A stretch of DNA of 64,000 nucleotides, taken from positions 3,410,001 to 3,474,000 of the forward strand of contig JAQGEQ010000380.1 of the NCBI GenBank assembly GCA_034620365.1. Reading direction: 5' to 3'. Below, piece after piece: positions 1-64,000 of the stretch. This DNA is from Pegea sp. RAD2-039 (lineage: Eukaryota > Chordata > Thaliacea > Salpida > Salpidae). The notes under the pieces are model-generated. The model saw only the letters and a list, made by a program, of their open reading frames with translations, did not search any database and was not told where the DNA came from. Both the position numbers and the translations under genes were made by a program. Positions within the stretch are counted from its first letter, which is position 1. Each line of letters opens with the position of its first letter.

Positions 1-522
1 TATGAATTAGGAGTCAAAGATTCTGAACGAGCCGATAGCGCCCTCCAACGACGAATCGATGACATCGCAACTTCGTTCAACGATATGGTCGACAAACACA
101 TTGAGGTGATGACGTAATTCAAACTGCGACAAGTCACGAGACGATGACGTCATTTTTAGAAAACTGTAGATGAGATGACTTCTTGTGCAAAACAAAAGTG
201 TCCCAGTGTCTTCAAGGTTTGACTCTATGACGTCATAACCAGATAATCGAGTCATTTGAGACTTTTTAGAGAGTTGAAGAGGATTTAAAAAGAGGACTCG
301 AAGAAAAAGGAAGACTCGAAGATGACCTAGTTAGAAATCATGTAATCGAAAAAGTCGGTTCTGAAATCACAAACAAAGTCGGGTAAGTCCCGGAACTGAT
401 AATTAGAAATTTGTTTCTGAATTTCTATTAACAGAACTCTCAATCTTACAATCTCTGCTTTAATTTCAAACAAGTTGACGGACACCCTGCTAGCTGAGTT
501 GTCTCAATGTAATTTGCTGCTG
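1..522 (+). CDS. Unidentified coiled-coil protein, 3' part of the gene not resolved (partial at left edge)
   Basis: Three exons read in one consistent frame: 1-105, 270-382 and 435-522, each flanked by GT/AG borders (acceptors ttttag and aacag, donors gtgatg, gtaagt and gtgagt). The roughly 100 encoded residues are charged and helical, with heptad-like stretches such as DSALQRRIDDIATSFNDM and a Lys/Glu/Leu-rich middle exon, so a coiled coil is likely. The last exon ends in phase 0 after a leucine run, so the gene should continue to the right, but I could not find a convincing next exon in the AT-rich sequence that follows. The start codon lies outside the window. I do not recognise the family. 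The TGACGTCA palindrome lies in both the first intron and its surroundings. Confidence 0.5.
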
Positions 523-2950
523 GTGAGTGATCTACTATTTAGTGATGTGATGTTGATGATTATCAAAGGAAATGAGACGAAAATTGTAAAAACAACTGAA
601 GTTGAATAAAAAGCAAATTTGTGTGTTTAGAAAACAGATGTAAGATGTTGTTATGAGTTTCAAAGCTTGTTTTATACGTAAGAGTAAAAATCATAAAATT
701 ATTACTAAGCGCTAACTATAAGATTTTGTTTATTGAGTTTTGTTTTATGTTTATCCAAAATTTTTACCCAAAGTTCAATTTTAGTCAAATTAAAAGCTTG
801 CTAGGCTTCTATAAACTTCATTTCCTTGTTAAGCCGCATAGTGAAGTTATTGTTTTGGTTGTGACTTCATGTTCATTGAAGGTTTTATTTATTTGATAAA
901 CTGTTATTTAATTTTGTATTTAAAAGAAAATTCTTATGGACTTGTTTTAAAGTTGTAGTTTCTGAAATTATCAAAGATTTATACAGATCGATTCTTAGCT
1001 TGTAAAAATAGCTTAGAAAGGCATTCAAATTTGAAAGTAAAAGATTTAAAACTGGATTTGTTTGATAAAAAACTGAATGAGATAAAAAAGTAGATTAAAT
1101 AAACATAAAAAATTACGAATAAATATCTATCAATTAAAAAGCAGTGAAAAAAGTGCTATGAATAAGTTACTTTTTTCCAGTTTCTTCGTTTTCTACTTTC
1201 AAATTTGTTTATTATAACTTTAGTTTACTATATAGTGCTATTTATAATAAAGTTATAAAAACAATAAATCTATTTATGAAAGCTTTTTCATTCATGGCAA
1301 TATAGAAATAAAACATTTGAAATTTGTAAAATTAAATAGCTTCAAGTGATAATTCTAATAATAACTTTTGTAGAATCTTTTTCAAACTTTCAGTAGACTG
1401 AAAATTTGAAGTTTATAAAAGCTTTTACTTTTTGTAATGAATAATTCAAAAAAATACTTAATGAAAGAATTGGCTTAAAGGAAAGTTTTTATTTTCAAAT
1501 GAAAGTGAAATGCAGTAGTGATGAAACTTTGAAAGAATAGATAGAATTTATTTGAATATTTGTTTTGGGATGTTTCGGATATTAATTTTTATGATAGCTT
1601 TGTATTTTTTTTATTTTGATAGTTCAATAAATAATCTTTAATTATTTTACAGCTTTTTTGATATTTGAAAGTCAAGAAATTGATAGTTTAGAAAATGTAT
1701 AAAAAGAAATTATATATAGTTTATAACTGACTAGTCTAATTTCTTTTTATAAATTAGTTTAAATAACTTCTTTTTTATTTTAGCATAAATTGATTAAAAT
1801 AATTAGAGTAATAAATTTTTGATTAAAACTTACACTGTATTGAACTAAAACTAAATAAGCGGTTCTAGTCTACAATTCATCTAAATCACACTTTATTCAC
1901 TTAAATTGATTATAAGATCACTGTCAACAAGCTAGTGTTATACTCAATTGCGTATTATTCATATTTATGAGTATTTATGAGTGCAATCAAGAAATATTTT
2001 GATTTGAAATATCATATACAAAAAAGTTCACCGAAAATGATTACTTTGAACTTAAAAATTTCTTATCGTAAAATTATTTAAATATTTATTATTTGATTAT
2101 TTAAAAAGTGTTTTTTGTATAAAACTTTTTATTATTTATTTAGTTTAAGTGTTTATTTTCGCAAAAAAAATATTTTTAAAGTCTTACAACAAAAATGATA
2201 CTTATATCACACTTTTTTGCAAATTTTCATTTTAAGGAAAAACTTTCAAGAAAGATCTATAAAAAGCTTTATTTGCAGAATTTAAATTCTTATTCTGTAA
2301 ACCTTGAATTATAGAATCACTGACATCAAAGTTTCTTCAATATTTTAAAATTATTATTCTGTTGTTTTAATAACTTTTGTTTTATCTTAGCCATAAATTA
2401 ACAAAGAAAGTTTGTACAAAAAGATTAATTATATTTGATGATTATATCAAAAGGAAATGTTTATAAGTGTTTATCTTCATCTTTTTAATCTTTTATTTTA
2501 AATTCTGAACTGTTTTATTAGCAGTTTTCAGCCAGTTTTATTTCTCAGGTTGCATTTGCTGTAGTTTGCTTAAAAAACTTAATGATTTTAATCCACTATA
2601 AAAATATTACTTTAAGCTTATTTATGATTTAATTTAAGTATTAAATGACTTATTTGTGTAATTTTTTAAAAGTATTTACCCTCAAACACTTGATCTATTG
2701 ACTTAATATCAATGTGCAATGTATTTGCTTAACTATTAACTAGTTCTTGTGGCCGCTGAGTATTTAGTTTAGGCCACAAATCTAGTCCAGGTTGACATCT
2801 AGAATATTACTTGAAAAATTCTGCTGAAATGTTATTAATAAACATTTTTGCAAACATTTAAATTCCTTCAACGACAAAACTTTTATTACAGTTCTAAAGC
2901 TTATTGACATCAAAAATTTTGTTAGATTTAATAATAAAAATTATTGAATA
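523..2950. other. AT-rich non-coding stretch (intron or intergenic)
   Basis: About 2.4 kb of very AT-rich sequence with no supported exon. It may be a large intron of the gene to the left or the space before the next gene. I see no RNA gene or mobile element. Confidence 0.5.
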
Positions 2951-4212
2951 ATGGGGAATATATATTCAAAACTGTTGGGTTTCGTCTATCATAAGATTGC
3001 TTTTGCTCCAACAAACCGGCCAAGTGAAAATGTCAAAAAGGTAAGAGAGGCAAAACAATAATGAGCTTCAACTACTAGCTCGACTTTCTTTTTTTGCTAT
3101 TACGTTTGTGCGGGGTGTGTAGGTATTTTAACAAACTTCATTCACTCTTGTACAAGTTATAGGCGCGTCTGCTTAAACATCAGTTACATTATCAGTTTTT
3201 CAAGTTTGATTTCTATCTAGTATGTGTTTATTAGTGCTGTAGTCATGTCAAGTCAGCAATCTAGTATTTCTATTCAAAGTAAAACTAAAAAAGTGACAAA
3301 TAAAAAGCCTCGGAAGTTGAACAACGAAAAGGAATCAGTTAAAAATCAGACACAGAAAAAGAACAGAACAAGAAGAAAGAAGAAGTCCACCCCAGAAGCT
3401 GCTGATCAGCAGAATACAAAAGAATCAGCTAATTCCTTAGTTCGTGTTTACAAAAGCTCTGGTTCATTCCCCACCTTACCCAAGCCTGACAAAGATGTAA
3501 ACTTTGGGGTTGTAACTGCTGTTAACCGAGTTGAAGCTCAACTTCAAGACACTAATCTCTTGTTGGTTGAAGTACTTAAAATACTTCGAAATATTTCGGT
3601 TTGTTTTTAACTTTTGTTACCTGGTTATGTATACATCAGAAAGAATAAATGTTTGTCTTTTCAATTGTGAAAGGGTTTTTGTGAAACTCAGCTTTTCTTT
3701 CAGAGATGTCATGACAAGTATAAAAAGAAATTTGTAACTTTTAGTTAACTTATCGAAATCAGATCAATTTGTTGCTGCTAAACGTCATATCCGGAAAACT
3801 TTTTGCAATCAGCAGTATTGCTCAAACTCAAATTTATTCGAAATTTATGTTTGTAAAAAATTTCGAAAAATATTTCCTCAATTTCCAGAATTCGTGTTTT
3901 TGAAATTAACAATCACATCTTTGTAGTCACAACTTCTAGAAGCTTTTAGTCACGTGCTTTTGTTTACAGACGGAACATTTGAGCAGCACCAAACTTCAAA
4001 ATCATTATCGAAGTTTAGATCTTGCTAAAACTCCTGTGGTATCACCAACTCATGTCAATCATAGCATCGAGTCAGAGAGTCTTCTTGATGACGTCACAAC
4101 TACATCAAAGCAAGAAGAAACTCCTGATGTCTTGGCTCGAGCTAGGGCAGAGAGTTTGGCCCGTCGCCAGCGACGTCCTGAAACTCAACAACAAGAAATA
4201 GGTTTGAACTAA
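2951..4212 (+). CDS. Small basic protein with N-myristoylation-type start (unknown family)
   Basis: Proposed three-exon model, all junctions phase 0: 2951-3040 (ATG to gtaaga), 3221-3598 (acceptor ttctatctag, donor gtttgt) and 3970-4212 (acceptor tttacag, stop TAA), giving about 236 residues. The start MGNIYSKLLG has Gly2, Ser6 and Lys7, matching the N-myristoyltransferase consensus, so membrane attachment is inferred. The middle exon encodes a Lys/Arg-rich tract (for example KKNRTRRKKKS) that could be a nuclear localisation or acidic-lipid-binding signal, then a short Leu-rich helix. The last exon is Ser/Thr- and Arg-rich. I do not recognise the family. The link between the first exon and the rest is the weakest part: the second could instead start at the ATG near 3246 as a separate gene. 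Confidence 0.45.
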
Positions 4213-5832
4213 ATCTTTAACGACTTTTTGCAAAGTAGATTTTGTCACGTGACTTAATACAGCGCAAGTTACAAACAAAGATTTTGATCAGCTGATTTAG
4301 TCACGTGACATTTCTTTTAATACCCAACTCATTTAAGCGTCTCCGAGAGAGAAGGGAAAGAAGTCTTGATCGCCTTTTGTGACGTCATCCACGCCTTCAG
4401 CTGTCTATTGAGAGAGCTGAAAGTTGACGATGATCTTTTTTTCATTCAAATCTTTATTTTTCTGACTTTCATTGTAAACTTAAATTAAGTATTGAAACAT
4501 CTAGAAAGTAGAGAGTGATGAAATGAAATTTCAATGAATTTTTCAGGTAAAAAAAAAGAACTTTTCTGAAATTCAATCTTTTTTTGAAGTACTTGAAAGG
4601 AAGTTTTTGTTATTTGAGAATCATCAGCTTCTGATGACGATTATAAATTGACAAAAATAATTTAGTTGAAGCATCAGAATGATTGAAGATATAATTAAAG
4701 CAGTTCAAGAGAATCTCTTCTTCGTTTTATTAGATACTAAGTTACTCGTGGTCTACAGCTGTCAATTGTGATGTCATTTAATCCCAAAAGCTTTATTGTA
4801 AACAAAAGAATCTATTTCTATGGGTTGTTCAGATTTTAAACCACAAAATCTTTTATGAAAAAAACATTTTTATTTGTTTTCTGTTTGCTCTAAAAATTTA
4901 GTGATTGTCTTAAAAGTAAAATTAATTTTCTATTTATATATTAGTCGTAGAATAAGAACTATTGTTGAATTTATTATTGCTAGTTTTAATTTAAAACTTT
5001 CTGGTGGTTCATTTAAACTTGCTTTTCTTCTTTAAAGTATTTCAAATTCAATTAAAGTTTTATCGTTTAGTTTTTTTAGTTTTCTATTTTGATTAAGAAC
5101 TTTGTTTATATATGGAGTTTTTTCATGAGCTCAAAACTTAGATGTCGAATATTTTATAAAAACTTATTTATACAAAGCTTAAGTAATTTTAAGAGAATCT
5201 AAAAACTGTTTATTCTGCAATCTTCACCCAGTACCTGATTGCCCTTTGCTTTCTGTTTATCAGTTTTAGAATACTCTCTTTCTACTCGTTTGTAAATTAA
5301 ACATAAATCTCTGATTTCTAAAGAGTTATTTCACAAAAACAGAATTTGTTGTGAATAAATTCATCAAATTCATTATTTTGATTTTCTTGAGTAAACAACA
5401 GTTTTCATTTTGATTTTTTACAAACATAAGCATAAAAGTTCTTCATTTATTCGTAAATATTTGCCAAGCAGATTTCGTTTTCTTCTCAACTTATTGTTTA
5501 CATATGTAGCAAAAATGTATTTGTTAGAAATCTTTTAGGAGCAAATTAAACTTCTATACCTTCAAGTATAAAAGGTAAAACGCATTTTTCTGAATACGTT
5601 TTTTGTTTCCAAATCTCATAAACCGAAAATAACTTCATTCATTTATTTTTGGCATCAATTAGCTCAGCAACATCCAATTTGATGGGTTTATAGAAGATTT
5701 TTTTGGATGATTTCTTTTTGTGAGAAATTCTTTCATTTAAACAAAAGATTCTTTGACATATGATCAACTTCTTTCGTAATTAAACTAGATTAAACGCGAT
5801 CGTGACGCCACTGAGCACGTGAACACTATTGT
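4213..5832. other. AT-rich non-coding stretch
   Basis: About 1.6 kb with no supported exon. The first 250 bases carry a perfect TGACGTCA and several CACGTGA motifs, and could be the 3' flank of the gene to the left. A short Arg-rich open stretch near 4336-4383 has a possible acceptor, but its phase does not fit the previous exon. Confidence 0.4.
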
Positions 5833-7626
5833 ATGTTTGCAGTGATCAGTGCGGACGTAGATCAATCTCCGGAAGATATGATGGAAGAAGATGAGAAGAA
5901 GACGGATATTGATGAAGTGATTCAAAGTTCAAAGATGAAAGGGAAGAAAAATGAGGAGATGAAATCAAGTGTCAAGAGTCCTCCGAGTTTGAAAGGATCA
6001 TCAGAGAAGTTGAATACGGAAGAGGTTGTCAATAAAGATCAAGAAGATGATCAGGTAGAAAAAAACAAGATTAAAGAGAATCAGGTGGAAGAAAAGGTCA
6101 TAAAAGATGAGAAGAGTCGGGAAGAAGTTGAAAAGATTCTGGAAATCTCAAGTAAGACTTCAGAGCAGTCAGGAAAGGAGTCAATAATAGAAGAATCTGA
6201 AGAAGACACAAAAGTTGAAGATATTTTTGATGAAGACACAAAAGATGAAGATGTTTTTGATGAAGACACAAAAGTTAAAGATGTTTCTGATGAAGACACA
6301 AAAGATAAAGATGTTTCTGATGAAGACACAAAAGTTAAAGATGTTTCTGATGAAGACACAAAAGATGGAGATGTCTCAGAGCTGGAAACAAAAATGGATG
6401 AAGAAATTAAAGAGGAATCGGAACCCAAGGATGAAGACATTGCAAAAAAAGCTCCAAACAAGAAAGAAGATAAAAAGGATAACTATGATGATATCTCCGC
6501 TAAATCCGGGTCCTCAGAGCCAAGTCGAAATGATGGTCAGAAGGATTTAACAACTTCTAAACATCCAATTAAATTTGATAATTCAACAGATGACGTTCTG
6601 GAATCCATCAATTTGGAACCAACCAAGAAACTTCAGCACATTACAAAGGTTTACTCAGTCTTTTCATTGCCTCATCTCATCTTTTCATCTAACAGGGAAG
6701 AGTTAAAGGTCCAAATCGCACCTCTAAGAGGAGCAGCAGGAGAAAGACTCCTCCTGTGGAAGCGGAGATTGACAATTTCTTCACCAAAGAGTAAAAAATC
6801 AAGTTTCAGGGCTCCAAAATATAATTTTCAAAAACTTGCAGTGTTTCTACAACCGATTTCAGTTTAGTGCCTACTCCCGAAGAGGAAGAGCCTCCTGAGG
6901 AGGAGGAAGTTAAAAGTGAGAAGTTTACTGAGTAACAAGGTGACTGGGTTGTGACGTCACAACTTCTAGAACCAAAGCGAGTTGTCGGAGGAGTTGCTAT
7001 GATAGGGATGCCTATGATCACTCCTCAGATGTTGTCTTTAAAGAAGAAACCCTCTAAAGTACCCCAAGAAGAGATGAAGAGTCCTACAAGAGATCCACAA
7101 CCACCAAAGAAGAGCGAGAAGATCCACCGTCCGCCACCTGGTGGCGTAGCAATGCCGGGAGGAATCTTTGCAGAGATGAAGATGAAGAGTTTGAAGGTGC
7201 TCCTCAAAAAGCCCTCCAGAAGCTGATTTGAAATTTGAAACTCCGCAGAAAGCATCAGGAAGTCTGAAGAAGTCTTCATCAGGAGCAGAAAATGATTCCG
7301 TTTTCGACCAATCAGATCCAAGTAAGAACTTTCACTTTACGCTTCACTAACATTAACTTTTTATTATTTGAAGCTTCAGCTACACCGGAGCCAACTTTAC
7401 CAGGTGAGTTGAGCGTGTTCAGTCAAGCATGAATAATACATAGTTAATCTCAATTGCGCCTCTAGTGAATAAAACCAACTAAACTTTCAATCTTCCAGTT
7501 TCACCAAAACCCCCCTCAAATCGGCCCACTGTCGCGCAGAAGCCGCGAAGATCCGTGAAACTGGGTAAGCACCTGTGCGAGTTACATTTGCAAATATTCA
7601 TGATTTTTACTGCAGCAAGCAAATAA
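5833..7626 (+). CDS. Acidic repeat protein with a capping-protein-interaction (CPI) type motif
   Basis: Model: exons 5833-6648, 6696-6790, 6842-6915, 6970-7196, 7249-7321, 7374-7403, 7499-7564 and 7616-7626, all phases consistent, introns mostly about 50 bp, ending AGC AAA TAA. The first exon is Glu/Asp/Lys-rich with five tandem 10-residue repeats around DEDTK. The exon 1-2 junction creates LQHITKGRVK followed by a basic, Pro-containing stretch. This fits LxHxTxxRxK of the CPI motif by which CARMIL, CD2AP/CIN85, CapZIP and WASHC2/FAM21 bind actin capping protein. Later exons encode two GGVAM-type motifs (VVGGVAMIG and PPGGVAMPG) and a Pro/Arg-rich tail. An F-actin barbed-end regulatory role is inferred. 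Which CPI family it belongs to is unclear: the acidic DIFDED/DVFDED units recall WASHC2 LFa motifs only loosely. The start may be internal, since an acceptor-like gtttgcag overlaps it at 5834-5841. Confidence 0.6.
6206..6375 (+). repeat. 30-bp in-frame tandem repeat coding for DEDTK units
   Basis: Five to six copies of a 30-bp unit lie inside the first CPI-protein exon, encoding 10-residue steps centred on DEDTK followed by KD or ED and a DVF/DVS end. The first copies have Phe where the later ones have Ser. The unit length is a multiple of three, so copy-number change would keep the reading frame. Confidence 0.85.
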
Positions 7627-7627
7627 A
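7622..7627 (+). terminator. AATAAA polyadenylation signal overlapping the stop of the CPI-motif gene
   Basis: AATAAA overlaps the proposed TAA stop (7624-7626). The last exon would be only four codons long before the stop. The coincidence of acceptor, stop and polyA hexamer supports the gene end, although AATAAA is common in AT-rich DNA. Confidence 0.4.
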
Positions 7628-10600
7628 ATGTTGGAATAGATGAAGGTCCTTATTTTGGAACTGATGACGTCATCAGTAAATGATCTTACCATCAAAGTTA
7701 TTCAGAAGTGTTTCAACTTTTTGATAAACTTTTTAAACATATGAGTCACTTTTGCTGTTTAGATGAGGAATCAGAGATGACTTCTTCAATCATAATCTTA
7801 TCAACTCCAGTTTCTACTGTTTCAATTTTTTGTTTTCTTTCTTTCAACTTTAAACAACGATTATTCTATCACGTGATGTAATCAGATCTTTTATTTGCAT
7901 ACTGTACCATCAAACGTATAACTTTTTTGTAGCTCCTTGCTGTCTCGTAGTGGCCTTAACTCCAAAGTTCACTTTTCAAACTCTTTGTGCTCTGATCTCA
8001 TGTTTCATCACATCTTCCTAACATATATGACAGTTGCTTTTTTTTGTTGTTCATCAATAGATAAAATCTTCATAAGAGGTCTTACTGCTCTCTAAGTCAG
8101 TTGTGAAAGTTGTTGTTAATTGAAGATTAGATTTAAAGGAAGAAATTTATGTTGAAGAAGCTTTAAGCTGATCAACTTCTGAAGACCCCTGTGAGCCAAG
8201 AAAGATGATTTTTATGGTGGACCAAGTTGCAATGATTAGATAATATCAAAATAGAAAAGTTCAATTAAAAAAGTGGTTTGTTGTAAATACGATTTAATAA
8301 AAAGTTTAAGAATTATTCATCTTTCAAAAAAGCTTAGAAAATGTTCAAAACCAAAGGATGAATGATCATTTGATCTAAGAACAACTCCCTATAACCTACG
8401 ACAAGTCTAATATTTTCAAACTGTATATGTGCTTGTAGATCAACTCATATTTTCTACAAAATATCTGAAGCTTAGTATATACTGTAGAAGAGCTGCTACA
8501 AAAACAACTTATAAGTTTAAGCTGATAATTCTATTTTTATCGTAAAAATTTGTAAACTGTTTTTCCTTATAAGGTTTAAAAGTTCCGTTTAACACAAATT
8601 TGATAAAGTTGATTCAATTGTTCATCCAAAGTCCCAAAATCTTTAGATGAGTTTAGATGAGTCTAAAGAAGGATCTCAACTTAATAAAATCTACTCATGT
8701 TAATTGCTTCCTCTTGAAAAAGAGTTTGCTAAAAAGTAATATTAAAATGTTAAATTTAATTTCAGTCAAAAACATTTTCAACTTCCTAGAAAATAAGGTA
8801 AGTTTCAGTTTTATCAAAATATTCATTTTTCATAAACAGCAGTTTGTAGCAGCTCAGTAAGCAGTGAGGTCTTTGTGTGTAGAGTGAGTTCAAATCATGC
8901 TGGGAATAGAAAAGTTCATAAAAATTTAGTTAGACTGATCGTAAAAGCTCTTCGACACCCAATAGGAAACCAAGATAGACTAACAAACATTACACCTGGT
9001 GGTTGAAGGTGCTAACAAGAAACATTTACTAAATCATTCAAACATATTTAAAGAAAATGTTTAACAGAAAGTAATTTACTCTAATCAAGCACAATCACTA
9101 AAAGATAACATTTTCAACTTTTTTATGAATTCTTTACTTGTATCAGATTAATATAAACTAAAACGACTTACTTCTTTATTTTTCTAAAGTGCATTCCTTA
9201 AATGTGCCACTATTCTAGAATAAGGCGAGTCCTAAACACCTCACATGCCCTGTATTCAGGACATATACTTCACCACCAAACCTGTCGTAAATTGGCTTAG
9301 TTTTGTCGATCAAGCAGTTTTACGAGTCAATCAACAAATTAACTTTTTTTTTAATTTCTTAGCTTTGAAAAAGATTCAATTCAGTCTTGCTGTCATAAAA
9401 ATTGAAGCTTTTATGGCACTGATAAATGAAAATATATTTTGCTCAAATCTTTTATCTAAAAGCCTGAAAATTATTTTAGTTGTAAATAGCTTATAAGCTT
9501 TAATGTCTTAGGGTTTCAAACCTCATAGCAACTATCAATTATCTAGTATCTTAAACTTATTCTATTTTTACTGTATTTAAAATACTTATTGATAACTAAA
9601 CAGTTGAAACATACAGATAAGTATAACAAGTAACCGCACACTTAGTTGTTCTTTTATAAACTGAAAGCAAGGCACAGTTTAATTAGCAATTATTTTCTAT
9701 TGTATAAATAGTCAGTATTAGTAACAGGTTAAGACACAGTTGCTATAAACTGTAAACGTTTAGACAAATGTAACTTTGTTTAATAAGTTTAGAAATTAAC
9801 TGTTGTATTAGAAACTAAAAAAATGTTTCTGTATCTTAATGAAATCTTTATATGTTTCATCAGCAAATTAAAGAAGCTTCCTGGTAAAATTCATAGCTTT
9901 TAACCAGTCATTGAGTTTTAAAACTTTTAAATGTTTTGTTTCAAAAGTTGTTTTAAAAATAGAATTTTATAATATTTCTATCTTTGTCAGTGAGCTAGTA
10001 AAACCGCTTTGAGCCTTGTATTAATGGCCTGACTATATAACAAATATAAAGTGCAATGTTTGCATAAAACTCAATTAAATTTGAACTATCAAAGTATCAC
10101 AACTAATTAAATAAGGATACAAGTAATGTTGGTGAAAGATGGAATATTTTCTTAATTAAGAAAATGTACCAACATCAGCTAATATAAACTTTACCAAAAT
10201 TGCTTTAAATGGAATCAGAAGAAATCTTTTATTTAAATGATACAAGGTTAGAATAAAAACTTTATTTTTTCAGAAGTGACTATACTTTAAAGTATCTTTC
10301 AATTTTATTAGGTTATCAATTTCAAAGTATAAGACAAACCTATAAAGTTCAATTAGTCAAATATTTGTGTAAGTCAGTCGACATCAAATATTTATCTTCA
10401 GTTTATTTTGAATGTTAACACCAGAAAAATTGTATTAAAGATTTATAACCTTGAAAATTGATGGAATAAGTTATATATATCAATCATAAATTCATTACTT
10501 CATCTGTGAATTCTTCAAGTTTCTAAGTTTAATCTTTATGTTAATAAAATTATATAATTGAATAATTATCTAAATATTTATTACAATTTATATAATATAT

Positions 10601-11685
10601 AAATAAAACAAAAGCTTAAACAATTAATTTTTCGGTGTTCAGAGCCACGATTTTTCAAAAATGGAATCAATTAATTAACTCTAAATCATGAATCTTTCAA
10701 AATATTTCCAGTTAAGACGGACTAACTGAAGTGAAGTCTGTTAAAAGATTCAAACTGAAACTTCACTTTTCATCGATTATGAGACATCAACTAAAACCGA
10801 AGCAGCTGTGAAGAAGGCATAAAGAGAGTTTTAATTTTTTCTATTTACGTCAATCTGATATTTTCAAGAGCTTTATCTATAATTATGTTTGCCTGTTTGC
10901 TACATCAAGATATTTAGAACTAACATTTGTCTTTTTTTCTTTATGTTTTGCTGTTAGAATTGAATTTTCTGTTTAAAATTAGAAAATATTTTTAATAGTT
11001 GAAATGGGATAATATTATAATCAAGTTTAGATCGAAATATTTTTCTTGGGCATGAAAATTATGTAAAAGTTTTATTGAAATAATTTACTTAAAGAAGTTA
11101 GAAGTTAAGATAAAAGGTATTTTTATTAAAAGTTTATTTTCGAAAAAGACTTTTTAACAAATATTTAGATTGAATAAATAAGACATAAACTTTATAAAAT
11201 ATATCATTTAGTCATCATAATAAAGTACCCAGTCATATTATGTAAACTGAAAGTTTGTTTATATTGTTTTTAAATTAGATTTTTACCTCAAAATTGTTTG
11301 AGTTTAAATTATTGCAATAAATTGTTTTATATAAATCTAAAAATTGACATTTCAAAACATTTTTAAAAACGTTTAAAACTTAAGCAAATGAAGTAAATTA
11401 TTAACAAAATTCTGTTGAAATAAACTCAATTTTGAATTATTTATTTGAAGTAAACTTCTTGACAGCTATTCAAAAAGCAATTATGACAGAAAATGTGAAA
11501 AGATTTTTGGTTTTAATCTCAAAAACATTTGTGTCTTCTTCGTTTTATATCTTCAAATTAATCTGCTGACTGATTTCAACAATGAAAACAATTTGTATTT
11601 TCAGCAATAACCAATGAGAAGTGGTTAAAAGCAGCTTAATTCAGTGAAACTGAAAACAGTTTAATCTGAAATAAAGTTTTAAGAA
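7628..11685. other. AT-rich intergenic stretch
   Basis: About 4 kb of AT-rich sequence between the CPI-motif gene and the GST gene. One perfect TGACGTCA lies near 7665. A less AT-rich patch at about 9190-9320 contains a short ORF without recognisable motifs. I see no supported gene. Confidence 0.5.
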
Positions 11686-13004
11686 ATGACAATAAAGTTT
11701 TACGCCAATGATTTCAGTCCTCCGAGCAGAGCGGTACATTTAGCTCTCAAAACAGTAGGGATTAATTTTGTCTTTGTAGAAGTTGACTTTTTTAAAGAGG
11801 AAACACGTTCTAAAGAATTTAAGAAGATTAACCCAAGAGCTAAAATCCCAGCTTTAGTGGATGGGGACATGAATGTTGGTGAAAGGTTTGTTTATAAACT
11901 TAAATAAATAATTGAATTCTCTCAAATCTCAGTCATTAATACTTTTATCTTCTTACAGCAGAGCAATTATGCAATATATATGCAATAAAATGACAAATGA
12001 CGGCAAAAAGCAAGTTGTGTACCCAGTTGCCCCAAAACCTCGGGCTATTGTCGACCAACTTCTACAGATTGATATTGAAGTTGTTCGCGCTATCTATGAT
12101 TATGTGGTTAGCAAGTAATCTTTTAAATTTCTATTTCAATCTTATATAATGGATTTACTTTTCCTTGCCTGTAACTGATTGCTAAATTTAAAAGTTTTCA
12201 GTTTAATAGTTTAATTTCAGTTCATCATAAGCTGCTGTGTCTAGTAAAAGGTCTGCTTCTAACATTCATATAGAGCTTGTTTAAATAAAAGCAAAAACTT
12301 GCCAAAGTGTTTCACTTTTATTTATACTTTTTAGGTAGTTAAAACTGCTTTTTCTTTTTTTAGTTTGTATAAATAATTTAAAAGCTACATTAAATAACTA
12401 AAAGTATTTTTTACTTTTCAGTGAAATTCTTTTATAAATTAATAAAAATCATTTTAGAATCCTTATCAAGTTTTGTTCCTGAAACAAAAACCTAAACTTG
12501 GAGATGAGGAAGCCTTGAAATCTGCTCTTATCATTTATGAAGATTTTCTTAGGGGAAGCACCTTCTTAGCCGGGAATTGTGTCACCATCGCAGGTTAAGA
12601 CATCTTCCGTTACCATGACACTCTCCGCTAGATGTCACTAGCTAAATTATCTTACATAATATTAATTTGCAAACATCAAATGAACCTTAGTTTAAAATGA
12701 ATTAATCTGATTAATTTTTTTAATCTTATTAATATACTTGAAAAATTAGTTTAAAAGGTTTAAGTTTTATCGTTTATTTAAACTTTTTGTTAAAATATTT
12801 GGATTTTAAAATCGATATTTTTAAATAGATTTTTCAGCTTTGGCTTCATTAAGCGTTCTTGAATATTGTAATTATGATTTATCAAAAAAATTTCCTAAAA
12901 TTGCGAAATGGAAAGATGAAATGAGAAAGTTACCTTCATATGAGGAGTGTATTGAAATTCCAACAAGAAAAGTGACCAAATTGTACCAAAAAAGAAATAA
13001 ATGA
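11686..13004 (+). CDS. Glutathione S-transferase, cytosolic theta/delta-like
   Basis: Four exons with exact phase agreement: 11686-11885, 11959-12106, 12458-12593 and 12829-13004 (stop TGA), 219 residues, the usual length of a cytosolic GST. The N-terminal thioredoxin-like domain has YANDFSPPSRAVHLALK, where a Ser of the SPPSR region would activate glutathione as in theta/delta classes, then the cis-proline loop KIPALVDGD and the G-site GESRAIMQY across the first junction. The C-terminal helical domain contains the N-capping box TIADFSALA across the third junction, a hallmark of the GST fold. The reaction is conjugation of glutathione to electrophiles in the cytosol. The helical domain is rather divergent, so the exact class (theta, delta/epsilon or other) is uncertain. 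It stands alone, with no neighbouring GST copies. Confidence 0.92.
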
Positions 13005-14507
13005 CAGTTGTGGAGAACTAACTTTCTATTTACAATTTTGAAAGTTTTAATTTTGAAATCACATTTTCAACTTAATCAATTTCAGATGAAATTTTAATAA
13101 AACTTTATAATATTTTCACAATCGAAACTGTTAGATTATATCACATCGAATCATCTGCGATAACGTCTATTTTACAACAATCTATTACTGGATATTCTTT
13201 AACAATGAAAATTGTTCAATTGTTTTATTCAATTTATTGAATTGAATTAAGTAGTTTGTTTTTTTGATAACTTTCTATTTTGGGAAATACAATTTGAGCT
13301 TTTATCGTGACGATACTTAATGAAAGCTTAGAAAATAAACCAGACCTTATAAGGCTTCTACTGAAGATGGTTTCATATATTTATTTACGGAATAAACCAT
13401 TAATTTCAAAAAGATAAAGTGATTTTTTTAAAGATGATGCAACTCTTTACAAAATTATAAATAAATATATAAGATGTTATCAATTATTCAGACATTTAAA
13501 GCTTAAAGTGTGATTAAATCAAATTTCCCATGGGATACCTACCTAAGAGATTAAACAAATTGATGTTATTTCTTTAGAGGTGACATCTAAACTTCCAAAT
13601 ACAGCTACGTTTTCATTAAGTGATTATCCTTGCAATAATTTAATAAGATAAACGCTTTTATGTCAGCTCACTTTACTGATGAAATCTCATAATATACTTC
13701 ACAAGTGACTTCTTTGCACTTTGTTGCAACATTCAAATCTCATTCATCTACTAAAACTATTTTTGATAATTTCTATTTAAATAATATCGTTTTAAATATC
13801 TATTTTATAAATAAATCTGTTTTAGATAAATATTTGAATCTAATTTAGCTTTTATACAAAAGACAGGTTATTTTCAGAAACTTTTCAACTTTATTCCTTA
13901 TGGCCTTTAAGTAAAAGATTTGTTAAAGTTATTCTTCGAAATGAAACTTTTCAAAACCATCTTGTAAATAAACTTTTGATAAATCTGTTGGACAAACAGC
14001 CGGAAAGAAAACTATTTGATCTTAACCGCTTATATTTCAATTTTCTTTTTGTAGTGGTAAGTACATGGCTACTAACCCATGACAGGTTTTCCTCATGGAG
14101 TTAAATAAGTTAGTCGAGCAAAAAGAAAGGTGTTAAAGAGGGAAGAAAAACAAACAAATAAAAGCGTCTGAATAGTTGATGGTAATGATGTGAAAGGGAT
14201 GAGAAGATTTGGTCGAAGAACATACTGAAGTGGATTTAGTACAAAAATAATTCTTGATTAAAAGGGAATAAAATAAAATGAAAAAAAAATAAAGAATGGA
14301 AAGGGAAAAAGGATTTGCAATAAAAATAAGCAAAGAAGTGATGACGTCACCAAGCTAGACGCGCTCATCTAATTGGCTGCTTGTGTAAATGGTGAAAGAT
14401 GATTAATATCGCGCGTCACGTCGTCTTGGAAACCATCATCACTTGCAAAACTGGTCACTGGTGGCGCAGCAACCACAAAAAAGAAGAGAAGTCGATGATG
14501 ACGTCAT
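13005..14507. other. Convergent GST / talin 3' flank
   Basis: About 1.5 kb between two convergent genes, holding the GST 3' UTR on the left and presumably the talin 3' UTR on the right. It is AT-rich until about 14330, where sequence becomes GC-richer with TGACGTCA at 14341 and 14498. I see no other gene. Confidence 0.5.
13096..13101 (+). terminator. AATAAA polyadenylation signal of the GST gene
   Basis: AATAAA lies 92 bases after the GST stop codon, a normal distance for a short 3' UTR. Confidence 0.5.
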
Positions 14508-15175
14508 CTAATCGGAGTCGCTGTCGTCTTTATGACGCAACTTGCGAATTTGTGCGAGTTTGTTTCGCGCGTCTGCGAGTTCCTTCTCCTTCCGTAGGAT
14601 CTCTTCCTGAGCCATCATCTCTTGCGCGATTCCGCCAACAAGTCGCGAGCTGATGACGATGTTCTCTTCCTCTTCTTCCTTCGACACTTGAGCCGCTTTT
14701 ACCAGATCCTCTGACGCGTGACGAACCGCATTGCCAGCGATCTGTGACGTCATATACGCGTAAGGAATACACATGTAAGGAAGTGATGACATCATACCTG
14801 GAGGCGTTTCATGTTCTCGCTGTTTGGGTCAGCTTTCACCTTACAAGCGACCAGCAATTGGGCCGTGGACGAAGCCACTTGTTTGGCAGCGGACACCAAC
14901 TTCTCTTCGCTCGCTTCGCCCTGGACCGCTTGATTGGCCGTTTCACACAAGGTGCCCGTTGCTCTGGCAACCATCTGAGCTGCACTGATCAGTCCCTGGG
15001 ACCACTGTCCATCATCGTAATGTAAGGACACAGAGCTGCCCACTTTTCCCTGAAGGACAAGTTCTTTCTGGGCCGCAGATGCAGCTTTAACTAAGGCAGT
15101 GGTCGCGGTCGCGATTGATTTCGCGGCTTCCAGAATTTGCTCCTCGAAGTTCAGACTATCATCGGCCTGCTGACG
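14508..15175 (-). other. TLN: Talin C-terminal actin-binding (I/LWEQ) and dimerisation exons
   Basis: Two last exons, about 15172-14802 and about 14743-14508. They hold the I/LWEQ module core (NFEEQILEAAKSIATATTAL, WSQGLISAAQMVARATGTLC, SAKQVASSTAQLLVACKV) and the start of the dimerisation helix (LRKEKELADARNKLAQIRK). The tail after IRK is HKDDSDSD, unlike the longer Phe/Leu-containing end of vertebrate talin. Both 3' splice acceptors lie in or directly after a TGACGTCA palindrome. Confidence 0.85.
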
Positions 15176-18100
15176 TCATAAGCACACGTCATCATCACGT
15201 GCTTGTGACGTCACGTGGCTAACTTACTTTCGGTTTCTTTCGAGGTTGGAGTTGGGACAATTTTTTGGCAGCGGCTTCGATCATCGCGGCCGCGTTAAAG
15301 AGTTCCTGCTCCGCGATTACATTTGGATCTTTCGGATCAACCCAATCAGCTCCTACGTGATCAGTGACGTCAGTGATGACGTCATCACACCAGCACACGC
15401 ACCTTTCATGCCTTCAGCACATCGAACAAGGTTGCTGACAGAGGTGGCCACTCCTTTGGACAAGGGTAGCAGCTGCATCTTCGAATCTGGACTATTTGGT
15501 TGGACACTGATCTTGTGGACGTTGCTGATCAGATCGAGGTAGGACTGGGCGACTCCTTGTCCAAATTTCAGGACGTTTTCTTTTTGGATTGAATCGTCGC
15601 AACTTGCCGCTGCAGCCTGATGAGGATTTCAGATTGAAATGAAGATGAGGATGAAGATCACGTGACTTACTCGGCAAATATGCATCATATCAAAAAGTGC
15701 CCTTCGCCCCATATTAGCACAAGTCAACATATCTTCCTGTCTACAAGACTTTCCAGCTGCTACTGCTTTTGCTGTTGCCGTAGTGATGGGTTTTGTGATA
15801 TGGATGAGTTCTTCAGGAGTCGCGCGCCTTTCTTCGCCATCAGCAGATTGTAAGATCTAAAGAAGAAGATCAGAGTGATGTGAGTGGCCACTAGAGGGCG
15901 GTCTCACTTTGATTTCCTGTTTCACTGAATTGATGGTTTGTTCGAGAGCTCGTTGACCTTTAGCTGCTTCATCTTCTACGGACTTCACCGTCTTCAACAG
16001 TGACGTCACATTCGACACCATCGCCTGTCAATGACGTCATCAGCAATGACACCACAACTTGCAATTACTGACCTTAGCAGAAGCACGCAAATGGAACATG
16101 GCGTGGTCCTGGGACGCTTTACCAGTGGCATCTTTGGTCGCGTTGATAAGGTCACCAAGGGCAGACGCGACGTCGCGAACCGCGTTAATGAGAATCACTT
16201 GAGTGTCCGGGTCATCTGCTCCTAGACTAGTTGCTCCTCTTTTAACTGTATTTGCTAATTGGTTGATGGTCTTGGACGCGGACTGGGCCGCAATTGCCAA
16301 TTTCTCCTGTCCACCCCCAGCGCCTGCAGCTAATTGCTTCGTGTCTTCGACCAGCGCTTTAGCGGTCGACAAAATCATCTCCCTATCAACGAGATGTGAG
16401 TATGGGAAGTAGTGACCTCTAGTGGTGACCTGTGTTCCGTGAAAGTCTTTTCATCGCGATCGCTATTAAGCGCTCCCGAATTGACGAACATCAAAGTTGT
16501 GTCCAGTTCTCCGATGATATTCTGGATGTCGCTATACGCGTTGATGCACGCTTGAGTGCCTCGACCTCCTTGTTGAAGTGATGACATCACAAACGACACC
16601 TGAGGTCGTCAACTTCCACTTGTCATGCTGATCGCGTCACTGATGACGTCACTAACCTTTTCGTTGACGTTGCGACTTGCCGCTTTCATCGCTTTTTTCG
16701 CATCCACGTCGCGCGCGTTGCTCTGGACAACCGCCGAGCTCTGAATGAAGCTTTTACAAGCTTCTCCGAGTCCTTGGATACTCTTCTTGATGTGTCCTCC
16801 AACCTAGTAGACGCGAGATGAGATGATTTCAGATCGCGTCGATGACGTCACACCTCATCAGAGTCGGCAAGTGCTACGATGGTTGAACCATCAACGACCA
16901 TCGCGTTGTATTCATCAGTACACTTCTTGGCAAGCACTTGAAGCTCTCCAGGGCGATCAGAAACGATGTTTGCTGCTGACGTCATATCGCTCGTGCACTT
17001 GACGATCGCCTTGCAGCTTTTCATGATTCGCGATTGAAAGTCTGCAAACGACTCGTCTCCCTCTAGTGTTTGATGTGTGTCCATTATCTAGTAACGAGCG
17101 CGTGATGTTGGGGCGTGTGCAGTGAAGCAGAACAAACCTTGATCGCGTTCGAGATCGAATCGACCATTCCCGACACTAGAGCTTCAGGAGCTTCTTGTAC
17201 AGACTTCAAAAGATCATCAATCGCTTCTTTGGAAGCGACAGAAGCTTCTAAGATAGCTTCGTGCGTGTTGACAGCCTGGAGGATGAAGATCAGATGATGA
17301 TGAGGAGCTAGAATGTACCTTAGGATTTCCTCCACCCTCTTTAGAAGTGTACATCAATTGAAGAGCAGATTCCGCGAGAGTTTTCGAATAATCCAAAATA
17401 TCCATTTGTCGTTGATGATTTGATGATTGAGATGCTGATCCAATAGTAGCTTGTGCTAATGGCTCAAAATAACTTGCTAGTTGTAGTACCTACGTCATGA
17501 TGACGTCGTTAAGTAGATCGTGATGATATTATCAAGTAAGTTAGTTACCTGTCGACCAAGTTGCCCAGAATCTTGTTTTGCAGATTCAGTAATTGGATCA
17601 ATAAGAGCTCCGATTTGATTAACTGTATCAACAACCTGAAAACGAACTAACTAAGCACCTAACAGCCATCTTATCAACCTAGTAACTATCTCAATCATCT
17701 AGCAACCATCTTAACCACCTAGCAATCATGCCAACCACCTAGTAACTATCTCAACCAACTAGCAACCATCTCAACTACCCAGCAACCATCTCAATCAAAT
17801 AGCAACCATGCCAACCACCTAGCAACCATCTCAATCACCTAGCAACCATGCCAACCACCTAGCAACCATGCCAACCACCTAGTAACTATCTCAATCACCT
17901 AGCAACCATCTCAATAAAATAGCAACTATCTCAACCACCCAGCAACCATGCCAACCACCTAGTAACCATGCCAACCACCTAACAACCATCTTAACCACCT
18001 AGCAACCATCCCAACCACCTAACAACCATCCCAACCACCTAGCAACCATCCCAACCACCTAGTAACCTTACTTTTGATTGGAATCCTTGTAATGTGTTAT

Positions 18101-21100
18101 CATCTCTAGCAGTTAGACTTTGATCAATTGCTGATAGTGAAGCATTATTTAATTGTTTTATCGAATCATTGATACAATCAATCGCTTCATCACACTCTTT
18201 CTGTCCTGGAGCGTTGTCCCTAGCAACCAAACAAGCAGCAAGTTCAGATGTTTGAAATTAAGGTGAAGTTGTAACTAACCTGATATTTGAAACCAGCTTT
18301 TTGATGGAATCAGAAACCACTCTTGAATGACCAGCCATCTTCTGCCATGTCATCGGGTCTTTCGGGTTACTAGCCAAGATTCGTGCAGTTCGAATCAAAT
18401 CGCTCGAACTATCTAGCATCTGTTTGCCTGATTCGATAATCGGCTTCTGAGCTTCACGCGCCTGTGACGTCATATCCCGTTGTCAAGTGACTACTGATGT
18501 AGATGTCAACTTACAGCATCACAGATTTTGGCGGGAACGCTAGCGAATTTGGGATTTGCGGCAAAAGTTGTTAAATTGTCGACAGCGTCGGTAAGTGGTT
18601 TAGTGGCTGAAGCACAATTGGCACGATTCTCTTCAGAAAAGTTCCCATCCAAAGCCTACAACGATTTGATTGGTTAATATTTCAGTCGGTCACGTGACAC
18701 CAGACCTTGATGGTCTTGACCAGGTTGGCGGTTGCTTGGGCAACTTCCTTCGCTGATTGAACAAAATGCTTCTTAGCAACCGCGTTGGCGGTTTTGTTGG
18801 AAGCGACCCGACATTCGTTGCATAGCGCTGAGGTGTGTTTAGCAACAATCGTGGCAGCGGAGAGCACCTGGTATATATGAGGTAAAAAAAAGGAACGATT
18901 GATGAAGAACCCACTTGTGTTTGGTTACTACTTGGGTCCACAAGACTCTGACAAGCCATTTGGATAGCTTGATTGGCCCGGGCAAACTTTGTTTGGTCCA
19001 CAAGTCCTTGAGTACCAGCTTCACTATTGGGATCGGCGATACCAACAAGATAAGCTGCCTGTGAAGATGCTAGTAGATGAAGTGATGAAAGTTGGGGAGG
19101 GAGGGAGGGGGGTACTTGAGCTGCTGCTTCAGTTAATCCGATCAAGGACCTCTGTGTAGAGATGACAGCTTCACCGAAACTTTCAAGTTCGCTAGCGCGC
19201 GCGTGTTGAGTAATCCCGCTCATCCACTCGCCCAACATCTTCGAGTTTTCAACAACACTCTCGATACAATCGAAATATGAGAAGTCGTTGACAGGTTCGT
19301 TGGGATTTTCAATCATCTCATGAACCGTCTATTTCAACAAAACATCTCATCAACAAGTTGCTATGTCAACAACAACCACCATCTACAATCGACTAAACAC
19401 CATCTACAAACTATTTAGCTACAAACAAACTTGATTGTTTAGAAGAGCAACAAATTTGATGTTCTGATGACAAAGTGTCAAATTGAGAAAGGGACAGCGC
19501 GCGTTGTGAGGGGGGAGGGAGGGTCACTTACCTTCAATTGACGAAGAGCGTTGTCACATTCCTTCTGACCTGGAGCTGTTTGCGTACAATGTGAGATCAG
19601 GTTGTTGATGCTTTCAGTCACCGCCCTGAACACCAACAACTTGAGATTAATGCTCATATAAGGACAATAACAAACCTAGCCGCAGCAGCTAATTGATTCT
19701 TGGCATTTGGTGCCCCTGGGTCAGCAGAAAGGGCTTTTGCAGCCAGCAACAGCTTACTGGACGCCATCGAAATACTTCGAAGGTTACCAACTATCTGTCC
19801 CTGGTCCTCTTTGTCCTATAAATAGATGATTAAACACCAAAAACACCAACTTAACGATCAACTAACCCTTGAATGACCAACCATATGGATACCAGAATCC
19901 AACAGATCTTTAAAACGATCTTTGTAATTTGAGCTGGAAGCTGCAAGCTCACCAGGGGTCCCGCGAGACGCCCCTACCAGATCATTGGCCGCTACATTCA
20001 ACTCTTCAGCGTTCTTGTTTAATTGAGATTGAGTATTTTGGAAGTTGCTGTTGCTAGGTGGAAACTAAAAGCACTGTTGTCAAGGTGATGAAATCGTGAT
20101 GTTGTGACATCACCTGTCGCGCGAGAAGTCGTTTCGAGCTATCACTGATGCTCTTCAAAGCTTCATCGACGTCACGTTGCCCCGGGAGACAGTTGATGCA
20201 ATCGTTGAGAGCTGATGACACGTCTTTAGCAACCAGAGCAAGGCGATGCTTGTTGTCAGGGTTGTCGGGGTTCCGCATCACTGATTTCGCTTCCTGCATC
20301 AACTCCATCGACTTTTCCATGACGTCACGAGCCGTGTCAAGCATATGCTCTTGTGCATCCAAGTGGTCGAGGTTAGACGCGACTCCGCGCGACGCATTGG
20401 CGAGTGTTCGAAGCGCGTTTGATGTATCACGCGCCGCCATGCCCGTGTAGTCCTCGTTACCCTAGCAACCATCAAGCTCATTGATTGGACGATTAAAGCA
20501 TGTGACTTACCTGGGCCGCAGCTGTGAGTAGTTGAGCTGTGGACGCGCCCACTGTCTTGGACACGGCCCCGAGTTCTTGTGCACATGTTTGAAGGGTCTG
20601 GCCCGGTAGTGGTTGAAGTGTCTTGTTTTGCGCGTCGCTAATCGAATCACCGAGTTGTTGATGGAGTCCTTTGACGGTTTCCATGGCAGCATCGATACCA
20701 CTTCGACCACAAACTTCGCTTGCCTGCGAGTTTCAGTGATACTAAATCAAGTTTCGATATTTTCCTGGCAACTGGTCACCTTAACAGCGCAAGTTTTCAA
20801 CTCAGCCAGTGACAGGGCCAACTTCTTGGTACAATTGGCCAGTTGTAGGGCGGTAGCTTGGTCCGTTACTGTAGGCACGACAGCTTTCGAGTATCCGACC
20901 ATTTTAGTGGCGGGCTGTGGTGAAATTGGTCCGGTTAATTGAGGTTTTAGTGGACGTGAAGTTTCAAGAAATCGAGTGAAATGGATTCTTCCATCAGTTG
21001 CTGATTCATATGACCCCCCCCCCTTCAACCATCAAGCGTAAGATTTGATGACGTGGTGTAAATGGGGCCGAGGAGTTTCAAGGTGACCATATTCCACTCA

Positions 21101-24100
21101 AGACGAGAAGGAATGTAGTCCGACGCCCTAGACAAACCACATCAATCACTGTCCTGAGTACCAGTGCAACACGACTTATAGTTTTGGGTCTCTAAGGGGG
21201 TTCTGGACCTCAAACCACTTGAATTTAGACGATGGAATCGAACCTGAGTGGTTCTTCTACTCTACTATCACTTGTAACTAATCTTACCCCGACAAAATCA
21301 TTCGAAGCATTGATGAGATTGTTCTGAGCACTTTGTTGGTTATGATCGGAATCAACTTCTTGAATCCCACGTAGTATCCGAGGAAGATTATCTTGTTGAA
21401 TCGTCTACAACAACACAACAATTTACACAAACTCTCCACTGATTCAACTCACCTTAGCATGAGCAATCAACTGATTCTGACTCGCTTTGTTGCTGTTACA
21501 AGCTTCTGCAGCATTTGCAGCAGCAATAGTTTGGCTTGCAGCAACTGCAGCCTGCTTTGCAGCCGATTGCAGACGATGAACTAGCTTCTGTCGAATCGCG
21601 TTTTGTGTCGCTGCATTCGCCGCTGTCCTCAAATCTTCGGCAGCTAGCTTCAATTTTTGCTGTAAAGCTGAATCATGTGGACTATTTGCCGCCCCCTATT
21701 AAACAAACTCATAAAATCGCGATAGCGTTGATGACGTCACACCCACTTTAGCAGCTTCAACCATCTTAGCTGTAGCATCAGCAAGCATTTTAGCAGCACC
21801 AATCAATTTCCGCCTCTGGTCCTCATTGGCACTATCTGCCTCAGTCCTTAACAAATTGACCAGTCCAGAAGTAGTCTAACCACATAAACTGATCAGGACA
21901 GTCCACTACGACGTGGTCACCACTTACCTGTCCCAACAATCGAGCCTGCTTGACCATGACTGATGCGTTACCTATACTATTACAAAGTCGATCTGTAGTG
22001 TTCAGAATTGTCTCGCATTGTTCATCATACTTCACTGGTGAACCGTCAGAACCCTAAGTGAGGCAGTGACGTCAGTGGTGATGACGTCATCAGCGCGCGC
22101 TTACTTGTTTGATGTGGTTGACGAGATCATCTAAAGCTGCTCCTACAGCTGCAGCAGCATCACCTAGCAACTGAAGAAGATTCGAGTCCGTGGTCGCTTT
22201 TTCAGATGCACCGACACAGCCTTCGACAGATTGGGACACTTCCTGGGCAGCTTCGACCAGTTGCTCTTGACAAGATGGGTTACTGATAGTTGGACCAACC
22301 ACCTGAAAGCAGAGAGCTGTGAACCTATTTGTGGACCAATGTGGACCACCAACCTTGGTACAAGCAACTAATTGGGACGTGGACATAGCACACAAAGTAG
22401 CACTGGCAATAACTTGGTTCTGGACACCTTGTTCAGTGCTTTGACTGGCCACTTTCTTGGCCTGTAGGACCAGGGCCGCAGTTGCACTAGCCACAGCTTT
22501 AGCTAAGTTCATTAAAATGTCCTGGAGCAAAATGGTGTTAAGCAGGAAAAGCTTGAAAGAAATGGTCGTCACCTGGAACTGGTCGTCACCACTTTTGCCT
22601 ATGTACTTTAGAATATCGTGGCTCGCGTCGCCTACTTTTCCAGCTGCACCTAACAGATTCTGTCGTGGTTCTTCACTAGCTGGTTTAGCAGCTTGTAACA
22701 AATCACCAATAGCTGAGGTGAGGTCTTGTGCCGCCTGCAAGCACCCACCGTCACGTCAGCACTTTCAAACGCTTTATAAATATTAACAAACCTTCATAAG
22801 TCCATTAGAATCGATGCCGTCGCCTAGCAACGCAGCCATCAGTTTCAAACCACCAATCATATCAGTTAGATTTGAAGTAATGGTAGTGACAGCGGAACCA
22901 ACAGTCGTGTAATTAGTTTCATTTGGATTTCCTTCAACAAAAAACAATTTCATCAAAATTTTCGACAAACAAATTGTTTTGTCAGTCATGCTTGAATGCG
23001 TGCCTGTATGACGTCATCGGTGGCGCGATAGACTAATTGGGAAATGATAAGTGATTTAGTAAACAAGTAGCAACTGGATGTAGTTAATTTCGAGAAGTAT
23101 TTGTGGTTGTTATGGTAACACGGATGTCAAAATCGATTGATCATTTGCATATGAGGGAATCTTTGTGAACAGGAAGTGATATTCAATCAAAAAGCAATAA
23201 AATTAGGAATGAGTTGTAGTTAGAAGAGGAATATTTGTGAGAAAATTTCTTTGTGTGAAAAGATTACTTGTATCAACAAACAAAGTATCACCTGATGTCT
23301 TGGTAATCACTGTAGCAGTTGCTGCATCAATTGCAGCAAGATTTGATTGGATATTGTGACGATTTTCCTCCATTGCATTTAACCTCCATTGCCTAGCAGC
23401 CTACAACACGTCATCATCATCACTTAGATGAAATAACAACTCATCTTGATAACTTACAGCATCTGATCCAAGAGGAGGTAACTCTGCTTTGGTACTGAAA
23501 CTTTCATGAGCAGCTTTACAAGCATTGAAGCCATGTTCGATGTTTCCCATGAAAGCTTGTTGAGCTGCGGTCTGTGAATATTTTCTTTTATTAATTTTTT
23601 GTTCAGGGACCATACACATGGACAAAGTGGCTCAACAAGATTGGACTAGAACAAGTCTTTGCAGGTTAGGGTGCTGGTCGGAAACTTGATGGAAATGTTG
23701 CCATGGTAAACGGATCAAACCTGTCCTCGATGACGTCACTGTGGCTACATGACCTCATCTCTTGGATCGACCTTAAACCAGGGTCACGAAGTTCTGAACA
23801 CGTTGTCATGACAACCACACGCTGCCCTGTAGTAGGTGCTTTGAGCTATGTTGGTCGAGGGGCTTTACAAGTCTAAATCGACCCACAACTGGTTTAAATC
23901 AAGGGCACTTGTCAGGTTGGCACACAAACTTCTCAACTTTTTCATTTCAAATTTTAAATATTTTATATTTTGTTTATTTGTTGGTAAAAAAGACAAATCA
24001 ACCAATCAGCAACTAACCAGTGGCTGTCCACAATAAGCCAGGTTAGAGTGGGCCTTGACTTGAGTAGCTGGCTTCATGTGTCCCATTGCATAATTATCCG

Positions 24101-26981
24101 AATGAGATTGTGAGCTGCCCAAGACCACTGGCATAGCTAAAGACCCAGACTGAAGCTGTCCAGCTGAACTTCCATGCATCGCAATCACATGGGCACTATC
24201 ACAACAATCGATGACGTCATCACAACCTCTATGAAGTCATCATACCGCGACGGCGAGACCATATCTTCGAGCATGGCAGCATCTTCATCCATCTCTGTTC
24301 CGTAATTATCTTTCGCTTGTCTCTTTTTCATGATGATGTCGATATATCCCGAAATCAGTTGCGCGATGTGATCACCTTCCGTCGTCTGAACGCTGTAGTA
24401 CGCGTCCTGATAATCACCGAAATCCTATCGACCAATCAAATGACGTTATTCAGCGCGTGCTCAATCAAACGTGACGTCAAGTTAACTGACCAGTGTAAAG
24501 GACTTGGGCGAAGCGGCCCATCGCTTCACTGACGTCAGACGCCACTCGCGAAGTACTTCTTTAGTTTTCTCGTCGACACGCATCACTGACTCGCGTGTGA
24601 CGCCCAGCAATCGCGGTACTAGTTTGTTTTTCCCGCGCATTTTCTCCTGAAATAAAAAAGAAAAATTTTTAAATTTCGCCCAAAAATTGACCGCAAAAAA
24701 CGCAAATTGATGACGTCAAAAGGCCGCAGTGATGACGTCACGAAACGATATGATCACCTTGACGAGGAAGAAGGTGACGCCGTAAGTGTGAAGCGCGCGA
24801 CATTTCTTCGTATAATTGACTTTCGCTTCGATTTCGTTGATGTCACCAAGCTTGTTGTGATCTGCAAAGATTCGCTTCTCGATCCCGCGGCTTCGACATA
24901 CTCCTTCGGAAGAAAGTCTTTTAATCTGTAAGATTTTGGTCAGATTCGAAAGTGGCTTTTGAGTATCGCGGCGTACTCGATGTAACCCGGCTTGTGCTTC
25001 TTGTCGTCGTGTTTGCCAAGTTGGATCTGACATTGAAGAGCAGCAAACGCGATCGCGTCTTTCTCGTTGACTGGATATTGACCTTTGATGATTCCATCAC
25101 GTGACTAGAAAGATGCAAAATTGATTAGAAGTTGATAGAAGCGGTTTAAACTGGTTTCTTGATGACAGTTTCAACTGTGTGATTTCGTTATGACCATATT
25201 TGGACATTTGAAGTGATAAAAAATGTGGAGGAAATATTTCGAATAAGCAGCTTGTCATTTTCAAAATCGATTAATTTGTTTCATTTTCGAGATGAAATTT
25301 TCTTGAAAAACTTTTTATGTAAACAAGCATTCATCAAATATTTATAAACAGAAAGTTGAGAGATAAAAATAGATAGAAATTTGTTTACTTGAACATAAAG
25401 AAGATTAAGTTGAATTGGATCACGAGAATCAACGTTCTGATCCGAATAAAAGTATTTTCTTCTGAGGATCAGAGTTTCAGTCTCTTCCACTCCCTGCTCC
25501 CGAAGAGTCTGGCCATGATTCAACCAGTTCACTACCAGCAAACAACCAGTTAGATGGTGTTAGCTTCATCAACAACCACTCACATTCATCATCAGTATGT
25601 AGCTTCTTCTTCAAAGTCTCGAACTTTCGATCTGTGTTGGCACCTTTTAGGGTTCCATCCTAAACACATCAGTTTATAGAAATTGCAAAAACCAAATACT
25701 CAAACGTGACGTCAGTATCGGAAGTGACGTCAGTAGATGGCATCGAGTTGATAGAAAAATCATGTTCAAACCTTTTTTAGTGTTGCTGTTTGCTCGTCTC
25801 CAATCTCACGAACCAATGAGTACTCCTCATGATTCACGATACCTACAAAAGACAAGTAAAAGCACTCAACACATGAAAAGAAGAGAAGTTGATGAGAAGT
25901 ATCTTTACACACTTTTACATTTGAAGATTTCGATTTTATTATTTATTAAATACAACTATCAATAGATCGATTGATTGATCAGCTGATTTTTAGAAACTAG
26001 TAAAATCTTACCCAGCCTTGTACAGATGGTAACCATCAGTTGACCAACATTATGACTATCATCAATCTGCAAGTTGTAAAGTGAAGATATTTAAGAGATC
26101 ATTTTATTTCAATTGAAATCTTTACCATCACTGTTTTGATAGATGCATCTAGAGTCCGGATTCTCAAAGCTCTTTGCTTCTGTCTATATTCTAAGATATC
26201 CTACATTCAAAAATACCTAATTAAACTTGAAGTAATTTAGATCAGTTGTTTATATTGTAAATGAAATATAAGCCTAAAAAATTTCATGAATGGCGAAGTT
26301 CTGTGTTAAAGTTCACTAAATTGTAAATGATTAATTTAGATTAATTAAAAATAGAGATTGAAGAGCTACTCAAGTAGCTTAAACCAAAAGTATATCAAAA
26401 CTATTTCTCAATTCATCACAATCTTTTGAACATCACGAATTGTATCAAAGTGAAAAATAATCAGCTAAAGACACTACAACTAGATGAAATGTAAATAATC
26501 AAAATTACATTATTATGTAGTAGATAATATTCCAGAGGTCGCCTGGACTCCAACCAAACCCCCTTTTTGGGGTCCTTATCAGATAAAAATAAACTGAAGT
26601 CCTGAGCTTTAAAATATAAAGAATTTTAATTATTAGAAGAATTTTCTGTCAAAACTATCTAAGAAATATTTCAAAAATAAAACAAATCTGAGTTTTCATA
26701 ATCAGAAGATATTTTTAACAGAAATTTTTATTGGCCTGTTAAGAAAGAGATTTATAAAAATAATTTATATAAAATACAATAGTAATATAGGGAAATAATT
26801 CAATTAAAAGTTTAACGAAACTTTGAAATAATTTGAAGTAAATACCTTGACCCTGCTGTGCTTCTGGTATCCTTTCTCTGATCATTTTACAAGCATCATA
26901 TACGATGCAGCCAGGTTCAAACTTCATAGTTTTTGTAACATTACAATGTTTGATGAATATCTTCAATGCTATTTGCACCAT
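14508..26981 (-). CDS. TLN: Talin, complete gene of about 46 exons
   Basis: Talin links integrin tails to F-actin and vinculin at adhesions. Exon 1 (26846-26981) starts MVQIALKIF and carries F0 residues MKFEPGCIVYDAC. Exon 2 (26509-26606) has DFSLFLSDKDPKKGVWLE, exon 3 is 26126-26200, exon 4 26012-26066 and exon 5 25772-25842. F2 runs through NWLNHGQTLREQGVEE to SDQNVDSRDPIQLNLLYVQ, and F3 keeps the integrin-binding KRWAASPKSFTLDFGDYQ. The helical rod follows from about 23570 to 15180, colinear with human talin throughout, for example CTKVVGPTISNPSCQEQLVE and VLSAATIVAKHTSALC. The C-terminal actin-binding I/LWEQ module ends with DGQWSQGLISAAQMVA, KQVASSTAQLLVACKVKAD and LVGGIAQEMMAQEEILRKEKE. 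The stop is TAG at 14508-14510. Introns are mostly 50-100 bp in the rod and several hundred in the FERM region. Oddities: an apparent one-base frameshift near 24885, a missing calpain-site linker and a short acidic C-terminus. Confidence 0.96.
17650..18068. repeat. 20-bp minisatellite filling a talin rod intron
   Basis: About 20 head-to-tail copies of a 20-bp unit with the core cctagcaaccat followed by a variable tcccaacca / gccaacca / ctcaatca end. It occupies nearly the whole intron between the rod exons at about 18070-18220 and 17549-17637. Copies differ at a few fixed positions (tc/gc/cc after the core; gcaa/gtaa/acaa), as expected from repeated unequal exchange. This intron is roughly 430 bp against 50-100 bp for its neighbours. 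Confidence 0.93.
24190..26981 (-). other. TLN: Talin head (FERM F0-F3) exons
   Basis: Head exons in order on the minus strand: 26981 (F0), 26606, 26200 (EYRQKQRALRIRTLD, F0-F1 join), 26066, 25842 (VNHEEYSLVREIGDEQ, F1), about 25660, about 25530 (F2), about 25105, about 24930, about 24650 (F3 KNKLVPRLLGVTRESVMRVD) and about 24425 (F3 end and the linker MDEDAAMLEDMVSPS). The F1 loop between REIGDEQ and the LHTDDELNW segment is present but shorter and less basic than in vertebrates. The Arg-Trp pair that contacts the integrin NPxY motif is conserved. Positions marked about were read from splice context and may shift by a few bases. Confidence 0.85.
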
Positions 26982-29900
26982 CTTTACTTATTTATTGTTG
27001 TTTGTTTGTAAACACTTTATTATAAGTTAGCATTATACGATGCAACTTTCGTCTAGAAGAAATGAAAAGTTTTTCAGAATTCTTTAACTTAGTTGCATAA
27101 ATTTTTGTATACAAATTTTAAATTATAAACAATCAATAGCTAAGCTGATTAACTAATAACAATACTAGCTTTTAAACGTGAAGTAATAATTGTTTACAAA
27201 ACTAAACACTAAAATCAAGTGTAGAAGTTACTCAAATCAAATGCCAAAAAGAACAATAAGAAAATCCAGATAGTAAATAAAATTGAATAACAATTTTAGT
27301 TTAATCTGTTTTCTTTTTACATAAATGGTTTTAAATAATTAATAATATCAACAGTTTTATTCTAAAATAACAATTTTTTTAATTTAATTAGTGTGAAAAA
27401 ACACCAAAAGGTAAAAAAACAAAAACAAAATGAACTTGATTAAACTAACTTTTGTAACTTGTTAAAGAAAAATTTTGATCAAAAAAGTATAGAACTAAAT
27501 AAACTGGATTAAAACATAAATAGGTTAACTCTAATTTTATTTTAAAAAATTACATGATAAAAACACAAAGTATTCCAATTAAAAAATTAAATAAAAAGAA
27601 AAATCAGTAAGTTAACCATCTCAAAATGATTTTATGAATCTACAGAACAATTAAAAGCAATAATAAACTATTTTCTACTACTTGAATAGCAGGATAGTAT
27701 GCCTACACTAGCAGTCTCAAAACTGTGTAGGCATTACATATATTATTTATATGAAGCTTTTTATGACTATATCTGGTGATTGACTAAATGATTTCTAAAT
27801 CTAAAAAAAGAATGATGGTTTCATAATAAAAATTTAAAATATCAGATGATGAATAAATGGTATTTAGGTAATATATACAAGAAACCAGTAACTTATAATA
27901 TCTGCAATCAAAGTAATCAACCACAATTTCATAATAATTTGTCATGAAACTAGAATTATGACAAATAAGCTAAAAGTAAACCTTTTGCTAGATGATGACA
28001 ATAATAGACAACAACAAAATATAAATGAGTTATAAAAATTTCAGTCAACAAAAACTAACATAATTTATGTTCTTAACCTGAAATTAGGTTAATAAGAAAA
28101 GTTTAATTATTAATGATATTCATAGATAATTCAAAAACTAAACTTGAAAAATCAAAAGGTTAGTTAGAAAAGCATCAAAATACTTTCTATTTGTTAGGGA
28201 GATTATCTGAACGATATTTATAAAAAAGTAAATTTATCAACTTGAATAAAAAACCTTAAATGAACTATATATATAAAACTTTTAAATATTTGTAACTGTT
28301 TATATCAACTGTTTAGAAATATAAAAAATATTTAAAATTGAATTTTATACCAAATAATATTATAACTTAACTATAAACTATTTTTAAATATTAAATCAAA
28401 TGAAGTATATTGAAAAAATATATCATCTGCAGTATACTACTCGTACTGATTTTAAAAACAATTTTGAAAAATATTGATAAGAAATTCAAATATTGATTCT
28501 TAACTTTGTAACTTTCAAAAACTCTTTGTTGTTAAATATAAACAATACCTTACTCAAAACTCAGTTTCAGCATTTATCACTGTTTACATAATCTATAAAC
28601 AATCAAGTCAATAAACAAAAAGTTGACAAAAAGAATAAAAAACTTTCCATTTAAATGGTTATCGCAATTAATTTTAGAAGTAGTTTCCTTCAAATAATTT
28701 ACATAATTTGCTCTTTAATTAGTTTTTCCTTTTTCTTCCTAAGGTTCAAGAACATTTTAATTAATGTGTGAAGATATAACAAAGTTATTAAGAATATTCT
28801 CAGCTACTTAAAAAGTTTTAGCAAAAAAAAATAAACAGCTTTAAAATAATGCTGAAACCTTCATTGTTTTAGCTTAAAAAAGAAGCATTCAAAAATTATA
28901 AAGAAGATACTAAACTTAGAAAAAACTGTTTATTCTAAAAAGTTTAAAGCATAGTGGAGTTTCTATTTCTTTTTTTGGAAAAAACTTCATGATAGGCAAT
29001 GAACCGTAACCATACCGCACCCATTCTATACAGTCTGCGTATTTAAGATTAGAAACTAAGCGATATTTGCAAATACTTTAAAGAAGAATCAATAAAAAGT
29101 AACTAATCCTATTTAATCAAAACTTAAATAAGCACATCTTTAAGCACCAGAGAAAAAATATTACGGATTACACATTTGAAGCAAATATTTGTTAAATTAT
29201 AGTTCAAATAACTTTTACTTTTTAATTTTAACTTTGGCAAAGTATAAAATACAAAATATAAAGAATACAAAAACCTTAAGTTACCAATTGTGACTTTTTG
29301 CCAACTTTTAGTCAGCACTTTACTTCTAAATAAAAAGGTTGGTATATGATGTAATTTATCTATATCGTATAGAAAAGCAAGATCAGATAAAACCACAACA
29401 AATAAAGACTAAATAAATTCCTTAAAAATTGAGCTTTATCAGTTCAAGTTCAAACTATTATATGATCAATAACTTGGGGTTATCTTTTAAAAAATGTCAT
29501 TATAGCTAAAACCAGTTCTTTTCAAATTTTTCTAGGCTTATTATTGAAGTGAATATAATTCTGATTCATAAGCAAGTTTTTTTTATTTTAAACTTTACAA
29601 TAAATTCCTATAATAATAAAAAATTCAGAAAATGTAAACTTGTGTATGCTTAGAATGTTTGCAATCATTTTATTTGTTTTTATTGACTGCACAGTATCTC
29701 TCATTCAAGTATATTGTTTGTCCGACAAAGTAAATACAAGAAAAAACATTTGTTCACACCATTTTTTTTGTACAAATCGCAGTAAAAGAGATGTGAGTTA
29801 TGAAAACAAACTTCAAGCTCATTTTTTCAGAGTATACATGCAACCAGTGAAGTAAGCATTTAATGTACTTTCTTATAAATAGGTTAGTACCCTATACTAC

Positions 29901-32900
29901 CGAGCGCAATATTTGTTCATAAAGTATTTTTTCGAGGGTTTTTTATTAAGGTTTAAAGTATTAAATAATCATAACTGAATTATTATAGTATTTAAAATGA
30001 ATTATTTTATAATTAAATCTTATGTGTAAAATCATTTAATTAGACATTAGTACTTTCGAATAAGGAACCAAAATATCAGAAAGGTGTAATTTAAAGAAAC
30101 GACTAAAAAAGTGAACAAACGATTATTTCTATTGATTCATAAATACGTTTGCAAGATAAAGGCGAATCTTTAACTCTATTGATCAGTGTATACAAGATTT
30201 GCACTAGATAAGTTTTAATTGTCCTAGTTTTGTTTAAAGAATTAGCATTTCTGAATTGATGTGCTTTCTAAGATTTTTACCATTGCTGCTAGTTTCAAAT
30301 CAAGTCTATTATCGTGCTGTCAAATGTAAACGCCAGTATTAATTCTATAAACTTTAAAATCAACTTATATTTTTTCTTAGCTCAGTCCTTTAAACATAAA
30401 TGTTTGTTCTCAAGTATCTCCAAATTGCTCGAGGTCTTCCTTTTCCTCGTTTTTAAGTTTGTGATTCAGCACAAAAAATGGTTTTTGAGTAAAGAGTCTT
30501 TTAGGCATAAAGGTATAATTATTCTCAATCTTGCTACACAGCTGAAACTCAACAATCAGCGCTCTTGTACCACCTTTGTGTAAGTTTCAAAGAGATTAAC
30601 TTAGATAATCTGTGATTTGGATTTACTGTTCATGTCAAAGAATTTTTGTCAGTAATTTCTAAAAAATGGATCTAATCTGGCGTTTAGGTAAAAACTAACT
30701 CTGCAGATTTCACAACTATGAAGTGATAATTAATAGACTAACATCCTCAAGACTATATTTGAACCAAAATGCTTTGAACACCAAGCTTGGTTATGGTTAG
30801 CGTGATTTTTATACTTTTAAGCATTATATTCCATCTGATGTGATCTAACAACTTAGACACAGATTATTCTTCAATGATTGCTATTTGATTTTAATAACTT
30901 AGAAGGAATTGTCTGAAGTATACAAAAAAGTTTCTCGTTTTTTGAGATCATTTTCAGTTGTAATTCCTTTCTTCGTTATTGAGTGTTAAGTAAAACCAGA
31001 TAAAGTGATTAACCGTCTTAATCAAGACAAATCTAGACTAAGCAGATCTTTCTTTGCTCGCTAATATTTTAAAGTTTCAAGTCAACCATAGACTTGGTAG
31101 GCTAGTTTATATGCTGCTTGATGTTTATATGCTGATATCTAAACCCTTCTCAACTTTAAACAACTTTTCTTCTTTATATAAAATTAGATTTAAGGCATTT
31201 TCAGATGCTTCTCTGAGATAAAGTAGCTCCGAAAATAATGAATTTTGTTGCTTCCACATTTTAAGCAAACTCCCTTCATGGCCGCTACTGTCCGTTCTCC
31301 TTAGGCATCATTCTCGAGTTCCCTTCAATTTACTACTTCTCATGTAGCTTCAATCGGTCCAGCTTCGACCACTCTGGCAGCACCAAAAGATTGGTTATTC
31401 CTCTGGGTGCCCTTAAGTGTCACCGCTTGATGAAAGACTTTGAAAGTCAAAGTTTTTTGCTTTTACAATCGTTGCCGTATTAATGAGCATAACAAACCTA
31501 TAAATGAATACCTGAACATACCGTCCCTGTGTTCTGCTGCCGTGGTATTCTTAAACTTACAGTCCTTAGCTAGATGTACACGGAAAATATTTTAGGAATT
31601 GCGTTGATTTCTGTTTCTAGATTCGTTGCAAATGACGCGTAAGAGATTCATTCAAATTGTTTCCATTCAATCGTCGCCTCACCTTCTATATAAGTCTGAC
31701 AGCTCTCAAAGTACTGGTACATGTCTTCGGTTGTGCTGTTAACAAGCGCTGCCAATTTTCTCTTATCAGTCCAATTTGGCCCACTCTTATAGGAAATTAG
31801 TAAAAAGTTTTTTTTACAATAAAGCCATTTAAAGTTGTTGTTTGTTTATTTACCATTTGCAAACAAACTATTCTTAGGCAAAATTTATTCTAAAATAATA
31901 AATAATAATTCTAAATTTATCCAAAATTTTAGGCTTAATTATTAAATCAATTTTTAATTTGTAATATCTGAAATAAACTTTTATTTATCTATATTAAGTA
32001 CAACAAAAAGAATTTTTAACCATTTAGTCATTCAACTGTTTGCGCTAAACTCCAATTACCAACCAGAGCAACCGGTAAGAATTTGCTCAAGAAAAAATTA
32101 CCATAATAGAATTAATTGTAATGATAATAACTCTTCTTAGAGAGCTTTATTATATTATACAATATGCAAAACAACTTTAAAGAAAGATGAACAATCAAAC
32201 TGTAAGCATATAGAAAAGCAATAAACAGGTATTGGGTGAATATCTACCTTGAAATAAAATTTACGTATGCGGTAAAATAATCTTCTGTTATGTAGTAATA
32301 TATCACACTAAGATTTATACAAAGTTGACAACCACTAGCTTGAATCAAGGCTAGTGACAAAAAATAAAGAGTATAATAAATTCAATTTAGTTGAATTATA
32401 TAAATTTGAAATAATAAAGATTTTTTATATCTACGTATGATTGGTCATTATTTGAAAAAAAAAATGTTTCCTTGAAGCCACAAAATTACTCGTTATTTAA
32501 ACTTTAATAAAAAAATAGAAGATTGCGTTTTGTTTGGTCAAAACCCATTAGTTTATTTGATAAAGTATTTATTAAGTATAAGTTTTAATTTAAAAATAGC
32601 TTTTCAGTAAAATTGTCATTTAATACGGGTATGTCAAAACTATATATATTCATTCGTTAAAAATATTTGTAAAACAATATAATTAATGTAATTATATCAT
32701 TTTGTTGGCTAATCTTACTTTTATTCCATTGTGATTCAAATTGTATCAACTGAAAATTTAAATTCAAATTTTTTTGATACCAGAAGATAATAGGGAATTC
32801 ACTATTTCTAGCGGATTTAGAAACTTAAACAAATTAAGAAAGTTGGATTAATCCTGAAAACAAAATGTATTCAGAATGAACTGGATTTTTAGCGCCATAA

Positions 32901-35900
32901 TGTTTTTAAGTTTTCTAATTGATAAGAAAATATTTTGAATATTAACGTTAAAATTAAACTGCTTATAAAATGCAAATTTATTAAGTAAATAAAAATGTGG
33001 CGGCTAGGTTTATTTAGAAACTAAAATTTCAAAGTTAAGGTTGTAAATCTCAGTTACAAAATATAAAAATGATTTGGAGCTGCTTGCAAATTATCTCGAA
33101 TCATGCTAACATATGGAAAGGTAAATATTATTTACCAAAGATATTTACTTTGATATTTTCAACTTACATAACTTTACCATTTTTAATCATTTTATTAAAA
33201 ATAAAACCTTTTTCAGTAGTTTAATGATTGTATCAAATTACTTATTTCAATTATTTAGTAAAAATTGTATTTGATTTATTAAGTCTTCTACTATTTTTTG
33301 GTGAGTGACTTCGATATTCCAAATATAATTTTGTTTTAGTTTTTCAGTTATCTAAAAAGATTAATGTGTATTTCCTTTTTTATCATATCAAATAATATTT
33401 AGTATTTAAATAGACGAAATAACTATTAATGACATGTATAAATCGTTTTTTTTTTGTACTTTATATTTCACCATTTTATATAGTTTTACTGAGCAGATGT
33501 GAAAAAGTATTTAGAAATAAACTTTTCAATTAACATAATTGAATAAACAAAAATTTGTTTTAGATAAGATTAAGAAGTTTAGAATGTTTTTATATTGCAT
33601 AAAACTTAGGAGATTATGTGTTACTGAAGCATCTAAATTAGATTTTAATTGGCATTTTAGTGTTTCAAGATTAACTTGAAAATAAAATTTAAACAAAATT
33701 TGTGTAAAAATTGTTTTAACAAATTATAATATCACTTCGAATGGTAAATACTAAAATAATCAGCTCCAAAACCCTCTCCGAAATATTTTGGTTGTTTACT
33801 ATAGAGTTTGAAATATTTGGTTTAAGTTTATATCTACGGTAAGTAGATTTTTGAGCAATTATAAATTGTGAAAATTATTTCAGGTTATTCTCATTAGATA
33901 AAATCACTTTTATGTTACCAGAAATAATTTCTTGAAATGAGTTTAACATTAAGATGTTTTTATAAACGTATTTTAAGATATTGCATTTCTACCTCCACAC
34001 TTACAAAACAGTTTATTGATTTGTATGATCAATCATCAAAACATTTATCAAAAACTGAAAGTTTGTTCCAGTTTATTTGTGAAAAAATATCGAGTATATT
34101 TCTTACTCCAAAGTATTTTACTACATAGAAGTATTTAGTAAGATTTTTATTTTATTTATAACATAGGTTATATATTGGCATTTGCGTTATGTAATAAGAA
34201 AACAGAAATCAAAATCTTGTTGCATAAATTGTGGCATACAACTACATCTTCGTCTAATCGTATATTCGTGTTAAAACTCATTTATCAAAAGTGTCTACAT
34301 CCGGGTCACTTCATTGACCCTTCTTCTAAGTGAAAAATGTATCGACCCAAACACGCCGTAGATATGTATCTATAAAAAATGTATATATCATAAAACAGTT
34401 TGTAAAAATAGTTAAAGTCCTTTAGTGATTTGAAGAAAAATTATTCTTTGTATAATTTAATCAATTAGATTAATACGACAATTTTTCATTATCATAACTC
34501 ATTTTAACAAATTAATGCAACTATACCAAGATATCTTACCTCTAGGTTGTATGTCAAGAGGCTAAACAAAATTTGACAAATTATTTCCAAACTTACACCA
34601 TGTAGTCATAATATTTTTATGACATAGATCAATGTAGCCATCATTTTATACTCTCAAAAGAGAAAACAATTCCACTTTGGGACTTGTAGTTACGTCTTAA
34701 TATATTTCTAGATTAAAATTTCCTCTTAATTTTCCTTCTTTTCTTCTAAAAATCGATAAAAAGTTATTCGAATTATAAGGTTAATCCATTTGAATACAGA
34801 AATATAGAAAGTGAAATAAAATAAAAGACTTGTATAAAGAATTTGCTTTCAAACTATTTTTCAAATTCAAAGCAATTTGTTTAAAGACAGAAAACTGATG
34901 CTTTTGCAGCTTTATTTAACAAAATTTCTAAAAGTATGCAAATATCAAATAAAATAGAAAGTTGAATAACAAAAAATGAAGTTCATTGCATATATGATAT
35001 ATGATGGTGGTGACAAATTTTCTCGTGGAAGATTTATAATATCTCAAACCAGGAAAAAGTGAAATCAAACAATTTTTCATTTATTGATAGAATTCCGTGA
35101 AAATGAAGATAAATGAAAATTGCAATAGGTCAATGTTAGCACTTTAACTTTAAAACTCATCTTCTGTTTTAGCTTCGTTTGTAATTTTGAAAATCTTTTT
35201 TTAATAATTTGTTCATAAGTCAAAACTTTAATTATTTGCTAGAATGAAATAACAATATCAAAAGCTTTTTATTTATTTTAAATAGTTTTCCTCTAGTTAT
35301 TATTCGCTGATTTATTTATTATCTTTCGAATAAACTTTAGCATAAGACTACAAATGGACTGATAAATCAGATTCTTTGACATTAAAAAAAATAAAACCAA
35401 CTTTATCTTTGACGAAAATACTGCTTATTTAAAAAATGATGAAAGAAATATTCCCAATTTACTCAAAATCGACCCATAAAACTCAATTGACCTATTAAAA
35501 CACCAGCAAAATATAGTTGACAAGATTCAAATAAACAAGTATCATCACTAGCTCTTTATTTTGACATTTTATTGCCAAGCATGATAAGCAATGTAGTAAT
35601 AGACAAATAGATGAAGGTCTGAACAAATTTTATATCTTTTCTTTACCTCATGTAAACAAATGGTTGCTGTACACTAGTGTCAACTGTACTGACGTTAACT
35701 CGTCATCTAGATCTTTCATCTCAACGAGAAGTGATGACATCATCTCGGCTCGCAAAAGATTAATGCGCAGTTTTATGTCATGGTAACTTGACGAGTGACA
35801 GTAAGCAAGCTAAAGATTGTAATGATGTTTTTGATAAAGTTAATAATCTTTGATTCAGCTGTTGCGACTAAATCATGTCAAAAGTGTTTAGTTGAAAAGG

Positions 35901-38900
35901 ATCACTTTGATTTCTAGTCAGCTTTTGATTGAAATAAACTTTTGAGCTTTTCTAATTCAATTATCTAGCGTCTATTACTGACTTTGACTATATTTATATT
36001 TGTTGAAAGTTTGTATAAGCAAGTTATTTACATATCAGTAAATATTTTATTGATTCATATTAGCTTAAAGTCATTTAAAAAGAATTAAATTGTATTTGTT
36101 GTGAAAGAAATTCTTTGATCAACTTTAATTTGATTAATTTTTAATTCATGATGATACTAGCTATTATTATCTGTAGACGAACACTATAATCCTTTAATAT
36201 TTATAATGAAGACACCAGAGATTATCCTTGATTTATTAGCTACAATACAAAACAATCTAATCTATATTATCGATAGTTTATTTGTGGATGGTTAATGAGA
36301 AACATAATAATAAATAAATTACAAAATATTTTCGTCGAAATAATAGGAAAGTATGAACATTAGTTGAAATAAATACTTTTACTTTATATGTTACAAATCA
36401 TTTTTGTAAATTTATGTCCAATTTATAAAACATGATATTATCATTATTTGTTTCTTTAACCAAAATATTTTAAACATATTAAAATGTGATTGTTTGTAAA
36501 ATGTTGTGGTGAACGAAGAAAATATTTTCATTCTTGACAAGATAATTTTCAAGATGTTAGGGCAATCAAAATGAAAAATATGTTTTTATGTCGATAGTGA
36601 TTAATTATTAAAAAATGAAAGTAATTTTAAATCAAAGTGGAATTTTGAAGTGATCACAACCTTTCCACGCAGTATTGTAATTTACATAAGTATTTCAATA
36701 ACAAACACTTTTAAAAATATTTTTTATCTATTTTAAACCTGCATCAATCACAAAAAAATAACAATTTATAACTTTTTTTTTAATTTAAAATTTTCTAAGA
36801 ATATTTTCCAATATTATTGCGATTAATTCTTTAAACTGATGATAAACTAGATGGGCGTGTCCCAAACTATCAAAAATAGCTTGTGCTTGTCGTCATGGAT
36901 TCAACGTTGTTTGAAAATATGGATTTAATTAAAAAAGGATTATAATTATATTCATAATTTTGCTAATACAAATAAATAGTTTTTATACATGCAAAAATTA
37001 AGATTAATTAAGAAATAATACTATCTCATACTTGCATATATATCTAGCATGTTCGATTTAATTACCTATAACAACCAGACTTACTTCAAATAGATTTATT
37101 ATTGACTATATAGCTGTTTACAAACTTCTTCAATATTTAATTGTTCAAGAAAATTACATCATCATATTTTAAAAAACCAAAAATGTTTCAGAATGTGGTG
37201 TAGTTTTTGTAGTCTGTGTATGTAATCCTTTTTCTAGATTCAAAGTTAAATGATTATCGATAATAAGTTGTCTTGAAGATAATTCTTAATTTGTTGCAGT
37301 CTTAGCAAAGTTGTTTTAAACAAAAAATGCAATTTTGTTTTTATGAATTTTTATTTAACTAGCAAACTTTCAAATTTTTTAAAGGTTCAAAGGTTAAATT
37401 TCATTTCTAGACGTTCTCTAGACATTGTAGTTTACATTCAAAATAAAAAAGAAGTTTGTTGAGGAATGGTGAGTGAACATGATTCGCCGATGTGAAAGCC
37501 ACAGATAAATGTAAGAAATCAAACGCAGGTGTTCATCATTCACGACTATTTGCGGTGAAACGGTTTGTGTAAAACATCTAGCACGATTTTCAAAGCTGAA
37601 ACATATCCTAAGATAGCAAAAAGAGGGACAGAGAAAAACAAACAATGTTTTATTATCAATTATGTGCAAGTATATGGTTATAGGGGAATTTTGTTCAGTT
37701 TAATAATCATTTTATGAACATCTGCAGCTTTCACAATCAGTTTCAGAACTTGCTTGACTGGTTTGATTGAAATTTAATTATGAAGCAAAACATATTTGTA
37801 GAAAAGATTTGAAACACAATTCACTTTTTTAATTTGAATCATGAAACTTCTATTTATTTAACGATTAATTAGTTTAGAAATTACAAATTGAATATTATTT
37901 AGCAAATTTATAATTAGCAGATTGATTACAATTAAAATCTCGTAGAAATTAAAAAACAAACTATGAAACAAATTAATTGAAAATTACGAAATAATTCTCT
38001 TTAAGAATTGTGTGTAGGTTACATGATTATCTACAAAATGCTGTAAGCTTGTAGACCGACGAATTTGGCCGCAAGGTACCAAAGATAGGCGGGAAAATCC
38101 CTTCACAGTGAAATAATGCAAAAAAACGTATGAATAGTGAAAAAAAACTCCGAAATATTTTTCGGAAAATATTTTCAAAAATTTCAGATTTTGACCTTCA
38201 AAATAATTAGAAGTTAATTTTAACCGAGGTTTTGTTTCTCAGGTGAAATTATTATTCAAAAATAGAACTAACGCGCATGTGACGATGAATGACGTCATAA
38301 CGACGATAGAAATCAATACATGACAATCGATGGAGAGTTTCTTCCTCAAATCGACTTTTGATTCCACGATTTTTACTATTTGTAACAAACATCAGTTTTG
38401 ACGTCACGTGATATTCTTGTTGATATCGATCATGGGATCAGCTTCTTTATTTTTAATTGTATGTTAGTTATTTGTAAAGGTGAACAAATCTGGCACTTTG
38501 CCGTCATGACTCGCTTTATTTTCCGCCGATATTTTCATCACTCCCCGATCTTTTACGGCTGATCGGAAACACGTCACAGCACGCTTCATGTGGTGTGTCA
38601 TTCGTGATTAAGTGTCGTGAGCTGAAGATGTAGATTTGTTGACTAATAGCTTGAACTTCTGTTGGTGTTTAAGTGATCTGAAGTAAATTAAAAAGATTAA
38701 ATAATTTTCTATTTTTATTAATTACACTTTTTATTTTGAAACATTGAATGTCCTTTCATCTGTTCTTCTGTGGTTGCAATCAGTTTCATTTTGTTCTTTT
38801 GAATTGAACTTCTTCAATTAAATGAATTCTTGATAATTTTTTTTATTAAATCGAAACAGAAATGTCACGTTTTTTAAAGGATTAAAGTAAATAAAAGTGT

Positions 38901-41900
38901 TTGACTTGAAGTTGAATTCCTTTCTCTTAACATCTCAGCTCTTCAAAAATACTTTTTGTATTTAATTTGGAAACTGACGTAAAAAAATATAATTAAACAT
39001 TTATGAGATATTAATATTCGATAAAATCTAAAAAATGGCGAATATCTTCATATTCTAATTAATCTAATAGTCACATGACAAATTGAGGGCCTATAACAGA
39101 TTCCTAAATGGCGAATGATTAAGATGAAAAGAGTTTGAGACAACATCATAATCAAACTTCTTTGTTTAAAGCTTCATGTGGTGTTTGAGCATTGATAGAA
39201 AACTGTTTGAAACGTAAAAAAGTGTTTGGCAAGTTGACTGGTCAGTCCGTGAAAAAGTAAACACCAGTGAGCTACTGTAGAAGCTTTGTTATCAGTCTCT
39301 ACCATCAGAAGATTGCTGGATTGTTAATCCTTCTTCTATCATATTTATCTACTTCTACAAGCCACCTAAATCCAACTGTGTGATCTTTATTGATTTGATG
39401 GATGCAAGTCGACAACAGAGTTATTTTCACAATTGAACAGAAAGATTAGATATCAAATAAAAGGTTCTGTCATTTGGGAAGCTTTGTACACACTTTAAAA
39501 ATTACTTGAAAGTATTAGAAATAGTATTTGAAGTCAAGTAAATATTGGAAACAGATTTTGAATATAATGTAGTCGAACGATTATTGTAAATGGTAGACGA
39601 ACAAATTCATGTTTTAAATCAATGTTATCTTCAATGATAACTGCTCGAGAAAACATCGTTGAATATTTGAAAAAAAAAACATTATCTTGTAGTTTAAAGT
39701 TTAGTTAACAGAAAATTTTTTGAAGTTAAAACCTGAAAAAATGTTTTCCCTAATAAGTAAACTTTTAATGTCATTTACAAAAACGTATTTAAGTTTTCAT
39801 TTTAATGAAGTATATAAACAACTTTTTACATTTAAAGTTTCCTTGATCAACTGATAAAGTTGAATCAGTTGTAAATTTTTTCACTGATAAAATAAAATTC
39901 TAAAAAATATGAAACAAATATTTGAAGACCTTTTTAATAGCTGATAAAAGTAATTTTTAATAATTTTTGATCAGATTTAAAGATTTTTTGAGGTTTCTAT
40001 TTTTCATAGAAGTTTTTTTCAAAATCCTAAGATTAAAGATTTTAGTAAATCTTTGCAAAACTGCTTGGATTTATTTCAACAAATTTTAAACCTTATTCCC
40101 CTGCAGCAAAATATTTCAACAATAATTATTTATTAAGTGAATAATTTTCTAAGTAGTTACGAAAATTCAAACAATTTAAAGGCTATCTTTTCCTCACTGT
40201 CATTACTTTCAATCACTCTTTCTTATTCCACTATTGGTTCATAAACGATATATTCCCACAAATATATCAATCGCACCATGGTAAGTAATATCAAAAGTAG
40301 AAAAAGCCAAAGTTAAATTCATTCAGTTAATCACAAAAAATAAAATCAAACTTTTGTTCACATCCTCAAAATAAAAAAGCCAAAAACGTTCACAAATGTG
40401 ACATGATCTAGTCACAAAAGTCAGAAGCCACTTTAGGGGTAAACCGCTAAAACTGAGCAAGCCGCTTACCAGGTAAGAGATTCTTCATCCTTAAATCTGC
40501 TAAGTATATTATGCGCTTCAAAATACTGGTCAAATGGTTGAACTATAGAAAGATTTATTAGAAATCGATAATACTTAACCAACCTGCAAATCACTTTTAA
40601 AGTCTTAATCCTCTTTTTGTGGCTACTTCCATTAAACATAGTGAAGTGATGATGTCTTCATTGAATCCTAATTTTGAGATTCGTCTATCAAATGCATTAG
40701 TGCAATTTATAAAAAGTTTATTTGCTTCTAAGTCTCATTCTCAACGATTTTTATAACTTTTTTTTTGATTGATGAATTAACACGTTTAAAACTTAGTTTC
40801 GATTAAGTTGGTTTTCAACCACTTAAAAAATAATTGTATATATCATCATGTTCTTTACTCATTACAAATAAGATAACAAAAATATTAAAATTTTCAACAA
40901 AGATGTTTTATTTTCAACAAAATTGAATTTTTCAAATCTACTTTTAAGAGTTTGGAAACATTTTTCTACTTTTCATTCATTATAAATAAAGTACATTTCT
41001 CAATTACCTGGTCAAGCTGGCCAACGACTTTTGACCAGATGATTAAGGGTCAGCTTATTGAGGATGTAACGGTTTTGAGTAAATTAAAATGAAAGTTTTG
41101 ATAAAATCTTTAATTTAGTTTTCCATTTTTTAATTGGTGATTCTCAGAGTAGATTTAAAAAAGCAAGAGTTGGGAAAAAATAATTTTGAATTTTTCGCTA
41201 ATTTTCTTCTGGAATTTGAATAAATAAAGTATGTAAGGACATTATGTTTTTGAGGAAAATATGTTATCAATACTCTTATAAGACTTTTTAATTAAATTTT
41301 TATAAAAAAGTTTTTCTTTGTTGAAAGTTTGAATAAAACATAAAAAGTATAAACATTTTTATCTGATATTAGATCACATCAAGCTTAGATCACGTGACAG
41401 TCTCTTATCGAAATTTAATACTTGTAATTAACTGAGTGTTTTTGTAATTTAAAATGTTTTATAAAAACTTTTCATAATTACCATTTTTTGCTTGTGCAAC
41501 AAATAAATCAGTAAAAACTTATTTTCTACATAACTGAATATCTTCATAAGACCTTAATTTACTGAGCTTTAAATAACTGACTTTTATATGCCTAAATCAA
41601 AAGCTCCTGAATGAGAAGGAAATATTTTTTATCAGTAAAATCGCTAGTTTTATTTTTACTATTTTTTTAGTCAACCTCTACGCTTATCGTCGAAAGAATT
41701 TTTTTTTGTAAAAAAAATACAAAAAAAAGTTAAATTTTTATTTCATTTTATTCCCAATTAGTTCGTAATTTCGAAACGTACCCGATTTTTATTATAATTG
41801 AGTTTTATCACTAAGTCCGTATTGAATTAAATACATTGTAAAAATTGGTACGGATTAAAAGTTGATTTTATTTATGCTTGTACAAAAAGGTCTTGAACAA

Positions 41901-43884
41901 AAAAGGCCCAAAAGGAGTTTAGATCACACTAGATTTTATTCAACGCAGATTTAATTTCGAGCTTTACAGCTATATAATTAGCTAGAAATAACTCGATTAT
42001 AGGTCCTAAGACGATAAATTTATTACTTTGGAGTTTAAATGAACAAAAAAGTTGGAAGAAAAAGTTATTTGATCAAAAGGTGGGTTGAAAAGTATAAAAA
42101 TCTTACAAATCTTTTGCAAGGTTCTTAAGCTTTGGTCTTTAGAAGCAAATCGATTTTAACTAAAAGTAAAAATTTATATAAACAAAAAGATGGTCAAGTC
42201 TGTCTCATGGTTATGGTCCATTTTCAATTGTGAAATAATAGACGTTATCAGAAGGTGTCAATCGAAGGCCAGTATTTACATGATTTTGACTGTACCATAT
42301 AGGACTGAATATATTCCACATTTAAAAACTCGATTGTGATTGGCTGATTAGTTAACTAATTAGTTATAAGTTGAGTTTTAAATCAAATAATTTTTTGATG
42401 ATCAATATTTTGAGAAGATAACAACTTAAGGATTTTTTCTATTTATTATTTGGTATTGGAAAAAAATTCAAAGTATTTCTGTTGAATTCTTCAAGCTTTT
42501 TATAAATTTATTTTTGAAAGTTTCGAATTTGATAAAAATTTAACATCAAATTATTGATTTGAAAGTTTATTTAAGGCTTTTAGCTTTAAACCAATATATT
42601 GATTTAATTTGTTACAAATTTGAAAGTTTTCCATCTTTCACTTTCGCATGTCAAAAAAAAATTAAATTGTTATTAATTGCTATCAGCATCGCTGAATATT
42701 CATCGAAGCTGTTCGCGTTTCAAATGTCCGAAGTGACCAATGACGTCACTGCTTCGAATGATAGATTACAATAAGCTAAAGTGATTGTAACTAAGCTTCA
42801 ATCACTTAACATTTTGAGGCAAGTCTAAAATTTAAATTTTATGATTGACAAATTAAAGTGATGAGAAATTCTATCTCCTTAAAAAATTACTGTTTTCACC
42901 TCTTATTTCCATTAATTAAATCTTTTTACAAATAAAACATTTAAAAAATTTCATTCATTTTTTTTTAGTCTGTAACTTCAAAAATCGTAACTAACATAAA
43001 AAACTAAATAAATAAACAAAATAGTACTACTGTAGGTTTCAATTTTGTTGTCGCTTTAATCGAAGTTACTAGTGGTTACAAACGAATAATGACCGATAGG
43101 GGGCGGTATTGAGAATTTTTTTCTTCATTTTTTCTTGACTTTATAGAGAAGTGGTCAACTGAAATGTTGATAATCAAACCATTCTGCATTTAATCTCGTC
43201 TAGTTAGCAGCACAACTGAAGCTGTTTCAATTGTTGCCAAGTGTATACTTTTAGATAGACAGGTGGTAAACGTAATAAATCAACAGTTATCATTTTCGCT
43301 TGAACAGGTTAAATGCAGTTTTGTTTATTTATATTGTTGCTTTTTGGAGTAGTTTGTTTAGAGATTCAATTTTGACAGTTATAAACATTTGAAAATTGTT
43401 AAACTAAAAGTTTAATTAAACTATCAAGCTAACTACTTCTGCTTCTTATTCATGATGCTTCAAGTTAGTAATTATGCAGAAATTACGTTTTAACAGGAAG
43501 TTATTCCAAAGTTAAATGTTTTTAGTTTTTAAAGTATAAATTTCATATTGAATATTCTGAATATTTTAAAAGATTTAAGGACTTTCTATTTGTTGGTTGT
43601 CAACTTACGGATAAACTAATGACAACAACATTTTTTTCGAATTTTTTCTTCACTAATTTAGTCATAAAAGTTTTACAAAGGAAACTTTTTGCAAATGTTA
43701 GTTAATTGGTAAAGTTAAATTGTGTATGAAGCCAACTATTTAAGTTTATTACACATCACAACAGAGCCTAATTCTGCAGTAGTTTCAAATTACAAAATCT
43801 AAAAGTTCTAAAAACATTTCTACGAAACAACAGGAAAGTTTGAAAAAGTCTCAAAGTTAAGTTCTGATTAATTATTGCCTTCTG
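26982..43884. other. 17-kb AT-rich gene desert upstream of talin and Irx
   Basis: Between the divergent talin and Irx starts lies about 17 kb with no supported host gene. Most of it is extremely AT-rich with short A and T runs. Less AT-rich islands stand out at 31190-31790 (decayed gag-like frame), 35640-35830 (TGATGACATCATC and a CATGGTAAC), 38030-38640 (TGACGTCA at about 38289, GACGTCACGTGA at about 38400 and GC-richer text) and 40190-40660. The 38.0-38.6 kb island could be a regulatory element of Irx. This is inference. Confidence 0.5.
31208..31790 (-). pseudogene. Decayed retroelement-like (gag / zinc-knuckle) reading frame
   Basis: On the minus strand this island reads as a protein-like sequence broken by in-frame stops. 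From 31800 downwards there is an open run of about 50 codons (with SGPNWTDKRKLAALV and STTEDMYQYFESC), then a stop and more protein-like frame. Further on another frame has TLKGTQRNNQSFGAARVVEA, several stops, then GVCLKCGSNKIHYFR, which resembles a CCHC zinc knuckle with the last Cys lost. Base composition differs sharply from the AT desert around it. Fossil gag of an LTR-type retrotransposon is the best guess. No LTRs, polymerase or integrase are visible. Real host exons are the alternative, since a gtgagg donor-like site lies near 31690. Confidence 0.35.
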
Positions 43885-46800
43885 ATGATGCTTATACCCC
43901 ACCAGACTAATCTAGACAACCTGGAACCAGCTAATAAATTCACAAGAACTAATCCAGCAAGCGATAACAGTCCACCGTCGCTGTACAACGATGCAGCTAT
44001 CATGGCAACTACGGACTGCTCAGTAATGAGCAAATACTCTTACTACTCACCAGCAACTGAAGCTTCTGTCCAACCAAACATATATCAGCCAGTCCGACCC
44101 AACTATTCCCCGATATGTACAGCAGGGCTTCCTCCTATGCAACCAGGAACCCATTTTCCTCAAACTCACGCACAGCCTGCAGCTCATGATCCCTACAACT
44201 CAACATTGGTAAGTTAATTGATCGATCAGTCTACGGGTTTGATTACATTTTGTAACATTATAAGAATTTCCTCAATTTAAGATTTTAATTTTATGACAAC
44301 TAACTTAACCTCAATTGTATCAAATCAGGTTTTACGAGTCGCTAACTTGTAGAAAAAAATTCAAATTTCAATTGATTTTCGAAAATAGAGAATAAAATAG
44401 AAGATTTTTGAAATAATTTTTGTTATTTTGTTAAAGGATTGAACTCAACAATTTCAATGTAATATTTGTAAACCTCTTAAACGATGAAAGAGACAAAATG
44501 GATTTAAAAGCTTTATCTCTTCGCTTATTAATCAGTTATCATTTGATCCTTTCGACTTTCATCACTTACTCATTACATATTCGGGATTTACTCAGATCTC
44601 GTAGATCACTTTAAAAGTCTACCAAGCGCGCGATTAATATCCAAATAAGGGCAACGAAAACCCCGACAGACTTTCCCTCAAAACTTCCTAAAATAGAAGG
44701 TGGTGAAAGTTCAGACTCTGAATGATGCTTGCTGCGATTCATGACAAAAGTCTTCTTAAAAATAGATTTGTTGATGACGTTATTCTCTTCAGGCTCCGCC
44801 ATCTTTACGAAGTTTCAATATAAATTGTCGTAAATAATCAATTCAATAACGTAATCCGATTAGTAGTCACGTGTCTTTGTCCTAGGGAACGTCACTAACT
44901 AGTACGCGACTTCTACTGACGTCACAAACGGCGCCGGTATCTTACAAGGCGGGGCCGGTCCTTTGCAAGATTAACAATAACTCGAAACAGTGATTCATGA
45001 CGTCATCAATGATGTGACATGATATGATCGACGTTTTTTTATGAACCCATTTTTATATGTGACCATTTTCGGCAGGGAAATTATGAGATGAAGAATAATA
45101 ATTGTGGTGAAATGTGGACCGTACCAACGCCACAACCAAACACCTCGTCCTACCCTCACAACCCTTCAACCTTCTATCCCTATGACAACTTTCAAAATCA
45201 TTATTCTTATGATAGGTGAGAAACTGACAAGCAAATTTTTAATTGAGTCTCTATATTAACTTCAATTTGTTAGTTTGCAGTCAGTTAACTTTTATCGCTT
45301 TTTTCATCGCTATATTTGATTGTTTTAAAAGCAAGCAGAGATGAAATTGAAACTCTATCATCATTACCTTAATCGTTATATACCTTCCACATCAATTCGA
45401 TGAGAGTGACTACAGACAACAAATAAACTTTAAAACGTTTAGATTATTTGCCAAGCTTTGATTACCAAATAGTTAAATCTGCAAAATGGCTTCCGACTTC
45501 TACGTAGTCCCGCGATTTCATCAGCTAGTATCTACAAAATCCTAAAATGAATTTGTTTTTAGATAAAAATGTTCAATGTTTAAAGATTTGGAATTTTTTT
45601 CTTTTCAATTTTTGTCAAATTATTTTGTCAATAGCTTTTTTTTTTCTGAAAGATGTTTCATCTAAAGATTTTCTAGTTTTTCATTTTTGCTTTTATTCAT
45701 CTTTTTAGGAAAAAAATTGAATTTTAATCTGATTTCCAAACAGCAAATTTGATTTCGCCATTTTTATTGCATTCTTAAAAAGATGATTTTGAAAAACAGA
45801 AGCTTGATAAAGAGCTGTAAAGAACAACATCAGGATCATTAAAATTAAGTAATTATAAAATAGCGAAAAGAAGTAAAAAAGATTTTGAAGATTCTACTTC
45901 TATAGAAAATCTATATTCGTAAATCTTAAGTTTTCACTAAATCTGATAAGAACTTCGTAAATTTGTCAACAAAGTTGTCAACATTTAGTGAAAAGTGAAA
46001 TAGAGCAAAAGATTTCTAAGAGAGCATTAATCTGATCAAGTTTTGATCGTAGAAAGGTCTTTGATATGAAGTTAAATCATGACTTGATCTCCGATAAATC
46101 TTTAAATATTGAGAGCCAGTTGAGCTTGTGAGTAGAGATGGAAGTTGTTTTTGATCCTTCCTTTGAATATCAATTCTTAAACTTTTAAATCCAATAAATA
46201 TTTATGGAAGTTGGAAGAGCGTAAAAGACTTTAATCTAAAGAAGATACGAGCATCAACTTTCTATCATAGATTGCGGAATTGATTACAAGTATCAGTATC
46301 CGACAGGGAGCTTGTGAATCCGCCAACTTGTTTTCACAACATCATCTTCATCTTAGGACCTCATCCAAATCATCAGAGACACAAAAACTTTTCAATTTGT
46401 TCTCACCATCTGTAATTGTTGTTATGCTCATGACACAAACTGATTTGCAAGCATCAGGTTGTCATGACAACTACAAGTTAGATTTTCAAGTTTTAATTTG
46501 ATGATGATGAAAAACTGATGAAGTCATAGTGATTGCGATCGCTAAATCGCGCTTCGCGTCGTTGCTTATCTGTCATCGCTGCTTTGATGGCGTCACAAGT
46601 AGAAGCTTCCGTCGCTTAGAATGACGACAAATAGTTAGTTGCTATGGCAATGGAAACAAAAGTTTACAAAATGATCGATATTTATCCACTTTTTGCTAGA
46701 GATATTTCGAGACGCAATGACGTAAATACTGATGACGTCATGAGACAATTGATGAGGTTTGAGTGGGTGAATTGAGAAGGGGGCCCCATATTTGTAGAAG

Positions 46801-48511
46801 GTGATAAGTGTGGATATCGAAGCGCGACATGCCGCGGTACATTGACCTGAAAAGTTTCAGCTGATAAGAAATCGAGATGAAAGTAACGCGATAACACGAT
46901 CCGTTTCCATGGTAACTTATCTTTAGTAACTTTCTCTTCACTTGACATCTGTTTGCAATGACATAAATGACGTCATGGGGCATCGAGACCCTCGTCTGCT
47001 GCCTGTGTTTATACTAATTAGGCCGCGCGCCTAAATTGTAGCTGATTAGTTTGATCGATCCGTATTTGGTCACGTGACCATCTGTTTGTCGCGAGTGACC
47101 GTGACATCGCGTAATGACGGTATTGGTTGTCATGACAACTGCATCTTTCAGTCGCTACTGTCCGATGGATATGAACGACGGAGTGAGACGTAAGAATGCA
47201 ACTCGTGAATCGACGAATACGCTGAAGGCGTGGCTCCAGGACCACAAGAAGAATCCGTATCCGACAAAGGGAGAGAAGATCATGCTTGCGATCATCACCA
47301 AGATGACGTTGACTCAAGTTAGCAAGAGGACGCAAAGACTTGCGCTGTTTGTGACGTTTGACGCGTACAGGTATCCACGTGGTTTGCAAACGCGCGAAGA
47401 AGATTGAAGAAGGAAAATAAGATGACGTGGATCCCTAAGAATCGTACAAGTGCTGATTCATCGTCGGGATCTAATAACAACACCGATGGAAAAGTCACCG
47501 ATGGAGAGATCGACGAAGAATTAGTTTCATCTTCGGCAAAAGGTTACTCTATTTCCGGCCAAATATTTTTTTTCCTCCGATATCACTAATCAGCCTTGAT
47601 GATGTCATTGATGACGTATTTGATTGACAGATGGAAGCGATGTGGAAGAAGTTGAAACTGACCAGCGGACTACATCTGAATGTAGTCCAGCAACCACTGC
47701 AACTATCTCACAAGCGTCCTACAAGCCTGTTAACTACATGGACACTTACTACCGATCCGCCCCAATCCCATCCTATGCCCCAAATATCTATAATCGCGAC
47801 GCATGGACTCCAAGTAGCGAGAAACAACCAATCAGTGGTTACTATAACAACGATCAAAGCAGTTTTGCGTATCTAATCGAAAGTAAAAACGATGAAAAAC
47901 CTTTCCAGCCTCCAATCGTACCCAGTATGACGTCATCCACACCATCAGCTGGTATGACGTCATCAGAATGGCCAGGAATGCCCCTAAGCACTGACTTTTA
48001 TGGTTCCTCGTATGGTTCAAAACATCCAGAAATGTTGTCCAAAGTGCCCATGACGTCATATCCGCTAGAAGCTGATCGAAGCGTGTACGCTCATTTACCT
48101 GTCGAAGGGTCTCACCCTGATTACTACCCGCCTTACAACTCCACTTCGTCTAATTACCAACCGATGACGTCACAGTACTACGAGAAGCCTACATCATCGG
48201 TATATGGAGCAAGCTCAATGATTGTCGAAGACACAAAAATGACAGATTTAAATTATTTCAACGAGCCTACTTATTTCAACCATCAAGCCACTTTCACTGA
48301 CGTCACAAACTCGGTAGTGACGTCAGAAGCATCGACAACTAGCGGAAACCTTCTACAGATGTCGTCACCAGGTAGACGCCTCGTGCCTACGTCATCAAGC
48401 TTCAACTTAAGTAAGCTCCCTTCTGATTGGTCGATTGCTGTGCGTGACTCTATTTTCAATGTGACGTCATCACTCGCTCGAAAAGTTCCCCGTCATCGCG
48501 TGGGATTTTGA
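43885..48511 (+). CDS. IRX: Iroquois-class TALE homeobox transcription factor
   Basis: Five exons with matching phases: 43885-44208, 45076-45215, 47152-47317, 47371-47542 and 47631-48511, about 560 residues. It is a DNA-binding patterning factor of the nucleus. The homeodomain spans exons 3-4: [18 protein letters not shown], the TALE loop [25 protein letters not shown], then [20 protein letters not shown]. Ala before the NARRR of helix 3 (position 50) is typical of Irx. An acidic stretch follows ([13 protein letters not shown], then DVEEVETDQ), as in other Irx proteins. The N-terminal exons are Pro/Tyr/Asn-rich; the C-terminus is Ser/Thr/Tyr-rich and contains repeated MTS written by TGACGTCA. 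A clear Iro box is not visible; [12 protein letters not shown] near the end is only loosely similar. Introns 1 (867 bp) and 2 (1936 bp) are large and may hold enhancers. The start could be either of two adjacent ATGs. Confidence 0.95.
44611..44802 (-). CDS. Possible tail-anchored microprotein nested in Irx intron 1 (hypothetical)
   Basis: A 63-codon ORF on the strand opposite Irx, inside its first intron. It starts ATGGCGGAG after a purine-rich context (taaag), typical of a translated animal start, runs through a Ser-rich polar segment ([14 protein letters not shown]) and ends with one hydrophobic helix, [16 protein letters not shown], just before the stop. This is the layout of a tail-anchored membrane protein. 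A gtagac donor-like site overlaps the last codons, so the ORF could also be the first exon of a longer gene. I do not recognise a family. No clear polyA signal was seen near the stop. The GC-richer flank with CRE and CACGTG motifs at 44870-45000 could be its promoter. Confidence 0.4.
   Translation of the reverse strand: MAEPEENNVINKSIFKKTFVMNRSKHHSESELSPPSILGSFEGKSVGVFVALIWILIARLVDF
47185..47424 (+). other. IRX: TALE homeodomain of the Irx gene, split by a 53-bp intron
   Basis: The homeodomain is interrupted at 47318-47370 between TLTQ and VSTWF, inside the recognition helix region. The donor gttagc and acceptor cgtacag restore the perfectly conserved [13 protein letters not shown] only when this exact intron is removed, which validates the boundary. 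Confidence 0.95.
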
Positions 48512-51500
48512 AATTAATTAAGCGGCAGACGGGCAACAAATTCGGAATTTATTTTCTGTTTTGGCCACGAAGAGACTTTCGTCTTTTACCCACCCTCTAA
48601 TCCAACTCACTTGTCACGTTTTTCTAGAACTTTCGTCTTCGCCCTTCTAAGCGGTAATTAAAAGTTTGAAGAAATCAGAACGGGCCATTTAGTGGCAATA
48701 TTGTGCCAAGACCATTTTTGAAGTGGTCACTTTTAACAGCTAAATGTCCTCACTTGTGTATCAGGAACTGAAAACAAACTTTAAAATAGTTTTAAACATT
48801 TTACAGGAGAAACAACCAACCAACAAAAACAACAACAAGAACAAGAACAACAAGAAACAATCACACAACAAGTGTAAGTTGTTAATCGCTTAATTAAAGC
48901 TTTCAAACTGAACTTTGCTGCATCATCTAGTGATCGTGAGTCTATTTGTGTGCTAGTAAACTGAATGTACGTGGGACTTGAACAACTAAACACGATTACA
49001 TAAGTGAAAATATTTTTGCGAAACTTTCTCACGTTTTTATTGGTCGATTGTTGATCGAGTCTTCTGTCCTGTTTTCCCCATCCTCAGCCAACTGTCACTG
49101 ACTGTCACTGCTTCGCTCCGCCATAAACATCCAAATTCACATACACAAAAATAGAAGTGGGGGATTTCCCGTTTACACAAAACCTTGTCTCTGCCTTGTA
49201 CAGTCCCTCTGTGGGGGTCTTTTGTGTCTTTGTTGTTCCATTGCGGGGAAATCCCAGATGTGAGAACGTTTTGAACTTGAATATTTTCTCATCGAAGTTT
49301 TTTTGCGATCGAATTGACGGCAATTTTCGGATCAGAACAGATTGCAAATATCCGCCGGGATTTGAAAGTTCTTCAGCGGCCAACGAAGCAAATGATCAGA
49401 ATTAAGCGCACGTCACGCTTCATTGGTTTTATGACAGATAAATTGATGTTTAGTTGCATCTTCCTTCTTCGTGGTCATTAAAAGGATTTTTTAGAAATCA
49501 TAAATTTAATTCGGTAAATAAAATTGCGATCCAAACAACAGAGTATCAAAATAAGATTGAAACTTTGAATCTTCTAAGTCTTATCTCTTTTTAGTTTTTT
49601 GCTTCATCTTGCAAAAGTGGTTTCTTTCAAAATAGGTTTTTCTAACTTGATTTCTCTATAATTTCAGCTAGGGGGGTTTCCCGGTTTCAAGTGTTGGCAA
49701 TCTATTCTAGAAATTAAAATTTTAATTTTTGCAGAATTTGTTGTCAAAATTTTGTTGTAAAAATAAAATTGAAAAATCTGTTTTCAGCATCAAAATATTT
49801 TCCAAACAACTTATTTCTGCTCGAAATTTTTAACCAATCAAAATGTTAACTAATCATTCAAAATGTTTCCGAAACAAAAACAGAAAAAAATTGTTAAAAA
49901 ATTACCAAAAAAATATTTTCAATCTAGTTCATTTCAGTGCGCAAAAAATCTCTACAAAAATCCAGTAGTGCCAAAACAAACTGAAAGATACATTCCAAAA
50001 TTTCTAATTTACTCCGTAAAGACTCATAAAAACCGCTTCATATGATCTTTATGTAGTAGATGGAAAAGCACAGAAGCTTACATCCTATCTACAAACAAAA
50101 GATAATTTTTGATTGATTTCTTCCCCTACCACCCCAGATTTTTCATTAAAAATGAGTTTTGAAGCTTCTAGAATGTCATGGGTGTTAGTAAACTAATAAT
50201 TATCAGATGAGTTAATGCAAGAGCAGGCTCCGACACAAATTATCTGCCTGTCAAGGCTTTGTTTACAGCTAATTTATTACCTCTGCTGCAGTGAATAAAA
50301 ATTGAAATATATGATGACGTCGTTTTTGTTGTTGATGTAAACAAAGTTGTAGTCTGAAAATGGTGTTTAAATTTCCACAGGGAAGAAGTAAGAGTTCCAG
50401 CAGTGATCAGCATTGAAGCTCCGACCACAAAGTCTATCAGATGATACATTGCAGTAAATTAGCGACCAAAAAAGCTTCCTGAAAATCTCTTTTCTTCTTT
50501 ATCTTCAGAAGCTTTTTTCAAACCTTGTATGATAATGAAACTCTTTTTCGCAGTCAATTTTTCTTTTGATAAACTTTAATTATTGTTCGTTTAATTGTTT
50601 TGTAGGTTGACATTAGAGTCGAATTTTATGACATTTATTTTGAATCATCTTTCTAATTTGTTTGACAGCAAAAAGAAATTTAACCTTGGAGCCAAATACG
50701 TTCGACGCCATTTTAGTCACCAACAATTTTATTTAGCTTTCTATCATCACAATATTTACAGCTGGTTCCATAAACACTAAAGTCTTCCATTTTTAACGAC
50801 TTTATTAAAATCGTCGATAAAAATGTGACGTCGCCGTTGCCTCGTCAACCTTCTATTCGATGATTTGCTTACTTTACTGGCTTCCACGTTTTTGTCGTTC
50901 TTTAAGTAATGCGCAAATAAAAAAATAAAAAAAACTTAAATTGTTAATTAAGAAATTTGATCAATTTTATTTTCACTTACATCAAGTTATGATCAAAAAT
51001 AAAATATTTTAGTTTTAGTCAAAACGATCATCAATTTTTCGCTTTTGAAGTTCTTCGCTGATTACAACAAATACGAGTCCATAAAACCAAAAAAATTGAC
51101 TTCTAATCTTTAAAATTAGTTTCGATTGGTCCTAATACTTTTAAATCAATTCTTCTTAATTTAAGATTGATCAAATTTACATCTTTTAAAAGAAATTTGT
51201 TTTAATAATTAAAAAAAAGAGAAAACGTTGTTTAATATTTTGAGTTTTTATGTAAATAAAGCTTTTCTTAGTTTTGATTAAACAAGTTTTTTAGCCGAAA
51301 GCTCAAATAAAATTGGTGCTTTTGGATTTTGATGATAATATTAGGGTTGTAAAAGGTTTTTGGGTTAAATTATTTCAATTTATCATTAAAAGTTGATAAA
51401 ATTCTTGAAATTTTTTTCTATTCTGTAAATAAAGAAATTTATTTAAATATTTTTGAAATGTATAAAATTTTATTTGTGAATAATTACTTTATTTCTTTAA

Positions 51501-53154
51501 ACATTCCTTCATTTACTTTCTATCTTTTTATTAATCGGTAATTAATTTGATTGTGAACTTTTCAAAGATCTTATTTCGATTTATTGTTAAAAAGTTATTA
51601 GAAAAACAAACTGATTATTGTTTAAAAAGAAATTCTAATATTTTATATTAAAAGATAAAAAGTTCCCAAAATTAATAAAAAAATAGAAAAGTATTTGTTT
51701 ATAATGAGAAATTTCTGCTACTACTTTCATAATTTGATTATTTTGAAGTTGTTTACCTCAAATGTAGACGAATAAAGTTGATATTGACGAAATGAAATAT
51801 AGAACGATTTTGTTAAAATAAAAATTTTATTTTCATCATTTTTCAATTTATAATCACGAGCGACACCTAACGGTTATATTTTTAGTAGTGTCCTTATTTT
51901 AAATAACAAGAAGAATTACTTTTGTAGTTTCAACAAATGATATCAGAAACTTTAATTAGAAACTCGTTTTAGAGAAACAATATTTTTAACTAATTTTAGT
52001 AAATTGATAACAATTTTTGTCAAACTTCCAATCCAACCGTAACTGACACAAAGTTTTTAAAACCAATAATTTATAGTTGGGATAAAATGAATATAAAAAA
52101 AAGATTAAACTAATATAAATATTTTTGAATATAATAAAAATATTATTAAATAAAATAATTTGATAATTACTTTTATATTGATTTTTTATGGTTATAAACT
52201 GTTGATTGTGTTTTATAGATTGAGTAAATAAATATATAGAAACAGTTAAAAACAATTTAGTTATAATAATGAAGTCAAGTTGAAAGCTATAAATAGATTT
52301 TGTTATAATATCTAAATTGTAGCTACTATTTTTCATGTTATACTTGAAGCTTGTCCATTTTTGTTAGTTTAAAAATAACTTTCATTTGCAAGTTAGAAAG
52401 AATGAAGTTTTTGGAGTTTGCAACAAAATCATTACAAGTCAAGTTATCTAACTTCAACAAATGAACAATTATTTGTAAATATTTAGATATCTTCTCGCTT
52501 AAAAAATATTCAAATCTGTAATTTAAAAGTTAATTGAATTTTTTTACTTTCAAATATAATTTAAAATCTTTCAATTTCAAAAAATATATTTACTGAAACA
52601 TGATATTTGTAGTTTTAAACTGAAGTTTTCTAATCTAATAGATTGATCTCTAAAGATGAATTGGTTTTCAAAAATATTTTATTCTTATCATTTATATTCT
52701 TAAGATTATTTGAGAAAAGCAAAAATTATCTGCAAATTTTTACATTTATTATACCTTTAAATATGCTCTAAGGTTTTAAAATAAAACTTTTTTGTTAATT
52801 TATCAGTAAAAGAACAAATCGAAAATGACACTGGAAACAAATTGACAAAAAACTTTCAAAAAACAACAAATTAAAGTTCAGTTGTTAATCCATGACTCAA
52901 AAAAGCTTCTGAAAACGGAAATTGACGCAAAATAATTGTTACAAGGAATTAGTAGAAGAGAATATGAAGAAATAAAAAAGATGAATGTTTTCTGCAATCC
53001 AGAGATTTGTAAAAGATCTTTGATTTTATCAAGATTTGTTTTCCGGTGAAGATTGAAGGCAGTAACTGATGAAGAGGATTTAAAGGGGCGGCAAGGGTCC
53101 CTCGTAAAGTAAGAAGAATCTCATTTGCATAATTGCGTTTTAAAGCCAAATAAG
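48512..53154. other. Convergent Irx / GRAF intergenic stretch
   Basis: About 4.6 kb. The first 0.9 kb after the Irx stop (to about 49440) is GC-richer and probably includes its 3' UTR, with AATAAA near 49520 as a possible end. ORFs on both strands at 49105-49405 overlap each other and lack motifs. The rest is AT-rich, with one TGACGTC near 50310 and GTGACGTCG near 50825. No supported gene. Confidence 0.45.
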
Positions 53155-56100
53155 CTACAAGATCTCAAGTAGTTTGGTCGGGACCAGGCCACTCCTGTTC
53201 TGGTCCGTAACGAGGGACCAACCTGCCTTGTCACTGGGCCGGATATCGTAGAGTAACTGGCCAAAATGGACGGACAATTCAGCTTCATCTTGGGCAGTGT
53301 AACCGAATAAAGCCTTTCCGGTCCGCAAGATACCACCTACTGGTCGCTGGGTCACAACTGGTGACGTCCGTGGTCGCTGCGCAAATTGAGTCATCTTAAA
53401 TCTAGCGGTTCATCTAAAAGATGACTCACCGAAGGATCAGATCTTTGAGAAGAAGATCTTTGAGCTTCAGAAAGATATTTGATCTTTCTCATTTTCACTG
53501 ATGCCACATTGACACGTGACTTCCAGGATTGCGCATCTTTTGCAGATCTCATCATGAGAGAAGGTCTTGGAGGAGCTTTTGGAGTCCTCTGATGATTGTT
53601 ATTGTTTTGATTTCGTTGTGATTCCGAAGCAACTCTTCTCACAATCTCCTTTGTCTTCGAAGGGATGAAAGCGCGCGATGATTGTGTCTTGGATGTCAAA
53701 ATCCGATCAGGAAGATCAGTGATGCAAGAATCAAAGTCTGCAAACTGATCTTCATCACTTGAAGACTTTCCGTTGTGCTCTAAAGATCATAAAAGATCAG
53801 ATCCAGAAGATCTGATTGTAGCGTGACGTCATTACGGCGCGACGTTCACAGCTTCTGCTTGTTAGTTGCAAAGTTTTTCATAAAAATCAAAATTTTGTTA
53901 AAAAGTCAAAAAAAATTTTATTTCGAGAAAAAAAAGAGAAAAAAACAACAAAAAGAATCAATGACGTCATCAGAGAAAGAAAAAAATGACGTCATAGGCA
54001 GTGAAATTGATAAATAATGTCACAATCACGGAAAGCAACGAGTAGCGCGCACAGGAGACTCACCATCTTCTTGGTAATCTTCATCGATATGTGGATGTCG
54101 TGACGTCATCACCTCTCGCTTCTCGTGAGAGCGAAAAGCTTTGGATCGCTGAAATCGCGGTTGAAAGGCTTCTTCGTCACTAGGTGACAGCTGAGGTTGC
54201 GAGGTGGAGGTGTAATCAAAGTTTCGGAAATCTTCCAAACGATCCCAATCACGCCGCGCGCGTCTTAATTTCGTTCTGTGACAAATTAGCGATGATGACG
54301 TCACATGACAAATTAGCGATGATGACATCACATGACAAATTAGTGATGATGATGTCACGTGACAAATTAAAAGTGATGACGTCACGTGACAAATTAGTGA
54401 TGATGACGTCACGTGACAAAAGTAGCAAAGCAGCGGTGATGACGTCACGTGACAAATTAGCGGTGATGACGTCACGTAACAAAAGTGGCAAAGCAGCGGT
54501 GATGACGTCACGTAACAAAAGTGGCAAAGCAGCGGTGATGACGTCACGTAACAAAAGTGGCAAAGCAGCGGTGATGACGTCACGTAACAAAAGTGGCAAA
54601 GCAGCGGTGATGACGTCACGTGACAAATTAAAAGTGATGACGTCACGTGGCAAAAGTAGCAAAGCAGCGGTGATGACGTCACGTGACAAATTAAAAGTGA
54701 TGACGTCACGTGGCAAAAGTAGCAAAGCAGCGGTGATGACGTCACGTGACAAATTAAAAGTGATGACGCCACGTGACAAGCTAGCGATGATGACGTCATG
54801 CATCAAGTTTAGCAAAGCAGCGATGATGGCATTTAAGCAATTGTCAAGGGAAGCACCTTTGTGAAGGTAATCGAACAAATCCGGAAATAGACGAAGGAAA
54901 GACATTTTGGCTTTTTACTGTTTCGTCATCACTTTCGAAAATCATCGACGAATTTTCGATGAATATTTCAACAACTGTATTTGAGAATTTAATTTCCATA
55001 ATCGACTGAACGCTTTCCTGAAAGTTTTCAAATCTATTAGTATCATCAAGCTACATCTTCTAAGTAACTCACTTCTTTATCGCGTAAAAGTGTTGGCCCG
55101 AAACAGACTCCTAAATTCATTAAATTCATCTTATTCGAGTCCCTGTGTTGAACCACTTTTGACAGATGATTACATAATTTGCATAAAGCTTTTCGATTTG
55201 CTTCAGGCAATTTGCTAACCAGCGACATAATTCTGAAGAGAATCTTTTAGTTAGTTGCTATGGTAACTAGTTGGTTGCTATGGTAACCAGTTGGCTGCTA
55301 TGGTAACTCACGTTTCTAGTCGCATCTTCGAATCGCTCATTTTTGCAGCCTGAATGAACTTTTGATGAAGAGCAAACGTACAAACTGGTTCTGACATGTT
55401 TCGGAAGCAGTATTTGAGAGAACTCGTCAAAGTGTTGAAGTCAATAGATGATTCATCAGATAAATCAACACTAAAACACAAATGGAGGATGAAAACGCGA
55501 TTACGCGATCATCAACAAGCACCTTTGTGACGTCACAGGGTTGAGTGAAGTTGAGATGAGTTGATCAACTCTTGTAAGGACTCCATTGATCCGATAGATT
55601 CCTTCAGTGTTGACTCCTCGACGCTCAATCTCAGAGATAATCTTTGTGATCAGATCCATTCCCTTCTCATCTAAATTGAATATTCCCGCAGAATCACGTT
55701 TGGAATCCTAAAGATGAAGATCAGCAGGAATCGATCGAAGATTCGCGCTGACTTTGACGTCACGAGCATCGACAGGTTCCTTTCCATCCATCACCATCAT
55801 CCATTTCTTCTTATCTTCATCTGAGAGCGCTTGACAAGTGAAGTTGCGAACTGATCCAGCTCCGATGTCCTGGAAGCTAAAAGATTATTTGGATGTTGAT
55901 GATAATAAAGATAAAGACCTCGACTTCGATATCAAAACAAAAACGGCGATCTATGGAGTCACTGAGACGTCCGGTGCACGAGATGACGATACAAGAATCC
56001 ATCACGACCGCAGTCACTCCGCCACTGCTCCCCATGCTCTTGTTGGATGAGGCGAGGACTGAAGATGAGGAGACGAAGGGAGAAGCCATCTGGAAGAGCT

Positions 56101-58102
56101 TGCTCTCCTTGTTGAAAGTGCAGAAAGATCTGCTCCATTTGCTAGTGAGTCTGTAGAGATCAGATGAAGAAGAGAAGATGAAAAGATGAAGATCAGACCT
56201 AACTCCGGATCGATGTTCCAACATCAACAAGTAACCACATCGAGACCATCGATTGCTCATAAAAGACTCCTTAGCGTGTTCTGGATGCGCGGGCATTCGT
56301 GACATGAGCGCACGTGACTTTTCCTGAGTTCCTTTGAATTCTTCCTTTTCCGCTTCGATTTGTTGCTAATAAAAAATCACAACTTCTAATCAGCTGTTCA
56401 AGCTCAAGTTTTCATGTTGATAAAATGGCTTTTTGTGAACTTGGCCGGATTCAGTAAATTGTGATTCATAAATTTAAAAGGAAACTAAAGTTGATTGAAT
56501 TGGTGAATGATTTAAGTAGCAGTAGTTGAAAACTATAAAGGAAATGATCAAAGCACAGTGAGGAGAAAGGCCTTCAAAATTACTCACTTGTATTTCGTTA
56601 ATGTAAGGTCTCTGGTCTTCACATAAATCATTCCCAGATTTGAAATAACCAAATAAAGTCTAACATAAAAGAGTGGTAAAATATGATTAGTGTATAAGAG
56701 AAAGTATTTACTTTCATCAAGTCAGTACATATTTGAACAAACTGAAATTTGTTTGTTTGTTGGATTTCTTGGAGAGTGTAAACATAATTCAAAGCATCTC
56801 CATGGAAAGTGCTTTTCTGAATCATCAGTTCCTTATCGTGTTCCTAGAAACCGATGTTTTAAGAGTTAATTGATCAAGATAATGTTAAGATGTTACTTGT
56901 AGCTGTTGATCTTTCTTTTTATGAGATAATGAGAGATTATTATGTAGTAATTTGTAGAAATGTTCACTTGATTTATCAAACTTCTTTTTTTTTTCTTTGT
57001 AACTTTGCATTCTAGCCATCCGGAAACTAAAAAAAGAATTGATCTGAAGTAACAAAACTGTTTTCAAACAACTCATCTTTGTCAATGATTTGAATTACTT
57101 TTCTAAAGGATCATGAAATTCCACTTTAAACATCTCAGCGTTTATCATCCAGAAATTTTGCATCTCTTCAAGAATATGACCATACTCATCTACAGAAGAT
57201 GCTGAAATCAAAATAATTCATTTTAAATAATAAAATAATTTCTCCTTCAATATGATGGTAGTTGGTAAATTTGACAAATCAAATACACGTTCAATTTGTT
57301 GTATGTTGAAACGAGTAAAAAACATTCTGTTATTTGTCTACATAAGAAAAGTGAGAAATAAATTGAGTTTAAAACTAAAGTTCGAACAAAGCTATTTGAT
57401 AAAATAACTTTTCAATATAATCACATTTTATCAGTTTCAAAACCACAATTGAACTAACTCAATTTTCTTTCTCTATCTGTCATGTTCTCTCCTATACAAG
57501 GAAATGCAAATGATCGCAGCTTCTTTGTGAATTGCTCCATCTTTTTGCCATACTCTAATGAAGCAGAAATCAGACTCTTGCTATCCTACAAGTAAATAAG
57601 ATTGATAAGAAATCATTTTCTGTAAATGCCATTACATTGGAAGTTTTTTAAATAAATATCAACTTCATAAAATTCAGTAATTGCATTTTTTTCATAAAAA
57701 TTATTTCACTAAAAGTTTAACAGATATTTATGAAGAATAATTCAATTAAACAATTTATATCTTTTATAAATATAAATTTATAAGATACAAATAAATATAT
57801 AAATATAAATAAATATGTCAGCTTCAATCTTACTTTTAAGACAATCAAACTATGATAAGACAAATTAAAAATATTTTTTAAATCATAAAAGCAACAATTA
57901 TTATTAAATATTTTCAGAGATAAGCCAAGTAAATTAATTTAAGCATACAGAAAAGTAACAGGAAAGTTTAACTAACTTTAAGAATAGACTTTATTTGGTT
58001 GTTGACTCTTGTAAGTTCATCTTCATGCTCAGAGATACTTTGTCTAAACCAAGGTGAATCAGAATGACAATCAGCAAACTCTAAAGGTTGTAAGCCAGTC
58101 AT
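53155..58102 (-). CDS. GRAF: GRAF-family Rho GTPase-activating protein (BAR-PH-RhoGAP-SH3)
   Basis: A GAP for Rho/Cdc42 that senses curved membrane. Exon 1 is 57977-58102 (42 codons) and starts MTGLQPLEFADCHSDSPWFR, the conserved GRAF/oligophrenin BAR start. BAR continues in exons near 57590, 57205, 57030, 56830, 56650 and 56365 (DSKSLISASLEYGKKMEQF, LSLSHKKKDQQLQ). The PH domain follows (NRWSRCGYLLMLEHR, SIDRRFCFDIEVE, LSDEDKKKWMMVMDGKEPV). RhoGAP is at 55710-54910: TEGIYRINGVLTRVDQLI holds the catalytic Arg finger, then LVSKLPEANRKALCKL, NLMNLGVCFGPTLLRDKE and SIMEIKFSNTVVEIFIEN. A Ser/Pro linker (RTPKAPPRPS) and the SH3 domain end the protein (ALFGYTAQDEAELSVHFGQL, KAGWSLVTDQNRSGLVPTKL), stop at 53155. 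The SH3 argues for GRAF (ARHGAP26/10/42) over oligophrenin. The junction after RhoGAP, across the CRE array, is not phase-resolved, so one more small exon may exist there. Confidence 0.93.
54279..54828. repeat. Tandem CRE/E-box minisatellite in a GRAF intron
   Basis: About 17 head-to-tail units, mostly 27 or 36 bp, each with the core gtgatgacgtcacgt. Two unit types exist: a short one ending gacaaattaaaa or gacaaattagc, and a long one ending aacaaaagtggcaaagcag. Fourteen cores are perfect TGACGTCA and about ten continue into CACGTG. The most homogeneous part is four identical 36-bp units at about 54468-54611. Because unit lengths are multiples of three, the array is open in several frames on both strands and produces ORFs over 200 codons that are not genes. 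The array runs up to the 3' splice acceptor (tttgtcacag) of the linker exon. Confidence 0.95.
55254..55307. repeat. Three 20-bp X-box-like palindromes making up a GRAF intron
   Basis: GTTGCTATGGTAAC occurs at 55254-55267 and 55274-55287, with GCTGCTATGGTAAC at 55294-55307, an exact 20-bp period. The motif fits the X-box bound by RFX factors (GTTGCCATGGYAAC type). The 79-bp intron between the two RhoGAP exons (55233-55311) is made almost entirely of these three units plus splice signals. Confidence 0.85.
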
Positions 58103-61100
58103 TTCACTCAAAGATAACTTCTAAAGTTACAATTATTAATGTTTGTATAATCTTTTCATTTCATACCAAATATTTTAAACCAATAAATAATGAAAATAAA
58201 TTAAAGACTAAATTCTCATGGCTTGTAGAAAGTTGATTATAATTTTAAGCTCAGTTTATGATTATTATGATAATATCTGTCAAAAACTGTTTAAATTTTA
58301 AATAAAATGTTTTTTGATGAAACGTTTCAACCAAATTATCAAAATCAAAACTGCTCTTGTTGAAATTTTTATGACAACATCTCAGAGTTTAATGTTTACA
58401 TTAGAAATACCAGAAGCAATCAACACTGAAATTTTGAAGATATTTAATTTAGCTTCATAGATTGACAGAAAAATATTTCAAATATATTTCATTATTCAAA
58501 ACAGTTAGTAATCTTAATCATTTAACTTTAATATATTAGAATTAGATTTATAAATTTGACATAATTGTATGCTGATCACAAGAATAAACATTAAATTGAT
58601 ACTAAAAAAAGCTGATAAGAAAACATTTGATAAAAAATGATAATAACAGATGCTCAATAGTTTAAAATTTATATCAGATTCTCAAATAAATATTATAAAA
58701 TAGTAAATATTATAAAACATCAGTGAAAAACTTAAAAAAGGTTAACTAAAATAGTATTTGACATTTTAATACACCATAATATACGAAAAAGTCAACTTAG
58801 AAAAAGTTAACTAAAATAGATAATGGAATTTTGGTAAATTTATAAACTTTAACCACAAGTGTTTTATAAAACTTAGTTATTGAATAGTGTTTCTATGCTT
58901 ATTTATTTTGTTGCAATTACATAACTTAAGATATATTGTGAGCAAAGTCTAAAATAATACAATGCAAAAAATAGTAAGAAAAAAAATAGAACAGTTAATA
59001 TAAAAGATGCTAAAAAAAAGAATATTGATAATTGTAAACAGTTTAAGTTAAAAAAATATTTTATGCTATTACCCTTTATAAAAATAATTAAATTAAGTTT
59101 GGAAAATTGAATAACTTAATTATGTTTTACTTATCAATCCTTAAAAAAGATTTTTAAAATAAGTTTCTCTTTTTCAGATTAAAGAAATTGAATGCCACTA
59201 AAAAAATAATACTAAAAGTAATTAAAAACAACATATAAGCTACAAATAAATACTCAAATATACAAACTTAATTTTATGAGTAAATGATTTTTAACAAACA
59301 ATAATCAAATAACAAATAAACTTTTTATAAGTAAATCTCTAAAAATTACCAATAATAATTAGGGTTTTCAGTTTAGAGCATATTAGAAAATCCAAATTTT
59401 CAAGTTAGAAAATATATATAGAGTTTCAAAAGTTTTCAGATTATTTAGTTAAAAAGTTAAAATTGTTTAGTTTGGTTACAAGAAAAATTTCATTAGTTTT
59501 TTGTTTACAAATGAGTTTGTACATAAATATAAACAAACCACATAATGTAACTAAAATCTCAACTTTCAAACAATTTAAAAAATCAATTTAGCTTAAAACA
59601 AGTTCTATACAAGCTTTCATTTTTAAGTAAAATTTTTTTGATTTTTTGAAATATAAATATTAAAAAACCTGATTGCAACAATTACACTAAAATAAGAACA
59701 GTCCTTTCGCTATTTGAAACTCATTTACTTACTTTCGCCCTTATTTTGTGAAACTTGATTTGTGTATGACATTCTGTCATTTTCATATTTAGTAACAAAA
59801 GTTTTCCACCAAAAGTAGTTAAAAAATTATATTTTACTAAACAAGGTGAAATAAATTCAATATCTTTTATTCAATAAGTTTTAGCATACTTTTGAACAAA
59901 TTCTTGGATTGTTATCATTTAAAATATTTCATAATTTTGTAATACGCTAAAACCTTATTTGGTACTGGTATTGGTGATATTTTTCATTAATACATTCTTT
60001 AATAGATAAATTTTATCTTTCATATCTTAAAATTAATACCAATGTACAAAAACTTAAGTTTATATATTCTAATTTAAGTAATCAATTTTTTATATTTCAT
60101 AAATTAACCATTATTTTATTAGTATCTATTTTCAGTTATATAAACTTACTACACCAAGTAATATTATATAATTGTGGTATAGCAAAATTATTGCTAAGAA
60201 GTTTGAAACCTAAAGTCTTTTTTAATATTTACTTATCAAAGCAAGTTTCTATAATTCTAATTTTGTATTGTCCAATCCCCAACAATATGTTAAATAGATT
60301 ATTTATAAGTTTTTTGTGGCTGTACACAAAGTATTAGTAGGTGAGTACATTATCTATCAATCACTATAAGAAATTATGGAGGCCTCACTATTACCAAACA
60401 CAAAACCCCAGATTTTTTCAAGCAAAAACTGTTTTTTTAAACATTAAGTAAACTATGTTGATAAATATTTTGCAAAAAAAGGTTATCCAATCTTTGCTGA
60501 AAGTTTTTATGGCATAACTAATGATAGAAGTATTCTTTTAAGCTATGGCATTTCTCAAGCAAACCTTTAATACATTTTTGCAACCAATCGTTATGTTGCA
60601 GATTTCATTAAAATGAAAGTTAATCTATTATAGCTAGTCTTCAAATGTGTCTTACCAGTAACATTTTTCAGGACTTTTATGTTGTCATGTAGTGATCATT
60701 TAATTATTCTCTAAATACAAAAAATAAATTAAAATCAGAATTTTTGACAGTCAAATTATGTATTTAGAAGCAGTAATTTAGCTGATTCAGGCAAGTTATC
60801 GACAAACTTGTGTATTTTTTGATAATTAAGAAGTTTTTCATAGGATCTTTTCTTTCAATATTTTCAACTTGTTTCTACGTTAATAAGTATGATTATGTGT
60901 ATTGCTTTTTTCAGACACCCTCTTTTGCGTTTATTGTAATAAATGATATATAGATAAAAATTGTTTACAAACTTGTTATTTTTATTAGATAGTCGGCAAC
61001 AGATTAATTATTGGAAGATTATGTAGAAGATTAAGAGATTGAGTTAAATTAAATTTGGAAAAATAGTCATTTTAGAGAAGTACTGAAGTATAAAAAAAAG

Positions 61101-61145
61101 AGTTTTCTTTATTAACAAACTCTTATAATCTACAATCCACTATTC

Positions 61146-61397
61146 ATGCTTATATATCGAAGGCTTTACATAAACAGATACCTTCTTTTTAAAGATGAAA
61201 TTAGTTTCAAATGTTTCTACTTTAGCCCTGAAGTTACTTTTCATTTTGCAGATCATGAAAATAAATTGGCTTACCACGCAAGGGAAATTATTGAAACAAA
61301 GTACACTTCTGAAGATGATATAATGAGAATATATGGATGGCAGTTTTCAAAATCAAACAAATATGTTGCTATGTGGTTGTATATAAAACTGCAGTAA
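61146..61397 (+). CDS. Unassigned 83-codon ORF
   Basis: Open from ATG to TAA. The second half has a balanced, protein-like composition (FADHENKLAYHAREIIETKY, SEDDIMRIYGW) that is unusual for AT-rich non-coding DNA here. I do not recognise the family and see no flanking splice signals that extend it convincingly. It could be an exon, a fragment of a mobile element or chance. Confidence 0.2.
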   Translation: MLIYRRLYINRYLLFKDEISFKCFYFSPEVTFHFADHENKLAYHAREIIETKYTSEDDIMRIYGWQFSKSNKYVAMWLYIKLQ

Positions 61398-62639
61398 TGA
61401 TTTGGTTATTAAACAATTAATATTATGCAAACAAGTAGTTAAAAAGATTTATGTGAAAAAGATTTTAGAATTTAGATCTAAAAATTTAAAATATTCAATT
61501 TTTTCGGTCTGTCTCAGGCTCATTGGAATTAATCTAGATATTAATTGAATTATTATTATTATCTTACTAAGAAAAGCTGTAACTCGTTTAGAGAACCTTA
61601 GCAGACTTACTTGAATCGGGTTGAAAAACAACAAAAGGTACATCTACATTCATACGATTTCAAACAAGCTACAAAGATATATTAAATAAAATTCTTTGAG
61701 AATGATATATCTAAGAATGTTTACAAATTTCAAGTTGATAAACTTTTAGTGATTTGTTTTAATGTATGATTAATGTCGCTGTACGATTTCGATTATAACA
61801 AAAACGATAAATACACTAACGATACGTGTTATCGACAACACAGCCTATTACCGAATGACAACAGTCTAAATGAGAATGACAGTTAACACATTTACATAAG
61901 CAGCAAGATGCTTTACTGTTATACCACACTGTTTAACAGCCTCCCAATATTTAACACAAATTTTGAAATTTAAGGGTCTAATTTCATCCTCAATGACAAT
62001 CAGCAGCTACATATTTCTAACAGTACAAAAGTCGTACAACTACAATAAATATGACAAAAAACAATGATACAAATACTATTCTAAAATCTCAGTTACTTTT
62101 ATGCAAAGTTTGAAATTTTTGCTATTGACAATCAAGTTAACGTCACGTGCAATCGTTGCAAAAGCTACTTAAGATGGTTGCAAGTTAATCAATTGTAGAA
62201 TTAACCTTTTTAAATTCATTTTATCCAAAATGAAATTCACAATTATAAATCGAAGCAGATAGGTAATCTTCTGGGCATCTGCTATCAAACTGGGATCTAC
62301 TCCAAGAGTTCGACTCAAAAACTCAACAAAGTTTTACTTTTGTTAATAGATCTTCTTACTCCATCTTAAGTTGTGAAAAGATCGGAAACTACAAACGCAT
62401 CCATAGGATAGAACAATAACTCCACTAACGATATGAAAGAATCTGTTTCACCAATACGATGATAACGAAGCTACTAATAAGCCGCTGGCATATTTCCAAA
62501 GATCCTTGAAATCAATTGCCTGTTTGGATGGAAAAAGTTTTGTGGTAAAATACTCTGCTATATAACTTGTTATATGATTGAAGCATGAAAGATGCAATTG
62601 ATAATGTTAACCATGAATGCCAGATTAGTAAATGATTAT

Positions 62640-63241
62640 CTGTCATCGAATCGAGGGACGTTTTTTTCTTCTCAACAAATTTTCAATTTCTGGAATAAGA
62701 TCATAAAATCTTTTCAAACAATTAGCTCATGACTCAACTATTGAATCGTCGGCATCAACAATTTGAACTTGTGATGATTCATTAATTTTTTCGATTCATT
62801 TGAGATTACTACAGTTGATACTTTTGAAATATCGAAAGTCTTGGCATTAAGTTTCTTGGTGCAAAATGTCACGAGATCAAAATGATTTCCTTCGCGTCAC
62901 TTTCCAACGATTCCTTAAAGTCGTAGATTAGAACCAACATTAGAGGGCAACCTCCAGACTTTACTGCAATATTACTTTGCCTTAGAAATATTTTTCTGAA
63001 ATTCATGAAATAGATCTGTTGTGCCACAAAAATAACTCAACATAAAAAACACCTCAACTATCTTCAACATGACTTCATAATTATTCCTTATCTCTAAAGT
63101 ATCACCGAGTAGTAAATAAATTTTTAACGTTAAAAAATAGTCAGCTTTATCATTAGATAAATCTTCATTGCGTCGCGCGACTTTATCATTAATTAGTTTA
63201 AGCTTTAGGTTAAGCTTTATTGCCATATCATTTTTCTGCAA
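62640..63241 (-). pseudogene. Possible decayed coding sequence, origin unknown
   Basis: On the minus strand an 89-codon ORF (63241-62972; KIYLLLGDTLEIRNNYEVML, EVFFMLSYFCGTTDLFHEFQ) is followed by further protein-like stretches in shifting frames (VTFCTKKLNAKTFDISK, NESKKLMNHHKFKLLMP) with in-frame stops down to about 62640. The pattern suggests a degraded gene or transposon. I cannot assign a family. Confidence 0.22.
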
Positions 63242-64000
63242 ATATGCCTTACTTAAAAATTTTATCGTTGGATTAAAGTTTTATATTTCAGGGTGGCAAA
63301 TAAACAGTTTCTAGATATGTCTTTAATACCTATTTCAAACTTTAAAGCATCGTCATAAAAACATAAATTTGAATTAAGAAATGATGATTTTAAAGTATTT
63401 ACAAGTAACAATGGCATTTAAGGATTGTATTATGTTTAACTTTGATTATAAACTGAAATAAATCTTGCTAGAAAAAGATGCATCTAGTGTTCAAATACTT
63501 CACGAAAGTTGACTTATATTTACCATATCTTCAACTAACTTTTTGATCAGGTTTCTTACTACTGAAGTCGTTTCAAAAATGTTCGGAAAAGAGATCATTT
63601 AAAAAAATTCAGAACATTTGCCTAGCTTCATTAAGAAATTATATAAGAAATAATAAGTTGTCAGTTGAGCTAAAGTTATAGCGAAAAGGAATTTAGTATA
63701 ACTGAACTGAAATACAAACTTGAAAAAACAACAAAAATATACCTTGGCAGTTTTCATTCTTACTTTAAAAGTATATTCACAAAAAACAGTTTTGAAAAGC
63801 ACTCATATCAACCAAACAGCTGCAACAGCTACTTGTAGATAAAAAAAACTAAATTTCATTTTCGAACATTCTATATAAACAATTTTTTCCGAAGTAAAAC
63901 GGTCAACTTTACTCTAAAATTTGCATTCTTATAGTTGAAAAAAGTATTTGAAAAAGTCTTTATCAGCCTAAAAAATAGTTTTTAAATCTTAGATCTTTGA

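What the first reader, a model, noticed from the sequence alone, without database searches (positions are those of the whole stretch)
1..64000. TGACGTCA palindrome is spread through genes far above chance
The 8-bp CRE/ATF palindrome TGACGTCA is expected about once per 65 kb in random DNA, and less in AT-rich DNA. Here it occurs many dozens of times: in the first gene, around both ends of talin, in many talin introns, in the Irx introns and last exon, in GRAF introns and in isolated islands of the desert (for example about 38289). Near matches (TGATGACATCA, TGACGTCG) surround them. It clusters with genes and is nearly absent from the AT-rich deserts. It might be a genome-wide regulatory or chromatin word, a target or product of a mobile element, or a mutation-bias hotspot.
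Basis: seen in the sequence. Interest (0 to 1): 0.85.

Follow-up and report, generated by a model that had tools for sequence, protein, structure and literature searches.

The report
Animal genome saturated with one palindrome
An 8-letter DNA palindrome, known elsewhere as the docking site of the gene switch CREB, fills tiny introns and even coding parts of some genes in this animal genome, far beyond chance and apparently actively maintained, for reasons not yet known.

Summary
The window holds 66 TGACGTCA against 0.75 in shuffles; the whole 105.7-Mb genome holds 27,792 against 969 of the reversed word. Fourteen of the 66 sit in one minisatellite; 52 are dispersed. The unit is strictly the 8-bp full CRE: all 24 one-mismatch words together reach only 1.34 times control, and AP-1 sites are at background. 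So this looks like a word held by an ongoing force, not decaying mobile-element debris. In a predicted talin gene, 13 copies lie in 1,440 bp of 38-60-bp introns (about 640 times expectation) and 3 in 7,017 bp of exons (28 times). In coding sequence the DNA word, not the peptide, is the unit: 8 of 9 Met/Val/Leu-Thr-Ser triplets in talin and the Irx exon are spelled xTG-ACG-TCA. Some genes carry many copies, others none. The genome encodes CREB. Best reading: a CREB-family binding word in gene bodies kept by weak selection. Main rival: a biased repair or conversion process, as proposed for cyanobacterial HIP1. Ten paper searches listed no animal genome described this way. The organism was not identified.

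The parts
145..7672 (.). six dispersed copies: 145, 228, 4089, 4380, 6952, 7665 (gene not modelled here)
14342..14506 (.). two copies just past the predicted talin stop codon (14342, 14499)
14511..26075 (-). predicted talin gene, 40 exons, 28 of 39 introns 38-60 bp long; 24 copies inside (3 exon, 13 short intron, 8 longer or uncertain intron)
22054..22104 (-). 51-bp talin intron with two copies (22067, 22082)
15353..15390 (-). 38-bp predicted talin intron with two copies (15365, 15377)
15170..15227 (-). 58-bp talin intron with two copies (15171, 15206), the second touching the 3' splice site
14742..14797 (-). talin intron ending TGACGTCA-CAG (copy 14745)
18462..18514 (-). talin intron ending TGACGTCA-CAG (copy 18465)
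16001..16008 (-). exonic copy spelling Val-Thr-Ser, residues identical in solved talin-1
16977..16984 (-). exonic copy spelling Met-Thr-Ser
20320..20327 (-). exonic copy spelling Asp-Val
38290..38406 (.). isolated pair in AT-rich DNA; the second copy overlaps TCACGTGA
42741..46975 (.). dispersed copies 42741, 44917, 44998, 46733, 46968
47624..48508 (+). last exon of the Irx-like gene with seven in-frame copies (47928, 47955, 48051, 48165, 48298, 48318, 48462)
53824..54108 (.). dispersed copies 53824, 53962, 53987, 54101
54278..54795 (.). minisatellite of 27/36/63-bp units holding 14 copies
55528..55762 (.). two dispersed copies (55528, 55755)

Best explanation
TGACGTCA is a binding word for a CREB/ATF-type bZIP dimer that this animal uses in gene bodies and near genes. 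It is kept at very high density by weak selection at thousands of places, near a balance with mutation. Shown: the enrichment, its strict 8-bp limit, its concentration in short introns of some genes, its presence in coding frames as a DNA word, and a CREB gene. Inferred: that CREB or a close relative reads the word, and that binding inside introns and exons opens chromatin or helps transcription, so that gains are mildly favoured and losses mildly selected against (scaled strength about 3 on average and about 6 in talin short introns, taken as the logarithm of the enrichment).
For: Exact words 28.7 times control but all near misses together 1.34 times. TGAC and GTCA are enriched only back to back: 73 at gap 0, 0-8 at gaps 1-8. 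AP-1 7-mers 17 against 15 reversed, which fits a strict CRE reader rather than Jun/Fos. Flanks lean to A/G before and T/C after, as in extended CREB/ATF sites (recalled). CREB bZIP present. 13 copies in 1,440 bp of short talin introns against 3 in 7,017 bp of exons, P 3.5e-8. Gene-specific: 10 of 28 short talin introns against 0 of 17 introns of two other genes, P 0.007. 8 of 9 (window) and 13 of 17 (wider, partly word-chosen) Met/Val/Leu-Thr-Ser triplets are the word. Pairs at 20-21 bp 882 against 378 at 25-26 bp. A second TF-like palindrome, TCACGTGA, is enriched independently, 4,614 against 237.
Against: No binding, expression or chromatin data. CREB elsewhere also uses half sites and the TGATGTCA variant (PMC1796609, PMC2774331), yet TGATGTCA is only 2.1 times expectation here. 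Copies sit in coding frames where they seem to change residues, which regulatory selection would have to outweigh. Strong selection building sites by point mutation should deplete near misses; they are slightly in excess. No 10-bp periodicity of pair spacings. Jun and other bZIP genes are also present.
Confidence: 0.5

Rival explanations
1. A repair or gene-conversion bias favours the word whenever it meets a variant, with no benefit to the genes: a HIP1-like process in an animal, perhaps guided by a bound dimer or by methylation of the central CpG.
For: Sharp limit at one mismatch; the word enters introns, exons and isolated places alike and follows freedom to change; residues seem to follow the word in the Irx tail. 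C5 methyltransferases, including a DNMT1-like one, are encoded. For HIP1 a methylation-guided repair ratchet has been proposed (PMC4390886).
Against: Copies are very uneven between genes, which a general repair bias does not predict. No methyltransferase is shown to read this word, and DNMT1-type enzymes act on CpG at large (recalled). Isolated copies show no local GC peak beyond controls.
Confidence: 0.25
2. The word acts in RNA, as a splicing aid in very short introns (for example next to the 3' splice site) or as a pairing arm between two copies.
For: 10 of 28 short talin introns carry it, three carry two copies, two end TGACGTCA-CAG and a third ends TGACGTCAG.
Against: 18 of 28 short talin introns and 17 of 17 modelled introns of two other genes lack it. 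It is also in exons and isolated places. Strict palindromy fits a DNA-bound dimer better. Positions within introns vary.
Confidence: 0.06
3. The copies were spread by a mobile element or by minisatellite growth and are now passive.
For: One minisatellite here holds 14 copies, other arrays are visible on C14, C3 and C1, and 5,212 close pairs exist genome-wide.
Against: No shared flanks beyond about 3 bp; inner sequences of most listed pairs are unique; excess near misses are 0.35 per excess word where free neutral decay predicts about 1.09; in-frame copies in exons.
Confidence: 0.07
4. The word is a meiotic recombination hotspot signal like fission-yeast M26, and the GC-rich gene islands are its footprint.
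For: GC falls from 0.43 next to copies to 0.32 at 3 kb; in fission yeast an ATF/CREB dimer at a CRE-like site makes a hotspot (PMC9775316, PMC2677671 abstract start).
Against: Twelve isolated copies show little more local GC than controls. Hotspot alleles are expected to be lost by conversion, not gained (general knowledge). The same review says that a full CRE in ade6 is not bound and not a hotspot.
Confidence: 0.05

Closest known systems
Cyclic-AMP response element (CRE), site of CREB/ATF bZIP factors
   Same: Identical 8-bp sequence; a CREB bZIP close to solved CREB1 is encoded.
   Different: Density 263 per Mb genome-wide and about 9 per kb in talin short introns; sits in introns and coding frames. 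In vertebrates CREs cluster just upstream of start sites; sea squirt, fly and worm show no such bias (PMC1796609, two of five parts read).
Highly iterated palindromes (HIP1, GCGATCGC) of cyanobacteria
   Same: One 8-bp palindrome far above chance genome-wide, in genes too; cause debated between function and repair bias (PMC4390886, passages and two sections).
   Different: Here an animal, a different word equal to a transcription-factor site, very uneven between genes, no matching site-specific methyltransferase shown. HIPs reach 1000-2000 per million bases.
M26/CRE-like meiotic hotspots of Schizosaccharomyces pombe
   Same: CRE-like word inside a gene, bound by an ATF/CREB dimer (PMC9775316, passages).
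   Different: No recombination data here; no local GC peak.
Periodic A/T clusters in C. elegans introns that license germline genes (recalled, no paper read)
   Same: An intronic DNA signal spread over many gene bodies.
   Different: Here a discrete palindrome, not an A/T periodicity; no germline data.

Membership tests
CRE / CREB target site | exact TGACGTCA or close functional variant | tested here: met
   66 exact copies in the window; 27,792 genome-wide
CRE / CREB target site | a CREB-type bZIP encoded in the genome | tested here: met
   C14 bZIP matches solved CREB1, E 9.2e-20
CRE / CREB target site | half sites and the TGATGTCA variant also in use | tested here: inconclusive
   TGATGTCA 21 copies, 2.1 times order-2 expectation in 205 kb; use not testable
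CRE / CREB target site | bound by CREB and regulates the gene | not testable with these tools
   needs ChIP and reporters
HIP (highly iterated palindrome) | palindrome far above expectation genome-wide | tested here: met
HIP (highly iterated palindrome) | one-letter deviations concentrated at the outer positions | tested here: not met
   outer position classes 1.2-5.1 times, inner ones 1.0-2.8 times; the 5.1 rests on 4 copies
HIP (highly iterated palindrome) | a methyltransferase that recognises the word or its core | tested here: inconclusive
   C5 methyltransferases present; the one partly read is DNMT1-like; specificity unknown
M26-type meiotic hotspot | raised recombination at the word | not testable with these tools
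   only an indirect sign tested: no GC peak at 12 isolated copies beyond controls
Mobile element or its remnant | shared sequence around the copies | tested here: not met
   73 copies: flank preference fades after about 3 bp
Minisatellite | tandem units | tested here: not met
   true for 14 of 66 copies in the window (54278-54795), not for the other 52

The most novel reading that the evidence does not exclude
An animal genome carries a self-favouring DNA word: a CREB-family site that wins in germline repair or conversion whenever it meets a variant allele, so that it fills every sequence free to change (tiny introns, disordered protein tails) and rewrites proteins towards Met-Thr-Ser and Asp-Val without serving the gene it sits in. 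In a softer form, the word marks gene bodies as active or self in the germline.
Probability: 0.2. Interest if true: 0.92.

Novelty: new variant of a known kind. Interest (0 to 1): 0.72.

Why it matters
Highly iterated palindromes are known from cyanobacteria, where their cause is debated. A clear case in an animal, with the word equal to a known transcription-factor site, makes the question testable: does weak selection on binding, or a repair bias, hold thousands of identical sites? It also shows a DNA-level pressure that reaches into coding sequence and seems to shape proteins, which matters for reading conserved motifs, codon use and disordered regions. If selection is the cause, it would be an unusually large set of identical gene-body sites for one factor family.

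Tried and rejected
Mobile-element origin: no shared flanks, no decay cloud. A second copy of the talin region for comparing alleles: none; every one of the 121 listed hits falls on the unrelated minisatellite at 17652-18067. Local GC peak as a sign of conversion hotspots: not beyond controls (12 isolated copies out of 70 usable). Helical periodicity of pair spacings: a 20-21 bp peak but no 10-bp period. AP-1 sites: not enriched; TGACGTGG (2), TGACGCAA (6), TTGCGCAA (0) and TTACGTAA (2) are few, without a computed expectation for the first three. Peptide-level selection for Met-Thr-Ser: rejected, because the triplets are mostly spelled as the word. Species identity: COX1 gave no match, the small-subunit rRNA search did not complete; the telomere repeat is TTAGGG, not the usual insect or nematode repeat (recalled). 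Trichoplax was considered: the ACAGT microsatellite reported for it (PMC2871265, passages) is not seen in the window or the 13 stretches, which is weak evidence. Phage collection with the minisatellite: no match. Papers: ten searches listed, in the titles and abstract starts shown, nothing that reports TGACGTCA as a genome-wide over-represented word in an animal; subscription papers are mostly not held.

Limits of the counts: the reversed word is a crude control; the order-2 model is a second one. Gene models are predictions without transcripts. L001-L008 and L032 were fetched for holding the word and are biased; the 13 ten-kb stretches were taken by position (asked for 20 places, 8 existed; one search asked for 5, all given). 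In one search the coding set is talin, the Irx exon, C1a, L010, L017, L021 and three open frames of L032. In one search the 17 comparison introns (L017, L021) include longer ones, up to 237 bp.
Full report
What was checked. The window has 66 exact TGACGTCA, against a mean of 0.75 and a maximum of 3 in 100 dinucleotide shuffles. It is the commonest of all 256 palindromic 8-mers there. In the whole genome of the window (105,744,746 bases in 387 contigs; the window is C6:3410001-3474000) there are 27,792 copies, against 969 of the same letters reversed. Thirteen 10-kb stretches taken by position hold 13 copies, so the window, at 10.3 per 10 kb, is a rich part; the genome mean is 2.6. Fourteen of the 66 copies lie in one minisatellite at 54278-54795; 52 are dispersed.

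Specificity. In 205 kb of held sequence with three tandem arrays masked, TGACGTCA occurs 73 times, about 50 times an order-2 Markov expectation; the other 23 palindromes with the same letters occur 0-7 times. Of the 12 single-mismatch classes (each counted with its reverse complement), 11 stand at 1.0-2.8 times expectation and one at 5.1 on four copies. Genome-wide, words within one mismatch total 64,917, so 37,125 near misses; the reversed word has 27,699. Exact words are thus 28.7 times control and near misses 1.34 times. If words were inserted and then decayed neutrally, near misses should exceed control by about 1.09 per excess word; the observed figure is 0.35. A balance between mutation and a force on the exact word predicts about zero. 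The data lie nearer to balance than to free decay, with the warning that the reversed word is a crude control. TGAC and GTCA are enriched only back to back; AP-1 7-mers are 17 against 15 reversed. A second palindrome, TCACGTGA, is enriched independently (4,614 against 237; 2 of 21 local copies within 8 bp of the word). These two are classical sites of CREB/ATF and of USF- or TFE-like factors (recalled).

Anatomy. The talin gene on the minus strand was modelled as 40 exons; 28 of its 39 introns are 38-60 bp long. Pieces match Pfam talin domains and solved talin-1. Three copies lie in 7,017 bp of exons, 13 in 1,440 bp of the 28 short introns (10 introns carry at least one, three carry two), and 8 in 3,108 bp of longer or uncertain introns. 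Against base composition this is 28-fold in exons, about 640-fold in short introns and 200-fold in the rest; intron against exon gives P 3.5e-8. One of the 8, at 24530, may really be coding. The other modelled genes differ. An 11-exon gene in L017 (which I recall as NOP58-like) and a lipase-like gene in L021 (recalled) have none in 17 introns, though the second has one copy in an exon; 10 of 28 against 0 of 17 gives P 0.007. A G-alpha exon has none. A gene on C1 (C1a, fetched for holding the word) has one copy in a short intron and five in exons. This is a small set of genes; the unevenness needs a genome-wide test.

Coding sequence. The last exon (47624-48508) of the Irx-like gene holds seven copies in frame. 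In talin and that exon, 8 of 9 Met/Val/Leu-Thr-Ser triplets are spelled xTG-ACG-TCA; about 5% or less is expected from codon use. In the wider coding set, partly chosen for word density, it is 13 of 17, and 7 of 16 Asp-Val pairs sit in the word's second permitted frame. The copy at 16001 spells Val-Thr-Ser residues that are the same in solved talin-1, so the word can be met by codon choice alone. In the Irx tail the residues themselves seem to follow the word (inference).

Spacing and surroundings. Pairs of copies 12-38 bp apart number 5,212, where even scatter gives about 7.3 per spacing, or 197 in all. Pairs at 20-21 bp number 882 and at 25-26 bp 378; both counts include some tandem arrays, the second at least nine pairs of a 25-bp array on C14. 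In the 55 pairs listed first, 10 stand at exactly 20 bp (P 0.0009 for any spacing reaching 10), but there is no 10-bp periodicity. That is suggestive of two dimers on one face of the helix, no more. GC falls from 0.43 beside copies to 0.32 at 3 kb, but 12 isolated copies show little more local GC (0.34 within 25 bp) than 35 near misses (0.31) and 12 other palindromes (0.32) in the same kind of background. The GC link is therefore regional.

Mechanism. The exact, back-to-back palindrome points to a DNA-bound dimer. CREB is encoded, and Jun too, among 12 bZIP_1 stretches found; since AP-1 sites are not enriched, a strict CRE reader fits better than Jun/Fos. I take weak selection for binding in gene bodies as most likely (0.5). 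Against it: CREB elsewhere also uses half sites and TGATGTCA (PMC1796609; PMC2774331, passages), which stands at only 2.1 times expectation here, and copies in coding frames seem to cost residues. The strongest rival is a repair or conversion bias of the kind proposed for HIP1 (0.25). The review PMC4390886 (passages, two sections, the second in part) ties each iterated palindrome to a methyltransferase and proposes a methylation-guided repair ratchet. Here 11 C5-methyltransferase stretches were found, seven of them in single open frames of 832-873 aa; the one partly read is DNMT1-like. Nothing shows that any of them reads this word. How so many copies arose is not solved: local duplication adds some, but most listed pairs have unique inner sequence.

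Known systems. The word is the canonical CRE. The survey PMC1796609 (two of five parts read) found promoter-proximal bias only in vertebrates. Fission yeast M26 sites show that a CRE-like word can act inside a gene in recombination, though the same review says that a full CRE in ade6 does not (PMC9775316, passages). A cross-species motif screen lists TGACGTCA among conserved upstream words (PMC551538, passages), at enrichments of 2.4 and 4.2 in the tables seen, far below what is seen here. Ten paper searches listed no report of such a genome-wide excess in an animal.

Verdict. The regulatory-word reading is partly supported, the mobile-element reading is not, and a word-specific repair bias stays open.

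Noticed in passing
G000 C57:819728-821071 and 825001-826344 (L033), C249:1740707, C32 (three), C52:9209: Seven C5 DNA methyltransferases in single open frames of 832-873 aa in a genome whose modelled genes are cut by many introns; three score near 180 bits and four near 75. The one read in part is DNMT1-like. Retrocopies or mobile-element genes are possible.
   Followed up: partly
window 17652-18067: Minisatellite of 20/40/60-bp units (CACCTAGCAACCATC) inside a talin intron; related arrays at about 65-82% identity on many other contigs.
   Followed up: partly
whole genome; e.g. window 38403: A second palindrome, TCACGTGA, is 19 times its reversed word genome-wide (4,614 against 237) and mostly independent of TGACGTCA.
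   Followed up: partly
window 6196-6374: A 30-bp tandem repeat in an open frame encodes acidic DEDTKDKDVSD-like units.
   Followed up: no
window 14511-26075 against 26001-30000: Strong GC contrast between the talin gene (exons 0.48, short introns 0.43) and neighbouring AT-rich DNA (about 0.24).
   Followed up: no
window 54184-54864: The word-bearing minisatellite is open in three frames on both strands over 220-258 aa; probably a by-product of the repeat.
   Followed up: no
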